A stretch of DNA of 64,000 bases from Gluconacetobacter asukensis (GTDB lineage: Bacteria; Pseudomonadota; Alphaproteobacteria; Acetobacterales; Acetobacteraceae): NCBI RefSeq assembly GCF_014174375.1, contig NZ_JABEQE010000008.1, positions 62,001 through 126,000 of the forward strand, written 5' to 3'. Positions within the stretch are counted from its first letter, which is position 1. Each line of letters begins with the position of its first letter. A program made the position numbers and the translations under genes. The notes beneath the pieces are model-generated. The model did not search any database and had not been told where the DNA came from. It saw only the letters and a program-made list of their open reading frames with translations. Of the stretch, positions 1 through 64,000 are shown one piece after another.

Positions 1-580
1 CTGGCGTGGACTATGCCATGCACGCGGCCAGGACTATCGGGCGATTACACTAAATGGTGCGGAAGAGGCTCCTGCGACGCCGGTGGACGAACCGGCAGCC
101 CAAGGCGAATACTGGGAACGCTATGACGCCCTGCATCTGAGCCTGCGTGATGCCACGCTCCAGAACGGTGAAATCGTTGCCCATACTCCCAATGGTAGCG
201 TGCTCTATGGACCATACGTGACAATGCCCGGCGGGCATTACGTGGCCCACGTGGACTGCTCCCTTCTCACTGGCCCAGGTGTTGTAACCCTTCGAATTGC
301 TGCGGATTCTGGCCAACACCTACTGGCTGAGCGCACGATAGATATACCCGCTGAGACCGGACGCCGGATTTTGAGCATCCCTTTTACCGTAGCCTTTCCA
401 GCCCAGCAGAATATCGAAATTGTCCTTCTAATACGGAAGATTGCCACTATGAAAATCAGCCATGTCGATTTTTGTAGCGATCATTCGCCACAAGAAGAAA
501 TATCCCTTTCCTCTCCCCGCGACGGAAGACCCAAGCCTCTCACGAGACTGCTGCGCTTGCTCCGGTCGTGGCGAGAATAA
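1..580 (+). CDS. 3' part of a gene ending in a GPY-type C-terminal module (partial)
   Basis: The reading frame is open from base 2 to the stop at 578-580, so this is the C-terminal part of a protein that begins left of the window. A GTG at 83 is only an internal candidate start. Counting from that GTG, residues about 27-130 hold a beta-rich module with the core GPYVTMPGGHY at 43-53, followed by alternating hydrophobic strands and a basic tail rich in Leu and Arg. The same module ends the genes at 3254-4768 and 5086-6651. Base composition is closer to the core genome than that of the two other carriers. The N-terminal domain is not visible, so no function can be given. The shared module suggests the same glycan-related setting. 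Confidence 0.7.
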   Translation, partial: WRGLCHARGQDYRAITLNGAEEAPATPVDEPAAQGEYWERYDALHLSLRDATLQNGEIVAHTPNGSVLYGPYVTMPGGHYVAHVDCSLLTGPGVVTLRIAADSGQHLLAERTIDIPAETGRRILSIPFTVAFPAQQNIEIVLLIRKIATMKISHVDFCSDHSPQEEISLSSPRDGRPKPLTRLLRLLRSWRE

Positions 581-615
581 TTAAAAACAGCTCTCACGAA
601 TAAAGAGGGCTTAGA

Positions 616-716
616 GCATCTTCCGGTCAGACGGAATAGACCGATCAGATAAAGATGCCCGCCAAAACAAAGATCTAGAGCTTTATCGATAAATCGATGT
701 GAACGGATAAAACTCT
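616..716. repeat. Two adjacent imperfect palindromes in the 581-858 gap
   Basis: The first hairpin pairs gcatctt (616-622) with aaagatgc (651-658). The second pairs agagctttatc (677-687) with gataaaactct (706-716), with one mismatch. They resemble in style the AGAGC-type intergenic palindromes of alphaproteobacteria, but membership in a named family is not shown. They lie downstream of the partial gene ending at 580 and also beyond the 3' end of the convergent gene at 859-1803, so they could act as a two-way 3' boundary. No coding frame is seen in the rest of the gap. Confidence 0.45.
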
Positions 717-858
717 AAATCGTTTGGGACTGGTATAATTCATTATCCCTCAGTTTGTTGAGAGTATGTTGACGCGCCAAATCTGCCTGTAATTCAAGAA
801 TTTCGCCTCGGGAGCAGCGGATGAATTTCTGGGATTGCATTAGCTAGGAAACACATTC

Positions 859-1803
859 CTAACATAGCATGCCAATTCTTTTCAAAAGCGCCGACTCGAT
901 GGTGCTATCGATAGCGTTTAATGTTCTTTTCGTAAAAGACTCTTCACGTAGAGCCCTCCTACGAATTAGTTCTGACCAAAAGAGAGAATCCTCCTTTTCG
1001 CACCCATTTCCAAATATATTTTTCAATATCGGCCCACACAATTCCCCGTCAAATTTGAATAAATCTTCAAATTTTACATGAATATGCGAATGATCAATCC
1101 ATCTCTTTATGGATTCCTCTTGTATTTTATATTCGCTGTGAAGAAATTCTATTTCGCGATCAAAAATACCGGCTCTCAACATCTCCTCCACCTCAATGTT
1201 CCTGCAACCTGAAATAATTTTATTATAAATTCGACCTTTCATATCGCTAAATACGTAATTTCCGGGCGATATAAAGTCACGATCAAGCGTTATAACAGTA
1301 AAATTTTCGGGTATGTTTTTAGCTGCCCATTCAGAGTAAATAAGATGTGAATGGCTAAACTGCCCTTGGAGAAACATATTACGCGATATAAAGAGTGGTA
1401 TACCAGTGGGTAACTGATGTATTAGTTTTTGCTCCTCATCAAGTCTATAACAATAAGTATCCATATGATCAAGGAAGACACATACATGATGCAGCCCAAT
1501 TATTTTCAAAATATTTGACATTATATGAGTCCCGCTTCGGGGCTTACTTATTATCAAGAATGGTTTTTCTGATTTTATGCCGGTTCTATGATCGAATAAA
1601 ATTTTTCCCGTTTTGTTTTCTTTGAAGACAAAAGATGGCGTGGCATCTGTATCAAGATCATCAACCTCAAAGATCTCTTTAAGAGAGAACTGATCATGAA
1701 ACATTAATTTCGTAAAGTCTTTATTATAATTATATATAGAACTGTTTATTTTTGAGTTGTATTCTAGAATACACTCAATTTCTTCATTATATTTTTTAAG
1801 CAT
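859..1803 (-). CDS. Putative sulfotransferase (P-loop, PAPS-type)
   Basis: This is a 314-residue, strongly AT-rich gene. Near residue 85 it carries SKPRSGTHIM, which matches the 5'-phosphosulfate loop (S-x-PRSGTxxh) of sulfotransferases. Later it has HVKFEDL, resembling the YEDL segment that follows the core in these enzymes. This class moves sulfate from PAPS to a hydroxyl or amine, often on a sugar. There is no signal peptide or membrane segment, so a cytoplasmic enzyme is expected. The start is the ATG at 1801-1803; no good Shine-Dalgarno precedes it. It lies in the AT-rich island beside glycosyltransferase-like and acetyltransferase genes, so glycan sulfation is the natural inference. The acceptor is unknown, and other P-loop transferases remain possible. 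Confidence 0.65.
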   Translation of the reverse strand: MLKKYNEEIECILEYNSKINSSIYNYNKDFTKLMFHDQFSLKEIFEVDDLDTDATPSFVFKENKTGKILFDHRTGIKSEKPFLIISKPRSGTHIMSNILKIIGLHHVCVFLDHMDTYCYRLDEEQKLIHQLPTGIPLFISRNMFLQGQFSHSHLIYSEWAAKNIPENFTVITLDRDFISPGNYVFSDMKGRIYNKIISGCRNIEVEEMLRAGIFDREIEFLHSEYKIQEESIKRWIDHSHIHVKFEDLFKFDGELCGPILKNIFGNGCEKEDSLFWSELIRRRALREESFTKRTLNAIDSTIESALLKRIGMLC

Positions 1804-1914
1804 ATTTATTTTAACCGCGCAAAATGTTACATATTCTAGAATCTAATACCACATGTGTCCCCCAAAAAAAATAATTTAAGCGCTAGTGATCGCCCACGAA
1901 TTTTCATCTCCTTA

Positions 1915-2811
1915 GAGCCTGTTTTAGAATGTGTTGATGCGGTGGCTTGGGCGTGATTTAAGCTTAGAATGTGGACCCGAGCGAGCCGTGGCCGGATAGC
2001 TGGGTTTGAGAAGCGCTCAAAGCGCTACCCGACCGATCTGACGGACGAGGAATGGCTGTTCATTCAGCCGTTTCTGCCGTCAGTGGCCAAGCGCGGTCGC
2101 AAGCCTGCGACGGACCCGCGCGATGTACTTGATGCGCTTCGCTATCTGGCACGGACAGGCGGTGGGTGGCGGATGCTGCCGAACGACTTCCCGCCCTGGC
2201 AGACAGTGTATTGGTGGTTCCGCCACTTCATGCGCCTGCTCCGGTTCCGCACGATCCACGACGTCGCACTGATGCTCGACCGTGAACGCGAAGGGCGCGA
2301 GCAGAGCCCGACGGCCGCCGTCGTTGATAGCCAGTCCATCAAGGCACCAGCAGCGGAAAAGCGGGGCTTTGATGCAGGCAAGAAGGTTGTCGGCCGTAAA
2401 CGACACATTGCCGTCGATACAGATGGCCGATTGCTCATGGTCAATCTGACCACTGCCGACATCTCCGACAGTGCTGGCGCTCAAGCGATCGTCGCGGCCA
2501 TTCGCAAGCGATGGCCCTGGCTCAAGCATCTGTTCGCTGACGGTGCCTACGACCGTACCCGTCTTATGGATGCCGCGACCTATCAGGATTTCGTCCTCGA
2601 AATCATCCGCCGCTCCGACAAGGAGCCCGGCTTCAAGGTGTTGCCTCGGCGCTGGGTCGTCGAGCGCACTTTCGGTTGGATGACGCGCTGGAAGCGGCTC
2701 GTGCGGGATTACGAGCAAAGGATCGACGTCTCGGCGGCGATGATCCATGTCGCTCTCGGTAGCCTCATGCTCCGCAGAATTGTCCATCCATAACCATTAT
2801 CAAACGGACTC
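1915..2811 (+). mobile_element. IS5-family insertion sequence, complete
   Basis: This 897-bp element is bounded by 17-bp imperfect terminal inverted repeats: gagcctgttttagaatg at 1915-1931 and the complement of gagtccgtttgataatg at 2795-2811 (13 of 17 match). It holds one transposase gene. The flanking triplets are TTA on the left (1912-1914) and TCA on the right (2812-2814). Both fit a TNA target but they are not an identical duplication, so the flanks may have been rearranged after insertion. The element sits between the sulfotransferase gene and an IS3 remnant. Confidence 0.8.
1969..2793 (+). CDS. IS5-family transposase
   Basis: This 274-residue DDE transposase fills the IS. The N-terminal part has the YPTDLTDEEW segment and GGGWRMLPNDFPPW typical of IS5-type enzymes. 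The catalytic acids are visible as D120 in VVDSQSIK, D191 in FADGAYD and E232 in RWVVERTFGW. The frame is intact and of normal family length, so the protein is probably active. The start is the ATG at 1969, inside the left end of the element. Its GC-rich codon use resembles the core genome rather than its AT-rich neighbours. The exact IS5 subgroup (for example IS1031) cannot be settled by eye. Confidence 0.92.
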   Translation: MWTRASRGRIAGFEKRSKRYPTDLTDEEWLFIQPFLPSVAKRGRKPATDPRDVLDALRYLARTGGGWRMLPNDFPPWQTVYWWFRHFMRLLRFRTIHDVALMLDREREGREQSPTAAVVDSQSIKAPAAEKRGFDAGKKVVGRKRHIAVDTDGRLLMVNLTTADISDSAGAQAIVAAIRKRWPWLKHLFADGAYDRTRLMDAATYQDFVLEIIRRSDKEPGFKVLPRRWVVERTFGWMTRWKRLVRDYEQRIDVSAAMIHVALGSLMLRRIVHP

Positions 2812-2938
2812 TCACAGGTAGAAACCCGCCGGAGGTGATTTACTCCTCAACGTCGGATCACCGAATGGTAGCGTCTCCAGCCTGGGTGAAGAGTTCCTTT
2901 TTTTTATCTCCCCAGGCCGGAACTTTCGGGTGTCTGGC

Positions 2939-3175
2939 TCAGAGGTGGCGGCAGGCGCCGATGAACCTTTGATGAGCGATATCGGCAGTCGATTGGGCGA
3001 TGGCGCTGTGGAGACGGACGGCATTGTAGTCCTTGCGCCATTCCTCCGTTTTCAAGCGGAGGTCGTCAAACATCAGGAACCAATAGGCATCGAGGCATTC
3101 GCTGCGAAACTCGCCGCTAACGGACGCGATGAAAACATCATCCTTCGATTTGCCCCGTGATATAACCAAAAACAA
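2939..3175 (-). pseudogene. IS3-family transposase (orfB) 3' fragment
   Basis: Only the last 78 or so codons of an IS3-family OrfB remain. The segments SRGKSKDDVFIAS, SECLDAYWFL, WRKDYNAVRLHSAI correspond to the usual SRPGKPTDNAFIES, DECLNxxWFL and WRxDYNxxRPHSAI of this family. The catalytic Glu of the NAFIES motif is replaced by Ala (GCG where GAG is expected). The first two thirds of the transposase and the other end of the element are missing. The 2812-2938 stretch next to the IS5 element shows no gene. This is a dead relic marking past recombination in the island. Confidence 0.8.
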
Positions 3176-3253
3176 CGTAATTTTGTGCGGGCAGATCGTT
3201 ATCTGTCGAGGAAGTTATGACAACTAAACTCAACAGATAACGCCTTCTTCTCA

Positions 3254-4768
3254 CTATGAAATTTTTTTAATAAGCAAATAGTCAACGGCACAACTAAACC
3301 CAGATGGTACAAAAATTCTCACTTCTAGGCCAGAAACGTCGCATTCCAATGTCCACTTAAGGTCAATATTTCTCTGAGAGTAGTCATCTGTCAGGGATAT
3401 ATTTTTAATCAATATTTCTTTCACCTCATTAGATACCACGTCAATAGTCACTTGCTCTGCATTTATTTTTTCCGAAAAGAACAATTTTGAAATGTAATTA
3501 CCCTTCTGAAGATTTGCGAACGGGCCATAAACACCAAAACATTCCTTAGTCGAACGTATGATAAGCGAATTTCCGTTTATTTCTCCGCAATCACTTTTAA
3601 TTTCACCGTATTTTGCCAAAAAAAGCACAGCATCATTCTTTTTTAAGCTTTTTCTAAACGCTTTTTCCGGAAGTTTGTTCATATACGACTTCGAATCTAA
3701 ATAAAATTTAGCGGGATTATTCTTTAATTTATTTGCCTTTCTAGAGGATACCTTCGAAAGATACTTATATAAAATGCTATTAATAGAATCAACCCTAACA
3801 AAATCAGCCATAGGAATACAATCCTGTACCTGAAGCTTATTTTCTTGCAGTCTTGGATTATATCGGTCAATATTTTTTAAGTCTTCAATATCCATAATCG
3901 AGGTAATTTCTTTTTTTCCATCTCTATAAATTTCATACGCCCATTCCGGATGCGCTACAATATTTAATCCACTTCTTTTGCACAGTATAAAAAGAAGTGT
4001 TTCCGGAGAAAGCGGTGCCTTTGCCTTTATGAGTTCCAATATCTGGTCGTAAATATTGCAAAATTTATTAATTTCATTAAAAGATACTATCATAACCTGG
4101 TCATTGAAACTATCCTTTCTTCCACCAGAAACGTAATCTCCTGTCAGCATATTTTTGTAGAAAAAGACAGAAGCATTACCAATATGCTTTTCTCCGTTAC
4201 TCGAAAATCCTTCTCCCGACGGAATATGAATTTCTCCATCGCTAACAACGCAAGGAAAATCCGTATATGTCACGATATCAGTTCGCGTTATGATTACATT
4301 TTTGTACGATTTTTTGTTCTTTTTACAATAATCAACAAACAACTTTACAACCCCATCGATGTTATAAAACATCGACAACATTCTTGCCGGGTTCAGCCCC
4401 ATTAGCCAATCTTCACGCGGCCTCAAAGATCGACTTATTTCTTCAAAATATCCGGTTTTTTTGTCATGTGCGCGAAAATCTTTAATATAACCATCATACA
4501 CAGCGCAAAAATTTTCAATGTTAACAGGCACGGTTTCCTGCAAATCTTCTTTAGGATTTTTTATAAAAAAACCATCTTTATCTTGAATTCCAATGGCGTA
4601 TTCTTTATTTGGCAGATCCGTCTCCTTTGGACCAAAATAGAAGACGTCGCAATCGCCCTTATATAGTATTTTATTTTTTATGCTTTCAGAGGGAATCTCA
4701 TAGTTCCTAAGCATTCCAAAAAACAATACCGCATTTTTTTTTGTCTCATTTTTCTTAAAGAAACTCAC
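3254..4768 (-). CDS. Glycosyltransferase-like protein with C-terminal GPY module
   Basis: This 504-residue protein is very AT-rich compared with the core genome. The N-terminal part starts AVLFFGMLRNYE after a short basic leader. It contains NVIITRTDIV near residue 165 and FNDQVMIVSF near 220, an arrangement like the hh.xRxD and DQ segments of capsule or LPS glycosyltransferase-like (nucleotide-sugar fold) families. Residues about 398-504 form a separate beta-rich module with GPFANLQKGNY at 415-425, shared with the partial gene at 1-580 and the gene at 5086-6651. No signal peptide or membrane helix is seen. The gene is divergent from 5086-6651 across a 317-bp AT-rich gap. The substrate is unknown, and the glycosyltransferase call is a motif-level inference. 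Confidence 0.5.
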   Translation of the reverse strand: MSFFKKNETKKNAVLFFGMLRNYEIPSESIKNKILYKGDCDVFYFGPKETDLPNKEYAIGIQDKDGFFIKNPKEDLQETVPVNIENFCAVYDGYIKDFRAHDKKTGYFEEISRSLRPREDWLMGLNPARMLSMFYNIDGVVKLFVDYCKKNKKSYKNVIITRTDIVTYTDFPCVVSDGEIHIPSGEGFSSNGEKHIGNASVFFYKNMLTGDYVSGGRKDSFNDQVMIVSFNEINKFCNIYDQILELIKAKAPLSPETLLFILCKRSGLNIVAHPEWAYEIYRDGKKEITSIMDIEDLKNIDRYNPRLQENKLQVQDCIPMADFVRVDSINSILYKYLSKVSSRKANKLKNNPAKFYLDSKSYMNKLPEKAFRKSLKKNDAVLFLAKYGEIKSDCGEINGNSLIIRSTKECFGVYGPFANLQKGNYISKLFFSEKINAEQVTIDVVSNEVKEILIKNISLTDDYSQRNIDLKWTLECDVSGLEVRIFVPSGFSCAVDYLLIKKIS

Positions 4769-5085
4769 GACGCGACCTTATTCCTATACAACGTTGACAA
4801 AATGTGAACAGCCGTGCTATTTGCACAATGCTTTCGGATCTCTAGTCTAATTTAATACGTCCTGTTATACTTTACTTATCCTTAAACGTGATCTTCCCAC
4901 GCACCTGTGTCCTAAATATCATAATAACCTACCGTGCATCAATGGGTAGCCCTTCGGCAAAATCACCTTACATCATCTGGAAACGGAAGGCGTTTCGAAG
5001 CGAGGGAACAATCCTGAAAAACGATCGTTATATTTTATGTGGCTTCTCCATGCATAGACAGATCAACAAATGAATTAAGGTCCGC
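4769..5085. other. AT-rich divergent intergenic region (317 bp)
   Basis: This lies between the start codons of two divergent GPY-module genes, so promoters for both should be here. TTGACA occurs at 4794-4799 on the + strand, but the -10 options 16-18 bases downstream are poor. TATACT at 4866-4871 lacks a good -35. AAGG about 8 bases before the ATG at 5086 serves as the ribosome site for the right-hand gene. A 61-codon open frame at 4888-5073 has no ribosome site and no recognisable sequence, so it is not called as a gene. Confidence 0.4.
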
Positions 5086-6651
5086 ATGATTGATACTCTT
5101 CTCTTCCACAAAAACAATGATGTTCTGGTGATTATTTTTTCATCTCTGGACGTAAATAGAAAGGAAAATGGGAAATTTGACCTTTATTCATTTGGGAACA
5201 AGGGAAAATTCTCTACTCTTTTAGTTAGAGACCTTGAAAATTCTTGGTATAATATGGTGGACGGGAAAACCCCTGAAGAATATTCAAAAAAAATACTTTC
5301 TATATCAAAAAAATACCGCACTGTAGTATGCTTTGGATTTAGTATGGGCGGATATGCGGCTATACTTTACGGAAGAAAAATCAACGCTTCTCGGATTATT
5401 TCGGTATGTCCACAAGTTTTTATAAATACTGAATCTCTTAAGAGTCGTGGGGACACCCGGTTCATAGAACACTTAACTGAAGCAAAAAAGAAATATCGTC
5501 ACATGGTGGAGGATTTGACGGAAGAAGATAAAGAAATAAGTTCTAATATATCAATATTTTATTCTGAATTTGAAGAATGTGACCGCCTGCACGCAAGTTA
5601 TTTTGAGGAAAAAGTTAAATGCTCAACATTTATATTGAAGAATATGTCTCACAGCGCTTTGAGCGTCATCAATTACTTTAATATAACAGATAAAATTATT
5701 GACAACTCCGTTAACGGGGCAAATGCATCGGATGCTCTGGATGAATTGGAGAGAATAATAAATAATAGATTATGCAGTCTCCGCGTTTTGTCGGCCAATT
5801 TTGTCCCTTCTGAGGCAAGATTAAATGTATCTTTTTCCCTCATCAATCTAAGCAATATTTCTTGGTCATTTTCCTTTACAAGAGATATGAAAATTTCGGC
5901 TCTCGTGAAGGATTCTCGAGGAATCAATATATTCGTTGATAAGTTAGAAAAATTACCAGAATTCTTTCTAAGATCTGGTGATTCATTTGATTTTTTTATT
6001 AGCATAGATATTAGAGAACTTCCGGAAGGAACCTATGATGCATATTTCAATTTGCGAGAAGGTGAAAAAGTCTCATATGAGGACATTGGAATCGCCCCAA
6101 TTAGATTGTACTTTGAAGTTTACAAGAATGTAGTCTTTGGAGACGTCTTTCACGATGGTCATTACACCCATCGATTTACGCCATACGCAAAGGAAGCGCC
6201 TGATAATATTGCCACGAGGCCTATAGAAGAAGGTCAATACCCCATAAGCTCAGGTCAGATAAAAACAGATGTTGGAAATATACATAAGGGGGCCATACAC
6301 TTTTCTGGTCTACTTAATGGATTTGTGTTTTTTGGACCCTATGTTAATTTAGAAAAAGGGCGCTATACTGCCATTATAAATTTCAGAAAAATACCTTCTT
6401 CAGGGACGGCAAAACTCGACGTTATATCTAAAGACAATAACACACATGCTCGAATTAGTGTAAATTTTTCAGCGTTACGCAGAAATATGATGAAGTTAGA
6501 ATTCACACTCATGAAAAACGTGGAAAACCTAGAGGTTAGGATGTTCGTCTACGAATCTGATGTAGGCGCGATAGATAAGATAACGATAAATCAGAAGCAT
6601 AACATTTTCAAATATCTTTATGGGTTATTCGTGTCTCTTTTCTCTGATTAG
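5086..6651 (+). CDS. Alpha/beta-hydrolase fused to a beta-sandwich and C-terminal GPY module
   Basis: This is a 521-residue, AT-rich gene with three apparent parts. Residues 1-200 look like an alpha/beta-hydrolase: nucleophile elbow GFSMGGY with Ser86, a likely acid near Asp166, and His189 in KNMSHSALS. Residues about 230-345 look like an immunoglobulin-type beta-sandwich (LRVLSANFVPSEARLNVSF and following strands), reminiscent of C-terminal glycan-binding domains such as that of Wzt. Residues about 388-505 are the GPY module, with FFGPYVNLEKGRY around 415-427. No secretion signal is seen. The ATG at 5086 is preceded by AAGG at good spacing. An esterase or deacylase acting on a polysaccharide is plausible, but this is inference from architecture and context. 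Confidence 0.6.
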   Translation: MIDTLLFHKNNDVLVIIFSSLDVNRKENGKFDLYSFGNKGKFSTLLVRDLENSWYNMVDGKTPEEYSKKILSISKKYRTVVCFGFSMGGYAAILYGRKINASRIISVCPQVFINTESLKSRGDTRFIEHLTEAKKKYRHMVEDLTEEDKEISSNISIFYSEFEECDRLHASYFEEKVKCSTFILKNMSHSALSVINYFNITDKIIDNSVNGANASDALDELERIINNRLCSLRVLSANFVPSEARLNVSFSLINLSNISWSFSFTRDMKISALVKDSRGINIFVDKLEKLPEFFLRSGDSFDFFISIDIRELPEGTYDAYFNLREGEKVSYEDIGIAPIRLYFEVYKNVVFGDVFHDGHYTHRFTPYAKEAPDNIATRPIEEGQYPISSGQIKTDVGNIHKGAIHFSGLLNGFVFFGPYVNLEKGRYTAIINFRKIPSSGTAKLDVISKDNNTHARISVNFSALRRNMMKLEFTLMKNVENLEVRMFVYESDVGAIDKITINQKHNIFKYLYGLFVSLFSD

Positions 6652-6796
6652 TTTTCTCTATCCCGAACCGATATCTATTATTACTTAGGTAATTGTCTTG
6701 ATTTTAATTGATTGATTACCCGCCGCAATGGGAGTGAGGACAGAAGGATGAGGAATGTAATCCGAACAGTGGATCGTTGTCCGACTGAAGTGGTAC

Positions 6797-8000
6797 TGAC
6801 CTGCTGCGGAGGATTTTCTCCGATTTGAAATAGAGTCTGGCCTATTGAGAGGACAGACTGATGAAGCGCATCCGGTTTCAGCGAAGAGCAGATCATTGGC
6901 ATCCTGAAGGAGCAGTAGGACGGCGGACGTGTGCCGCCGTTGTGGCATCAGTGACGCGACGTTTTACAAATGGAAGGCCAAATATGGCGGGCTGGAGGTC
7001 TCTGAGGCCAGGCGACTGAAGGCGCTGGAGAACGAGAACGCGCGGCTGAAGAAACTGCTGGCGGAGTCCGTTCTGAATGAGGCGGCGCTGCGCGAGCTTC
7101 TGGGAAAAATGGTAGGGCCCGCCGTGAAGCGGGAAGCTGCCGCTCATTTGCGAGAAATGTTCACGATGAGCGAGCGTCGGGCCTGCCGGGGAATTGCCGT
7201 GGATCGCACGATGGTACGCTATCGCTCGTTGCGACCGGATGACGGCATGTTGCGGAATCGCCTGCGCGCTCTGGCCGAAACGCGCCTTCGGTTCGGTTAT
7301 CGCCGGCTGTTTATCTTGTTACAACTAGAGGGCGAGCGATCGGGGCTCTCCCGCATTTATCGACTTTACCGCGAGGAAAGACTTGCTGTGCGCAAGCGCC
7401 AGACCCGGCGCAAGGCGATCGGCACGCGCGCGCCCATCCTGGTGACGGCCCGACCGAATGCCCGCTAGTTCCAGGATTTCGTTCATGACCAGTTGGAAGA
7501 CGCTTCCGCGTGCTAAATATCGTGGATGACGTGACCCGGGAATGTCTGGCGGCCGTGCGCTGATGGCCCGGAGGGGCAGACCGGTGATGATCGCGTCCGA
7601 CAACGGCATCGAATTGACCGCAAATATCGTGCTGAAATGGGCACAGGATCATAGCGTACAATGGCACTACATCGCCCCGGGCTGGCCCATGCAGAACGGT
7701 TATGTAGAGAGATTCAATGGCCGGATGCGTGACGAACTGCTGAAGGAGACAGTCTTTCCCAGCATGGCCCAGGCCCGCGCCGTCGTCTCGGCTTGGAAGA
7801 ACGATTACAACACCATCAGGTCCCATTCGGCTTTGGGATATCAGACCCCGGCGGCGCACGCCGCAACGTTCAAAGCAATAAGGCCAGGATCTCCTTCCAT
7901 CCCGGACTCCGATCTTGGCCCCGTTGCACACCCTACAACCAAGGGCTTAACTTTCCCTGAGGCCCTACTTTCCGTTGGATGAAAGCTCCACAGCAGGTCA
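6797..8000 (+). mobile_element. Degenerate IS3-family (IS407-like) element
   Basis: The terminal inverted repeats are tgacctgctgcggag at 6797-6811 and ctccacagcaggtca at 7986-8000 (14 of 15 complementary), giving a 1204-bp element of normal IS407-group size. No target duplication is visible (gtac on the left, agcg on the right). The transposase genes inside are broken at several points. The element separates the hydrolase-fusion gene from the acetyltransferase gene. The preceding 6652-6796 gap holds nothing recognisable. Confidence 0.8.
6861..7982 (+). pseudogene. IS3-family orfA/orfB transposase, disrupted
   Basis: The orfA ATG is at 6861. A one-base length change in the T-run near 6876 throws the frame, and a TAG at 6916-6918 stops the restored SEEQIIGILKEQ frame. 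A readable frame resumes at 6929 (CRRCGISDATFYKWKAKYGG, the HTH region) and runs through orfA into orfB up to a TAG at 7466-7468, where Trp is expected after RPNAR. The catalytic-core part resumes around 7542 with MIASDNG (second Asp) and [14 protein letters not shown] (Glu). The segment with the first catalytic Asp is frameshifted and partly deleted near 7500-7560. The gene cannot make an intact transposase. Confidence 0.85.
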
Positions 8001-8033
8001 AGCGTATATCATCATGCTCTGAAAATCTTGACG

Positions 8034-8115
8034 AAGTTGCAGGCATCTTAGCGAAGAGAAAATCATTGGCATTCCGTAGAAACACAGAATTGGAGGAAGG
8101 CTCCAGAAACGGAAA
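8034..8115 (+). pseudogene. Scrap of a second IS407-like orfA
   Basis: The bases agcgaagagaaaatcattgg at 8051-8070 match the orfA start of the neighbouring element (from 6880) with two differences in 24 bases, and would read SEEKIIGI. The upstream bases caggcatctt also parallel the catccggttt of orfA. No inverted repeat accompanies the scrap. It lies just outside the right end of the element at 6797-8000, so at least two copies of this IS family once met here. Confidence 0.55.
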
Positions 8116-8149
8116 CGCCATGTTGGCTATCTGAATGTTTTTTATTTTT

Positions 8150-8929
8150 TCAACAAAAATTCTCAAAAAAATCGGATATTTTCTCCTTTTTTTCGTGAAA
8201 TTTATGCATTTCTTTTGTTTTATCCGGGAATTTCTTCACAAACAATTCTACATCGTTAAAACTAAGGTCTTCAAATTCTGCAAAATTATAATCCCACCAT
8301 TTTATTTTCAAAAATTCTTCAATAATACGTTCGTCGAATCTAAATTTTATTATCTCGGCTGGATTTCCACCGACAATCGCATAGTCAGGGACTGATTTTG
8401 TTACAACAGATTCTGCGGCAATGACAACTCCATTTCCAATCGTAACTCCAGGAGACAAAGTAACATTAGCGCCAATCCAAACATCATTTTTTACAACAGG
8501 CATTTTTTTTTGAGCGCCCAGAGTATTCTGTGTCTTCTTTATTCCAAACTCTTTTAGAGGCTCTGAAACAATTATAAAATCATCATCATAGCCAACCGGA
8601 CTCGTTGTTACGGCTTCTATAGGATGTCGTGGTCCGTGAATTTTCAAGCCATGAGCGATAGAACAATATCTACCAACTACCGTACCCACTGGTAACGAAG
8701 ACCACGAATATGAAAAACATCCAATCTCTGGTATAATATTACCGGAAAGAATTGCAGAATAAGGATTTGCTGTCACATTTTTTTCAAAGAATATTTTTTC
8801 GCCAAGGAAAAATCTCCCTTCTCCGGAGGTGGTAAAAAAAACCTTTTCTTTTCTAAATTTATGAATAACTTCATTTGTTATTGTCAATTCAAAGGCATTT
8901 ACATTGTTAAGTATTTTTTGAACAATCAT
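8150..8929 (-). CDS. Hexapeptide-repeat (Vat/XAT-type) O-acetyltransferase
   Basis: This 259-residue protein has a left-handed beta-helix from about residue 70 to 195. It shows the xenobiotic acyltransferase pattern: VVGRYCSIAHGLKI with a likely catalytic His nearby in GPRHPIE, then NDVWIGANVTLSPGVTIGNG, and the closing GGNPAEIIKFRF. These enzymes move acetyl from acetyl-CoA to a hydroxyl on a sugar or small molecule. The start at 8929 is well supported by GAGGAGGGG just upstream. The gene is AT-rich like the rest of the island and is separated from its neighbours by IS debris. Acetylation of an island-encoded glycan is more likely than drug resistance, on context alone. Confidence 0.8.
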   Translation of the reverse strand: MIVQKILNNVNAFELTITNEVIHKFRKEKVFFTTSGEGRFFLGEKIFFEKNVTANPYSAILSGNIIPEIGCFSYSWSSLPVGTVVGRYCSIAHGLKIHGPRHPIEAVTTSPVGYDDDFIIVSEPLKEFGIKKTQNTLGAQKKMPVVKNDVWIGANVTLSPGVTIGNGVVIAAESVVTKSVPDYAIVGGNPAEIIKFRFDERIIEEFLKIKWWDYNFAEFEDLSFNDVELFVKKFPDKTKEMHKFHEKKEKISDFFENFC

Positions 8930-9157
8930 CTACCCCTCCTCACAATGATGCTTCCGTCGAGTTGAAAGGCATGAGATTATGATACTCCATCTACCATGCT
9001 GTAAGTGGCCTTCTCGTCCGAACTATTTCTGACAATGCTATCCATCATGGCAGTAGATACGCCGAGAGAGTACGACCATTCCAAGCGTCTGCGTTTCTGC
9101 ACAGGTGGCTTTACCGAAGCTATAACGTCAATTATTGATTGCGGATGAAGCCGCTCT
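8930..9157. other. Island boundary gap (228 bp)
   Basis: This is the transition from the AT-rich island to the high-GC core. An open frame on the minus strand (8977-9240) overlaps the end of the epimerase gene but has no ribosome site or recognisable motif. No inverted repeat, tRNA or att-like sequence is seen here. Confidence 0.4.
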
Positions 9158-10348
9158 CTAACATGCGCCGACCATTTCCCGCCCCGCGCCATATATGTGA
9201 TAGAGCGAGCTGGCAGGTATATGATCCAGTGCCGGGACAAGAATTTCGTCCAGCCGATCTACCCATCCGCCAGCAAGCCGGGCTGGAGCGTAGCGTGTAA
9301 AAAATAGCCCGCTAAGGGAGGACAACTCTTCCCCCTCTCCTCTTTCCACGTTTTTACGGCGTTGGCAAAGTAGGCGCAGCAGCTCGGTTTGTGGCCAGAT
9401 CCGCGTTGAATGTTCCAAAACGACGCCCTCTTCAGTCATGGCGTCATAGACAAGCCCCGTATCCGGCGCGCAGCCCCAGTCCCTTCCTAAGGTAAAAAGT
9501 CGGTTCGCCACCGCGCGCAGGCGCGCGTCCTCTTCTGCCCCGCAAGCCGCCAGCCTGCGATATTCGCCCAACAGCCAGGCCCATTCGAACAAATGCCCAG
9601 GTTCAACGCGGTTGCGCCCCCAGGGCGCAAGTGGCGCCCAGCCAGAATCGAATTCCTCAAGCAGCGCCCCCGAACGCGCGTCCACGAACCGCTGGCAGGC
9701 CAGGCCAACAAGGGACTGCGCCTGGTCAAGGTAGAAAGCCTCCCCCGTCGCCTCGAACAGGGCGAGGCACGCTTCCAGCAGATGCATGTGCGGATTCTGG
9801 CGGCGAATGGCGTCTGCCTGGGGCACCTTGTCCTTGAACCCCTCGCCCTCCGTGGCGAATAGCCGCCAAGTCTCATCGGCGGTCTCACGGGCAGCGCGCC
9901 GATAATGCGGGGCGCCGGTCAAACGGAAAGCCCAGGCGTAAGCGAACAGGATAAAGGCGTGGGCGTACAGGTCGCGCACGCGGCTTGCGGGCCCGCCATT
10001 CGGCGCCAACGAGAAGATCCAGCCCGGTGCGCCATCGGCGCGCCAGTAAAGCCGCTCGACGGTCTCCAGGCAGAGCAATGCCTGGGCAAGCTCCCGGGCC
10101 GATGGCTCATACAGCCCATCGAGGCCCGCCCGGCAATAAACGGCGATCTGCCGGGCCTGCACCATCAGCCGAAGCTCGGGCAACGCAACCGGCGCACCGC
10201 TCCATGTCAGCCGCTCGTGATACAACCCTCGTTCAGGATCGAATCCGCGCTCACTCCATAAAGGCAACGCACGGGCCACAAGCCATTCACGCCACGTTGC
10301 CCCAAGACCACGGGACAGAGGCCCGCCAGCATCCGCCGGGCTGGTCAC
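9158..10348 (-). CDS. AGE-family sugar epimerase/isomerase
   Basis: This 396-residue protein belongs to the N-acylglucosamine 2-epimerase superfamily, an (alpha/alpha)6 barrel. Signature segments are RQNPHMHLLEA near residue 190, EPGHLFEWAWLL near 250 and STRIWPQTELL near 325. Members interconvert mannose with glucose or fructose, or GlcNAc with ManNAc. Length is normal and there is no signal peptide, so it is cytoplasmic. Its ATG overlaps the hldE stop by four bases (ATGA at 10345-10348), so it is translationally coupled to heptose synthesis. A role in supplying or trimming sugar precursors for LPS is likely. The exact substrate cannot be read from the sequence. Confidence 0.85.
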   Translation of the reverse strand: MTSPADAGGPLSRGLGATWREWLVARALPLWSERGFDPERGLYHERLTWSGAPVALPELRLMVQARQIAVYCRAGLDGLYEPSARELAQALLCLETVERLYWRADGAPGWIFSLAPNGGPASRVRDLYAHAFILFAYAWAFRLTGAPHYRRAARETADETWRLFATEGEGFKDKVPQADAIRRQNPHMHLLEACLALFEATGEAFYLDQAQSLVGLACQRFVDARSGALLEEFDSGWAPLAPWGRNRVEPGHLFEWAWLLGEYRRLAACGAEEDARLRAVANRLFTLGRDWGCAPDTGLVYDAMTEEGVVLEHSTRIWPQTELLRLLCQRRKNVERGEGEELSSLSGLFFTRYAPARLAGGWVDRLDEILVPALDHIPASSLYHIYGAGREMVGAC

Positions 10349-11835
10349 GGAACGCTTCCCCGCGCTGTTCCGGGAACGCTGGCAGGTTCAACGGCCGAAG
10401 GTGCAGGCTGGCGCATTTTCCCGACCAGCGCACTCGTCGAGCGCCCGGAGACGATATCGACCAGCGCCACGGCTCCCCCGTAGGATTTGACGAAATCGCC
10501 GCCGACAACCTGATGCTCCTGATAATCTGCCCCCTTCACGATCACATCGGGCCGCAGGGCGCGGATCGTCTCCAGTGGGGTGTCCTCGTCAAAAATGACG
10601 ACCAGATCAACATCGCGCAGGGCACCGATCACAGTTGCGCGGGCCTGTTCATCCTGTACCGGACGGCTCTCACCCTTCAGCCGCCGGACGGACGCATCGC
10701 TGTTCAGCGCGACGATCAGCTTGTCACCCTGCCGCGCCGCGGCCCTGATCAGCGAGATATGACCGGGATGCACCAGGTCGAAGCACCCATTCGTGAAAAC
10801 GATCCGCGCACCATGCTGCCGCCATTCCTCCACGATCTCCCGCGCGCGATCGGCCGGAACGGTGGCACCATCTTCGCGGATCTCGGCCGTAAGGGCGGCG
10901 CTCAGTTCATCGCGCGAAACCGTGGCCGTGCCCAGCTTGCCGACAACCAGCGATGCCGCACTATTGGCAATGACGACGGCAGTCCCCAGATCCTGGCCCG
11001 CCGAGACCACGCTGGCGATGGTGGCAACCACCGTATCCCCCGCGCCGCACACGTCATATACTTCCGACTTGCGCACGCGGGCATGTTGCAACCGCCCATC
11101 CGTCCGCAGGAGTGTCATCCCTTCCTCGGAACGGGTCACCAGCACGTTGCCACCGAACTGTCCCGCCGCCACGGTCGCTGCACGAGCAACGTCATCGTCC
11201 GTCCGAAGCGGCAAGCCAGTCGCAGTGGTCAGTTCATCGCGATTGGGGGTAACCAGCCACGCCCCACGATAGGCCGAGAAGGTCTTGCGCTTGGGATCGA
11301 CGATAACCGGAACATTCCGCGCGACGGCAAAAGCCATGATCGCTTCCAGCGTCTCCTCTGAGAGGACGCCCTTGGCGTAATCCGAACAGACCACCACATC
11401 GGCCTGCGCAATCGCGGCACAGGCGGCATCGATCACGCGCGCCCTCGTGGAGGCAACGACTGGCTCCACCCGCTCGTCATCAATTCGCACAATCTGCTGG
11501 CGGCCGCTCAGCACACGCGTCTTGGTAATGGTGGTCCAGGCCGGATCGGCCACCAGGCCGGAAAGACCGATCGTGGGGTAAGGAGCCAGCGCGGCTCTCA
11601 ACCTTTCCGCCGAACCATCGCATCCCACAAGCCCGACCAGTTCGACCCGACAACCCAGGGCCGCCGCATTCATGGCTACGTTCGCTGCTCCACCAGGCAC
11701 CGCGCTATGCGCCGCACGCAGCAGGACCGGCACCGGCGCTTCGGGAGAAATCCGGCTGACCGATCCGGTAATGTAGCAATCAAGAAAAAGATCACCAATG
11801 ACGGCAATCCGGCCAAAGTCGAAATCTTCGATCAT
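10345..11835 (-). CDS. hldE: Bifunctional heptose-7-phosphate kinase / heptose-1-phosphate adenylyltransferase
   Basis: HldE makes ADP-heptose for the LPS inner core. It phosphorylates D-glycero-beta-D-manno-heptose 7-phosphate at C1 and later adenylylates heptose 1-phosphate. From the chosen start the protein has 496 residues. The PfkB-type kinase has GGAANVAMN near 48-56 and CGAGD near 263-267. The nucleotidyltransferase half has FTNGCFDLVHPGH ending near 359. The frame extends to 11967, but the ATG at 11833-11835 fits the family start, sits behind AGGG, and avoids an extension without similarity. It overlaps the downstream epimerase gene by four bases. Confidence 0.95.
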   Translation of the reverse strand: MIEDFDFGRIAVIGDLFLDCYITGSVSRISPEAPVPVLLRAAHSAVPGGAANVAMNAAALGCRVELVGLVGCDGSAERLRAALAPYPTIGLSGLVADPAWTTITKTRVLSGRQQIVRIDDERVEPVVASTRARVIDAACAAIAQADVVVCSDYAKGVLSEETLEAIMAFAVARNVPVIVDPKRKTFSAYRGAWLVTPNRDELTTATGLPLRTDDDVARAATVAAGQFGGNVLVTRSEEGMTLLRTDGRLQHARVRKSEVYDVCGAGDTVVATIASVVSAGQDLGTAVVIANSAASLVVGKLGTATVSRDELSAALTAEIREDGATVPADRAREIVEEWRQHGARIVFTNGCFDLVHPGHISLIRAAARQGDKLIVALNSDASVRRLKGESRPVQDEQARATVIGALRDVDLVVIFDEDTPLETIRALRPDVIVKGADYQEHQVVGGDFVKSYGGAVALVDIVSGRSTSALVGKMRQPAPSAVEPASVPGTARGSVP

Positions 11836-11872
11836 GGTGCCCTGAATACCTAAACCTGCCCGAAAACGCCAA

Positions 11873-11889
11873 GGAGGGCGCAGCCCTCC
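11873..11889 (-). terminator. Hairpin in the hldE upstream gap
   Basis: This is a perfect 7-bp stem, ggagggc (11873-11879) with gccctcc (11883-11889). On the minus strand it is followed by TTGGCGTTTTC, which is terminator-like. It would end transcripts from the response regulator gene before hldE. The remaining 11836-12132 gap shows no gene. Confidence 0.5.
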
Positions 11890-12100
11890 CAGCCGGGGCC
11901 TCTTAGCATACGCGACCACAGACAGACGATTCGAGAGACATGGAAGCTCGAAGCGCGGCAAATGCACTCTCGCTCACCGGCCGTCGCCCGCCCCCGTACA
12001 GATCTCTCTGAAGCCGTCTGCAATAAGGCGGGAGAGGAGAATCCGCGGTCAGCGCCGCATCGCCCGCCCCGGCATGAAGGGACGAATTACCGGAGTAAGG

Positions 12101-12117
12101 GACGCCTTTACGGCGTC
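12101..12117 (-). terminator. Hairpin just after the response-regulator gene
   Basis: gacgcc (12101-12106) pairs with ggcgtc (12112-12117), 16 bases beyond the stop of the minus-strand response regulator. No T-run follows, so termination here is uncertain. It may instead protect the 3' end. Confidence 0.35.
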
Positions 12118-12132
12118 ACCTCAAACCCGCGA

Positions 12133-12849
12133 TCAGGAAGCGCGCACGCCCCCTTCCGGATCGAGACGGTAGCCGCCGCCCTCGGTCACCAGCAGCGAGG
12201 CATTGGTCGGATCGGGCTCGATCTTCTGTCGCAGGCGGTAGATATGGGTTTCCAGCGTATGGGTGGTGACGGCAGCGTTATAGCCCCACACCTCGTTCAG
12301 CAGCACCTGGCGCGGCACCGGCCGCGTCCCGGCACGGTAGAGGAACTTCAGGATCGCCGCTTCCTTCTCCGTCAGGCGGATGCGGCGATTGCGCGCGGGT
12401 TCCTGCAACAGCTTGGCCGAGGGGCGGAACACATACGGCCCGATCGAGAAGACGGCATCCTCGCTGTTTTCGAAAATGCGCATCTGGGCGCGCAACCGCG
12501 CCAGCAGCTCGGCGATACGGAAGGGCTTGGCGACATAGTCGTTCGCGCCGGCGTCCAGCCCCCGCACCACGTCCGTCTCTTCGTCCGAACCGGTCAGGAT
12601 GATGATCGGAATCCGCTTCCCCTGCCGCCGCAGTTCGGCGCAGAAATCGCGGCCGTCACCGTCGGGCAGCGTCACATCCAGGATGATCGCGTCGAACCGG
12701 GCGCCCGCCGCATTGAGCTTCTCCCAGGCATCGGCAACCGATTCGGCCTCGATCGCCTGGAACTCTCCCTCCAGCTGCAATTGTTCGACGAGCATATGAC
12801 GTAACGTCTGATCGTCATCCACTATCAGAATGGGACGCGCACCTGCCAT
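12133..12849 (-). CDS. OmpR/PhoB-family response regulator
   Basis: This is a two-component response regulator of 238 residues. The receiver domain occupies residues 1-120, with the acidic pocket DDD at 11-13, phospho-acceptor Asp58 in IILDVTLPDGDG and the conserved Lys in NDYVAKPF. A winged-helix DNA-binding domain follows, with HTLETHIYRLRQKIEPD and a terminal GGGYRL. The start at 12849 is chosen because AGAGGG lies five bases upstream; an in-frame start ten codons earlier lacks this. No histidine kinase gene is adjacent, so it is an orphan here. The divergent neighbour is an L,D-transpeptidase, which might be a target, but that is speculation. Confidence 0.92.
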   Translation of the reverse strand: MAGARPILIVDDDQTLRHMLVEQLQLEGEFQAIEAESVADAWEKLNAAGARFDAIILDVTLPDGDGRDFCAELRRQGKRIPIIILTGSDEETDVVRGLDAGANDYVAKPFRIAELLARLRAQMRIFENSEDAVFSIGPYVFRPSAKLLQEPARNRRIRLTEKEAAILKFLYRAGTRPVPRQVLLNEVWGYNAAVTTHTLETHIYRLRQKIEPDPTNASLLVTEGGGYRLDPEGGVRAS

Positions 12850-13052
12850 CGAACCCTCTTTATTTTGACCGGGCCCCATTCACGCGGGGTCGGCATCTTT
12901 ATCCTATATCATTCCCGGGACGGAAACGGCAGCATCCGGGCCAGCCGACACGATACCTCACTCACCATCCCGGTCACGTTGCCCTATCCAGACCTCAGGC
13001 CCGACAGTTTAAAACCGATTCAGGGCAAAAAGCGATCCAGCTGGAGCGATTC

Positions 13053-13565
13053 ATGATACGCGCGTTGCTAAAAACAAATACAGGGTCCGACGCACGCCTG
13101 CATTGCATAGGCGAGGAAATCCCGGCCATCATCGGCGCCGCCGGAGTCCGCGTCCATAAGCAGGAAGGAGACCATGCGACCCCGGCCGGCATGCTGAAGC
13201 TGCGGCGGGTCCTGTATCGCGCGGATCGGGTCGCCGCGCCTGCCAGCCATCTTCCGGTCGAACCGCTGGCACCGAATGACGGCTGGTGCGACGACCCCAC
13301 CCATGCCGATTACAACCGCCCGGTCACGCTGCCACACCCCTCCCGTCACGAGCGCATGTGGCGCGACGATGATGTTTACAATATCGTGATCGTCCTGGGC
13401 TACAATGACTCCCCGCCGGTGCCCGACCGAGGGTCGGCAATCTTCCTGCACCTGCAATCCCCCGACCAGCGTCCCACCGAAGGCTGCATCGCCCTGCGCG
13501 AGTCGGACCTGCGCCGCCTGCTGGCGGCCGGCCTGTCGGAAATCGACGTCCCGCCGCCCGGCTGA
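13053..13565 (+). CDS. L,D-transpeptidase (YkuD) family protein
   Basis: This 170-residue single-domain YkuD-type protein has the catalytic pair His133 in SAIFLH and Cys145 in PTEGCIAL. These enzymes form 3-3 peptidoglycan cross-links or attach proteins to the wall through a Cys thioester. There is no clear signal peptide at the ATG used (13053), unlike secreted members, so localisation is unclear. An upstream start or a cytoplasmic, amidase-like role should be considered. It is divergent from the response regulator and convergent with the antiporter gene. Confidence 0.82.
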   Translation: MIRALLKTNTGSDARLHCIGEEIPAIIGAAGVRVHKQEGDHATPAGMLKLRRVLYRADRVAAPASHLPVEPLAPNDGWCDDPTHADYNRPVTLPHPSRHERMWRDDDVYNIVIVLGYNDSPPVPDRGSAIFLHLQSPDQRPTEGCIALRESDLRRLLAAGLSEIDVPPPG

Positions 13566-13580
13566 GGGCACAGAGCCCTC
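13564..13580. terminator. Stem-loop between convergent genes
   Basis: gagggc (13564-13569), overlapping the end of the transpeptidase gene, pairs with gccctc (13575-13580). It lies between two convergent genes, but no T-run follows on either strand. Confidence 0.35.
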
Positions 13581-13603
13581 GGGCCCGCAGTCCAGTCAGG
13601 CGC

Positions 13604-15442
13604 TCAGGCCAGCCCGGTCTGTTCCGGCGGCGCCGGCGGCTCCATCACCACGTCGATATCACCGGCCATCGGTTCCACCGGCGTCGCATCCTCGGCCGAA
13701 CAGATCCAGATCGCGGTCCCCTTGCGAACAGTCAGGATCGTCAGCCGGTTGCCGTCGGCAGAGCCCGACGACACCGCCGGCGCCCCGCCCGACGGGGCCG
13801 GTACGGGGGGCATGGCACGAAAACGCCATCCGCGTTCGAACAGCGTTTCGAACAGCGTGAAATTCCACGCCGGCTCCCCCAGCACCCTTCCGCGCGAATC
13901 ACGGCTCAATCCACGATACAGATCCAGCCGGGCCACACCCGGACTGACCTGAAACACGCGCTGGCGCCCGAAATCGGGGGCCAGTCGAGCGCAGACCAGC
14001 CCGTTATAGATCGCATCGGGCGTGGCGGCGATCAGGTAGTCGGCCGGGCGCTCCTCCAGGCTTTCAATCCCTTCGTCGGACAGCAGCTCCGCCCGCAGGG
14101 TGGGAATGCCAGCGCGCGTCGCCGCCGCCAGCGCGCCGGCATAGGTATCCACCAACACGACCGGGCAGCCGATATGGTGCATCACCCCCGCCAGATCGGT
14201 AGACCAGGCGCTGGCCCCGACGATCGCCAGCGCAGGGTCGTCCGACAGGGTCAGGCGCAGGGCCCGGGCGATGGGGCGAAGGGAAAAGCCATGCAGGATC
14301 ATGGTCGTCGCGATCAGGGCGAACACACCCGGCATCACCAGATCCGCGCTGGGATAACCGGCGTCGCTCAGTTGCAGGCCCGCCGCCCCCGCCACGGCGG
14401 CGGCGACGATACCGCGCGGCGCGATCCACCCAACGAACAGCCGCTCCTGCCATGACAGGCCCGAACGCACCGTAGAAAGGAAGATGCCGACAGGGCGCAC
14501 CACAAACAGCACCGTCAGCGTCATGGCCACGATCGGCAGGGACAGGCGGGCCAGCACCTCGCGATGCAGGTCGGCCGTCAGCATGACGAACAGGCAGGAC
14601 ACGACCAGAACGCCCAGCGATTCCTTGATACGGCGCAGCTCGCTCATGCCCAGCACATGCAGGTTGGCCAGCGCCATGCCGAAGACGGTGGCCGCCATCA
14701 GCCCCGCACCCTCCATGAAGAAATTGCAGATGGCGAAAACGCTCATCGCCAAAGTCAGGATGATGGGAATCCGCAGGATTTCAGGGATCAGATCCCGGCG
14801 GGACAGGAATCGCACCAGCACCGCCGGAAAAATGCCGCAGCCCACCCCCATCATGGTGGCGAACAGCAGATGCGGCACGATTTCCGCCACGAACATGCCC
14901 GAATGCCGGTTGCCCAGAATCATCAGGAATTCCAGCACCAGCGTCGCCAGAATGGCGCCGACCGGGTCGTTCAGGATCGCCTCCCACCGCAGGAAGGCCG
15001 CCACCCTTGGACGCAGCTTGGTATGGCGCAGCAACGGCAGAACCACCGTGGGCCCGGTGACCACGATGATGGCGCCGAACAGCCAGGAGGCCCCCCAATG
15101 CAGATGCCCGACAAAATGGGCCGCAAGCGTCCCCAGGACCAGATTGATCGGCAGGGCCACCACCGTCAGGCGCAACACCCCCTCGCCCGCGGCACGCCAC
15201 TGACGGAAATCCAGCCCCAGCCCCCCCTCGAACACGATGAAGGCCACAGCCAGCGAGACCATCGGGCGGAAATAGCGCCCGATCGCGGCCGACGGGTGCA
15301 GCAGATTCAGCCCGGGGCCATAGATCAGACCCAACGCGAACAGCAGGACGATGGCAGGCAGCCGAAAGCGCCAGGCAAGCCACTGGGCGCCAATGCCGCC
15401 GCCCAGCACACACAAGATCCCAATGGCCAGATTTTCCTGCAT
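13604..15442 (-). CDS. Cation:proton antiporter (CPA1/NhaP-like) with cytosolic tail
   Basis: This 612-residue protein has an N-terminal half of about twelve hydrophobic segments. It includes VFEGGLGLDF near residue 75, VVTGPTVVLPLLRHTKL near 130 and WEAILNDPVGA near 155, the last holding the ND pair of cation/H+ antiporters. The last 200 or so residues form a soluble tail starting around DPALAIVGASAWSTDLAGVMHH, resembling a degenerate TrkA-N nucleotide-binding domain. It should exchange Na+ or K+ for protons at the inner membrane. It lies downstream of the rsmB-like gene with a 99-bp gap. Ion specificity cannot be assigned by eye. Confidence 0.88.
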   Translation of the reverse strand: MQENLAIGILCVLGGGIGAQWLAWRFRLPAIVLLFALGLIYGPGLNLLHPSAAIGRYFRPMVSLAVAFIVFEGGLGLDFRQWRAAGEGVLRLTVVALPINLVLGTLAAHFVGHLHWGASWLFGAIIVVTGPTVVLPLLRHTKLRPRVAAFLRWEAILNDPVGAILATLVLEFLMILGNRHSGMFVAEIVPHLLFATMMGVGCGIFPAVLVRFLSRRDLIPEILRIPIILTLAMSVFAICNFFMEGAGLMAATVFGMALANLHVLGMSELRRIKESLGVLVVSCLFVMLTADLHREVLARLSLPIVAMTLTVLFVVRPVGIFLSTVRSGLSWQERLFVGWIAPRGIVAAAVAGAAGLQLSDAGYPSADLVMPGVFALIATTMILHGFSLRPIARALRLTLSDDPALAIVGASAWSTDLAGVMHHIGCPVVLVDTYAGALAAATRAGIPTLRAELLSDEGIESLEERPADYLIAATPDAIYNGLVCARLAPDFGRQRVFQVSPGVARLDLYRGLSRDSRGRVLGEPAWNFTLFETLFERGWRFRAMPPVPAPSGGAPAVSSGSADGNRLTILTVRKGTAIWICSAEDATPVEPMAGDIDVVMEPPAPPEQTGLA

Positions 15443-15541
15443 GCACCTATCCCGGACTGGTGGCTCGAAGAGCCGGAGAGTACCAGAATACGTCGAGCGA
15501 TGTCAGGGCGATAGAACGCCGCCCCGACACCTAGCCGGAAA

Positions 15542-16834
15542 TCAGTCCACCCGCTCCAGAACGGCCGCAAAGAAGCCGTCCGTGCCGTGGCGCAGCGGCG
15601 ACAGCGCGATCATGCCATCGTGCATCAGATCGGCCGGCAGGCCGCAATCGGGCTCGGGCCCCGCGCGACGGAAGTGCGGCGACGCCGCCAGAAACGACGC
15701 AATCCGATCCTGATTTTCTTCGCGCAGCACCGAACAGGTGGCATAGATCAGCCGCCCGCCCGGCCGAACCAGCGTGGCGGCCGTCGAGAGAATGTCAGCC
15801 TGCTTGGCCGTCAGTTCCTCCAGATCCCGTTCGGTCAGGCGCAGCCGCGCATCCGGATTGCGGCGCCATGTGCCGGTTCCGGTGCAGGGTGCATCGACCA
15901 GCACCCGGTCGAAACTCCCGGCCCGGCGCCGCGCCCAGCGGTCTCCCGGCACCAGCAGATGCCGTTCCGCATTATGGACCCCTGCCCGGCGCAAGCGGCG
16001 CACCGCACCCTCCAGCCTGGGCTCGGAAACATCGCAGGCCACGATATGGCCGCGATTCTGCATGGTCATGGCCATGCCCAGCGTCTTGCCGGCAGCGCCC
16101 GCGCAGTAATCCAGCACGCGCATGCCCGGCCGCGCATCGGCCGCCGCCACCACGATCTGGCTGCCTTCGTCCTGGATTTCCACCAGCCCGGCCTTGAAGG
16201 CCGCTGTCGCCGTGATCGGCTGCCGCCCAGGCACACGCAGCCCCCAGGGGGAAAGGCCCGTCTCCTCAGCGTGGATGCCCTCTTCCGCCAGCAGGCGTGC
16301 CGCCTCCTGGCGTGTCGTCTTCAGCAGATTGACCCGCAGATCCAGCGTCGCCTCGCCCGCCAGGGCGGAGACCTCGGCCTCCAGCGCGGAACCGAACGTT
16401 TCGCCCAGCCGTGGCAGCAGCCAGTCCGGCACTTCCAGCCGGACCGCCTGAGGCATCCCGGGGTCGGCCAGTGCCTGACCGCGCAGCCGGGCCGCCAGAT
16501 CCTGCTCCGCCGGCGTCAGCGGCGCCGGCCCATACCGGTCGCCCGAAAACAGGGCCCCCGGCGCTTCGCCGGGCCGGGGGATCAACTGCATGGCGGCGAT
16601 CAACCGTGTGCGCGGGGTGGCCGGCGCGCCCACCTGCTCCAGCCACCAGCCGATATGGCGCCAGTGCCGCAGCACGGCCCAGACCCGCTCGGACACGGCA
16701 CGGCGGTCCCCACCGCCGATATAGCGGCGCTCCCGAAAGAAGGCATTGGCAACGGCGTCGGCAGGGCGACGCGGCGTCGCCTCCATCTCCGACAGCAGAT
16801 CGATGGCGGCAGCAAGCCGCGCGCTGGGCGTCAT
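15542..16834 (-). CDS. RsmB/NOP-family rRNA m5C methyltransferase
   Basis: This 430-residue SAM-dependent RNA methyltransferase probably modifies C967-equivalent of 16S rRNA. The N-terminal NusB-like region comes first. The Rossmann core follows, with VLDYCAGAAGKTLGMA (motif I), VDAPCTGTGTWRRNPD (motif IV with the release Cys) and IYATCSVLREEN (motif VI with the nucleophile Cys). It follows guaB by 36 bp on the same strand. Length matches the bacterial RsmB group. Confidence 0.88.
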   Translation of the reverse strand: MTPSARLAAAIDLLSEMEATPRRPADAVANAFFRERRYIGGGDRRAVSERVWAVLRHWRHIGWWLEQVGAPATPRTRLIAAMQLIPRPGEAPGALFSGDRYGPAPLTPAEQDLAARLRGQALADPGMPQAVRLEVPDWLLPRLGETFGSALEAEVSALAGEATLDLRVNLLKTTRQEAARLLAEEGIHAEETGLSPWGLRVPGRQPITATAAFKAGLVEIQDEGSQIVVAAADARPGMRVLDYCAGAAGKTLGMAMTMQNRGHIVACDVSEPRLEGAVRRLRRAGVHNAERHLLVPGDRWARRRAGSFDRVLVDAPCTGTGTWRRNPDARLRLTERDLEELTAKQADILSTAATLVRPGGRLIYATCSVLREENQDRIASFLAASPHFRRAGPEPDCGLPADLMHDGMIALSPLRHGTDGFFAAVLERVD

Positions 16835-16870
16835 AGTCGTCCTGTCAGTCGAAGATGGCGATCGATGGGA

Positions 16871-18385
<1,515 letters not shown>

Positions 18386-18490
18386 TCATCTACCGTTGCA
18401 GGGGTCCCAGTGCCTCGGGTACCCGACCGTTGGCGCTTCCACATAAGATGCGAATCGGATCGTGGCAAGAAAAAGGAGAGCAGGAACGGC

Positions 18491-19087
18491 ATGAGAGCGA
18501 ACAGAACCGTCTATCTGGCCGGCGATCTGGTCTTTCGCCCCAGCGCGATCGCGATTTTCGACCGGCTGCGCGCGCTGTGCCGGCAGGTGGGGCTGGAGGG
18601 TCTCGCCCCCTTCGACGGCCAGGCCGGCATCGAATCGCTGCCTCCAGGGCTGGACACGATCCTGAAGATCGTGACCGCCGACCGCGACCTGATGGACCGA
18701 TGCGCCGGCGGCATCTTCTGCCTCGATCCCTTCCGCCGCGCCGCGGATATGGACCCCGGCACGGCGGTGGAGATCGGCTACATGATGGCGCAGGGCAAAC
18801 CCCTCGCCGGCTATACGACCGACGGCCGCCCCTACCCCGAGAAAGTCGCCGCCTACCGCAAGGCGGCCTGGAACGACACGCTGCGTCCACGCATCACCCC
18901 AGACGCACCGGTCGGATCGGGTGCGATGGAGGATTCGGACGGCATCCTGGCCCATTCAGACGGCATGGTGCAGAACGGCATGACCGAGGGCTTCATCCAC
19001 CTGTCCGGCGGCATGGTCGCCGTGCATGACGATTTCTATCAGGCCTTCGCCCTTGCAGCCGCCGATATGGCGCGTCGCCTGCCCTAA
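18491..19087 (+). CDS. Nucleoside 2-deoxyribosyltransferase family protein
   Basis: This protein has 198 residues from the chosen start. The pattern TVYLAGDLVFRP at the N-terminus, followed by RDLMDRCAGGIFCLDPFR and then DPGTAVEIGYMMAQGKP with candidate catalytic Glu94, matches the nucleoside 2-deoxyribosyltransferase fold. This fold exchanges bases on deoxynucleosides or hydrolyses the glycosidic bond for salvage. The open frame extends to 18092 over the guaB 5' end, but the ATG at 18491 has AGGA five to six bases upstream and starts the fold directly. It is divergent from guaB. Confidence 0.85.
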   Translation: MRANRTVYLAGDLVFRPSAIAIFDRLRALCRQVGLEGLAPFDGQAGIESLPPGLDTILKIVTADRDLMDRCAGGIFCLDPFRRAADMDPGTAVEIGYMMAQGKPLAGYTTDGRPYPEKVAAYRKAAWNDTLRPRITPDAPVGSGAMEDSDGILAHSDGMVQNGMTEGFIHLSGGMVAVHDDFYQAFALAAADMARRLP

Positions 19088-19107
19088 ACCGGCAGGCGGA
19101 CGCCATA

Positions 19108-19626
19108 TTACCGGCGGTTCGTCGAGCAGGCGATGGCCCGCGCCCAGACCTGGGCCCGCACGGCCAGCAGGTCGGTGGTGCTCAGCGGGTGACCGCGCTG
19201 GGCATGGACCTCTTCCGCCGTGAAAGGTGTCGTGCCCGGCGGCGTGCTGTGGCCGCCGAGATCGAACAGGACGAAATTCATCACCTGCGCCATCAGCGCG
19301 TCATCGCGGATCAGCGACATCGAAACCCCGGGCACCGTCAGCAGATAGGCCCGGCCCTCCGGCGTGCAGCTCAGCGTACCGATCCGGTCGCGCAGGGTCG
19401 GAATATAGGTCTGCCCCGACTGCCCCTCGATCCCGTGGCAGCCACCGCATTTTTCCAGATAGGTGGTGCGTGTCCGGTCCAGAGCCAGCGCGCCATGCCC
19501 CGACATCATCAGGCCGGCCATGACGCCAATCGCCACGGCCGCCCCGGTCGCGCGGGTGAAACGCGCGCCGGCTCGCCACCAGCGCGCATTTTCCGTCAGG
19601 CTCTCAGGGGAGCGGATGCGCTGCAT
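19108..19626 (-). CDS. Class I cytochrome c (second in the amine dehydrogenase operon)
   Basis: This 172-residue mono-heme cytochrome has a long N-terminal leader with a hydrophobic stretch (about residues 27-48) that acts as a signal or anchor. The heme site CGGCH is near residue 60, and a candidate axial Met lies in PGVSMSL. Its start lies inside the end of the preceding cytochrome gene (overlap 19604-19626), so it is the last gene of the amine dehydrogenase operon. It probably carries electrons from the dehydrogenase toward the terminal oxidase. No amicyanin gene is present. Confidence 0.85.
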   Translation of the reverse strand: MQRIRSPESLTENARWWRAGARFTRATGAAVAIGVMAGLMMSGHGALALDRTRTTYLEKCGGCHGIEGQSGQTYIPTLRDRIGTLSCTPEGRAYLLTVPGVSMSLIRDDALMAQVMNFVLFDLGGHSTPPGTTPFTAEEVHAQRGHPLSTTDLLAVRAQVWARAIACSTNRR

Positions 19627-20059
19627 TCAGGGCCTTCCGGGCTGCCGCGACACCCGAGGACGGCATCGGCGCGGCGCGCGCGGCCGCCACATCGGCCGGC
19701 GTGATGACCGGAGCCGGCTTGGTGCTGCCCAGCGACGACAGATAGGTCAGGATCGCCGCCACATCGTCATCCGACAGGCTCTTGAAGCTGGGCATGAACC
19801 CGACATAGGTCGCGCCGGCAGCGTCGATCGAACCGGCCAGGCCGTTCATCAGCACGGCGGTGACATATTTCTTGCCTTCGGGGGTCGAGGCGATCTTGTC
19901 GATCCGGTTCGCCAGCGGCGGAAACTGGCCCGGCGCGCCGACGCCACCGCCCTGGTGGCAGATGCCGCAATTCGCGCCATAGAGCGCCTGGCCGTCCGGC
20001 GCGGCAAAAGCCGGGGTGGAGGCGCCCAGACACAGGGCCAGGGTAAGGATCTTCTTCAT
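19604..20059 (-). CDS. Class I cytochrome c (first in the amine dehydrogenase operon)
   Basis: This protein has 151 residues from the ATG at 20059. The cleavable signal peptide KKILTLALCLGASTPAFA is followed by a single heme site CGICH and a likely Met ligand in GFMPSF. The start overlaps the small-subunit stop as ATGA (20056-20059), which favours this start over one eleven codons upstream. It is probably periplasmic and the direct electron acceptor of the TTQ enzyme, taking the role of amicyanin or azurin in related operons. Confidence 0.87.
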   Translation of the reverse strand: MKKILTLALCLGASTPAFAAPDGQALYGANCGICHQGGGVGAPGQFPPLANRIDKIASTPEGKKYVTAVLMNGLAGSIDAAGATYVGFMPSFKSLSDDDVAAILTYLSSLGSTKPAPVITPADVAAARAAPMPSSGVAAARKALNAAHPLP

Positions 20060-20637
20060 TCGGCGGTTCCTACAATCACAGCGGTCGAACAATTATAGAG
20101 AAGCGAACCGGTCCCGAAACACCAGATGATGTCGTTGTTGGCCTGCGGACGATAGGTCGGCAGGTCACCATCCGAGCCCAGGCAGTTCTGCTCGTTGCAG
20201 GCATCCTGCCCGCAGCAATCGCGATAGGCGATCAGGTACGAGCGGCGGTCCTGCGGGTTGAAACACGTGCCGATCCATGAGGTCGGCGACGGGTGCGTCC
20301 CAGGCGGGCAGCTATGAACGCCACCGCCACAGGTGGTGCACAGATTGCCGTCAATGGCGCAATAGCGCCAGTAATCGCACTTCGTGTCATCCTTGGCCTG
20401 CGCCTTCGCCGCAAAGGGCGACGGCGCGGCAGGCGCGGCAGGCGCCGCGGCCCGTGCGTCACGCCGCCAGACCGGCAGCAGCGGAAAGGCCGGAACGGCG
20501 GCCGCCCACCCGCCCAGCCGCGCGAGCGCACTGCGACGCGAGGAACGGCCGGCCAGATAGCGGGCAAGCCGTTCGGCCACGGTGTCGAGGCCGTTCCGCG
20601 TCGCGCCGACGGCCCCCCTGTCTTCAGGATTGGGCAT
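20056..20637 (-). CDS. mauA: TTQ amine dehydrogenase small (light) subunit
   Basis: This is the catalytic subunit carrying tryptophan tryptophylquinone, oxidising primary amines to aldehyde plus ammonia in the periplasm. The 193-residue precursor has a twin-arginine leader (SSRRSALARLGG). Against Paracoccus MauA numbering recalled from the family, Trp121 (SWIGTC) and Trp172 (IIWCFG) sit at the W57/W108 spacing of 51. Asp96 (AIDG) and Asp140 (RDCC) fall exactly at the D32 and D76 spacing. All twelve expected Cys are present (87, 93, 100, 103, 110, 125, 141, 142, 147, 152, 173, 183). The YRPQ-NNDIIWCFG end looks closer to aromatic amine dehydrogenase, so aauA is an equally fair name. Confidence 0.93.
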   Translation of the reverse strand: MPNPEDRGAVGATRNGLDTVAERLARYLAGRSSRRSALARLGGWAAAVPAFPLLPVWRRDARAAAPAAPAAPSPFAAKAQAKDDTKCDYWRYCAIDGNLCTTCGGGVHSCPPGTHPSPTSWIGTCFNPQDRRSYLIAYRDCCGQDACNEQNCLGSDGDLPTYRPQANNDIIWCFGTGSLLYNCSTAVIVGTAE

Positions 20638-20673
20638 ATCGTTTCTCCGTCACGCGGGGATCATTCCGGGGGC

Positions 20674-21885
20674 TCATTCTCCGGGAGCGGCCGTAAAGAT
20701 CAGCGCATCGCCCAGCGCCCCGATCTTGCGCACAGGCTTGCCGTCGGCCCCGTCCAGCACCATCAGGTCACCGGCTTCATCCGTCAGCATGATTCGCGAC
20801 TGCGCATCCTGGGTTACACCCACCATCATGCTGCGGGCCGCCAGCGGAATGCGCCGCACCAGCCGGTGCGTCTTCAGGTCCAGCTCCCACAGTTCGGAGC
20901 CGGCATCCTTGTGCGTCCAGAAGGTGCCCTTGTGCATCAGCACGAACAGATGCGAATCGCGGGCCCGCAGCGCCGCGAGCTGCCATCCGCCCGGCCGCCA
21001 CGTCACCTCGAACGGGGCACGGGCATCCGACGCCGCCTTCAGGCCGGCCGCTTCCTGGATCGACCAGGGCTTGGCGATGCTGGATTGCGCGCCCAGCGTC
21101 GCCTCGTAGATCAGGCCGCTATAGGAAATGAACCAGACATGGCCGCTCGCCGCGATCTCCGGACTATGTTCGAAGACCGGATCGCGATCCGGCACGAAAA
21201 ACGGCGGGGTCCGCGTCAGGGCCGGCGTGCCCTTGGCATCCATCTGCACATTGGCCAGCGACCCGTCGCCACAGATCGAGGAAAAACCGGCATTGCCCCA
21301 AGGGTAGATCAGCGCGCAGCCCGGCACGTCCACCGTCCGCACAACCGATTTCAGACCCGTGTCATAGACATGGACCGCATTGGTGGGGCTTGAATCGTAG
21401 ACATAGACATAGTGCCCATCGGCGCCGATCGCCATGTCGGGCTTCTTCGGCGTGATCAGCGCGCGGCCCGGCAGGTCGATATCCGCTATCTGCTCCAGCG
21501 TGCGCGGATCATACGCCGCCAGCATATCGTGGCGCTTGCCGCGATTGCCCCGTTCCCACGTCGTCTCGGCGACATAGAACGCCTTGCCCGCCGGATCGGC
21601 CACCATGTTGGCGTTGTAGGCGGCCTGCACCATGCCCAGAAGCCGGCCGGTATCGAGGTCCACGACATAGACCCGCCCGTCCTTGCTGTGGCGATAGACC
21701 CCATCTTCGACCAGGACCCGGTGCGGGCCGCCGGGCGGCAGGGTGACGATGTCACTTTCCTCGGTCTGCAGGATCGGCTCGGCGGCATGCGCCGGCCCCT
21801 GCACCGCGAGCGCCGTCACAACAGAAGCGGCCGCCAGGGCGCGCGAAACGCGCCGGGCCGCGCGAGACCGCCGATCAGCCAGCAT
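20674..21885 (-). CDS. mauB: TTQ amine dehydrogenase large (heavy) subunit
   Basis: This 403-residue beta-propeller subunit has a signal peptide (about residues 1-34, ending PAHAAEP). Propeller-type repeats include VYVVDLDTGRLLGMVQ, GKAFYVAETTWERGNRGKRHD and HYVYVYDSSPTNAVHVYD, all characteristic of MauB/AauB. It holds two light subunits in the alpha2beta2 enzyme. It is the first gene of the four-gene operon, with the small subunit 36 bp downstream. In described mau and aau clusters, mauE and mauD usually stand between or beside these genes; here there is no room for them. Confidence 0.92.
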   Translation of the reverse strand: MLADRRSRAARRVSRALAAASVVTALAVQGPAHAAEPILQTEESDIVTLPPGGPHRVLVEDGVYRHSKDGRVYVVDLDTGRLLGMVQAAYNANMVADPAGKAFYVAETTWERGNRGKRHDMLAAYDPRTLEQIADIDLPGRALITPKKPDMAIGADGHYVYVYDSSPTNAVHVYDTGLKSVVRTVDVPGCALIYPWGNAGFSSICGDGSLANVQMDAKGTPALTRTPPFFVPDRDPVFEHSPEIAASGHVWFISYSGLIYEATLGAQSSIAKPWSIQEAAGLKAASDARAPFEVTWRPGGWQLAALRARDSHLFVLMHKGTFWTHKDAGSELWELDLKTHRLVRRIPLAARSMMVGVTQDAQSRIMLTDEAGDLMVLDGADGKPVRKIGALGDALIFTAAPGE

Positions 21886-21914
21886 GCGACCGTCGGACCC
21901 ACGAAGGAAATATC

Positions 21915-22076
21915 ATGTTCATCCAGCCAACCCTGTTGCTCGCCACACCACATCCGAACCGCGATTCGGAAGTCCGGCGGCGAAGCGGATACCGCCTGCC
22001 ATCCAGTTTGATGTTCTTTCGATACAAATTTTCGGGCAGGAAGGCTAGCCTTCCGCTTTGGAAAAATCGCAAGTGA
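21915..22076 (+). CDS. Possible small protein, 53 codons
   Basis: This short frame is preceded by AAGGAAA at good spacing (21904-21910) before the ATG at 21915. It encodes a basic 53-residue peptide starting MFIQPTLLLATPH with no recognised motif. It lies divergently upstream of mauB and spans a perfect 16-bp palindrome. It could be chance: the other strand is the leader of the amine dehydrogenase operon. Not assigned a function. Confidence 0.2.
   Translation: MFIQPTLLLATPHPNRDSEVRRRSGYRLPSSLMFFRYKFSGRKASLPLWKNRK
22039..22054. promoter_or_regulatory. Perfect 16-bp palindrome upstream of mauB
   Basis: GGAAGGCTAGCCTTCC is fully self-complementary. It lies 154 bases before the mauB start and downstream of a candidate -10 at 22108-22113, a position suited to an operator for a dimeric repressor. 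No regulator gene is adjacent. Confidence 0.4.
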
Positions 22077-22107
22077 ATTTCAGGAATTTCGATACTGATA
22101 AAATAAT

Positions 22108-22113
22108 ATTATA
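22108..22113 (-). promoter_or_regulatory. Candidate -10 (TATAAT) for the mau operon
   Basis: TATAAT on the minus strand lies in an unusually AT-rich stretch (22080-22125) within otherwise GC-rich DNA. No good -35 stands 16-18 bases upstream. It would give a leader of about 215 bases before mauB. Confidence 0.3.
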
Positions 22114-22136
22114 GAAAAAGGCATAAATGGGACAGA

Positions 22137-22169
22137 AAATGCGCGCGGGACACAGCCCCGCGCGCATTT
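22137..22169 (-). terminator. Strong intrinsic terminator of spoVR
   Basis: A perfect 13-bp stem, aaatgcgcgcggg (22137-22149) with cccgcgcgcattt (22157-22169), begins 27 bases after the spoVR-family stop. On the minus strand it runs into TTTTCTG. The aaatgcgcgc arm also resembles the inner hairpin of the dispersed 3'-end palindrome family. Confidence 0.7.
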
Positions 22170-22195
22170 CCACTCACCCGATAATCGACCATATC

Positions 22196-23758
22196 TTATT
22201 GCGACGGTCCTGCGCTGTGGGTCGCCAGCACGGTGCCCGTCTGCGCATCCACCTCGTTCAGCACGACGCCATAGCCCCACAGGGAGGCAAGGTAATCCAG
22301 CGTCTGGCGCGTATCGCCGGCCTGGAGCAACTGGCCGGCCCGTGTGCGATGTTCCAGCTTCAGCGTGCGGTCGCCCAGCAGGTCCACATCGACGATCTCG
22401 ATCTCGGTATAGAACGTACCGGGATCATAGACGCGCGCCAGGCTGCGGCGGATATCGCGATACCCGGCCTCGTCATGAATGGCGTCGACCAGCAGATAAG
22501 GCTGGGCGGTATCGTCGTTGAGGCGGAACATGCGGAAATCGCGGATTACCTTGGGCGAGAGGAATTGCTGGATGAAGCTCTCGTCCCGGTATTCGGCCCA
22601 GGCATGGCGTAGCGTGCCGATCGCATCCCCATTGCCCGCGATATCGGGAAACCATTCCCGGTCCTCGGCAGTCGGCTCGGTGCAGATGCGTACGATATCG
22701 GTCATCATGGCATAGCCCAGCGCATAGGGATTGAACGACGCCCCTCCCCCCGCGTCGAAGCCCGGCTGGTTGATGACGTTCGACGTCGAATGAATGACCT
22801 CAAGATAGGCCGCATCGTCAATCCGCCCCAGTTCGTGCAGGCGCCGCATGATGTAGACATGCACCCAGGTCGCGCAGCCCTCATTCATCATCTTCACCTG
22901 AGGCTGCGGATAGAAATATTGCGCGATCATCCGCACGATGCGAATGATCTCCCGCTCCCATGGGGCCAGACGCGGCGCATTCTTCTCCAGGAAATACAGC
23001 AGGTTTTCCTCGGGCAGCCCCAGAAGCCGGCGCGCATGGGCGCCTTCCGCCGTCCCCGCCGCATCGCCGGCCTCGGTGGGCAGGGTGCGCCACAGATCGT
23101 TGAAGACGCTGTCCTCGTACGCCCGCCGCTCTTTCGCGCGCTGCTGCTCGGCCTTCAGATCCAGCTTGCGGGCCCCCGAATGCCGGTTGACCCCCTGGTT
23201 CTGCAGGGCATGGGCCGCATCCAGCACGCGCTCCACCGCCCGCAATCCATGCCGCTCCTCGCACCGGGCGATGTAGCCACGGGCAAATTCCAGATAGTCC
23301 AGAATGTCCGACGGGTCCGTCCATTCCCGGAACAGCCTGTTATTACGAAAGAAATGGTTATGGCCAAACGCGGCATGCGCAATCACCAGCGCCTGCATCG
23401 TCGCCGAGTTTTCCTCCATCAGATAGCTGATGCAGGGATCGGAATTGATGACGACCTCATAGGCCAGCCCCATCAGCCCGCGCCGATAGGCGTTCTCATG
23501 CCCGATAAAGCGCTTGCCGAACGACCAGTGCTTGTATCCCACCGGCATGCCATGCGCGGTGTAGACATCCAGCATCTGTTCGGAGGTGATGATCTCCACC
23601 CGGTTGGTGTAGATCTCCAGCCCCAGTTCGCGGGTCGCAATTTCCTCGATCGCGTCATAGCAATCGCGGATGATCTGGAAATTCCAGTCATTGCCGGAAT
23701 AGAGCAGCCCCCCGGACCGGGCCGGAGAGCCGCCCCCTGATACGATCTGGTCCATCAA
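22196..23758 (-). CDS. SpoVR/YcgB family protein
   Basis: This 520-residue member of the SpoVR family has the segments YSGNDWNFQIIRDCYDAIEEIA at the start, YKHWSFGKRF, VINSDPCISYLMEENS and AHAAFGHNHFFRNN. The family is widespread and its biochemical role is not settled; in enterics ycgB is linked to stationary phase and stress. Its start overlaps the yeaH-like stop by four bases, so it is the third gene of the prkA-yeaH-spoVR unit. A strong terminator follows. Confidence 0.93.
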   Translation of the reverse strand: MMDQIVSGGGSPARSGGLLYSGNDWNFQIIRDCYDAIEEIATRELGLEIYTNRVEIITSEQMLDVYTAHGMPVGYKHWSFGKRFIGHENAYRRGLMGLAYEVVINSDPCISYLMEENSATMQALVIAHAAFGHNHFFRNNRLFREWTDPSDILDYLEFARGYIARCEERHGLRAVERVLDAAHALQNQGVNRHSGARKLDLKAEQQRAKERRAYEDSVFNDLWRTLPTEAGDAAGTAEGAHARRLLGLPEENLLYFLEKNAPRLAPWEREIIRIVRMIAQYFYPQPQVKMMNEGCATWVHVYIMRRLHELGRIDDAAYLEVIHSTSNVINQPGFDAGGGASFNPYALGYAMMTDIVRICTEPTAEDREWFPDIAGNGDAIGTLRHAWAEYRDESFIQQFLSPKVIRDFRMFRLNDDTAQPYLLVDAIHDEAGYRDIRRSLARVYDPGTFYTEIEIVDVDLLGDRTLKLEHRTRAGQLLQAGDTRQTLDYLASLWGYGVVLNEVDAQTGTVLATHSAGPSQ

Positions 23759-25062
23759 GCCTCCGCCGAATGATGCTGACGGGAAAACAGGTCGCGGAAG
23801 ACCGGGAAAATCTCCTTGCGGTCGCCGACCTGGCGGATCGCCAGATGATCGTTCTCATCGGCGATGGCGCGATAGCTGCGCCACAGATCCGTCTCGCCGC
23901 GGATCACCGCCCCCGATCCCGTAATTTCGATATAGGCATAATATTGCACCGCCGGCAGGATATCGTCCCGCAACAGGCTGGCGGTGCGCATGGTGTCGGA
24001 CGACGCGTTGTCGCCGTCCGATGCCTGGGCGACATAGATATTCCAGTTGGCCGACGGAAAACGCTCCCGCTGGATGGTGTGCATCAGTTCCAGCGCCGAT
24101 GAGACGATGGTGCCGCCCGTGCGCGGATCGTGGAAGAACGCATCCTCATCCACCTCCTCGGCGCTTTCGGCATGGCGGATGAAAACGATCTCGACCTTCT
24201 TGTACCGCCGCTCCAGGAACACATGCAGCAGCAGGAAGAACTGCTTCGCCAGATCCTTCATCCGCTCGGTCATCGAGCCCGAGACATCCATGATGCAGAA
24301 CATCACCGCCCGCGTCGCCGGCTGCGGCATGATGGTATAGCGCCGGAAGCGCAGATCGACCGGATCGACCCACGGAATCCGCGCCAGCCGCTGGCGTAGC
24401 GTGCCGCGCCGTTCACGCAGCCCCTCCAGTTCCTCCAGATCCTCGGCCGAAGCCGGACGGAGGGCTTCCAATTCGGCGATACGTTCCTCGACCTCCTGTA
24501 ATTCCGCCGGCTTGGGCCGGCCCAACCCCAGGCGCCGCGCGATCGAGCGCCGCATCGTCCGTCCCAGATCCAGATGCGACGGCGCCCCCTCGTTGCTGAG
24601 GCCGGAACGGGCGGGCACCCCGTTTTCGGTGGTGGAGATCTCGCGCTTCAGCAGGTCCGGCAATTCCAGATCGTCGAAGAACAGGTCCAGAAATTCGTCG
24701 CGGCTCAGCACGAAGCGAAAGGAATCCTCTCCCCCGCCACTCTCGCCCGCCTGCCCGGCCCCCGAGCCCTGGCCACCAGCGCCACTCGGCGGCCGTTGCA
24801 GCCGGTCGCCGCGCGAGAATTCGCGGTTACCGGTCAGCACGATCTCGCGCACGCCCTCGGAAAAGACGCGATGCAGCGAGGGTTCATGCAGCGAATCCGA
24901 CGGGACCGAGACCGCGTTACCCTGCCCCACCTCCCGGATCCTGCCGCGCGCCACCGCGTCCCGCACCGCCGTCTGTACGGCCGAGCGGGCCCGCTGCAGC
25001 ACGCGCCGCCGGTTTTCGAGGTTTTTCCCATGGGGGTTGGGACGTCTGTCAATGATATCCAC
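23755..25062 (-). CDS. YeaH/YhbH family protein (DUF444, VWA-like)
   Basis: This 435-residue protein starts DIIDRRPNPHGKNLENRRR, characteristic of the family. It has a glycine-rich, acidic central stretch around residues 90-115 and a von Willebrand A-like C-terminal half with MDVSGSM and HPRTGGT-like metal-site segments (FHDPRTGGTIVSS). It is probably cytosolic and acts with the PrkA kinase and SpoVR in a stress response. It sits 187 bp after prkA, and that gap contains a dispersed palindromic repeat. It overlaps the spoVR gene by four bases. Confidence 0.93.
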   Translation of the reverse strand: MDIIDRRPNPHGKNLENRRRVLQRARSAVQTAVRDAVARGRIREVGQGNAVSVPSDSLHEPSLHRVFSEGVREIVLTGNREFSRGDRLQRPPSGAGGQGSGAGQAGESGGGEDSFRFVLSRDEFLDLFFDDLELPDLLKREISTTENGVPARSGLSNEGAPSHLDLGRTMRRSIARRLGLGRPKPAELQEVEERIAELEALRPASAEDLEELEGLRERRGTLRQRLARIPWVDPVDLRFRRYTIMPQPATRAVMFCIMDVSGSMTERMKDLAKQFFLLLHVFLERRYKKVEIVFIRHAESAEEVDEDAFFHDPRTGGTIVSSALELMHTIQRERFPSANWNIYVAQASDGDNASSDTMRTASLLRDDILPAVQYYAYIEITGSGAVIRGETDLWRSYRAIADENDHLAIRQVGDRKEIFPVFRDLFSRQHHSAEA

Positions 25063-25083
25063 TGGCCGGCACCATTCCGTTCA

Positions 25084-25249
25084 GAGGCGGTTTCAAAACT
25101 GCTGATGCTGCGTCAGGAGCGGGCCGCCACAGATCACGCCCGGCGAAGGTCTTCGCGCATCGAAGCGGAGCGGCCTTGCCGGCCGTTCACCGCGAGGCGC
25201 GAAGAACGCGCACAGGACTCGCCTGTAGCGGCGCCTTGGCAACAGCGCC
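25084..25249 (-). repeat. Dispersed 3'-end palindrome family, copy R7 (inverted orientation)
   Basis: This element fills the prkA-yeaH gap and starts directly after the prkA stop. Bases 25157-25186 match, in reverse complement, the core of the copy at 41350-41513 (27 of 30 bases). The left end gaggcggtttcaaaactgctg-like sequence at 25084 parallels the outer arm of the copy at 38778. The outer arms pair only weakly here (gaggcg with cgcctc). Confidence 0.6.
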
Positions 25250-27196
25250 TCAGGCGGATTGCTTCACCCGCATGTACCACTCAACGAGCCGGCGGACCTG
25301 GCGTTCCGTATAGCCGCGCGAGACCATCCGCTCGACGAACTCGTCATGCTTGCGCTCGGTCTCGCCGTCCTTCTTGGAGCCGAAGCTGATGACCGGCAGC
25401 AGATCCTCGACCTGGCTGAACATCCGCTTCTCGATCACGTCGCGGATCTTCTCGTAGGACGTCCAGGACGGGTTGCGCCCGCCATTGCCAGCCCGCGCGC
25501 GCAGCGAGAACTTCACCACCTCGTTGCGGAAATCCTTGGGGTTGGCGATCCCCGCGGGCTTCTCGATCTTGGTCAGTTCCGCGTTCAGCAACTCGCGATT
25601 GAGCATCTGCCCGGTGTCGGGGTCCTTGAAATCCTGGTCTTCGATCCAGGCGTCGGCATAGTCCAGATAACGGTCGAACAGGTTCTGGCCGTAATCGTTA
25701 TAGCTCTCCAGATAGGCCTTCTGGATCTCGTGCCCCAGGAATTCGGCATAGCGCCCGGCCAGTTCCGATTTCAGCGTCGCCAGATAGTTCGCCTCGATAT
25801 CCGTCGGGAACTGCTCCCGCCGCACCGCTTGTTCCAGCACGTACATCAGATGCACCGGATCGGCGGAAATCTCGGAAGAATCATGGTTGAAGGTCGCGGA
25901 CAGCACCTTGTACGCAAAGCGGGTGGAAATACCGTCCATCCCCTCATCCACCCCGGCGGCGTCGCGATATTCCTGCATCGTGCGGGCCTTGGGGTCGGTC
26001 TCTCGGATATTCTCGCCGTCATAGACGCGCATCTTGGCGAACTGGGTGGAGTTCGGATGCGGCTTCAACCGCGACAGGACCGCGAAACGGGCCAGCATTT
26101 CCAGCGTGTTGGGCGCGCAGGGCGCATTCGCCAAGCTGGAGGACTGCACCAGCTTCTCATAGATCTTGGTTTCCTCCGCCACCCGCAGGCAATAGGGCAC
26201 CTTGATGACGCAGACGCGGTCCAGAAAAGCTTCGTTGGTGCGATTATTGCGGAAGGTCTGCCACTCGGCCTCGTTCGAATGGGCCAGGATCACGCCGGTG
26301 AACGGGATGCTGCCGATATTCTCGGTCCCGACATAATTGCCCTCCTGCGTCGCCGTCAGCAGCGGGTGCAGCATCTTGATCGGCGCCTTGAACATCTCGA
26401 CGAATTCCAGCAGCCCCTGGTTCGCGCGGTTCAGGCCGCCCGAGAAACTGTAGGCATCGGGGTCGTTCTGGCTGAAATGCTCCAACTGACGGATATCGAC
26501 CTTGCCCACCAGCGCCGACACGTCCTGGTTGTTGTCATCGCCGGGTTCGGTCTTCGCGATCGCGATCTGGCGCAGTCGGGACGGATGGACCTTGATGACC
26601 GAAAAGCGCGACAGGTCGCCGTCGAATTCCTCCAGCCGCTTCAGCGCCCACGGGCTGGCGACACCGCCCAGCAGCCGGCGCGGAATCCCGTAGCGCTCCT
26701 GCAGGGCATCGCCCATGCGGTCGGGGTCGAACAGGCCCAGCGGGCTTTCAAAGACGGGGCTGACATGCCGCCCGGCCCTCAGCACATAGATCGGCTCCTT
26801 CTCCATCAGGGCCTTCAGCCGTTCGCCCAGGGACGATTTGCCGCCACCCACCGGGCCGAGCAGATAGAGGATCTGCTTGCGCTCCTCGAGCCCCTGCGCC
26901 GCATGCCGGAAGAAACCCACGATCTGCTCGATCGTCTCTTCCATGCCGTAGAAATCGGAGAAGGCCGGATAGATCCGCAGGGTACGGTTCATGAAGATGC
27001 GCGACAGGCGTGGATCGCGCGAGGTATCGACGCTCCTCGGCTCGCCGATCGCCTTCAGCATCCGCTCCGCCGCGGTTGCATAGCACGACGGATCGGTACG
27101 GCAGGCTTCAAGATAGTCGGACAGGCTCATCTCGATTTCGCGACGCTGATCGCGCATCGCAGTGGCCAGAGAAAACACATTAAAATCAGAAACCAT
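25250..27196 (-). CDS. prkA: PrkA-family AAA+ serine protein kinase (YeaG-like)
   Basis: This 648-residue protein has an N-terminal AAA+ module with Walker A in LLGPVGGGKSSLGERL near residue 115. Its FSGGLNRANQGLLEFVEMFK and ILAHSNEAEW segments are typical of PrkA, and a C-terminal kinase-like domain follows. In E. coli YeaG and YeaH act together under nutrient stress. Start choice is uncertain: the ATG at 27196 has GGAG about ten bases upstream, and in-frame ATGs 13 and 22 codons later are possible. It is the first gene of the prkA-yeaH-spoVR set. Confidence 0.93.
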   Translation of the reverse strand: MVSDFNVFSLATAMRDQRREIEMSLSDYLEACRTDPSCYATAAERMLKAIGEPRSVDTSRDPRLSRIFMNRTLRIYPAFSDFYGMEETIEQIVGFFRHAAQGLEERKQILYLLGPVGGGKSSLGERLKALMEKEPIYVLRAGRHVSPVFESPLGLFDPDRMGDALQERYGIPRRLLGGVASPWALKRLEEFDGDLSRFSVIKVHPSRLRQIAIAKTEPGDDNNQDVSALVGKVDIRQLEHFSQNDPDAYSFSGGLNRANQGLLEFVEMFKAPIKMLHPLLTATQEGNYVGTENIGSIPFTGVILAHSNEAEWQTFRNNRTNEAFLDRVCVIKVPYCLRVAEETKIYEKLVQSSSLANAPCAPNTLEMLARFAVLSRLKPHPNSTQFAKMRVYDGENIRETDPKARTMQEYRDAAGVDEGMDGISTRFAYKVLSATFNHDSSEISADPVHLMYVLEQAVRREQFPTDIEANYLATLKSELAGRYAEFLGHEIQKAYLESYNDYGQNLFDRYLDYADAWIEDQDFKDPDTGQMLNRELLNAELTKIEKPAGIANPKDFRNEVVKFSLRARAGNGGRNPSWTSYEKIRDVIEKRMFSQVEDLLPVISFGSKKDGETERKHDEFVERMVSRGYTERQVRRLVEWYMRVKQSA

Positions 27197-27581
27197 CCTG
27201 GGAAGTCTCCGAACCGGCGCCAGAATCCGTCATTCTTCTGGACGACCATGCACCATGGATACGCATCTCTTCCGGGGAGCGGCCCCCGGAGCGGGAAAAA
27301 CCGTCAGTCCTGTCGGCTCTGCAATCGGGTGTCCAATACACATTCCCCCTTGCTGTCTAGCCCTTTTAGAGGCAGATAGGCACGCTGCCGCCCCAGACAA
27401 GGGCGACTGGCATATGGTGGAATCGCAGTCAGGTATCGCGCTGCGAGATCCCGGGTCGTCAGGACCGAGGCTATCGCTCCCCGCGTTCGGGATTCAACCT
27501 AAATCGCGTGCGCTCCGGAAACACACACCCGGACAGCAGGGGTTTTCGGAACGACCGGGTGCCCTTCCCCGCAATCGCGGA
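27197..27581. other. Gap between MBL hydrolase and prkA (385 bp)
   Basis: This gap should hold the 3' end of the eight-gene operon and the prkA promoter. A strong stem, tccgggg (27271-27277) with ccccgga (27284-27290), lies in the prkA leader region. A small ccgc/gcgg hairpin lies just after the hydrolase stop. No gene, RNA gene or copy of the dispersed palindrome is recognised. Confidence 0.4.
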
Positions 27582-28373
27582 TCAGCGAAAAGGCACGCGC
27601 AGGCCATCGAAGGCGGCTTCCACGCCCTCCGGCAGGTTGTCGCGCATCCAGGCCCAATCCATGTCGGTGCCCATATGCGTCAGGATCACCCGGCGCGGCA
27701 TCAGGCGGGCACGCCATTCCAGCACCCGATCCAGCCACGCATGGGCGTTATGGGGCGAGGATCGCTGGAAGCAATCCACCAGCCACGTCTCGACCCCCGC
27801 CAGGGCGGCGAACGCCTCCTCGGGCAGGTCGACGACGTCGGTGGAATAGGCAATCGTCCCGCATCGCACGCCCAGCGACAGCGTGCGGCCGTGAATCTGT
27901 TCGAACAGCGTCAGACGCAGCCCGGCGATGTCGACCGTCTGGCCGGCATGCACCTCCCGCGGCACCACGACGGGGCGATAGAAGCCGGGCGGCGACCACG
28001 GGCGGAAAGCATAGTTGAACCGCGTCTCCAGATCCGCCAGCACGGGCGGCGTGGCCAGCACCGGCAGGGGCCGGTCGATCACCCGGTTGATCGCCCGGAC
28101 CTCGTCCAGCCCCGCGATATGGTCGGAATGGGCATGGGTGTAGAGAATCGCATCGAACCGGTCGATGCCCTGCGCCAGCAACTGCGCGCGCAGGTCGGGC
28201 CCGGTATCGACCAGCACCGCCTGCCCGTCATCGCCCCGCAGCAGGACCGATGCACGCGTCCGGCAGTTGCGGGGTTCCGCCGGATCGCAGATCCCCCAGT
28301 CGCCCCGCCCATCCGGCCCGCCGATCATCGGCACGCCGGCCGAGCCGCCGCATCCCAGGACGACCAGTTCCAC
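27582..28373 (-). CDS. MBL-fold metal-dependent hydrolase (PhnP-like)
   Basis: This 263-residue protein has the metallo-beta-lactamase signature THAHSDH at 79-85 (His80, His82, Asp84, His85). It starts ELVVLGCGGSAGVP like the PhnP/PqqB-related group and has Cys and His residues in DWGICD and RNCRTR that suit a PhnP-like zinc site. A cyclic phosphodiesterase activity is possible. It is the last gene of the run that starts at 35412, three bases after the tatD-like gene. Confidence 0.85.
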   Translation of the reverse strand: MELVVLGCGGSAGVPMIGGPDGRGDWGICDPAEPRNCRTRASVLLRGDDGQAVLVDTGPDLRAQLLAQGIDRFDAILYTHAHSDHIAGLDEVRAINRVIDRPLPVLATPPVLADLETRFNYAFRPWSPPGFYRPVVVPREVHAGQTVDIAGLRLTLFEQIHGRTLSLGVRCGTIAYSTDVVDLPEEAFAALAGVETWLVDCFQRSSPHNAHAWLDRVLEWRARLMPRRVILTHMGTDMDWAWMRDNLPEGVEAAFDGLRVPFR

Positions 28374-28376
28374 CGC

Positions 28377-29168
28377 TCAGGCCGCCCGGCTGAACAGACG
28401 GTGGAAATTGGCGGTGGTGAGGTCCGCCAGTTGCTCCGGACCCATGCCGCGCTCTTCGGCCAGGCGCAGCGCCGTATGGGCGACCAGCGCCGGCTCGTTG
28501 CGCTTGCCGCGCCGTGGCACCGGGGCAAGGTACGGCGAATCGGTCTCGACCAGCAGCCGGTCCCCGGGAATGTCACGCGCGATCGCGCGCAGCGCGTCGG
28601 AACGTGGAAAGGTCAGGATTCCCGAGAAGCTGATATACCCCCCCAGCTCCAGCCCCGCCCGCGCCAGATCAGGCCCGGATGCGAAGCAATGCAGCAGGAA
28701 ACGGAACGGCCCGTGGGTCTCGACCTCGTCGCGCAGAATCGCGGCAACGTCCGAATCGGCCTCACGCGCATGGATGACCAGCGGCAGGTCCATCCGTCGC
28801 GCCGCCGCGATATGGGCGCGGAAGCGCGCCTGCTGCAACGGGCGCACGGCTTCCGCGCCATGGAAATAATCCAGCCCGCTTTCGCCGATTCCCACCACCC
28901 GCGCATCGTCGGCCAGGGCGATGATGCCCTCGGCATCGGCGATCTCGCATTCCTCGACATGGTCGGGATGGGTGCCAACCGTACACCACACCCGCACCTC
29001 CGGCCGGTCGAAACGGGTCAGGTCCTTCTGCTGCTGCGCGCGCGACAGGCGGGTGCCGATCGTCACCATGCCGCCGACCCCCGCCGCGCGCGCCCGGTCC
29101 AGCAGGTCCGGGATCTCGTCGTCGGTGAAATGGTCGAGATGGCAGTGGGAGTCGATCAGCGCACTCAT
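28377..29168 (-). CDS. TatD-family metal-dependent deoxyribonuclease
   Basis: This protein has 263 residues from the ATG at 29168. The family start is LIDSHCHLDHF, followed by GIGESGLDYF near residue 95, LPLVIHAREAD near 130, HCFASG near 155 and VETDSPYLAPVP near 205, all metal-site motifs of TatD. The frame is open to 29462 over metG, but the ATG at 29168 overlaps the metG stop as ATGA and fits the family. Predicted 3'-5' nuclease or hydrolase in DNA repair or turnover. Confidence 0.92.
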   Translation of the reverse strand: MSALIDSHCHLDHFTDDEIPDLLDRARAAGVGGMVTIGTRLSRAQQQKDLTRFDRPEVRVWCTVGTHPDHVEECEIADAEGIIALADDARVVGIGESGLDYFHGAEAVRPLQQARFRAHIAAARRMDLPLVIHAREADSDVAAILRDEVETHGPFRFLLHCFASGPDLARAGLELGGYISFSGILTFPRSDALRAIARDIPGDRLLVETDSPYLAPVPRRGKRNEPALVAHTALRLAEERGMGPEQLADLTTANFHRLFSRAA

Positions 29169-30703
29169 TGCGCCGCTTCCTCCACATAACGCGGAAAGAT
29201 CCCCTGCGGCGCCGGCAGGGCCCGGCCCTCGGGCAGCGGGCGCTCCAGCGCCGCGAAATCGCGCTCGTCCTGCGCCACGCCCAACTGGGTCAGCAGCGCA
29301 TCCATGCTGCCGGGCATGTAGGGCTGGAGCATGGTGCCGATCACGCGCAGCGCATCCACCAGCACCCGCAGCACCACCGCCATCCGCTCGGGGTCGGTCT
29401 TGCGCAGCGCCCACGGGGCCTGATGGTCGATATAGGCGTTGCAGGCGCGGATCACGCGCCACACATCCTCCAGCGCGTCGGTCAGCGCATGGCGGTCGAT
29501 ATGCCCGTGCATCAGCGTCGGCAGCAGCGATGCCTGTGCCAGCAGAGCGTCATCGGCCTCGGTCCGCACGCCCTGCGCCGGCAGCACGCCGCCGCAATTG
29601 CGCGCCACCTGCGTCAGGGTACGCTGGGCGAGGTTGCCCAGATCGTTCGCCAGTTCGACATTCAGCCGGTTGATGATGGCCCGGCGGCTGAGATCGCTGT
29701 CGCCACCGAACGGCATTTCACGCATCAGGAAGAAACGCAGCGGATCGACACCGAACTGCGCCACCAGGTCGCGCGGGTCGACGACATTGCCCAGCGACTT
29801 GCTCATCTTCTCGCCCTCGATGGTCCACCACCCATGCGAGAACACGCATTCCGGCAGTTCCAGCCCGGCGGCCATCAGCAGCGCGGGCCAGTAGACGGCA
29901 TGGAAGCGGACGATATCCTTGCCCACCAGATGCAAGTTGGCGGGCCAGAATCCGGCACGGGGATTGTCCGCATCGGGGAAGCCGGTGGCCGACAGGTAAT
30001 TGGCCAGCGCATCCACCCACACATACATCACATGGTCCGCATCGCCCGGCACCGGGATGCCCCAGCGGAAGCTGGTGCGGCTGATCGACAGGTCGCGCAG
30101 GCCCTGGCGCACGAAGCTGGCAACCTCGTTGCGCCGTGACGCGGGTTCGATGAAGCCGGGCCGGGTCTCGTACAGCTCCAGCAGCCGATCGGCGAAAGCC
30201 GACAGGCGGAAGAAATAGGACGGCTCGCGCACCCATTCGACCGGCGCGCCGGTCGGCGCCACCTTCGTGCCGTCCGGGCGGGTGACGAGTTCGTCTTCAT
30301 TGTAGAAGCTCTCGTCACGCAGCGCGTACCAGCCCTCATACGCGCTCAGATAGATATGCCCGTTCGCCGCGATCCGCTCCCACAGCGCGGTCGCGCCGGC
30401 AATGTGCCGTGGCTCCGTCGTGCGGATGAAATCGTCGTACGAAACATTCATCACGTCGTACATCGCACGGAAATCGGCCGAAACCTGGTCGGCGAAGGCA
30501 ATCGGCGCCACGCCGGCGGCCTGGGCGGCCTGCTCGACCTTCTGCCCATGTTCATCGGTGCCGGTCAGGAAGAAGACATCATGGCCAGCCAGCCGCTTGA
30601 AGCGCGCCATGACGTCGGCGGCGACGGATGTATAGGCATGACCGATATGCGGCGCCCCGTTCACATAATAGATCGGTGTCGTGACGTAATAGCGCCCTGT
30701 CAT
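29165..30703 (-). CDS. metG: Methionyl-tRNA synthetase
   Basis: MetG charges tRNA-Met. The protein has 512 residues, the short form without a C-terminal tRNA-binding domain. The HIGH motif is in NGAPHIGHAYTS near residue 20 and the KMSKS loop is in GEKMSKSLGN near 300. The usual zinc-knuckle Cys residues are not evident between them, as in the alphaproteobacterial short type. It overlaps holB upstream and the tatD-like gene downstream by four bases each. Confidence 0.97.
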   Translation of the reverse strand: MTGRYYVTTPIYYVNGAPHIGHAYTSVAADVMARFKRLAGHDVFFLTGTDEHGQKVEQAAQAAGVAPIAFADQVSADFRAMYDVMNVSYDDFIRTTEPRHIAGATALWERIAANGHIYLSAYEGWYALRDESFYNEDELVTRPDGTKVAPTGAPVEWVREPSYFFRLSAFADRLLELYETRPGFIEPASRRNEVASFVRQGLRDLSISRTSFRWGIPVPGDADHVMYVWVDALANYLSATGFPDADNPRAGFWPANLHLVGKDIVRFHAVYWPALLMAAGLELPECVFSHGWWTIEGEKMSKSLGNVVDPRDLVAQFGVDPLRFFLMREMPFGGDSDLSRRAIINRLNVELANDLGNLAQRTLTQVARNCGGVLPAQGVRTEADDALLAQASLLPTLMHGHIDRHALTDALEDVWRVIRACNAYIDHQAPWALRKTDPERMAVVLRVLVDALRVIGTMLQPYMPGSMDALLTQLGVAQDERDFAALERPLPEGRALPAPQGIFPRYVEEAAQ

Positions 30704-31677
30704 CTTCCACTCACCAAAGTCAGGCCACTCAGCAGGGCCTGTTGTTTATCCAGATTGAACCGCTCCGTCTCGACCCGAAGGTCGGTCAGGCGCCGCCACA
30801 GCTCCGCCATGCGGTGCGCCGACAACGATCCGTCCACGTTCTCTCCGCCCCGCCCATCTTGCATGGCGAGGGTACGCGCGTGCTTCGATATGGCATCACA
30901 CAACAGATCGAAGAAGACCGGAAAGCCATTTTCCCGCTTCAGCACGCTCTCGGCAATCTCGTACATCGCCCCCGCATCCGGCGGGTTCTCGAGCACGCGC
31001 GCCACCAGCACGCCCAGCGCCGCGCCATCGCCCGCCAGCAGCGCCAGCGCGCGGCCGGGCGAACCATGGGCCAGCGGCGCCACCCGCGCGATATCCTCGG
31101 GCGGCACATCCGCCGCCACCCGGGCCAGCACGTCCTGCATCTGCGCTGGCTGCAACGGCTCCAGCCGCAGCGTGCGGCACCGGCTGCGAATGGTCGGCAA
31201 CAGGCGGCCGGGCGCGGCACAGGTCAGGATCAGGATCGCACGCGGCGGCGGCTCCTCCAGAATTTTCAGGATCGCGTTGGCGGCGCTGCGATTCATGGCG
31301 TCCGCGCCATCCACAATCACGACACGCCACCCATCCTCGGCCGCCGTCCGGTGCAGGAACTGGCCGATCGGGCGCACATCGTCGGCCACGATCTCGCCCC
31401 GCATCCGCTGGCGCTTCTCGTCCACGCCGCGCGCGATATAGAGCAGATCCGCATGGCTGCCGGCCGCGATCCGCCGCGCGGCAGTGCTGTCCGCCCCGGT
31501 CGCCTTCAGCAACATCCGCGCCATCCAGAAGGCGAAGCTCGCCTTGCCGATCCCTTCCGGGCCGGTCAGCAGCCAGGCGTGATGCAGCCTTCCGGCCCCC
31601 CATGCCTCCTCAAAGGCGCGGCGGGCATCGTCATGCCCCACCGGCTCCTGGCCGTCGCGCGGCGTGGTGCCCGCCAT
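30700..31677 (-). CDS. holB: DNA polymerase III delta' subunit
   Basis: This clamp-loader subunit has 325 residues. It has the AAA+ fold with WLLTGPEGIGKASFAFWMARML, in which the P-loop is close to consensus, VVIVDGADAMN in the Walker B position, and LEEPPPRAILILT followed by RSRC as in DnaX/HolB. The start follows the tmk stop directly (TGA-ATG). Pairing with tmk is common in proteobacteria. Confidence 0.93.
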   Translation of the reverse strand: MAGTTPRDGQEPVGHDDARRAFEEAWGAGRLHHAWLLTGPEGIGKASFAFWMARMLLKATGADSTAARRIAAGSHADLLYIARGVDEKRQRMRGEIVADDVRPIGQFLHRTAAEDGWRVVIVDGADAMNRSAANAILKILEEPPPRAILILTCAAPGRLLPTIRSRCRTLRLEPLQPAQMQDVLARVAADVPPEDIARVAPLAHGSPGRALALLAGDGAALGVLVARVLENPPDAGAMYEIAESVLKRENGFPVFFDLLCDAISKHARTLAMQDGRGGENVDGSLSAHRMAELWRRLTDLRVETERFNLDKQQALLSGLTLVSGR

Positions 31678-32313
31678 TCAGGCGGGTCCCGTCAGCCGCG
31701 CATCGACCCGTTGCGCGACATCCCGCGCAATCGCCTCGGCCGGCTGGTCGGCGGATAGGTGCACGCACCGCCCGGCATGGGTCCGGGCAATCGTCTCGAA
31801 TCCCTCGGCCACCCGGGCATGGAACGCCTCGTCCGCCGCCTCGTAACGATCGGACCGGCCACCGCGCGCATCCAGGCGTTGCCGGGCTCGCGCACGATCC
31901 AGCGCCAGAACCAGCGTCAGGTCGGGCACCAGCCCGACCTGTGCCGTCAACGCGTCGATCAGCCCGATGGTCGCGGGATCGCCCTGCCCGATCCCATAGC
32001 CCTGATAGGCCATGGTGGAATCGGCAAACCGGTCGCAGATCACCACCGCACCACGCGCCAGCGCCGGCCGGATCAGCCGGTCCACATGGTCGCACCGCGC
32101 GGCGAAATGGGCCAGGATCTCGGCCCGCAACGACAGATCATGGCCGCCGAACAGCAGAAAATCGCGCAGCGCCTCGGCCCCAGGCGTCCCACCGGGCTCG
32201 CGCGTGCGCACCACGTCGCGCCCGCCGGCACGCAGATGCGCCTCCAGCAGAGCGACCTGGGTGGATTTCCCGGCGCCCTCGCCGCCTTCGAAGGTGATGA
32301 ACAGACCCGGCAC
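31678..32313 (-). CDS. tmk: Thymidylate kinase
   Basis: Tmk phosphorylates dTMP to dTDP. The protein has 211 residues. The P-loop is FEGGEGAGKSTQ at 8-19, and the DR-containing motif is RTREPGGTPGAEALRD, followed by ICDRFADSTMAYQGYG. Length and motifs are normal. It lies five bases after the dacC-like gene and directly before holB. Confidence 0.97.
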   Translation of the reverse strand: MPGLFITFEGGEGAGKSTQVALLEAHLRAGGRDVVRTREPGGTPGAEALRDFLLFGGHDLSLRAEILAHFAARCDHVDRLIRPALARGAVVICDRFADSTMAYQGYGIGQGDPATIGLIDALTAQVGLVPDLTLVLALDRARARQRLDARGGRSDRYEAADEAFHARVAEGFETIARTHAGRCVHLSADQPAEAIARDVAQRVDARLTGPA

Positions 32314-32318
32314 CGGCT

Positions 32319-33575
32319 TCAGTGCCGGCCCAGTTTCTGACCCAGCACCGTCGAGGCCCGCGCCAGCAGCCCCAGCCGCGGCACGGCCTGCCCGGCCACA
32401 AGCTGCATGCGGATATCGGGCAGGCCCGGATTGGTCAGCACCAGGTCACCCAGCACCTGCCCCGCCGCCACCGGCGCCGCGACTGGCGCTTGATAATCCA
32501 CCCCGATATGGACGCGCGTGCGCCATCCATGCGGCAGCGTCATCACCACGTCCCGTGTCGCAACCAGCGGCACCGTCGGCTGGGCACCCAGCCAGACAGG
32601 CGCCAGGTCCACCACTTCGCCCCGACGGAACAGGGTCGCATTCTCGAAATTCGCGAACGTCCATTCCAGCAGCCGCTCGCCCTCATGCGCGCGGGCATTG
32701 CTCGACGGCATGCCGTTCAGCGCCAGCACCACGCGATTGCCGCCCCGATCGGCGCTGGCACACAGCCCGAACCCGCCGGCATCGGTGTGGCCGGTCTTCA
32801 GCCCGTCGGCCAGCCCCTTGTCCACCAGGACGTTGCGGTTGCCCTGCGCGATCTTGTTGAAGCGGAAATCCTTCTCCGAGAAGAAGTGATAATATTCCGG
32901 AAAATCGCGGATCAGGCGCACCGCTACGGTCGCCACGTCGCGGGCGCACATATAGTGGTTGTCGGCCGGCCAGCCGGTGGCATTCATGAAATGCGAATTG
33001 ACCAGCCCGATCTTTCCGCCCACCTCGTTCATCTGGGCGACGAACTGCTCTTCGGACCCGGAAATGCCCTCGGCCAGCACGATGCACGCATCGTTACCGG
33101 ACTGGATGACCATGCCCTGGATCAGGTCCTGCACCGGGATGCTCTCGCCCAGGGGCACGAACATCTTCGACCCCTGCATGCGCCACGCCTTCTCGCTGAC
33201 CGGCAGCGCCTGGTCCAGCTTCAGGCGGCCCGATTTCAGCATGCTGAAGACGATATAGGCCGTCATCATCTTGGTCAGCGACGAGGGCGGCATGCGCTCG
33301 TCCGCCGCCTTTTCCAGCAGCACCGTGCCGGTCGTGACATCCACGATGCACGCCCAGCGGGCGAGCGTATCGACCGGCCCGATCAGGCTGGCGGCCGGCG
33401 GCCCGGCCGGAGCCTGGGCCTGGTCCGGTCCGGATTCGTCATCCGATTGCGCGGCGGCCGGGGCGCTGGCGGCGCCATGGGCATGGCGCCGGCGCGGCGC
33501 GGCAACCGCCAGAGAACCGGTGGCGGCCAGCAAGGCCGTCCCGGTCAGAAGAAACCTTCGGGTTTGCACGTTCAT
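32319..33575 (-). CDS. D-alanyl-D-alanine carboxypeptidase (PBP5/6-type)
   Basis: This protein has 418 residues from the ATG at 33575. A signal peptide (NVQTRRFLLTGTALLAATG) precedes a low-complexity Ala/Pro-rich stretch. The serine peptidase S11 core then has the SxxK motif at Ser99-Lys102 (PPSSLTK), SGN in VIQSGNDAC and KTG in DGLKTGHTDAGG. It trims the terminal D-Ala of peptidoglycan stem peptides in the periplasm. The frame runs on to 33785 but lacks a signal there. The start lies two bases after the RlpA-like stop (TAGGGATG), so the two genes are coupled. Confidence 0.93.
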   Translation of the reverse strand: MNVQTRRFLLTGTALLAATGSLAVAAPRRRHAHGAASAPAAAQSDDESGPDQAQAPAGPPAASLIGPVDTLARWACIVDVTTGTVLLEKAADERMPPSSLTKMMTAYIVFSMLKSGRLKLDQALPVSEKAWRMQGSKMFVPLGESIPVQDLIQGMVIQSGNDACIVLAEGISGSEEQFVAQMNEVGGKIGLVNSHFMNATGWPADNHYMCARDVATVAVRLIRDFPEYYHFFSEKDFRFNKIAQGNRNVLVDKGLADGLKTGHTDAGGFGLCASADRGGNRVVLALNGMPSSNARAHEGERLLEWTFANFENATLFRRGEVVDLAPVWLGAQPTVPLVATRDVVMTLPHGWRTRVHIGVDYQAPVAAPVAAGQVLGDLVLTNPGLPDIRMQLVAGQAVPRLGLLARASTVLGQKLGRH

Positions 33576-33577
33576 CC

Positions 33578-34444
33578 CTATTCGACGACGATCCGGGCGC
33601 CGGTCATTCCGTCGCCCAAAAGCTGGTCCAGCGCCCGGTCCGCCCCGGCGACATTCATGAAGGGCCCGACATGGACCCTCCAGGCCGCCCGGCCACGATC
33701 CTGCACCGGTATCACCCGGCCGCCGGTCCGCGCGGCGGCCACCTGGGCATAGCGCAGGGTGGAGAACGTTCCCGCATCCACCCACAACATTCCGCCCTGG
33801 ACATATCCCTGCCGCACGTCGGGCGGCAGGTCGCGCATCAGCGCCGAAACATCGGCCGCCCCGACCGTGCCAGTCGGCGCCGCGACGATCGTCCCGCCGG
33901 TGCCCGGACGATCCAGCGATTCCGCGCGGATCTGGTCGACCGGTGCGGCCGCGACATCCAGATGCTGGCCGCCCGGCAGGGCTTCGGCCAGTTGCTCGTT
34001 CTCGGCCTCATGCCCGATGATCTCGACCTGCACCGGATTGGCACCGATCCCCAGCAGGGCGGCCACGCGGGGCGTCAGGCCAATCAGCCGTCCGCGCGCT
34101 TCCGGCCCCCGATCGTTCAGGCGAATGGTCAGCTCCCGCCCATTCTCCAGGTTGCGCACAGTCACGATCGCCGGCAGTTGCAGGGTGGCATGGCGGCCGG
34201 TCAGGGATTGCGGATCGTAATGCTCGCCGTCAGTGGTGACATAGGGCGTCTGGTCGGGATCAGCGACTGCCAGCCCGGTCTGCCGATAGCCGAAATCCTC
34301 ACGCGGATACTGCCACACCCCGTCCATCTGGTAGGGTGCACCCACGACGTAATGCGGGTCGGCTGGCGGCAACGGCGGTTCGGCCCGATGACAGCCCGCC
34401 AGCCCAAGCACGGCCAGCATCACCGGAAAGGCGCGGCGCGTCAC
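33578..34444 (-). CDS. RlpA-like septal lipoprotein with SPOR domain
   Basis: This 288-residue lipoprotein has a lipobox VLGLAGC (Cys18). A double-psi beta-barrel of the RlpA type covers about residues 55-150 (AIVTVRNLENGRELTIRLNDRGP). A C-terminal SPOR-like domain has WRVHVGPFMNVAGADRALDQL. RlpA proteins cleave denuded glycans at the division site. It overlaps the MltB-like gene by four bases and precedes the carboxypeptidase gene, forming an envelope-remodelling trio. Confidence 0.88.
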   Translation of the reverse strand: MTRRAFPVMLAVLGLAGCHRAEPPLPPADPHYVVGAPYQMDGVWQYPREDFGYRQTGLAVADPDQTPYVTTDGEHYDPQSLTGRHATLQLPAIVTVRNLENGRELTIRLNDRGPEARGRLIGLTPRVAALLGIGANPVQVEIIGHEAENEQLAEALPGGQHLDVAAAPVDQIRAESLDRPGTGGTIVAAPTGTVGAADVSALMRDLPPDVRQGYVQGGMLWVDAGTFSTLRYAQVAAARTGGRVIPVQDRGRAAWRVHVGPFMNVAGADRALDQLLGDGMTGARIVVE

Positions 34445-35412
34445 GTGACGTCGCGGCCCAGCAGGCCAACGGCCAGCGCGTAGAAATCCGACGGGTTGTA
34501 GCGGCGGATCACCGAAAAATTGCGATAGACCATAAAGGCCTCACCCCCCGGCCCATCCGGGCGGATCACCGCCCCGCGAATATCGGTGCGCGAAAACGTG
34601 CGTCCATCCGCCCTGCGCACGCCCTGCCCCATCCATTCTTCCAGGGTGCGCACATTGCCGCGGCCCAGTTCGGCCTGCGCCACCGTCGCGGGCACCGTAA
34701 CCTCCTGCCCCCAGGGCTCGCCCGCCACCCAGCCGCAACGGGCCAGATAATTGGCGATCGACGCCATGACGTCCGGTTCGCTGTTCCAGATGTCGCGGCG
34801 GCCGGTGCCGGTGAAATCGACCGCGTAACGCAAATAGGCACTGGGCATGAACTGGGGCTGCCCCATCGCGCCGGCATAGCTGCCCAGCATCGAATCGGGT
34901 TCGACATCCCCATGGTCCAGAATGCGCAGCGCATTCATCAGCTCTGCCCGGAAGAACGACGCCCGCCGCCCGTCATAGGCCAGCGTGGCCAGCGCATCCG
35001 CGACATGAAACGTCCCCATCCGCGTACCGTACGCAGATTCCAGGCCCCAGATCCCCACCAGCGGCTGGCGGTCGACGCTGTACCGCCCGCTGACCTCCGC
35101 CAGCAACGCGGCGCGCGCGCCCGCCGCCGCACGCCCGTCCGCAATCTTCTTCGGCGTCAGCACCTTCTGGCGATATTGGGCCCAGGTCAGGGTGAATTCC
35201 GGCTGGTGGCGGTCCAGTTCCAGGACCCGTGCATTAGGCGCCCGCAAGGCCAGGGCCCGATCGATGATCGCGGCCGACAATCCATGGCCCACCGCCTCGG
35301 CCCGTACGCCGGCCAGAAACGCGGCATAAGATTGCTCCGCCGCGCGCGCCGTGGGCACGCCGGCGGCGAAAGCGGCCGAGGCCGACAGCAGGAAATCACG
35401 GCGTCCGATCAT
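34441..35412 (-). CDS. Lytic murein transglycosylase (MltB-like)
   Basis: This 323-residue protein has a twin-arginine-like leader (GRRDFLLSASAAFAAG). The SLT/MltB fold has catalytic Glu125 in GIWGLESAYGT, plus GSYAGAMGQPQFMPSAYLRYAVDF and DVMASIANYL. It cleaves the MurNAc-GlcNAc bond with formation of an anhydro end. It is the first gene of the operon that continues to 27582. A C-terminal peptidoglycan-binding domain is absent. Confidence 0.92.
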   Translation of the reverse strand: MIGRRDFLLSASAAFAAGVPTARAAEQSYAAFLAGVRAEAVGHGLSAAIIDRALALRAPNARVLELDRHQPEFTLTWAQYRQKVLTPKKIADGRAAAGARAALLAEVSGRYSVDRQPLVGIWGLESAYGTRMGTFHVADALATLAYDGRRASFFRAELMNALRILDHGDVEPDSMLGSYAGAMGQPQFMPSAYLRYAVDFTGTGRRDIWNSEPDVMASIANYLARCGWVAGEPWGQEVTVPATVAQAELGRGNVRTLEEWMGQGVRRADGRTFSRTDIRGAVIRPDGPGGEAFMVYRNFSVIRRYNPSDFYALAVGLLGRDVT

Positions 35413-35640
35413 GACGAAAGCTGTGCCACAATCCGCCGGGGGCTTTCAATCCTCGCCGCTGTCGGCAGGCGATTTGTCGGTGGTGGCGAAGCATGCCACA
35501 AGGTCCCCAATCCGGGCACCACCCCGGCCGGCCCGTCCGGCTGCCGCGCGGAACGGATTCCATGGGCAAGAGGTTCACGACGTGAGGATTGCGACCCGCT
35601 TCTTTCTGCCGTTCCGGGATTGAACGGCGGCGCCCCGGTC

Positions 35641-36216
35641 ATGTTTCCCTCACTCTCCGCCCTGTTCGCCAAAGCCGGCGCCGCGCCCGCAATCCAGGCG
35701 CTGGTCATCATCATCGGCACGTTCATTCTCGAAGACGCCGCGACCATCCTGACCGCCATGGAGGTCCAGACCGGTCAGGTCGCCCTGCCCGTTGCCTTAC
35801 TCGCACTTTATGTCGGGATCGTGGCCGGCGACCTGGGCCTGTATGGCCTGGGCAAGCTCGCGGCCCTGTGGCCGGCGGCCCGGCGCTGGGTCAAGGTCCC
35901 CCAGGACGAGAATGGCGGCAACTGGTTCGGCCGGAACGTGTTCCGCATCGTGTTCATCAGCCGCTTCATCCCCGGCGCACGGTTGCCGCTCTATACGGCG
36001 TGCGGGTTTTTTGGCGCATCGGTGCGTCGGTTCGCCCTGGCGGCCATCCTGGCAACCCTGATCTGGACAACATTGCTCTTCGCGGTATCGCTACAGGTCG
36101 GCCATTTCCTGATCACGCATCTGGGTGCATGGAAATGGGCCGGAATGGGAGGATTCGCCCTGACCATCCTTCTCGTCGGCCGGATCGTGGCCAATGTGCG
36201 GAGTCCGTCCCGATGA
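35641..36216 (+). CDS. DedA-family membrane protein
   Basis: This 191-residue polytopic protein starts at the ATG at 35641. The segment FILEDAATILTA and the later FISRFIPGARLPLYTACGFFG match the acidic re-entrant and R-x(3)-P-G-x-R segments of the DedA/VTT family, which move polyprenyl-phosphate or other lipids across the inner membrane. The long open frame before this start (from 34336) runs antisense to the MltB-like gene and is not coding. It overlaps the ATP-grasp gene by four bases, so the two are probably linked in function. Confidence 0.88.
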   Translation: MFPSLSALFAKAGAAPAIQALVIIIGTFILEDAATILTAMEVQTGQVALPVALLALYVGIVAGDLGLYGLGKLAALWPAARRWVKVPQDENGGNWFGRNVFRIVFISRFIPGARLPLYTACGFFGASVRRFALAAILATLIWTTLLFAVSLQVGHFLITHLGAWKWAGMGGFALTILLVGRIVANVRSPSR

Positions 36217-37310
36217 CCCATGCCTCCACCGCCGCCACGCCCCAGGCCGACGTATCCCGACCGCCCTCTCCGCTGTCGATGTTCGAATTCTGGCCTGGCT
36301 GGGCCTTCTACACCCCCATCGTCCTCTACTGGATCCTGATGGGGCTGCGGCATGGCGACCTCAGCCTGCCCACCGCCGCCAATCCACGGATCGAAACCGG
36401 CGGCCTGTGCGGCGAAAGCAAGACCGACATCCTGGACATGGCGGGCGATGTCGCGCGCCAGTGGATCGCGCCTTATACGACGGTAACCACCGGATCGGCC
36501 GACGATGCGGCGGCCGCGACCGCGGCCCTGGCACGGGCCGGGCTGGCGCTGCCAGTGGTCGTGAAGCCGGATATCGGATGCAACGGCACGGGCGTAAAGC
36601 TGGTCACCACGCCCCAGGAACTGGCCGCGGCAGTGGTGCTGTTTCCGCCGGGAATCCGGCTGGTGATGCAGCGCCTGATCCCCTATGAGCACGAGGCCGG
36701 CATCTTCTACATCCGCCATCCGGACGAAGAGCGGGGCCGGATCACCTCGGTGACCTACAAGGAAGCACCGGTTCTGGTCGGGGATGGCCGCTCGACCGTC
36801 CGCCAGTTGATCGACGCCGACGCCCGCACCCGCCTGGTGCCGCATCTCTACCTGCCCCGCCTGGGCACGCGGGTGCATGAGATCCTGCCGGCGGGCGAGA
36901 CGATGCGCCTGGTCTTCGCCGGCAATCATTGCAAGGGCTCGATCTTCCGCAACGGCGCCGACGACGTCACTCCAGCCCTGACGGAACAGATCGACCGGAT
37001 CATGCGCGACATACCCGATTTCCATTTCGGCCGGATCGACCTGAAATTCGAATCGGTGGCCGCCCTCCGACTCGGCCGGGGGTTCGAGATCATCGAAATC
37101 AACGGCGTGGGGTCGGAGGCGACCCATATCTGGGATTCGCGCACCACATTGCGCGAGGCCTATGCCGCGCAGTTCATGCATTACCGCGAAACGTTTCGCA
37201 TCGGCGCGAAGAAGAAGAAGGCCGGCTGGCGGTCGGCCGGGGCCTTCACGATGCTACGTTACTGGCGCCGCCAGAAGAAACTCCTGGCCTCTTATCCGCT
37301 TAATGACTGA
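36213..37310 (+). CDS. ATP-grasp-type ligase of unknown substrate
   Basis: This 365-residue protein has an N-terminal hydrophobic segment FEFWPGWAFYTPIVLYWILM followed by LPTAANPRIETGGLCGESK. An ATP-grasp core comes next, with VVKPDIGCNGTGVKLV, VMQRLIPYEHEAGIFY and a C-terminal FGRIDLKFES and IIEINGVGSEATH that hold the metal-binding acids. Such proteins form carboxylate-amine or related bonds and are often annotated as D-Ala-D-Ala ligase-like, though the true substrate is unknown. The ATG overlaps the dedA stop (ATGA at 36213-36216), which suggests an envelope or lipid-linked role. Confidence 0.75.
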   Translation: MTHASTAATPQADVSRPPSPLSMFEFWPGWAFYTPIVLYWILMGLRHGDLSLPTAANPRIETGGLCGESKTDILDMAGDVARQWIAPYTTVTTGSADDAAAATAALARAGLALPVVVKPDIGCNGTGVKLVTTPQELAAAVVLFPPGIRLVMQRLIPYEHEAGIFYIRHPDEERGRITSVTYKEAPVLVGDGRSTVRQLIDADARTRLVPHLYLPRLGTRVHEILPAGETMRLVFAGNHCKGSIFRNGADDVTPALTEQIDRIMRDIPDFHFGRIDLKFESVAALRLGRGFEIIEINGVGSEATHIWDSRTTLREAYAAQFMHYRETFRIGAKKKKAGWRSAGAFTMLRYWRRQKKLLASYPLND

Positions 37311-37351
37311 GAGCCGGTTCAGCAGCGCCGCGCCCGGCAATCCGGCGCGCG

Positions 37352-37816
37352 CTACGGCGTCGAATCGGAGGACAGGCCGCCATTCCCGAAGATGTAATTA
37401 CTGACCTGCTGCTCCAGGCTGACAGCTTCCTGCGCATTGGTGATCACCGCGCCGGGGGCCAGCCGGTCTTTCGCCGTGCCCGGCTCGATCATCAGCGAAT
37501 CGTCGCTGGTCATGGTCGCGCTGCCGATCGTCACGCCACTGTCGGCCGGCAGCGACAGCGCCCGATCCACCGTAAAGCGCACATTCGCCACCGCCATCAC
37601 GGGGTCCAGGACAATGTCGGTCACACGCCCCACGGGCACGCCGGCCAACTGGACATCCGCCCCCACATGCAGCCCATTGGCCGAAATGAACCGGGCCGTC
37701 AGCGGATAGCGATCATGGCTCAGGTCGGTCTGCGAGGCCCGGGCGTAGACGTAGAATACGGCCGCCACCAGCAGGACCAGGCTGCTGAAGACGATCGCGC
37801 TTCCTTTTTCCCGCAC
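37352..37816 (-). CDS. mlaD: MlaD-type MCE-domain lipid transport protein
   Basis: This protein has 154 residues from the GTG at 37816, which has GAGGGG six bases upstream. An N-terminal membrane anchor (SAIVFSSLVLLVAAVFYVYA) is followed by one MCE domain (RFISANGLHVGADVQLAGVPVGRVTDI), as in MlaD of the phospholipid retrograde transport system. Other mla genes are not nearby in the window. The open frame extends to 37903, but that part lacks a signal and a ribosome site. Confidence 0.88.
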   Translation of the reverse strand: MREKGSAIVFSSLVLLVAAVFYVYARASQTDLSHDRYPLTARFISANGLHVGADVQLAGVPVGRVTDIVLDPVMAVANVRFTVDRALSLPADSGVTIGSATMTSDDSLMIEPGTAKDRLAPGAVITNAQEAVSLEQQVSNYIFGNGGLSSDSTP

Positions 37817-37919
37817 CAAATGCCCCTCTCCTCTTCCCGTTGGCCCACAATTCGCCACACTGTCCGGCAAGTGCTTGCCGAACTGATGAAAAATGGGCAC
37901 CACGCCAGTCTAAATCGCC

Positions 37920-38777
37920 ATGGACAGCCGGACAATGACAGTTTTCCAAGCCATCATGATCGCGATCCTCCAGGGGGCGACCGAACTCTTTCCGGTCAGC
38001 AGCCTGGGCCACGCCGTCATTGTCCCCGCCCTGCTCGGCTGGGTGTTCGACCCGCAGGGGGAAATCTTCCTCCCCTTCCTGGTCATGCTGCATCTGGGGA
38101 CGGCCGTCGCGCTGCTGTATTTCTTCCGTAGCGACTGGGTGGCCATCTTCCAGGGCATCACCGGCCGCAACGGCAGCCAGCGACAGGCCGAGAGCATCCA
38201 CATCCTCGCCCTGCTGGTCGTGGCGACCATTCCCGCCGTCATCATCGGCGGGCTGCTGGAACATTGGCTGCGCGCGCTGTTCGGCAGCGCCCGCTATGCC
38301 GCCATCTTCCTTGTCCTCAACGGCTTCCTGCTGCTGATCGCGGATCGGCTGCGCGGCAGCCGCGCCATCCAGCTCGGGCGCCCCATCGCCTCGCTCACCT
38401 ATGCCGATGCCCTGATCATCGGCCTGTGGCAGTGCCTCGCCTTTTTCCCCGGCATTTCGCGCTCGGGGGCCACCATGGTCGGCGGCCTGTTCCGCAGGCT
38501 CAACCATGAAGGCGCCGCGCATTTCTCGTTCCTGATGGCCCAGCCGGTCATCATCGGCGCCGCCGTACGCGAGGCCGCGCACATGCGCCACGTCACCCTC
38601 GCGCCCGGACAGATGCAGTTGGCCACCGTGGCCGCGGTGGTGGCGGCCGTGACCGCCCTGGCCAGCACCGCCTTCCTGATGCGCTATTTCCGCCAGCACG
38701 AGCAGTGGGCGCTGCGTCCATTCGGCTATTACTGCCTCATCGCCGGTGCCATCGCCTATTTCGTCCTCGGCCATTAA
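37920..38777 (+). CDS. uppP: Undecaprenyl-diphosphate phosphatase
   Basis: UppP (BacA) recycles the lipid carrier for peptidoglycan and other surface polymers. The protein has 285 residues and about eight membrane segments. The conserved QGATELFPVSSLGH near residue 20 and PGISRSGATM near 180 are its catalytic regions. Two ATGs (37920 and 37935) are possible starts and neither has a strong ribosome site. A dispersed palindrome begins one base after the stop. Confidence 0.95.
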   Translation: MDSRTMTVFQAIMIAILQGATELFPVSSLGHAVIVPALLGWVFDPQGEIFLPFLVMLHLGTAVALLYFFRSDWVAIFQGITGRNGSQRQAESIHILALLVVATIPAVIIGGLLEHWLRALFGSARYAAIFLVLNGFLLLIADRLRGSRAIQLGRPIASLTYADALIIGLWQCLAFFPGISRSGATMVGGLFRRLNHEGAAHFSFLMAQPVIIGAAVREAAHMRHVTLAPGQMQLATVAAVVAAVTALASTAFLMRYFRQHEQWALRPFGYYCLIAGAIAYFVLGH

Positions 38778-38892
38778 GAGGCCGTTTGCAAAGTGCTGCT
38801 GCCGCCAATCCAACGCGCGTTTGCGGCACTTCGCTGCTTACAGCGCGTGCCGGCCCGCTCCTGCTCGGCATCGACACTTTTCAAACGGCCTC
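38778..38892 (+). repeat. Dispersed 3'-end palindrome family, copy R3
   Basis: The outer arm gaggccgtttgcaaagtg (38778-38795) pairs with cacttttcaaacggcctc (38875-38892), 17 of 18 bases. The interior shares the ccaatccaacgcgcgttt and cacttcgctgcttac stretches with the longer copies. It begins directly after the uppP stop and ends 17 bases before the SGNH hydrolase start. Confidence 0.75.
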
Positions 38893-38909
38893 ATAGCATT
38901 CCGGATATC

Positions 38910-39695
38910 ATGACACGCTCCCTTCGCCCCCTGCTGGCGATCACCGCCCTGCTCGCCCTCGCCGCACCCGCTGCCGCACCGGCCGCAACCGCCAATCTGG
39001 CCGTCGAACAGGTCTCGCGCATGGATACGCCGTGGTGGCACCAGCGCTTCGCCGACAAGCAGGCGGAAATCACCAGCGGCCGTTACGATCTGGTGTGGCT
39101 GGGGGATTCCATCACCCAGAACTGGGAGCGCAACGGGCCGGAGCCCTGGCGCGATTTCGCACCGGTCTGGCAGCATTATTACGGCGACCGGCACGCCATC
39201 AATCTGGGCTTCAAGGGCGACAGCACCTGCCATGTCCTGTGGCGGCTGGCCCATGGCGAACTGGATTTCCGCACTGCGCCACGCCTGTTCGTGGTCATGA
39301 TCGGCGCCAATAATTTCGGCCATGTCCATACCGACGCGGCCCATACCTATCCCGGCATCACCCGCATCGTCGATGCGATCCACGCCCGCTTCCCGACCAC
39401 GCAGATCCTGCTGCTGGAGGTCCTGCCCTCGATCCGCTCGGCCTGGGTCAGCGCGAACACCCGGCAGCTGAACAGCATGCTGGCGGCGGATATCCGCCGG
39501 GGCCGCCCGTGGCTGCACCTGCAGGATGCCGGAGCGGCGGTGGAAGCAAATGGCGCACCCGACCCGTCACGCTTCCTGGACCCGCACCTGACCCCGCCCG
39601 ACCCGCCGCTCCACCCGACGGCGGCTGCACAACAGGACATCGCACGGATCATCGAGCCGACCGTGGCCACGATCCTGGGCGACCACCGCCACTAA
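38910..39695 (+). CDS. Secreted SGNH/GDSL-type hydrolase
   Basis: This protein has 261 residues from the ATG at 38910. A signal peptide (RSLRPLLAITALLALAAPAA) precedes an SGNH fold with the nucleophile in WLGDSITQ (Ser67), block III in MIGANNFGH and block V in DPPLHPTAAA (Asp and His). This family includes acetyl-esterases and platelet-activating-factor acetylhydrolase-like enzymes. The periplasmic or secreted location suggests removal of acyl groups from glycans or lipids. The frame extends upstream through the repeat, but that part is not expected to be coding. Confidence 0.87.
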   Translation: MTRSLRPLLAITALLALAAPAAAPAATANLAVEQVSRMDTPWWHQRFADKQAEITSGRYDLVWLGDSITQNWERNGPEPWRDFAPVWQHYYGDRHAINLGFKGDSTCHVLWRLAHGELDFRTAPRLFVVMIGANNFGHVHTDAAHTYPGITRIVDAIHARFPTTQILLLEVLPSIRSAWVSANTRQLNSMLAADIRRGRPWLHLQDAGAAVEANGAPDPSRFLDPHLTPPDPPLHPTAAAQQDIARIIEPTVATILGDHRH

Positions 39696-39750
39696 GCGGG
39701 CCTGGCTGCACATGCGCGCTGTCGGCGACCCGGCGCGCGTTGCCTGCCAT
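39696..39750 (+). repeat. Dispersed 3'-end palindrome family, partial copy R6
   Basis: This copy starts directly after the SGNH hydrolase stop. It carries the inner hairpin of the family (catgcgcgc ... gcgcgcgttg with a spacer like that of the other copies) but lacks the matching far outer arm. The rest of the gap to 39811 shows nothing else. Confidence 0.5.
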
Positions 39751-39811
39751 CTTGCGCAGGAACAGCTTTTGCAACGATACAGGCTTTCCCCGATCTGATA
39801 TTGTGAAATTT

Positions 39812-41350
39812 ATGTCTCTCCCTCGAGCTTCTACCAGCCGCCTGCGGCTTCGCAAAACCATCCAGCAAATCGAATCCGAGAGCCAGAACCATGGGTTACG
39901 GCGCACCCTTGGCCCCATCCAGCTGATGATGCTGGGTATCGGCTCGACCATCGGCGCCGGAATTTACGTCATGACAGGCACCGCCGCCGCCAATTACGCG
40001 GGCCCGGCCATCCTGCTCTCGTTCCTCGTCGCCGGCCTGGCCTGCCTGTTCACCGCGCTGTCATACGGTGAATTGGCCTCCACGATGCCGGTCTCCGGTT
40101 CGGCCTACAGCTACGCCTATGTCTCGATGGGCGAGGGTGCGGCCTGGGCGGTCGGCTGGCTGCTGCTGCTGGAATATGGCGTGTCCTGCGCCGGCGTGGC
40201 GGCAGGGTTTTCCGGATACGCCACCAGCTTACTTCACGATCTGGGCGTCCATGTGCCCACGTTCCTGAGTACCACCCTGGTCCAGACCTTGCCCACGGCC
40301 CACGGCGCCAGCCTGCTGGTGGCCCCCCGGGTCGATCTGGTGGGCGCCCTGTCGGTGGTCGTGGTCACCGGGCTGCTGGTTCTCGGCATCGAGGAATCCG
40401 CGCGGATCAACACGCTGATCGTGTTCGTGAAGGTCGGCGTGCTGATGCTCTTTCTGATCTTCGGCATCCGCTACGTCCATCCCCACAACCTGCTGCCCTT
40501 CATTCCGCCCAGCGAAGGCGGATTTCATTTCGGGGTGCCCGGCATCTTTCGCGCCGCCTCGGTGATCTTCTTCGCCTATGTGGGGTTCGAGACCGTGTCG
40601 ACCGCCTCGGCCGAAGCCCGCAACCCGAAGCGGGACGTGCCGCTGGGCATCATCGGCTCGCTGGTGTTCTGCACTCTGGTCTATATGTGCGTCGCAACGG
40701 TGCTGATCGGGGTTGTTCCCTTCCGCCAGCTGGGCGTGGCCGATCCTCTGGCCATCGCCGTCGATGCGATCGGCCAGCCCTGGCTGGCGCTGATGATCAA
40801 GGTCGGCGCCGTGGTCGGCCTCTGCTCGGTGATCCTGGGCCTGCTCTATGGCCAGACCCGCGTCTTCTTCACCATCGCCCGCGACGGGCTGCTGCCGCCG
40901 ATCTTCTGCCGCCTGCATCCCACCTTCCGCACGCCGTGGGTCGGGACCATGGTACTGGGCGCGATCGTGGCGGTCGCCACAGCAACCCTGCCGATCGACA
41001 TCATCAGCGACCTGGTCAGCCTGGGCACCGCCGCCGCCTTCGGCATCGTCTGCTTCACGGTCATCTGGCAGCGCAACGCACGGCCCGATCTTCCGCGCCC
41101 CTTCAGCGTGCCGCTCGGGGGCATCCGGATCGGCGGCGTGTGGATCGGCGTGGCGCCGGCGCTGGGCATCCTGTTCTGCCTGATCATGGCCGGCCCGCTG
41201 TTCGTGGACATGGTCCGCGCATTGTTCAACGGCAACCCGCTGCCGATGATCCTGCTGGGCACCTACGTGATACTGGGCATCCTCAGCTACACGCTCTACG
41301 GTCACTCCCACTCGCGCCTGGGCCGGGAAGACAACACGGCAATCATCTGA
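39812..41350 (+). CDS. APC-family amino acid permease (cationic amino acid transporter type)
   Basis: This 512-residue protein has about twelve to fourteen membrane segments. The N-terminal LMMLGIGSTIGAGIYVMTGT is the substrate-binding GxG segment of the APC fold, followed by LSYGELASTMPVSGSAYSYAY and FFAYVGFETVSTASAEARNP, typical of the CAT subfamily. It imports amino acids at the inner membrane. The ATG at 39812 has a weak ribosome site, but the upstream frame holds no family sequence. Its stop codon overlaps the first base of palindrome R1. Confidence 0.9.
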   Translation: MSLPRASTSRLRLRKTIQQIESESQNHGLRRTLGPIQLMMLGIGSTIGAGIYVMTGTAAANYAGPAILLSFLVAGLACLFTALSYGELASTMPVSGSAYSYAYVSMGEGAAWAVGWLLLLEYGVSCAGVAAGFSGYATSLLHDLGVHVPTFLSTTLVQTLPTAHGASLLVAPRVDLVGALSVVVVTGLLVLGIEESARINTLIVFVKVGVLMLFLIFGIRYVHPHNLLPFIPPSEGGFHFGVPGIFRAASVIFFAYVGFETVSTASAEARNPKRDVPLGIIGSLVFCTLVYMCVATVLIGVVPFRQLGVADPLAIAVDAIGQPWLALMIKVGAVVGLCSVILGLLYGQTRVFFTIARDGLLPPIFCRLHPTFRTPWVGTMVLGAIVAVATATLPIDIISDLVSLGTAAAFGIVCFTVIWQRNARPDLPRPFSVPLGGIRIGGVWIGVAPALGILFCLIMAGPLFVDMVRALFNGNPLPMILLGTYVILGILSYTLYGHSHSRLGREDNTAII

Positions 41351-41513
41351 AAGCCTGACCGGAAATGCGCGCTGGTGGCGATCCGACGCGCGTTTCCTGT
41401 GCTTCGCTGCTCACGGCCATCAAGGCCGCTCCGCTGCGATGCTCGGAAACACACGACGGGCGCGCCCCTTCGGGCCGCTCTCGCTCACCAGCCCACATTT
41501 CCGGTCAGGCTTT
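41350..41513 (+). repeat. Dispersed 3'-end palindrome family, full copy R1
   Basis: The outer arms aaagcctgaccggaaatg (41350-41367) and its exact complement (41496-41513) form an 18-bp perfect stem. This extends inward to about 28 bp with two mismatches through gctggtg and caccagc. Inside, ggaaatgcgcg (41361-41371) can instead pair with cgcgcgtttcc (41387-41397), with one G-T wobble. It overlaps the permease stop. About 85% similar to copy R2. Nothing else is seen in the gap up to 41576. Confidence 0.85.
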
Positions 41514-41576
41514 GAGAAACTGATGAATGGCGGGCGGCCGATAAGGCCGCCCCGCTTCAATGCGTGGAGCCTGAAC

Positions 41577-42746
41577 CTACGGTCCGGAGGGGCCGGTATA
41601 GGCCCCCGGCGGGGGCCGATCGATCAGGGGCGCCACCATCAGGGCCTCCTGCCCCGCCAGGGACGAGACATGGGCCAGCCGCTCGCGCGGCAGGGCCTCG
41701 GGACACTCGTCCCGCAGAAAGACGATGATCTTTTCCCGGATCTCGCACCGCAGATCCCAGCTCACCATCGCCGAGCGCGCGCTGGCGATGATCCGCACGG
41801 TCATGACCTGGGCGCTGCAATCGGCCACCTGCACATCGAACACCTTGCCGTCCCACAGAGGGCTGCCATGCACGATCTCACGCAGGCGCACGCGGATACG
41901 GTCCATGGGCGCATGGAAATCGACATACAGGAACACCACGCCGATCAACGCCGCCGAATTATGGGTCCAGTTCTGGAACGGATTTTCCAGGAACCAGGAG
42001 ATCGGCACGATATGCCGCCGCCAGTCCCAGACCCGCAGCACGACATAGGTGGCGGTGATTTCCTCCACCCACGCCCAGTCGCCATTGATGATGATCAGAT
42101 CTTCCATGCGAATCGGCTGCGTCATGGCGATCTGCATGCCCGCGATCAGATTGGTCAGCAGCGGACGGGCCGCCAGGCCGACCACCACGGAGGCCGCGCC
42201 CGCCGACGCAAACAGGCTCAACCCGTATTCCCGCACCGATTCGAACGTCATCAGCGCCGAACCGACCGTCAGCAGCCCGACCAGGATATCCGCCATGCGC
42301 CGCAGCACGCGGACCTGGGTCATGTGGGTACGCAGCAGGATATCGTCGCGATCGTCCTTGCCGGTGATCCGCGCCAGATAGGCATCGGACAGGATGCGCA
42401 TGGCCACGATCGCTGCATAGCCCACCATCAGCACGAACAGCACCAGCAGCCCATGGCCGGCCCATTGCATCGTGCGATAGGAAAAACCGGAAGCCGGCAG
42501 CGCGGTCCCAACGAAGATAATCGCCAGCATCACCCGTGCCGGGCGCTGCATCGCCGTCGTGAACGACCGGACGAACGCGCCCCTCTTCTGTCCCGGAATG
42601 CGCAGGACCAGCTTGGTCATGATCCGGCTGCAGATCTCGGCCATCAGCACCGCCGCGCACAGCATCAGCACCGAGGCCACCGTGGCGGGAAGCCAGTCGA
42701 AGGACTCGCGAATCTGGGTCAGGAGGTCGATGAAGGCGCTTTTCAC
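41577..42746 (-). CDS. MscS-family mechanosensitive channel
   Basis: This 389-residue membrane protein has four to five N-terminal hydrophobic segments. A pore-lining helix and MscS beta domain follow: ASAGAASVVVGLAARPLLTNLIAGMQIAMTQPIRMEDLIII and the GDWAWVEEI strand region. A C-terminal cytosolic part follows. It releases solutes on hypo-osmotic shock. It is a single gene on the minus strand, converging with the permease gene across repeat R1. Confidence 0.9.
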   Translation of the reverse strand: MKSAFIDLLTQIRESFDWLPATVASVLMLCAAVLMAEICSRIMTKLVLRIPGQKRGAFVRSFTTAMQRPARVMLAIIFVGTALPASGFSYRTMQWAGHGLLVLFVLMVGYAAIVAMRILSDAYLARITGKDDRDDILLRTHMTQVRVLRRMADILVGLLTVGSALMTFESVREYGLSLFASAGAASVVVGLAARPLLTNLIAGMQIAMTQPIRMEDLIIINGDWAWVEEITATYVVLRVWDWRRHIVPISWFLENPFQNWTHNSAALIGVVFLYVDFHAPMDRIRVRLREIVHGSPLWDGKVFDVQVADCSAQVMTVRIIASARSAMVSWDLRCEIREKIIVFLRDECPEALPRERLAHVSSLAGQEALMVAPLIDRPPPGAYTGPSGP

Positions 42747-42920
42747 GAATCCGGGTTCACTCTTTCCGTAGGGGCGACGCAGGATGCCAACGGCATGAAT
42801 GGCGTCATATCAATGGGGACGAGGCGCTTCTTTAACCATGATGAGAGCCCTCACTTCAAACACGATCCGTGGGTTGACTTTACCCGGACGGGGCGATATC
42901 TCCCACGTCACCGACACGAT

Positions 42921-42995
42921 GGCGGCGTAGCTCAGCGGTAGAGCAGGGGAATCATAATCCCTTGGTCGGCGGTTCAAATCCGTCCGCCGCTACCA
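42921..42995 (+). tRNA. tRNA-Met (anticodon CAT), elongator type
   Basis: A full cloverleaf of 75 bases including an encoded CCA. Acceptor ggcggcg pairs with cgccgct, with the first pair G-T. D-arm gctc/gagc. Anticodon stem gggga/tccct with loop atcataa. T-arm ggcgg/ccgtc with loop ttcaaat. The sequence resembles elongator rather than initiator tRNA-Met, and the G1-T72 pair is a standard-type wobble. A tRNA-Ile2 (lysidine) reading is less likely from the acceptor sequence. Confidence 0.93.
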
Positions 42996-43031
42996 TCGGT
43001 CGGTCTTCCCATTTTATACAGACAATCCGGC

Positions 43032-43050
43032 AGGCCCGCATGACGGGCCT
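43032..43050 (+). terminator. Terminator after tRNA-Met
   Basis: aggcccg (43032-43038) pairs with cgggcct (43044-43050), followed by TTAG. It lies 37 bases after the tRNA and 28 bases beyond the convergent cytochrome gene, so it may serve both. Confidence 0.6.
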
Positions 43051-43078
43051 TTAGCCGTAATCGTGACGTTCGTCCCGC

Positions 43079-44341
43079 TCAGGATGGCGGGACGGTTGCC
43101 CGGGCAGCGGCGACGTCCTCGGCCGTCACATGACCGACCCGATTCCCGAAATGACCGATGGCATAGTTCGCGATGTCGGCCAGATCCTGGTTGCGATATT
43201 CGGGCCCGAACGCCGGCATGATCATCGCGCCATGCGCGCTCTGCAGCGTCACGCCCTCCACCATGGTCCGGACCAGATTCCGCCCGTCGATCTCACCCAG
43301 GCTGCGCGCCCCCCACAGGGCCGCAAAATCGACCTGCCGCCCATGCCCATCCGTCAGATGGCACCCGGCGCACGCACCGGCGAACAACCGCCCGCCATTG
43401 CTGTGATTCGGGCCCGCCTGGGCAAGAGTCTCCGGTGACACGACGCCAACGGTTTCGTCCGAGCGCCGCGCGGGCAGGCTGCGCAGATAGGTCACCATCG
43501 CCGCGATATCCTCCGGCGTCAGATAGCGCAGGCTGTGGCTGACCACCTCCGCCATCGGCCCCACGGCCGTACCACGCCCGTCGGCATGCCCGGTGGAGAG
43601 GTACGCGGCCAGTTGCGGGTCGCTCCACGCGCCAATGCCGCTATCGACATCCGACGAGATATTATAGGCCAGCCAGCCGTCGATCGGCGCCCCGGCATAG
43701 GATTTCGTCACCGACAGCGCCTGGAGCATGTTGCGGGGCGAGTGGCATTCGCCACAATGGCCCGCGGCATCGACCAGATAGCGCCCCCGGTTCCACGCCG
43801 CCGAACGCCCCGGATCGTCCGCCAACGGCCCCGACGGGCGATAAAGCAGGTTCCACCCGATCATCGCGACGCGGATATTATAGGGAAAGCGCACCTGATT
43901 GGCCGGCGCCGGCGCATGGACCGGTCGCAGGGTCATCAGATAGGCGCGAATGGCGCGAACATCCCCCTCCGTCATCCTGGCATAGGACGCATAGGGCATG
44001 ACGGGATAGAGATGCCGCCAGCCGGGCGCCACGCCGCGACGAACAGCCGCATCGAACTGCGCATCGGTATAGCGCCCGATGCCGGTTTCATGATCCGGGG
44101 TGATATTGGGCGCATAAATGGTACCAATCCCCGGCAGGTCGAACGCGCGCCCCCCGGCGAAGGGAATGCCACCCGGCTTCGTGTGGCAGACCTCGCAATC
44201 CGCCGCCTGTTCCAGATAGGCGCCGCGCCGCGCCAGATCGGCATCCTGCGCCCGCGCCGCAACACAGGTCAGCACCATCCCGGCCAGAACGGCCATGCCG
44301 GCGGCCCGGCGCCCAAGGCGCACCATGGACGGGCGGCTCAT
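43079..44341 (-). CDS. Tri-heme cytochrome c subunit of membrane-bound aldehyde dehydrogenase
   Basis: This 420-residue protein has a signal peptide (about residues 1-32) and three CxxCH heme sites: CEVCH at 49-53, CGECH near 190 and CAGCH near 325. This matches the cytochrome subunit that hands electrons from the molybdopterin subunit to ubiquinone in acetic acid bacteria. Its ATG overlaps the large-subunit stop (44338-44341). It is the last gene of the operon. Confidence 0.9.
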   Translation of the reverse strand: MSRPSMVRLGRRAAGMAVLAGMVLTCVAARAQDADLARRGAYLEQAADCEVCHTKPGGIPFAGGRAFDLPGIGTIYAPNITPDHETGIGRYTDAQFDAAVRRGVAPGWRHLYPVMPYASYARMTEGDVRAIRAYLMTLRPVHAPAPANQVRFPYNIRVAMIGWNLLYRPSGPLADDPGRSAAWNRGRYLVDAAGHCGECHSPRNMLQALSVTKSYAGAPIDGWLAYNISSDVDSGIGAWSDPQLAAYLSTGHADGRGTAVGPMAEVVSHSLRYLTPEDIAAMVTYLRSLPARRSDETVGVVSPETLAQAGPNHSNGGRLFAGACAGCHLTDGHGRQVDFAALWGARSLGEIDGRNLVRTMVEGVTLQSAHGAMIMPAFGPEYRNQDLADIANYAIGHFGNRVGHVTAEDVAAARATVPPS

Positions 44342-46494
44342 GCCTGTGCCCCCGTCAGAGGCAACCGGCGATAGCGCCGGCCGGTGGCAGCGGCCATCGC
44401 ATTGGCGGCCGCTGCGGCGGCCGCGGCCGTCCCGGTCTCACCAATGCCACCCGGGTCCTCGGTGCTGTCGACCAGATGCACTTCGATGGCCGGGGATTCG
44501 TTCATGCGCAGGATCCTGTAGGAATTGAAGTTCTTTTCCTGCACCCGCCCCTTCTCCAGCGTAATCTCGTTGAACAGGGCGGCGCTCAGGCCGAAGATCA
44601 GCCCCCCTTCGATCTGCGACACGACCTGGTCGGGATTGACCACCCGTCCGCAATCGACGGCGACAACGGCACGGCGGACGCGCACGGTGCCCATCTGGGA
44701 GACCTCGACTTCCATCACGGTGGCGAGGTACGAGCCGAAGACATATTGCAGCGCCACACCGCGCCCGACGCCCTCCGGCAGCTTGCTCCCCCACTCCGCC
44801 TTCTCGGCCGCCAGGTCCAGCACCGCACGGGCGCGGGGATGGTCGCCCGTCATGCGGCGGCGGAACTCCACCGGATCGACCTTCGCGCTGGCCGCCAGCT
44901 CGTCGATAAAGCTCTCGATGACGAAGACCCCGCGCGTGCCGCCTACCCCGCGCCACCAGGCGGTCACAACCCCCGGTGCCTCGCGCCGCGCATAATCCAG
45001 GAACATCGCGGGGATCGCATAAGGCGTCTCGACCGTCGCGACCAGCAGATCGTCATCCACACCATTCGGCAACAGCGCCTCGGGCGCCCAGCGCGCAACC
45101 ACCGCCGGCCCGACGATACGATGCGACAGCCCGACCAGTTTACCGTGCGCGTCCAGCCCGCCCACCAGATGGTCGACATAGGCCGGACGATAGCGGTCCA
45201 GCGCCAGATCCTCCTCGCGGCTCCAGACGATCTTGAGCGGATAGGCCACCTGGCGGGCAAACTGCACCGCCTGCGTGACATATTCATGCTCCAGCCGCCG
45301 TCCGAAGCCGCCGCCGATATACTGGTTGTGCAGGAAGACCTTGTCCTTCGGCAGGCCCGTCACCTCGGCCGCCGCATCGCGGGCCCGCATCGGCACCTGG
45401 GTGCCCACCCAGATATCGCATCGCTCGGCCGTCACATGCACGGTGCAGTTGATCGGCTCCATCGGCGCATGTGCCAGCAGCGGCTGCTGATAGACCGCCT
45501 CCACCCGCGTCGCGGCCCCGGCAATGGCCCCCTTGGCGTCGCCCTTGGTGTGGGCGACGATGGCGGGTCCCTGCAGGGCCTCATGCAACCCGCGATAGAC
45601 CGTCTCTGTGGAGACGGTGGAATTGACCCCCTCGTCCCAGGTGATCGCCAGGGCTTCCAGCCCCTTGCGCGTGGCCCAGAAATGGTCACCCACCACACAG
45701 ACCGCGTTGCCGATCGTCAGCACGTCCCGCACGCCGGGAATTTTCCGCGTGGCGCTGTCATCGACATGCAGCAGCACGCCGCCCATCACCGGGCAGGCCG
45801 CGACGGTGCCGAACTTCATGTCCGGTTGCTGGATATCGATGCCGAATGTCGCCGTGCCATTGACCTTGGCCGGCCCGTCCAGCCGATGCTGGGCATGGCC
45901 GATCAGGCGGAAGGTCGACGGATCGCGCAAGGCGACCGGGCTGGTCGGAACCGGCAGGGCAGCGGCCTCGACCGCCAGCTCGCCATAGGTCAGGGTGCGC
46001 CCGGTGGGCACATGGCGCACCACGCCGGCCTCGGTCTGGCACGATGCCGGATCGACCACCCAGCGGTTGGCCGCCGCGCCGACCAGCAGGGTGCGGGCCA
46101 CGGCACCGGCCTCCCGCAGGCTGGTCCAGGTCGCGATCGTCGAGGTCGAACCGCCGGTGGCCTCCGTCCCCAATGCCTTGGTCACATAGGCATCGTCCGG
46201 CGGCGCCGCCTCGATCTGGATCTGGTCCAGCCCCACATCCAGTTCCTCGGCGATCAGCATCGCCTCGCCGGTATAGATCCCCTGCCCCATTTCGACATTC
46301 GGCAGGATCAGCGTGATGCTGCCATCCGGCGCGATCCGCACGAAGGCGTTGGGGGCGAACGGACCAGTCTGGTCCTCGACGATCCGTGTCGCCGCGCGCG
46401 ACCGCTCCAGCGGCACTATCGCCGCCATCAACAGGCCGCCGGCCCCGAGCAGAGCGCGGCGGCGCGAAATCGCAATCGTTCCGACAGGCATCAA
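44338..46494 (-). CDS. Molybdopterin-binding large subunit of aldehyde dehydrogenase (xanthine oxidase family)
   Basis: This 718-residue catalytic subunit resembles IorB-type isoquinoline 1-oxidoreductase and the periplasmic aldehyde dehydrogenase of acetic acid bacteria. A twin-arginine leader ([15 protein letters not shown]) precedes segments such as [32 protein letters not shown] and a C-terminal [18 protein letters not shown], all of which bind the cofactor. It oxidises aldehydes to acids at the outer face of the inner membrane. It overlaps both neighbours by four bases in the order [2Fe-2S]-large-cytochrome. Confidence 0.92.
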
Positions 46495-46946
46495 ACCGCT
46501 CCGGCCACGTTACGGATAGCCGCGCGGATCCGGCGATAGGTGCCGCAACGACAGATATTGCCCGACATCGCCTGGTCGATTTCGTCATCCGAGGGATGCA
46601 GGTTGCTCTTCAGCAGCGCGATGGCCGCCATGATCTGGCCAGGCTGGCAATAGCCGCATTGCACCACATCGATATCCAGCCAGGCCTTCGTGACCTCTGT
46701 CGCCACTTCGTCCTCGGCCAGTCCTTCGATCGTCGTGACCGGCCGGTCGCCCACCAGCGAGGCCGGCAGTGAACAGGCCCGCACGGCCTTGCCATCGACA
46801 TGGACGGTGCAGGCCCCGCATTCGCCGATACCGCAGCCGAATTTCGTGCCCGGCAGCCCCAGGACATCCCGCAGGACCCACAGCAGCGGCATGTCATCGG
46901 GAACATCCACCTGATGCGCCGCGCCGTTTACCTGCAATGTCAGCAT
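46491..46946 (-). CDS. [2Fe-2S] subunit of aldehyde dehydrogenase
   Basis: This 151-residue iron-sulfur protein has a plant-type cluster site [15 protein letters not shown] near 42-56 and a second cluster site made by CGYCQPGQ near 98 and NICRCGTY near 130, as in xanthine-oxidase-family small subunits. No leader is present, so it probably leaves the cell with the Tat-exported large subunit. It is first in the three-gene operon. Confidence 0.93.
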
Positions 46947-47060
46947 ACAAATCCTCCGGACCAGACGAACCGGGTCGCGGACAGGCAGTCACCCGCCAGC
47001 CCGCCGTACCGATATCAGAGCAGTATCGAACCGATCATGCTCCGCCGCCAACCCCTTCGT

Positions 47061-49688
47061 TCAGGGTGGGGGCACCGGCCGGTGCTCCTGTTCGTCGGCC
47101 GATACGGGAAGCGCATCCGACAGATCGGCCGTCGCCAGCGCAATTGCCTCATCGGATGGCGTCAGAACCGCGCTTTCGCCCGGCAATAGCGTCACGCCGG
47201 ACCGTTCCGACGTCTGCCGCGCCCGGGTCAACTCATCGAGATTGGCCAGGATTTCCGGATAATCCGCCACCAGCCGGCGGAAACGCCGCGGGCTCATGCT
47301 CAGGAACTGGCCGAACTGCAACGACCGCGTGACCGCCCGCGCCGGCATGCGCGACAGGGCCTCCTCCGCACCGATCACGTCACCGGAACCGAACCGGACG
47401 TCATGTTCGGGGTAATGGGTCTCGGCCAGGCCCGCGCTGATGAAATAGACGGCCCGGACCCGATGCCCGCGCCGGTACAGCCGCTCGCCCGGCGAGGTGA
47501 AATGGATCGACAATTGCGGCGCGAGCGTATGCAGAACCTCGTCCGACAGGCCCCGGAAGACCGGCAGCGCACGCATCCGCGCCTCGATCCCGGCCTTGAT
47601 ATTGAATGTCAGGGGCGCGCCCAGATGCCCGCGCCGCCGTTCGACATCGCGATGAAGCTCCCGATGCAGTTCGTCGCTGATCAGCGATTCCGACAACAGG
47701 GAGTCATATTCCTCGCCTTCCAGCCGCAGCGAGACCTGTTGCAGCAGGCGCATTTCCAGCGCCTCCGAATAGCCCTGATAATGCAGCCTCAGCGTCTGCA
47801 GCGCTTCGTTCAGCAGCTTGCGCTGCCGATCCAGCACCTCGCCGACGATCTCGCCAATGCGGCTGCCCAATGTCGGCTCCATGCGAGTGCGCATGAAGCG
47901 GATCAGCGACAGCGAGACGAAATAGCTGATCATCAGCATTTCGAACCGCTCGCTCATGCAGGACATCAGCGGCTGGTCGAAATGAAAGCGATGATGGATC
48001 CCCTGCGCCAGCCGGAAACGCAGCGACGGGCGCAGCCTCCGGCGCAGGGCGCGCACATAGCCGAAGCGGCCTTCCAGCCGGGCACCATCGACCATCGCCT
48101 CGGCCGAGCGCAGCAGCGTCTCCATCACCGGCCGCGACAGGCCCTGGATGCGGAACAGGTCCAACAGGATCGAGCGCTCGCGGTTCGCGATCACGATCAG
48201 CGCCAGCGTCACCCTCTGCCGGTCGCCCAGCGCGGTGTCGAAGGTGTTGACCTGCTCTTCCTCCTCCACCTGCCGGCCCAGCTGGCTGATGACGGTGTCC
48301 GACACGGCGCGGGAGAAGCCCAGTTCCTCGGCCACCTCGCTGGTGCGGTCGCGCACCTCGCCCAGCCCGATGCCCAGCACCTGGTGCCGCAGGGCCTGGT
48401 CGATCGGCGAAAGCTGATCGAGCTTCAGGAACAGGACCAGATAGCGCAGCGTGGTACCGTTGACGAACAGCGTGATCAGCACGAACCCGGTGGCGATGAT
48501 GCCGATAAAATGTGCAACCGGGGTCGAAACATGCCGGTTCTCGGTCACCGCCAGCGCCAGCGCCAGGGTAATCGCACCCCGCAGCCCGCCCCAGACCATC
48601 GTCACCTTGAAGGGCGTGGGCACCGGCGGCGACAGGCGTGTGGCCGCCAGCAGCGGCAGCAGGCCGAACACGACCGCGCCGCGCGCCAGCAACCCGGCCC
48701 CCGTCGCCAGCAGGATCAGCACGCAATCCCAGCGCGTCATGCCCACCAGCAGCCGCGGCACCAGCATCGACGCCAGCACAAACACCAGCGACCCGGCCCA
48801 GAACACCAGTTGCTGCCATAATTCGTTGAGAAAGCGCCACGTCTGGGGCCGGAAGGTCGACGGCCCATAGACCGACATGGTCAGCCCCGCCGACGCGGCG
48901 GCGACCACGCCGGAAAAGCCCAGGAATTCATCGCAGAGGATATAGACGATATAGGGCAGCGCGACGGTCAGCGTGATCTCCGCCGCCGGTGCCGCACCGA
49001 TGGTGGTGATCATCAGCAGCGTCAGCCGCCCGAACAACACGCCCATGACGATGGCGCCGATGAACGAGACCAGGAATTCCAGCAGCGCGCTGCCCGGCGC
49101 GATGCGGTGATGCGAGGTCACAGCCGCCAGCAGCAGCGAGAAGATCGAGATCGCCGCCGCGTCGTTCAGCAGCGCCTCGCCCTCGACCAGCCGGGTCAGC
49201 CGGCTGCTGGCCCCGATATCGCGGAAGATTCCCGCCACCGCCGACGGATCGGTGGTCGCCACGATCGCCCCCAGCAGCAGACAGACCGACAGCGGCAGGC
49301 CGGCGAAGGGAAACAGGGCGAGTCCGATGGTTGCGGTCGAAACCACCACCGCAACCACCGCCAGCAGCAGCACGGTCGCCGTCTCATGCGCCAGGCGGCG
49401 GACATCGATGGCCAGCGCCCCCTGAAACACCAGCGCCGGCAGGAAGATCAGCAGAAAGGCTTCGCTGTTCAGCGGAAAGTCCAGCAGGGTCTCGGCGGCG
49501 CCGTTGAACAGGTCGGTATAGGACGAGCGCAGCACCAGGTCGGCACTGCCGCCCAGCACGATTCCCGCCAGCGCCAGCAGCACCGTCTCCGAGATCTCCA
49601 GACGTCGGGCGACCGGCTGCACCGCGCTGACAACCACCAGAAGTGCGGCGATCGCCAGAAGAACCGCTGCCAGACCTGTCACCGCCAT
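47061..49688 (-). CDS. Sodium/cation:proton antiporter with C-terminal cyclic-nucleotide-binding domain
   Basis: This 875-residue protein has an N-terminal CPA1 transporter region with FLLIFLPALVFQGALAID, GAIVATTDPSAVAGIFRDIGA and EGEALLNDAAAIS. A long cytosolic linker (about 410-700) follows, then a cNMP-like domain at about 705-815 (MRALPVFRGLSDEVLHTLAPQ and GERLYRRGHRVRAVYFISAG). It would exchange cations for protons and may be gated by a ligand or by the tail. Length is more than usual for CPA1. Its neighbours are unrelated, and it is likely monocistronic. Confidence 0.88.
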   Translation of the reverse strand: MAVTGLAAVLLAIAALLVVVSAVQPVARRLEISETVLLALAGIVLGGSADLVLRSSYTDLFNGAAETLLDFPLNSEAFLLIFLPALVFQGALAIDVRRLAHETATVLLLAVVAVVVSTATIGLALFPFAGLPLSVCLLLGAIVATTDPSAVAGIFRDIGASSRLTRLVEGEALLNDAAAISIFSLLLAAVTSHHRIAPGSALLEFLVSFIGAIVMGVLFGRLTLLMITTIGAAPAAEITLTVALPYIVYILCDEFLGFSGVVAAASAGLTMSVYGPSTFRPQTWRFLNELWQQLVFWAGSLVFVLASMLVPRLLVGMTRWDCVLILLATGAGLLARGAVVFGLLPLLAATRLSPPVPTPFKVTMVWGGLRGAITLALALAVTENRHVSTPVAHFIGIIATGFVLITLFVNGTTLRYLVLFLKLDQLSPIDQALRHQVLGIGLGEVRDRTSEVAEELGFSRAVSDTVISQLGRQVEEEEQVNTFDTALGDRQRVTLALIVIANRERSILLDLFRIQGLSRPVMETLLRSAEAMVDGARLEGRFGYVRALRRRLRPSLRFRLAQGIHHRFHFDQPLMSCMSERFEMLMISYFVSLSLIRFMRTRMEPTLGSRIGEIVGEVLDRQRKLLNEALQTLRLHYQGYSEALEMRLLQQVSLRLEGEEYDSLLSESLISDELHRELHRDVERRRGHLGAPLTFNIKAGIEARMRALPVFRGLSDEVLHTLAPQLSIHFTSPGERLYRRGHRVRAVYFISAGLAETHYPEHDVRFGSGDVIGAEEALSRMPARAVTRSLQFGQFLSMSPRRFRRLVADYPEILANLDELTRARQTSERSGVTLLPGESAVLTPSDEAIALATADLSDALPVSADEQEHRPVPPP

Positions 49689-49843
49689 CCGTCAACACCT
49701 CTCTGTCATCCCACGCCGAACCATCATGGCATGAGAGTATGACCTTCCGATGGCCGTGGCCCCGCGACGCGGCAACGATCCCTCGCCCGTGCCACTGCCC
49801 CGAAAAAGCATACCGGCTGGTTAGCGGCAACGGCTCCGGCTGG

Positions 49844-50476
49844 TCACGTTATGCTGCCGTTCTGAAACACGGCATCATCCGCGGTGGCTGCCAGCCATGC
49901 CCGGACCTGACCTTCCGGCTCCGGCAGGCCGATGAAGTCGGACACGGCGGAAACGCAGTCCGCCCCCGCCGCGATACAGGACGCGGCGCGCGCCAGCGTA
50001 ATCCCGCCGATGGCCACCAGGGGCACCGACCCGACCAGCCGCTTCCATTCCCCCAGCCGCTCGACGCCCTGCGGCCCCCAGGGCATCTGCTTCAGCTTCG
50101 TCGGCCAGACCGGGCCAAGGGCGACATAGTCGGGGCCGACCGACAGGGCCCGGTCGAGTTCGCCGGTGGAATGGGTGCTCACCCCCAGCCGCAACCCGCC
50201 GGCCCGGATAGCCGCCAGATCGGCGTCGTCCAGATCCTCCTGGCCCAGATGGATGAAATCGATCCCCTCATCCAGCGCCAGTTGCCAGTAATCATTCAGC
50301 ACCAGGCACACGCCATGGCGCGCGGCATACGCTCGGGCAGTGCGGATTTCAGCCAGCAGGGCAGCACCCTCCAGGTCCTTGACCCGCAACTGGATCAGCC
50401 GCGCTCCGGCCCCACCCAGCCGATCGACCCATTCTGCCCGGTCGACGACCGGATAGATCCGCGATGGCAGGCTCAT
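49844..50476 (-). CDS. thiE: Thiamine phosphate synthase
   Basis: ThiE joins HMP-PP with the thiazole phosphate. The 210-residue TIM barrel has [44 protein letters not shown] and VAIGGIT, the family motifs. The start overlaps the thiG stop (ATGA at 50473-50476). It is last in the thiO-thiS-thiG-thiE operon. Confidence 0.94.
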
Positions 50477-51243
50477 GCCAGCACCGCCCGGCCGAGGACG
50501 GGGGTGGATGGCACCGCCATGTCGCGCTGTTCCATCGGGTCGGCGGTGCGGGCGATCAGCCCGGCCTCGACCGCCAGGCGAAACGCCGTCGCCATCCGGG
50601 CCGGATCGCCCGCCTGCGCCACGGCGGTATTGATCAGCACCGCGTCATAGCCCAGTTCCATCGCCTGCGCCGCGTGGGACGGCAGGCCGATCCCCGCATC
50701 CACCACCAGCGGCACATCGGGGAAATGCGCCCGCAATGCCCGCAGGCCGAACACATTGTTCAACCCCTTGCCGGACCCGATCGGCGCCCCCCAGGGCATC
50801 AGCACCTGGCAGCCTGCCCGCAGCAGCCGCTCGGCCCCGACCAGATCCTCGGTCATGTAGGGAAAGACCTTGAACCCGTCCTCGCTCAGGATTCGGGCCG
50901 CCTCGACCAGCGCGAACATGTCGGGCTGCAACGTGTCCGATTCCCCGATGACCTCCAGCTTGATCCAGTCGGTCTCGAAAACCTCGCGTGCCATGTGGGC
51001 GGTCGTCACCGCCTCCTTTACCGTATGGCAGCCGGCGGTATTGGGCAGCACCGGCACGCCAAGGCCACGAATCAGCGACCAGAAGGCCTGCCCGGCGCGG
51101 CTTCCGACCGATTCGCGCCGCAGCGACACCGTCACCACCCCCGCCTGGGCGGCCCGCACGGCATCGGCCAGGATTTCGGGCGACGGATACTGGGCTGTGC
51201 CCAGCATCAGCCGGGATGACAGTTCGGTACCATAGAACAGCAT
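50473..51243 (-). CDS. thiG: Thiazole synthase
   Basis: ThiG forms the thiazole ring from DXP, dehydroglycine and ThiS-thiocarboxylate. The protein has 256 residues. Schiff-base Lys95 lies in [10 protein letters not shown], with [13 protein letters not shown] before it and a phosphate-binding [19 protein letters not shown] after. It starts four bases after thiS and overlaps thiE. Confidence 0.96.
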
Positions 51244-51247
51244 GGGT

Positions 51248-51445
51248 CTATCCCCCCTGCATCGGCGCCAGGATCTCGACCCGCGCGCCCTCGTCCAGCG
51301 TCAATGAACCGCGCCGCGATGCGGGCACGAACGCACCGTTCACCGCCGTCGCGACCCTGGCGTCGCCATAGCCCAGTTCGTCCAGCAGGCCGGCCAAGGT
51401 CGCCGTCGCGATGTCGCGCGGCTCCTCGTTCACCAGTATCCTCAC
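51248..51445 (-). CDS. thiS: Sulfur carrier protein ThiS
   Basis: This 65-residue ubiquitin-like protein ends in Gly-Gly (ILAPMQGG), the site of thiocarboxylation. The start is a GTG at 51445 with GGGAGGA seven bases upstream. It sits between thiO and thiG as usual in the glycine-oxidase version of the pathway. Confidence 0.93.
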
Positions 51446-51493
51446 GTCATTCCTCCCTGCCCCCGCATATCGCCCATCGCCCCGTCGGGAGCG

Positions 51494-52504
51494 TCAGGCG
51501 GCGAGGGCGCCGAACACGATGTCGCCGACCTGCCGCGCCCGCGAGGGCGACAGCAGGAAGCCATGGCGATACATGCCGTTCACAAAGACCGTGCGTCCCT
51601 CAACGGTCACAGCCGGCACATTGTCCGGATAGGCCGGCCGCACGCCAACCCCGGTCTCGACGATTTCGGCTTCGCCGAAGGCCGGATGCAGCACATAGGC
51701 GGCGGTCAGCAGTTCCACCATCGAACGCAGGGTCATGCTCGCGAGACTCTCGCTCTCGACCATCGTTGCCCCCACCATGAACAGATGGTCCGCCCGTGGC
51801 ACGATGTAAACCGGAATACGCGGATGCAGCATGCGGACGGGGCGGTGCAGCGTCACCTCATGGCAGCGCAGCAGCACCATTTCGCCCCGCACGCCGCGCA
51901 GTCCGGTCAACCGGTTTTCGGCAGCGATCCCGGTGCAATCCACCACCCAGTCGGGCCGCGCCCCATGCCACGGATCGCCGGCCATGCGATCGGCCGGCAC
52001 GTTGACCTGGACCGCGCCCCCCAGCGCAATCAGCCGCTCGCGCAACGCCGCCAGGGCCTTGCGAGGGTCGAGATGCCCCTCATCGGGAAAGAACAGTCCC
52101 TTGTCGAATCGGCCGGCCAGATCAGGTTCCAGTTCGGCGATACGCACGCCATCCACGAAATCGAAATGGCTGGTCCGCCGGGAAAATCGGGCGATATCCG
52201 CAACATCGCGCGGCGGCGCCAGGACCAGCGTGCCATTGCGCACCACGTCCGGCACATGGGCGGCCCACCAATCGACCGATTCGATCGAATCGCGCGTCAC
52301 CTCGGGCGGTGCGGATTCGGCCTCGCACCACGGCGCGAGCATGCCGCCCGCCATCCACGATGCCCCAGACCCCTCGCGCCCGCCGATCTCCAGCAACACC
52401 ACGTCGGCGCCGCGTTCGGCCAGCGTCACCGCGCTGGTCAGGCCCGCAACGCCGGCCCCCCGCACCAGAACCCGCGGCCGCGCACCGGTTGCCACCTTCG
52501 TCAT
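51494..52504 (-). CDS. thiO: Glycine oxidase (FAD-dependent)
   Basis: ThiO makes the dehydroglycine (imine) needed for thiazole synthesis. The protein has 336 residues. The dinucleotide-binding start is RVLVRGAGVAGLTSAVTLAERGADVVLLE, and the C-terminal part with GVRPAYPDNVPAV and YRHGFLLSP is typical of ThiO/DadA-type oxidases. The second of two ATGs (52504) is chosen because AGGGAG is eight bases upstream of it. No TPP riboswitch is visible upstream. Confidence 0.9.
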   Translation of the reverse strand: MTKVATGARPRVLVRGAGVAGLTSAVTLAERGADVVLLEIGGREGSGASWMAGGMLAPWCEAESAPPEVTRDSIESVDWWAAHVPDVVRNGTLVLAPPRDVADIARFSRRTSHFDFVDGVRIAELEPDLAGRFDKGLFFPDEGHLDPRKALAALRERLIALGGAVQVNVPADRMAGDPWHGARPDWVVDCTGIAAENRLTGLRGVRGEMVLLRCHEVTLHRPVRMLHPRIPVYIVPRADHLFMVGATMVESESLASMTLRSMVELLTAAYVLHPAFGEAEIVETGVGVRPAYPDNVPAVTVEGRTVFVNGMYRHGFLLSPSRARQVGDIVFGALAA

Positions 52505-52591
52505 GGACATCGCTCCCTTCCCACCACCGGGCAGGCCCGGCGTTTAGCCGGCGAGAGGATGTTGCCTCCAGCGACCGAAGACAACACCCCT

Positions 52592-52756
52592 CGGAGTCTG
52601 ATCGAAAATGCGCGCTGATGGCGATCCGACGCGCGTTTCCTGTGCTCCGATGCTCACGGCCATCAAGGCCGCTCCGCTTCGGTGCTCGAAAACACACGCC
52701 GGCCGTGCCGCTGCGCGGCACTCTCGCTCACCAGCCCCATTTTCGATCAGACTGCG
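52592..52756 (+). repeat. Dispersed 3'-end palindrome family, full copy R2
   Basis: The outer arm gtctgatcgaaaatg (52596-52610) pairs perfectly with cattttcgatcagac (52738-52752). The sequence of the arms differs from copy R1 at three positions on each side, and each change is compensated. The inner part is nearly identical to R1, including cgatccgacgcgcgtttcct and the aaggccgctccgct stretch. It lies 35 bases after the glmS stop and upstream of thiO. The rest of 52505-52790 holds no gene. Confidence 0.85.
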
Positions 52757-52790
52757 AGGGACAGGCCAGAGCCGCCCCCGGGGCAATCGG

Positions 52791-54614
52791 CTATTCGACG
52801 GTGACCGACTTGGCCAGGTTACGCGGCTGGTCCACATCCGTCCCCTTCAGCAGGGCAACTTCATAGGCCAGCATCTGCACCGGAATCGTCTGCAACACCG
52901 GGGCGGTGAATTCGCTCACCGTCGGCAGCGCAACCACGATTTCGGCCAGATCGCGCAGGCGCGGCGCCCCCTGCGTATCGGTGAAGACCAGCAGACGGCC
53001 ACCCCGCGCACGGGCTTCCTGCAGGTTGGAGAGCGTCTTCTCGAACAGCCGGCCCGAGGGCAGCGTGGCCACGATCGGCACCGTGCTGTCGATCAGCGAG
53101 ATGGGGCCATGCTTCATCTCGCCCGCCGCATAGGCCTCGGCATGGATATACGAGACCTCCTTCAGCTTCAGCGCCCCTTCCATGGCCACCGGGAAAGCCG
53201 ATCCGCGCCCCAGATACAGCACGTCGCGGGCCTCGGCGACGACCGCCGCCATCGCGCGGATGGCGGGCGCCTGGTCGAACACCTCGTTCGCACGGCTGGG
53301 CAGGTCCAGCAGTTCGGCCACCAGCTCCTGCTCCTGCGCCAGCGACAGCGTGCCGCGCGCCCGCCCGATCGCAATCGTCAGGCACGCCAGCACCGAAAGC
53401 TGCGCGGTGAAGGCCTTGGTGCTGGCCACCGAGATTTCAGGCCCGGCGACAGTGCCCAGCACAACGTCGCTCTCGCGCGCCATCGTGCTCTGTTCCACAT
53501 TCAGGACCGACACGATGTGCTGCCCGCGCGCCCGCATGCCGCGCAGCGCGGCCAGCGTATCCGCCGTCTCGCCCGACTGCGAGATCAGCAGGCCAAGCCC
53601 GCCCGGCGTCAGCGGCGGATCGCGATAGCGCAGCTCACTGGCCACATCGATATCGACGGGCAGCCCTGCCACCGCTTCCAGCCAGTAGCGGCCGATCAGC
53701 CCGGCATAGAAGGCCGAGCCGCAGGCCGTCACGACCGCGCGGGGCAGCGACGCCAGGTCGAACGGCAGGTCCGGCAGCACAACCTGCCGTGTCGCCGGGT
53801 CGATCAGCCGCTGCAGGGTCTGCCCGATCACCACCGGGTGCTCGTGCAGTTCCTTGTCCATATAGTGGCGATAGCCATCCTTGCCGACCGAACCGGCGAT
53901 CAGCGCGGTGGTGCGCACCGCGCGTTCCACCCGCTCGCCCGAGGCGTCGAAGAATTCCGCGCCCTCCGGCGTCACCATCACCCAGTCGCCATCGTCCAGA
54001 TAGGCGATGCGGCGCGTCAGCGGGGCAAGGGCCAGGCTGTCGGAGCCGAGGAACATCTCGTTCTCGCCATAGCCCACCACCAGCGGCGCCCCATGCCGCG
54101 CGCCGATCAGCAGGTCGTCATGCCCGGCGAAGATCATCGCCAGCGCATAGGCCCCTTCCAGCCGGCGCAGCGTGGCGAACGCCGCCTCGCGCGGCGAGAG
54201 GCCGCGCGACAGATGGAAATCGACCAGTTGCGCTACGGTCTCGCTGTCGGTCTCGGTCACGAAGACGTGGCCCGCCTGCTCCAGCTCCCGCCGCAACGCC
54301 TCGAAATTCTCGATGATGCCGTTATGCACCACCGACACGCGCGGCGTGCCGTGCGGATGGGCATTGTTCTCGGTCGGCGCGCCGTGGGTGGCCCAGCGCG
54401 TATGGCCAATGCCCGTCACCCCGGCCAGCGGCGCGCGCGCCAGCACGGACGCCAGATTGTCCAGCTTGCCGGCCGCCCGGCGCCGTTCGATCCGCCCATC
54501 CACCAGCGTCGCGATGCCGGCGGAATCATATCCGCGATATTCCAGCCGCCGCAAGGCGTCGAAGATGATCGGTGTAGCGTCCCTGCCGCCGACAACGCCG
54601 ACTATGCCACACAT
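52791..54614 (-). CDS. glmS: Glutamine--fructose-6-phosphate aminotransferase (isomerizing)
   Basis: GlmS makes glucosamine 6-phosphate for peptidoglycan and LPS. The protein has 607 residues. The start ATG-Cys at 54614 (MCGIVGVVGG) gives the N-terminal catalytic Cys of the glutaminase domain. Two SIS domains follow (ACGSAFYAGLIGRYW, SQSGETADTL), and the C-terminus ends AKSVTVE. An in-frame extension to 54809 lies inside glmU and is not used. The A of its ATG is the A of the glmU stop (TGATG), so the two genes are coupled. Confidence 0.97.
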   Translation of the reverse strand: MCGIVGVVGGRDATPIIFDALRRLEYRGYDSAGIATLVDGRIERRRAAGKLDNLASVLARAPLAGVTGIGHTRWATHGAPTENNAHPHGTPRVSVVHNGIIENFEALRRELEQAGHVFVTETDSETVAQLVDFHLSRGLSPREAAFATLRRLEGAYALAMIFAGHDDLLIGARHGAPLVVGYGENEMFLGSDSLALAPLTRRIAYLDDGDWVMVTPEGAEFFDASGERVERAVRTTALIAGSVGKDGYRHYMDKELHEHPVVIGQTLQRLIDPATRQVVLPDLPFDLASLPRAVVTACGSAFYAGLIGRYWLEAVAGLPVDIDVASELRYRDPPLTPGGLGLLISQSGETADTLAALRGMRARGQHIVSVLNVEQSTMARESDVVLGTVAGPEISVASTKAFTAQLSVLACLTIAIGRARGTLSLAQEQELVAELLDLPSRANEVFDQAPAIRAMAAVVAEARDVLYLGRGSAFPVAMEGALKLKEVSYIHAEAYAAGEMKHGPISLIDSTVPIVATLPSGRLFEKTLSNLQEARARGGRLLVFTDTQGAPRLRDLAEIVVALPTVSEFTAPVLQTIPVQMLAYEVALLKGTDVDQPRNLAKSVTVE

Positions 54615-56011
54615 CACCCCTGCTCCTTCTTCTTGCGCAGGGCGTCGCGCAGCGCCGCCCCCCGTCCGTCCTTGTTTTCCTGCCGCACGCGCCCGAATGC
54701 CAGCGCGCCGGCCTCCACATTCTCGGTAATAACGCTGCCCGCCGCGATCAGTGCCCCATCGCCGATTGCCACCGGCGCAACCAGGATCGCATCCGAGCCG
54801 ATAAAGCAATCCGCGCCGATCTCGGTACGATGCTTGAACACGCCGTCATAATTGCAGGTGATCGTTCCGGCCCCGACATTGGTTCCGGCGCCGATCGCCG
54901 CATCCCCCAGATAGGTCAGATGGTTAGCCTTCGCCCCGGCACCAAGGGTCGTGCCCTTCAGTTCGACGAAATTGCCCACATGGGCCGCCGCCCCGACATC
55001 GCTGCCCGGCCGCAGCCGCGCATAGGGCCCGATCAGCGCCCCCGGCCCGACCACGCAGCCTTCCAGATGGCTGAAGGCACGGATTTCCGCCCCACGATGC
55101 ACGCGCACCCCCGGCCCGAACACCACATGAGGCTGAACCAGCACATCGGGCTCGAAAACCGTATCGGCCGAGAGAAAGACCGTCTCCGGCGCCACCAGCG
55201 TCACGCCGGCATCCATCGCCGCCGCACGCAGCCGCTTCTGGACGCAGGCCTCGGCCTCGGCCAGTTCGGCACGGGAATTGATGCCGCGCAGCTCGTCCTC
55301 AGGGGCCTCCACCGCGCGGACCTGCTGCCCTTCGGCTACCGCCAGGGCCACCACATCGCCCAGATAATATTCGCCCTGCGCATTGTCGTTGCGCACCATG
55401 GACAGCCAGCGCCGGAAGCTGGCGGCCTCGGCGCACAGCACGCCGGCATTGCATAGGCCGATCGCCCGTTCCTGCTCGCTCGCGTCCGCCCATTCCACGA
55501 TCCGCCGCACCAGCCCGTCCTCGCTGACGATCCGGCCGTAACGGCCCGGGTCACGAGGTCGCATCGCCATCAGCGCCAGCCCGACGCCGGGGGTTGCCCG
55601 GCAGGCCACCAGATTGCGCATGCTCTCGGGCGTGATCAGCGGATTGTCGCCATACAGCACCGCAACATCGCCGTCGCCGAACAGATCGGCCGCCTGGGCG
55701 GCGGCATGGGCCGTGCCCAGCCGGTCGGCCTGCACGACAACCTGATGCGGCGCGGCAAGAGCCGCGACCTGCTCCATGCCCGGCCCGACGACGACCACGA
55801 TCCGGTCGAACACCATGGCCGCGTGATCCAGCAGGTAGCGCAGCATCGGCCGGCCGGCGAGCGGATGCATCACCTTCGGCTGCTCGGATTTCATGCGCGT
55901 TCCCATTCCCGCCGCCAGGATGACGGCCGTGGCGGGACGACGGGCGGCAGGGTCCGCTGGCGTCGCGGACAGAGGCTGGGCATTCATGCCATGCGGGTAG
56001 CGGGCGGGCAT
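54614..56011 (-). CDS. glmU: Bifunctional GlcN-1-P acetyltransferase / UDP-GlcNAc pyrophosphorylase
   Basis: GlmU makes UDP-GlcNAc. The N-terminal uridylyltransferase has VILAAGMGTRMKSEQPKVMH and LYGDNPLI. A left-handed beta-helix acetyltransferase follows, with GPYARLRPGSDVG, HVGNFVELKGTTLG, HLTYLGDA and TITCNYDG. The start is uncertain: ATG at 56011 (chosen), TTG at 56023 or ATG at 55987 are all in frame and none has a well-spaced ribosome site. It precedes glmS with a one-base overlap. Confidence 0.95.
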   Translation of the reverse strand: MPARYPHGMNAQPLSATPADPAARRPATAVILAAGMGTRMKSEQPKVMHPLAGRPMLRYLLDHAAMVFDRIVVVVGPGMEQVAALAAPHQVVVQADRLGTAHAAAQAADLFGDGDVAVLYGDNPLITPESMRNLVACRATPGVGLALMAMRPRDPGRYGRIVSEDGLVRRIVEWADASEQERAIGLCNAGVLCAEAASFRRWLSMVRNDNAQGEYYLGDVVALAVAEGQQVRAVEAPEDELRGINSRAELAEAEACVQKRLRAAAMDAGVTLVAPETVFLSADTVFEPDVLVQPHVVFGPGVRVHRGAEIRAFSHLEGCVVGPGALIGPYARLRPGSDVGAAAHVGNFVELKGTTLGAGAKANHLTYLGDAAIGAGTNVGAGTITCNYDGVFKHRTEIGADCFIGSDAILVAPVAIGDGALIAAGSVITENVEAGALAFGRVRQENKDGRGAALRDALRKKKEQG

Positions 56012-56104
56012 CGGCCCTGTCAAATAAAGGGGTGATCGCAGGCCATCACTTAGGTTTACGAATTACTGCATCCAGGCCGACAGGACCGCTTCCAGGAGAA
56101 GCCC

Positions 56105-56785
56105 ATGCCATCAGACACCCTCCCCCGCCTCGCCGTTTTCGACATGGACGGCACGCTGCTGGACAGCCTGCCGGACCTCGCCGCCAGCGCCGACCGGCTG
56201 CTGAAGGGCTACGGCCTGCCCGGCATCGCGCCGGAGCAGGTGCGCGCCATGGTGGGCGACGGCGTGGCCGCGCTGGTGCGCCGCCTGCTGGCCCACGCCG
56301 GCCCCGAGGCGTCCGCGATCGACACGCAGCAGGCCGTGAAGCGCTACATGGCCGATTACACGCCCCGTTCCACCGAGCAGTCCCGCCTCTTCCCCGGCAC
56401 GGATTACGCGCTGAACACGCTGCGGGCGCAGGGCTGGCGGCTGGCGATCTGCACCAACAAGCCGGTCTCCGCCGCCACACGCATCATCGACGCGCTGGGG
56501 CTGGCGGGCATCTTCGATACGATCGGCGGCGGCGACAGTTTCCCCGCCCGCAAGCCCAACCCCATCCACCTGCTCGGCACCATCCAGCAGGCGCATGGAA
56601 CGCCCATGCGCGCCGTCATGGTCGGCGATCATCACAATGATATCGCGGCCGCCGAAGGAGCCGGCGTCCGCGCGATCTTCGCCCGCTGGGGCTATGGCCG
56701 CCCGGACATGGAAGCCGGCGCGACGGCGGGAGGCGATTCGATCGCCGAAATCCCGCATCTCGCCGACCAGTTAATCCCCGCCTGA
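56105..56785 (+). CDS. gph: Phosphoglycolate phosphatase (HAD family)
   Basis: This 226-residue HAD phosphatase has nucleophile motif FDMDGTLLDSLPDL, then ICTNKP, RKPNPIHLL and MVGDHHNDIAAAEGAG, in the Gph order. It removes phosphate from 2-phosphoglycolate formed during DNA repair. The ATG at 56105 has AGGAGA upstream. Repeat copy R4 begins one base after the stop. Confidence 0.87.
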   Translation: MPSDTLPRLAVFDMDGTLLDSLPDLAASADRLLKGYGLPGIAPEQVRAMVGDGVAALVRRLLAHAGPEASAIDTQQAVKRYMADYTPRSTEQSRLFPGTDYALNTLRAQGWRLAICTNKPVSAATRIIDALGLAGIFDTIGGGDSFPARKPNPIHLLGTIQQAHGTPMRAVMVGDHHNDIAAAEGAGVRAIFARWGYGRPDMEAGATAGGDSIAEIPHLADQLIPA

Positions 56786-56842
56786 GAACCTGTCCGTAAA
56801 TGCGCGCTGGCGGCGAGCCGACGCGCGTTTCCAGTCAGGTTC
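56786..56842 (+). repeat. Dispersed 3'-end palindrome family, short copy R4
   Basis: gaacctg (56786-56792) pairs with caggttc (56836-56842), and the inner aaatgcgcg pairs with cgcgcgttt. The core taaatgcgcgctggcggcg and gccgacgcgcgtttcc match the start of R1. It begins directly after the gph stop. Confidence 0.65.
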
Positions 56843-56860
56843 CGAAGCGCAGGTAACGCC

Positions 56861-57670
56861 TTACGCGGCATCCGGCAGCAGCAGCACCGTCAGGTGCCCG
56901 AGCTTCGGATGGTCGAAGGCGATGCGTACGATCGTCAGCCCGTCGCCCGGCACGTCCTGAAACCAGACCGAGCCGTTGACCGGCTTGCGTGCCGCCGAAT
57001 CCGGCCCATCGGTCTTGCGGAACCCGGCAACCTGCACGTCGCTGAAATCACAGCGCAAGGCCGCCCCCTGATAGGGCTGATGGGAATCGCTCGCCATGTC
57101 CTGCGTGCCGACCGTGTGGGCGTCCATCCGCAGCAGGCGCGCCCCGTCGAACACGGTGGCCGATCCGTCACATTGATGATGGCTCCGCACCGTCTGCTGC
57201 AGCCGCATCAGCGCGCTGAGCGAATCCATCGCCGGCGCCAGATCGGTGGCGGGAATCGGGTCACGACTGGGCTCCGGTGGAGTCTGGAGGGCGATGTGCG
57301 TTTGCCCGCCACTGTAATCCAGCACGACATGCCGGTCCGCCCCGCGCGAATAACCCGCGCTGTCATAGGTCAGCGGCCGCACCCCATCGGGCACGAACCG
57401 CCCCGTCGCCTGGGACGTGATGTTCATGCGCACCAGCAGCCCCAGCAGGCCCCCGCTGCGGATCGTCGACCGCACGGCATAACCGTCCGGCGTCACCGCG
57501 TAGCGCGCGGCAATCGTCAGCGCGCGGAACCCGTGATTATAGACGCCATAGACATGCACGATCTGCGCGGGATCGTTCGCCGCCCGCGCCATGGGCGCCC
57601 ACATGCCAAGCATGGCCGCCAGCACCAGCGCGGGAAATCCCAATACCGGGAATCGACGTGACAGACGCAT
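56861..57670 (-). CDS. DUF3108 domain-containing periplasmic protein
   Basis: This protein has 269 residues from the ATG at 57670, which has GGAGAGC upstream. A signal peptide ends near APMARA. The DUF3108 domain then has YGVYNHGFRALTIAARYAVTPDGYAVRSTI, GRFVPDGVRPLTYDSAGY and a C-terminal TIVRIAFDHPKLGHLTVLLL strand pair. Function is unknown; members are predicted periplasmic beta-rich proteins. It follows gyrB on the same strand after repeat R5. Confidence 0.83.
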   Translation of the reverse strand: MRLSRRFPVLGFPALVLAAMLGMWAPMARAANDPAQIVHVYGVYNHGFRALTIAARYAVTPDGYAVRSTIRSGGLLGLLVRMNITSQATGRFVPDGVRPLTYDSAGYSRGADRHVVLDYSGGQTHIALQTPPEPSRDPIPATDLAPAMDSLSALMRLQQTVRSHHQCDGSATVFDGARLLRMDAHTVGTQDMASDSHQPYQGAALRCDFSDVQVAGFRKTDGPDSAARKPVNGSVWFQDVPGDGLTIVRIAFDHPKLGHLTVLLLPDAA

Positions 57671-57720
57671 CACTGCTCTCCACGAAACGGGGAAAAGGGG
57701 AAGCCAGCCGATGGCGCGGA

Positions 57721-57785
57721 GCCTGACTGGAAATGCGGGCTGGCGAGCGAACGCGCCGCCGCCAGCCCACATTCCGGCCAGGTTC
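57721..57785 (-). repeat. Dispersed 3'-end palindrome family, minimal copy R5
   Basis: gcctgactggaaatgcgggc and the next four bases (57721-57744) pair with gccagcccacattccggcca and the next three (57761-57783), with a few mismatches. It is essentially the two outer arms of the family brought together without the middle. It ends at the gyrB stop codon, so it forms the gyrB 3' end. Confidence 0.75.
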
Positions 57786-61465
<3,680 letters not shown>

Positions 61466-61487
61466 GATGCGGCCAGCGCCTCCGCGA

Positions 61488-62612
61488 TCAGACCCGCATC
61501 GGCATCAGCACGTAAAGCGCCGACGGACTGGCGACATCACGCACGATGGTCGGGGCGGAACTGTCGGAAAAGGCGAATTCCACGTCGCGCTCGATCTGAT
61601 CGGTGATGTCGTTCAGATAGCGGGCCTGGAAGCCGATCTCCATCGGTTCGGCGTCATAGGTCACATGGTTTTCGTCCAGTTCCTCCTTCGCCGTTCCCTG
61701 GTCGGGGCTGACGGCCGAAAGCGTCAGGAGGTTGCGGCCGATCGACAGCTTGACGGGGCGCGAACGCTCCTGGCTGATCGCGGCGACACGCGCCACGGCA
61801 TCGGAGAAATCCTTCTTGCCCACACGCAGGATCCGGTCGTTGCCACGCGGGATCACGCGGTCATATTCCGGGAACGTGCCGTCGATCAGCTTCGAGGTCA
61901 GCGTAACCGGCCCGACCGAGAACTGGATGCGGGTATCGGACAGGCCGACCACCACGTCTTCCGCCCCCTCGTCGAGCAGCTTGCGCAACTCGGCGATGGT
62001 CTTGCGCGGCACGATCACGCCCGGCATCTCCTCGGCCCCCGAGGGAACCTCCGTCTCGACCCGCGCCAGGCGGTGGCCGTCGGTCGCCACCGCGCGCAGC
62101 ATCGGTCCGGTGTCCCCCGCCGCGACATGCAGGTAGATGCCGTTGAGATAGTACCGCGTCTCCTCGGTCGAGATCGCGAAACGCGTGCGGTCGATCAGCC
62201 CGCGCAGCACCGCCGCCGGCACCGTGAAATGGTTGGGCAGCGTGCCCGCCGTCATCGACGGGAAATCGTCCACATCCAGCACATTCAGGCTGGTGGTGTA
62301 ACGCCCCGCCCGCAGGGCCAGCGGCGCATCGCCACCCGCGTGATCCAGCTCGACCGCCACCCCATCGGGCAGCTTGCGGACGATCTCGTGCAGCACGGCG
62401 GCGGGCGCGGTCACCGCACCATTGCGGGCGGTCTCGGCGCCGATTTCCTCGACCACCGCGATTTCCATGTCGGTCGCCGTCAGCGTCAGCCGACCATCCG
62501 CGACATTGATCAGGACGTTGGCGAGAATCGGAATGGTATTCCGCTTCTCGGCGACGCTCTGGATATGCGCCAGAGCCTTCAGCAACGTCGCGCGGTCAGC
62601 CTTCAGCTTCAT
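61488..62612 (-). CDS. dnaN: DNA polymerase III beta subunit (sliding clamp)
   Basis: This 374-residue clamp protein starts MKLKADRATLLKALAHIQSV at 62612, the usual DnaN start, with GGAGAG upstream. Later segments EKRNTIPILANVLI and the C-terminal SALYVLMPMRV (clamp end) are typical. An in-frame extension to 62669 is not used. It lies between dnaA and recF on the same strand. Confidence 0.97.
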   Translation of the reverse strand: MKLKADRATLLKALAHIQSVAEKRNTIPILANVLINVADGRLTLTATDMEIAVVEEIGAETARNGAVTAPAAVLHEIVRKLPDGVAVELDHAGGDAPLALRAGRYTTSLNVLDVDDFPSMTAGTLPNHFTVPAAVLRGLIDRTRFAISTEETRYYLNGIYLHVAAGDTGPMLRAVATDGHRLARVETEVPSGAEEMPGVIVPRKTIAELRKLLDEGAEDVVVGLSDTRIQFSVGPVTLTSKLIDGTFPEYDRVIPRGNDRILRVGKKDFSDAVARVAAISQERSRPVKLSIGRNLLTLSAVSPDQGTAKEELDENHVTYDAEPMEIGFQARYLNDITDQIERDVEFAFSDSSAPTIVRDVASPSALYVLMPMRV

Positions 62613-62780
62613 AGGTACAGACTCTCCTTGCCCGGCGTTCGCCACCGGGATCATGGCCGCCCCGGCCATACGCCCGGACCGCCAGATATGACCTTCGGTC
62701 CTGTGATTCTAGCAGCCCGCGCAGGGGGCGCAAAGGCCCAGTGGGCTGCAACGCCATACAGGCCGGTTGGAACCCGCCCC

Positions 62781-64000
62781 TCAGCTTTCCAGCATGCGGC
62801 GCAGCAGTTCAACGTCTTCGGCAAACGCGCTGTCCCGCTCCATCAGTTCGGTCACCCGCGCCACGGCATGCATGACGGTCGTATGATCGCGGTTTCCGAA
62901 CTTGCGCCCGATCTCCGGCAGGGACCGGCTGGTCAGCTGCTTGGCCAGATACATGGCAACCTGCCGGGGGCGCGCCACCGCGCGGGCGCGCCGAGCCGAG
63001 GACATGTCGGTCAGCCGGATATTCCAGTGCTCGGCCACCTTGCGCTGGATTTCCTCGATCGTCACCCGCCGGTCATGAGCCTTGAGGATATCGTGCAGAA
63101 CATCCTGCGTCGCTTCCAGCGTCACCGGCCGGCCGAACAGGTTGGCATGGGCAATCAGGCGGTTCAGCGCTCCTTCCAGCTCACGCACGTTCGACGTGAT
63201 CTTGTGCGCCAGGAATTCCAGCACCTTGGCCGGCACCGGCACACCCGACGCCGCTGCCTTCGATTCCAGGATCGAGATCCGCAATTCGAAGGTCGTGGCG
63301 TGGATATCGGCCACCATGCCGCAGCCCAGACGCGTGCGCAGCCGGTCTTCCAGACCCGACAGGTCGGACGGCGACTTGTCGGCCGACACGACGATCTGCC
63401 GCCCGGCATCGACCAGTGCGTTGAACGTATGGAAGAATTCTTCCTGCGTGTTGTCCTTGCCGATCAGGAACTGCAGATCGTCGATCATCAGCACGTCGAC
63501 CGACCGCAACTGCTCCTTGAACTCCATCGTCGATTGCGAGCGGATCGCGGCGATGAAGCGGTACATGAACTTCTCGGCCGACATATAAGCGACCGAGACC
63601 TTGCCGCCCCGCGTCAGTTCCGAGCCGATGGCATGCATCAGATGCGTCTTGCCCAACCCCACGCCACCATACAGGAACAGTGGATTGAAGCCGGGGCTGG
63701 AGGGCCGCTCCGCCACCCGGCGGGCGCAGGCATAGGCAAATTCGTTCGGCTTGCCGACCACGAACGTATCGAAGGTGAAGCGCGGGTCCAGCGGCGCGGC
63801 CAGGTCGTGACGGCTCAGTTCGCTCCGCGCCTCGGCCACCCGCTCGTCCACCGTGCCGGCGACAGGCGCAACGTCGGCCGAACCAGCCTCGTCACCCGAT
63901 GCACCCTCGGGCTCGACAACCGGATCGGGCCGGCCCACCTGCAATTCCACGCGGCGGATCGACGGCAGCTCGGCATTCCACAGCGCGCTCAGCCGGTCGC
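62781..64000 (-). CDS. dnaA: Chromosomal replication initiator DnaA (N-terminus beyond window)
   Basis: The open frame continues to the window edge, where [14 protein letters not shown] belongs to the end of domain I. Domain III has Walker [16 protein letters not shown] and Walker [16 protein letters not shown]. Domain IV has the DNA-binding helix with [34 protein letters not shown]. It initiates replication by binding DnaA boxes. The 168-bp gap to dnaN contains no TTATNCACA-type box, so the origin is not between these genes. Confidence 0.97.

Follow-up and report, generated by a model that had tools for sequence, protein, structure and literature searches.

We found that the palindromes lying 3' of genes in the window (the whole 64,000-nucleotide stretch analysed) belong to a mobile family for which orthologous empty sites exist. 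The element is an imperfect palindrome of 162 nt, almost wholly self-complementary, with the ends GAGCCTG...CAGGCTC; it is present in all 14 of the genus genomes and has at least 142 copies in its own Gluconacetobacter genome, a lower bound from a covariance-model search that scored 150 candidates. Judged by sequence, the most fitting interpretation of the family is a MITE of an IS5-type group, because full-length IS5-type insertion sequences (IS) of the genus have the same ends and TNA target duplications. We regard as probable the fuller account of a palindromic MITE that is moved in trans by an IS5-type transposase, is kept mainly at gene 3' ends and has its arms matched by DNA copying.

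Copies in the window and the genome

The initial annotation had placed such palindromes at seven sites; the family was found at all seven, along with a further 5' fragment that had been overlooked (Table 1). For the SGNH hydrolase copy, scoring was confined to the 5' part. Folds far more stable than those of shuffled sequences (permease z = -10.2, glmS z = -6.3, uppP z = -5.3) indicate that the palindromes did not arise by chance. BLAST with the glmS copy gave at least 52 matching pieces in the genome (40 candidates scored; a few are partial or self-inverted), and in places the family forms tandem arrays of up to five copies. An early alignment (A1) contained flanks and was replaced by A2.

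Table 1. Palindrome copies and the IS5-type insertion sequence in the window
Feature	Position	Strand	Context
Full-length IS5-type IS, 897 bp	1915..2811	+	Ends GAGCCTGTTTTAGAATG...CATTATCAAACGGACTC; flanks TTA/TCA
5' fragment	19558..19607	-	Adjoins stop of called gene 19604-20059(-)
Diverged full element	25084..25249	-	5' end adjoins prkA stop (TCA on +); TCA on both flanks; profile E 3e-16
115-nt near-full variant	38778..38892	+	Directly 3' of uppP stop TAA
Decayed 5' part of element	~39698..39747	+	3' of SGNH hydrolase stop TAA; E 1.2e-4
Full 162-nt element	41351..41512	+	Directly 3' of permease stop TGA 41348-41350; TGA also beyond far end
Full element	52594..52754	+	36 nt from glmS stop, antisense to glmS
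Short hairpin form, middle missing	56786..56842	+	Directly 3' of gph stop TGA
Short form	57720..57785	undefined	Adjoins gyrB stop TCA 57786-57788

At the gathering score, an Rfam search of the window matched a single tRNA, so that a known Rfam family is rejected for the element. Among the top-ranked, mostly open-access literature (titles and abstract openings), which cannot prove absence, no such element was found in Gluconacetobacter.

Empty sites, target duplications and IS5-type ends

Of 285 site comparisons, redundant by species, 126 showed an empty site, 98 a filled one and 61 something else. In the window, the uppP element is missing from G001, G006 and G012, with a short hairpin alone in G004; the gph element is missing from G010, G005 and G006, all three keeping the TGA; and the gyrB element is missing from G010 and G005, both keeping the stop. 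The glmS element is missing from G007 and G004, where a short palindrome occupies the site (CCCCGGGGGG, CCCTGCAGGG), and the permease site is filled in G007, with a TAA stop there, and holds a remnant in G004. In three clean filled/empty pairs the 3-bp duplication is the gene's own stop codon: G009 gtc[TGA]GAAGCTGTTTG...CAAACAGCTTC[TGA]ccggg against G002 gtcTGAccggg; prkA, with TCA/TCA around the element and the empty site CGTTCAGGCGG in G006 and G011; and C1:167180, with TGA/TAA when filled and TAA when empty. Matching 3-mers on the two flanks are kept in only 12 of 58 single copies, a level that shuffles reach in 31 of 2000 trials, and no TNA duplication is visible at glmS. Given these empty sites and the stop-codon duplication in the three clean cases, the elements are insertions, and the initial annotation's contrast of a 3'-end role with random insertion was the wrong one.

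The element is not the usual supplier of the stop codon, as relatives lacking it mostly keep a stop at gph, gyrB, uppP, SGNH hydrolase and permease; the exceptions are SGNH hydrolase in G006, which stops two codons later, and the permease end, which differs in some distant relatives. Called genes end inside the element in 5 of 52 clusters and in 1 of 21 from freshly read regions, where it may supply the stop.

The ends GAGnCTG...CAGnCTC are common to the palindromes and the IS5-type IS of the genus, and one more specific form, GAGCCTGTTTGGAAA...TTTCCAAACAGGCTC, is shared by IS copies of G003 with the palindromes C3e and C4a. Duplication of TNA is seen in the three clean palindrome pairs and in most IS copies: those with ends GAGCCTGTTT...AAACAGGCTC mostly have it (one has ATA), and full IS copies lie at TTA, TAA, TCA and TGA. 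On their TNA duplication and size, these IS, which include copies of 883 and 897 bp, putatively belong to the IS1031 group; that group of the IS5 family follows a TNA target rule. The IS in the window has an ORF at 1969-2793 matching PF01609 (E 1.2e-29), its transposase is 96% identical to that of an IS in G001, and it is a candidate source of transposase. The palindrome itself, at 162 nt, has no room for a transposase, and has the high copy number (at least 142) and polymorphic insertion of a MITE.

We infer trans-mobilisation and an arm-copying mechanism, as follows. A non-autonomous palindrome would be moved by IS5-type transposases with like ends, with a 3-bp TNA duplication; TGA and TAA being TNA sites, insertion there would copy the stop to both sides and keep the gene at full length. 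Copies would last mainly at gene 3' ends, where they are least harmful or even of some benefit, each forming a long hairpin after the coding part of the mRNA, and it would be DNA-level copying of one arm from the other, not RNA selection, that chiefly keeps the arms complementary.

Several known systems resemble this one in part. IS5-family MITEs are likewise short and non-coding and share ends and duplication with full IS of the genome's genus, whereas the body described here is nearly all self-complementary, has one end at a stop, and has arms that are hypervariable but paired. Integron attC sites are folded sites at gene 3' ends whose arms are variable but complementary, a likeness by description only, and the hosts of our element are ordinary genes such as gyrB, glmS and prkA. 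YPAL of Yersinia has reportedly (De Gregorio 2006) inserted near stop codons and raised transcript levels. We know of no stop-codon docking by RUP, BOX or SPRITE of Streptococcus. These are small interspersed chromosomal repeats and are likened here by description only, from an excerpted source (PMC3049150). As excerpted, YPAL (RU-2) resembles our family in its size of 168 bp, its inverted repeats, its dispersal and its empty and filled sites, and is not A+T-rich (PMC2229807). The same excerpts give YPAL targets that span or adjoin dyad symmetry, duplications of 3-26 bp and internal inverted repeats; on descriptions only, the Gluconacetobacter element differs in its 3-bp TNA, its IS5-type ends at the tips and its variable but matched arms (PMC2229807).

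A REP/BIME system whose mobility depends on a RAYT (Y1) transposase would also be palindromic, dispersed and extragenic, with tandem arrays such as those of up to five copies found here. However, no PF01797 match at E <= 0.001 occurs in any of the 14 genus genomes, which rejects a RAYT-driven REP, or in 8 other genomes of the family, while 5 of 14 control genomes have one; on inspection the consensus lacks a GTAG or CGTC tag, and it is four times the length of a REP. Excerpts of one paper describe GTAG- and CGTC-tagged REP palindromes as extragenic, high in copy number and in some cases grouped, as here, but 20-40 bp long, marked by a tetranucleotide and, for the GTAG type, associated with RAYT, and report CGTC repeats as missing in Acetobacteraceae (PMC3733652). 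We consider a RAYT-driven system very improbable.

Placement and orientation at stop codons

The initial annotation had described the palindromes as sitting at gene 3' ends and had proposed a genome-wide covariance-model search with copies counted relative to stop codons. The analysis bears out that placement, and with precision: of 73 clusters in the own genome, 48 are no more than 3 nt from a stop, and the opposite outcome, with most copies inside or 5' of genes, is absent. The total combines 33 of 52 clusters from all own-genome sequence read before the fresh regions (13 of 24 in a contiguous sample) with 15 of 21 from 20 new regions, the top-scoring model matches and thus a non-random sample, for which the prediction was fixed in advance and borne out, with 15 of 15 oriented as expected. 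By comparison, the share of non-coding TNA sites as close as this to a stop is 12.2-17.4% (P 5e-5 to 5e-10, assuming independent copies), gene calls being uncurated codon-usage calls. Full-length IS, as a control, are at a stop in 4 of 25 copies (Fisher P 0.007 and 2e-5 against the palindromes), after four repeat sites and one mis-bounded row were dropped from 30; these come mostly from another species and from IS-rich regions, and for two of the four placed at a stop the gene call is weak. In relatives, 24 of 36 clusters are equally close to a stop (orientation 22:2); these are partly orthologous to the own-genome copies and were kept out of the P values. Of 12 copies from outside the genus, 6 are that close, all six with the 5' end at the stop.

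Because TNA includes TGA and TAA, placement by itself does not establish that the element acts in termination or stability. The stop itself makes up 48-58% of the TNA sites found at a stop or in the next 60 nt, and near sites are used at the stop in 13 of 17 and 15 of 17 cases against about half expected, so that confinement to 3' ends together with the TNA rule only partly explains the excess. TAG stops fall outside the TNA rule but nonetheless carry 5 of the 33 copies that abut a stop, and 2 of 15 in the fresh regions; the stops there may have changed after insertion. Target choice and tolerance account for much of the placement; a residual excess stands beyond both, as does a strand bias. 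The element's 5' end faces the stop in 44 of 48 cases (29:4 plus 15:0), which the symmetric TNA rule does not explain. The causes proposed for this excess and bias, and any effect on mRNA, are putative.

One possible cause, which we find rather unlikely, is an oriented target: a transposase or accessory factor that reads TGA one way would hit stops directly, and the strand bias would be an insertion bias. Read in element orientation, the left-hand 3-mer is TGA for 24 single copies out of 58 and TCA for 4, a difference confounded by the fact that many of these TGAs are gene stops. Of four clean empty-site cases three involve a stop, and the placement and orientation outside the genus point the same way. 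Against it, full IS copies use all four TNA targets, and the stops used (23 TGA, 5 TAA, 5 TAG) match genome usage (247, 58, 45), which is unexpected if TGA is required.

Covariation of the arms and a possible role for the hairpin

The stems covary strongly, with two-sided changes at 35 of 52 stem pairs and 96.9% of cells paired, and 135 two-sided changes stayed paired compared with 12 and 14 in slid controls; two-sided and one-sided counts come from about 40 species-pair comparisons, several on one and the same site. At one site with 98% flank identity there were 11 two-sided changes and 0 one-sided. Exact matches to its changed arm in G007 are the two arms of that element only, which rejects gene conversion from another copy as the source; with one mismatch allowed, G007 has a single further place and G008 and G009 have one apiece, G006 has a lone exact match, and a reversed control pattern yields equally many chance matches. 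In one event, an arm acquired an inverted copy of a host gene end. As a general process, copying of flanking host DNA is rejected (0 of 74 beyond the element ends at score >=9), leaving this one event as the basis for arm capture. Outer-arm changes at C1:149423 were dropped as proof of templating, because tandem copies exchanging sequence would account for them.

Selection for a strand-specific RNA fold was sought as an excess of G-U over A-C among one-sided changes, and none was found outside one conserved U.G pair: orthologues gave 48:44, the outer stem in 49 paralogues gave 13:32, and the whole inner stems of 49 copies gave 56:14, or 17:14 without that pair. Such a pair is what one would expect from RNA selection. 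Because there is no other one-sided G-U excess and the arms often change together, covariation and concerted change fit DNA-level arm copying better than RNA selection. Counting against arm copying, in some orthologous copies broken pairs are numerous while two-sided changes are few (prkA copy versus G001, 9 broken and 2 two-sided and paired; permease in G000 versus G007, 3 broken and 0 two-sided).

These counts also bear on a domesticated RNA device, in which a hairpin would shield the 3' ends of mRNA or stop transcription, its placement, sense orientation and pairing being maintained by selection. Placement, orientation, covariation, stable folds and the conserved U.G pair would all suit it, as would the copy at C1:294730, which is filled also in G001, G004, G005, G007 and G010. 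However, such a device predicts G-U above A-C; insertions at the same genes vary between close species; and four non-stop copies (glmS, C1:124279, C1:284064 and C3b:2737) are antisense to their neighbours. The initial annotation was right that few T-runs follow the elements: of 106 near-full copies, taken from this genome and from relatives, 5 have a TTTT no more than 12 nt from the 3' end. This rejects an ordinary intrinsic terminator and weighs against the device. We consider the device unlikely; the residual stop excess and strand bias leave room for a function in termination or mRNA stability.

Under the preferred reading of a MITE with copied arms, the TNA rule with its duplication makes stop codons safe landing sites, and parasitic palindromes would thereby become ready-made 3' UTR hairpins. 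A more speculative extension, to which we give rather little credence, is that the transposable hairpin reads gene ends: by duplicating the stop, nearly always with one and the same strand towards the ribosome, it would have made a large share of its hundred or more copies per genome into a portable 3' cap throughout the genus, its pairing maintained by template switching in replication; if so, the strong covariation would be mutational, without RNA selection. Covariation, the usual proof of functional RNA, can stem from copying between palindrome arms, and the count of G-U against A-C is a cheap check on its source. Close relatives also supply natural gene pairs with and without the hairpin for testing its effect on mRNA after a stop, their gyrB genes being 94-98% identical.

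Copies of the element in the window and beyond

The seven related palindromes that the initial annotation placed at gene 3' ends of the window all proved to be real, and an eighth copy, which it had missed, was found as a fragment. The full element is 162 nt long, starts with GAGnCTG, ends with CAGnCTC and folds into a single long interrupted stem with a side hairpin. When the genome-wide covariance-model search that had been called for was run on the 4.39 Mb genome, using a model built from an alignment of 49 copies, at least 142 copies were obtained at E ≤ 0.001, a lower bound because only 150 candidates were scored; BLAST with the glmS copy as query gave 52 matching pieces.

Copies of the element and the IS5-type insertion sequence in the window
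Feature	Position	Strand	Form
IS5-type insertion sequence	1915-2811		897 bp, complete-looking, TTA/TCA flanks
Eighth copy	19558-19607		fragment; adjoins a stop
prkA copy	25084-25249	minus	full or near-full
uppP copy	38778-38892		full or near-full
SGNH copy			decayed 5' part only
permease copy	41351-41512		full or near-full
glmS copy	52594-52754		full or near-full
gph copy	56786-56842		short form without middle
gyrB copy	57720-57785		short form without middle

With one copy as BLAST query, matches were found in 14 of 14 genus genomes, in 5 of 22 other genomes of the same family and in none of 24 genomes from other families of the class. Among the matches listed, the exact 24-nt core also occurs in Endobacter, an Acidisphaera MAG, two other MAGs and one Novosphingobium, and all 10 out-of-genus loci from the scan with this core gave a full-length model match. 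Such a match in Novosphingobium sp. ST904, from another order (L238:7668-7811), suggests either horizontal spread or an old family.

Gluconacetobacter dulcium carries a head-to-tail array of five palindromes behind one gene (L110-L111, about C6:39599-40305), and relatives hold fewer copies at this site, so such arrays grow and shrink. The site at C1:294734-294895 of G. asukensis (L015:14734-14895) is filled there and in G. takamatsuzukensis, G. aggeris, G. tumulicola, G. dulcium and one further relative (G005); the copy appears inside a called G. asukensis gene, but the gene call is doubtful.

Placement and orientation at stop codons

Counting copies relative to stop codons, as had been proposed, placed 33 of 52 own-genome clusters (wider sample) within 3 nt of a stop. 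In the contiguous sample of 469.7 kb (C1:1-405,700 plus the window), 11 of 24 near-full clusters lie exactly at a stop and 13 within 3 nt, with 4 more clusters in which the upstream gene ends inside the element. As a null we used non-coding sites matching TNA, the 3-bp target duplicated on insertion, with stops included: 333 of 2720 (12.2%) are at stops, or 17.4% without the 100 nt preceding starts. Limiting the null to TNA sites at or within 60 nt 3' of a stop raises this to 48-58%, compared with 13/17 and 15/17 of the near copies, so closeness to 3' ends and the TNA rule explain much, but not all, of the exactness. For 20 new regions of the genome, with thresholds set beforehand (at least 50% within 3 nt of a stop, and the 5' end facing the stop in at least 80% of these), 15 of 21 clusters were within 3 nt and 15 of 15 had their 5' end at the stop; outside the genus the corresponding counts were 6 of 12 and 6 of 6. 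Full insertion sequence (IS) copies, a natural control, are at stops in 4 of 25 cases, differing from the palindromes by Fisher's test (P = 0.007 in the contiguous sample, 2e-5 overall).

Several points speak against a simple TNA rule: stop usage (23 TGA, 5 TAA and 5 TAG) that is close to that of the genome (247, 58 and 45), the use of TAG, which is not TNA, and the few surviving identical flanking triplets. Such triplets are kept by 12 of the 58 single copies and are always TNA; 31 of 2000 shuffles reach this count. Orientation at stops in the own genome is 44:4, and four copies away from stops, including that of glmS, are antisense to their neighbours. This strand bias is the sole feature predicted by neither a symmetric TNA rule nor neutral retention, and gives the strongest grounds for functional tests.

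Mobility and its probable source

The element is mobile. Copies were compared with syntenic stretches from as many as ten relatives, which yielded 285 site comparisons (126 empty, 98 filled and 61 other), many of them one site viewed in several species. Three filled/empty pairs are clean. The sequence gtc[TGA]element[TGA]ccggg of one relative (G009) corresponds to gtcTGAccggg in another (G002), CGT[TCA]element[TCA]GGCGG at prkA compares with empty CGTTCAGGCGG in two others (G006 and G011), and at C1:167180 the flanks are TGA and TAA where five relatives have TAA. In all three, the triplet that was duplicated is the stop codon of the gene concerned. Element-free relatives mostly have a stop at the same position in gph, gyrB, uppP, SGNH and permease, so these stops are native. 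At glmS, by contrast, insertion left no TNA duplication, and the empty sites of G. tumulicola and G. aggeris are short palindromes.

At C1:293324-293490 of G. asukensis (L015:13324-13490), the element lies immediately behind a GC-rich terminator hairpin; in G005 the usual T-run stands there, which the element either replaced or landed in. At the same gyrB stop, G. takamatsuzukensis has a palindromic stretch clearly different from that of the window (57720-57785); it may stem from a second insertion that hit this stop codon independently.

No Y1 (RAYT) transposase turned up in any of the 14 genus genomes or in the 8 further genomes of the family that were searched, while 5 of 14 controls gave a match. 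Every one of the 14 genus genomes has DDE transposases (PF01609). IS copies of 883 bp in G. diazotrophicus PA1 5 and G. takamatsuzukensis carry GAGCCTGTTT...AAACAGGCTC, or closely similar sequences, at their ends, and most are flanked by TNA duplications (TTA, TCA, TAA, TGA). Since these ends are identical to the tips of two palindrome copies (C3e and C4a), IS5-type elements are linked to the palindromes. Their relative in the window, whose transposase is 96% identical to that of another G. takamatsuzukensis element, is a candidate transposase source; the 883- and 897-bp elements may belong to the IS1031 group, which has TNA as its target rule.

Most likely, an IS5-type transposase provided in trans would insert the element at TNA, where insertion at a stop would double the stop and spare the gene, while copies elsewhere would mostly be lost. 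The element would then form the first ~160 nt of the 3' UTR, and with its hairpin beginning at the stop it could hinder 3' exonucleases or influence what lies downstream, an effect of the kind reportedly described for YPAL elements of Yersinia. Palindromic MITEs and repeats placed at gene 3' ends are of known types, but a genus-wide element with IS5-type ends that settles right on the stop codon, mostly in one orientation, is not known to us, and none figured among the papers that our literature search listed.

Stem pairing and probable arm copying

In the 49-copy alignment, standard pairs fill 96.9% of cells and two-sided changes occur at 35 of 52 pairs, neither value being reached by any shuffle; slid structures are 36-44% paired. 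Such covariation is usually read as the mark of a functional RNA, but two tests speak for another cause. Between orthologous copies, 135 two-sided changes are still paired and 12 are not (slid controls gave 12 and 14 paired), alongside 203 pairs with a one-sided change. At C1:124472, 11 two-sided and no one-sided changes separate two genomes with 98% identical flanks, and the new arm occurs mismatch-free in G. tumulicola only as both arms of that element. Broken pairs outnumber two-sided pairs when the prkA copy is compared with G. takamatsuzukensis and the permease copy with G. tumulicola. Selection acting on a sense RNA should be more permissive of G-U than of A-C. Between orthologues, the one-sided changes are 48 G-U and 44 A-C; the outer stem of the paralogues has 13 and 32, and the inner stems 56 and 14, the last becoming 17 and 14 without a single conserved U.G pair. 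With this pair again set aside, the inner stems of relatives' copies have 22 and 51.

Host flank copied beyond the element ends was found in 0 of 74 cases in a wider test, so its capture is rare. At C1:276587 in G. asukensis and G. tumulicola, the far arm holds an inverted copy of ~18 nt of the host gene end including the stop, which is absent from the empty G. aggeris site, and a TAA-to-TAG difference of G. asukensis is matched in the inverted copy. This capture and the arm changes fit replication template switching between the palindrome arms, a mechanism that PMC8794818 describes for RNA hairpins.
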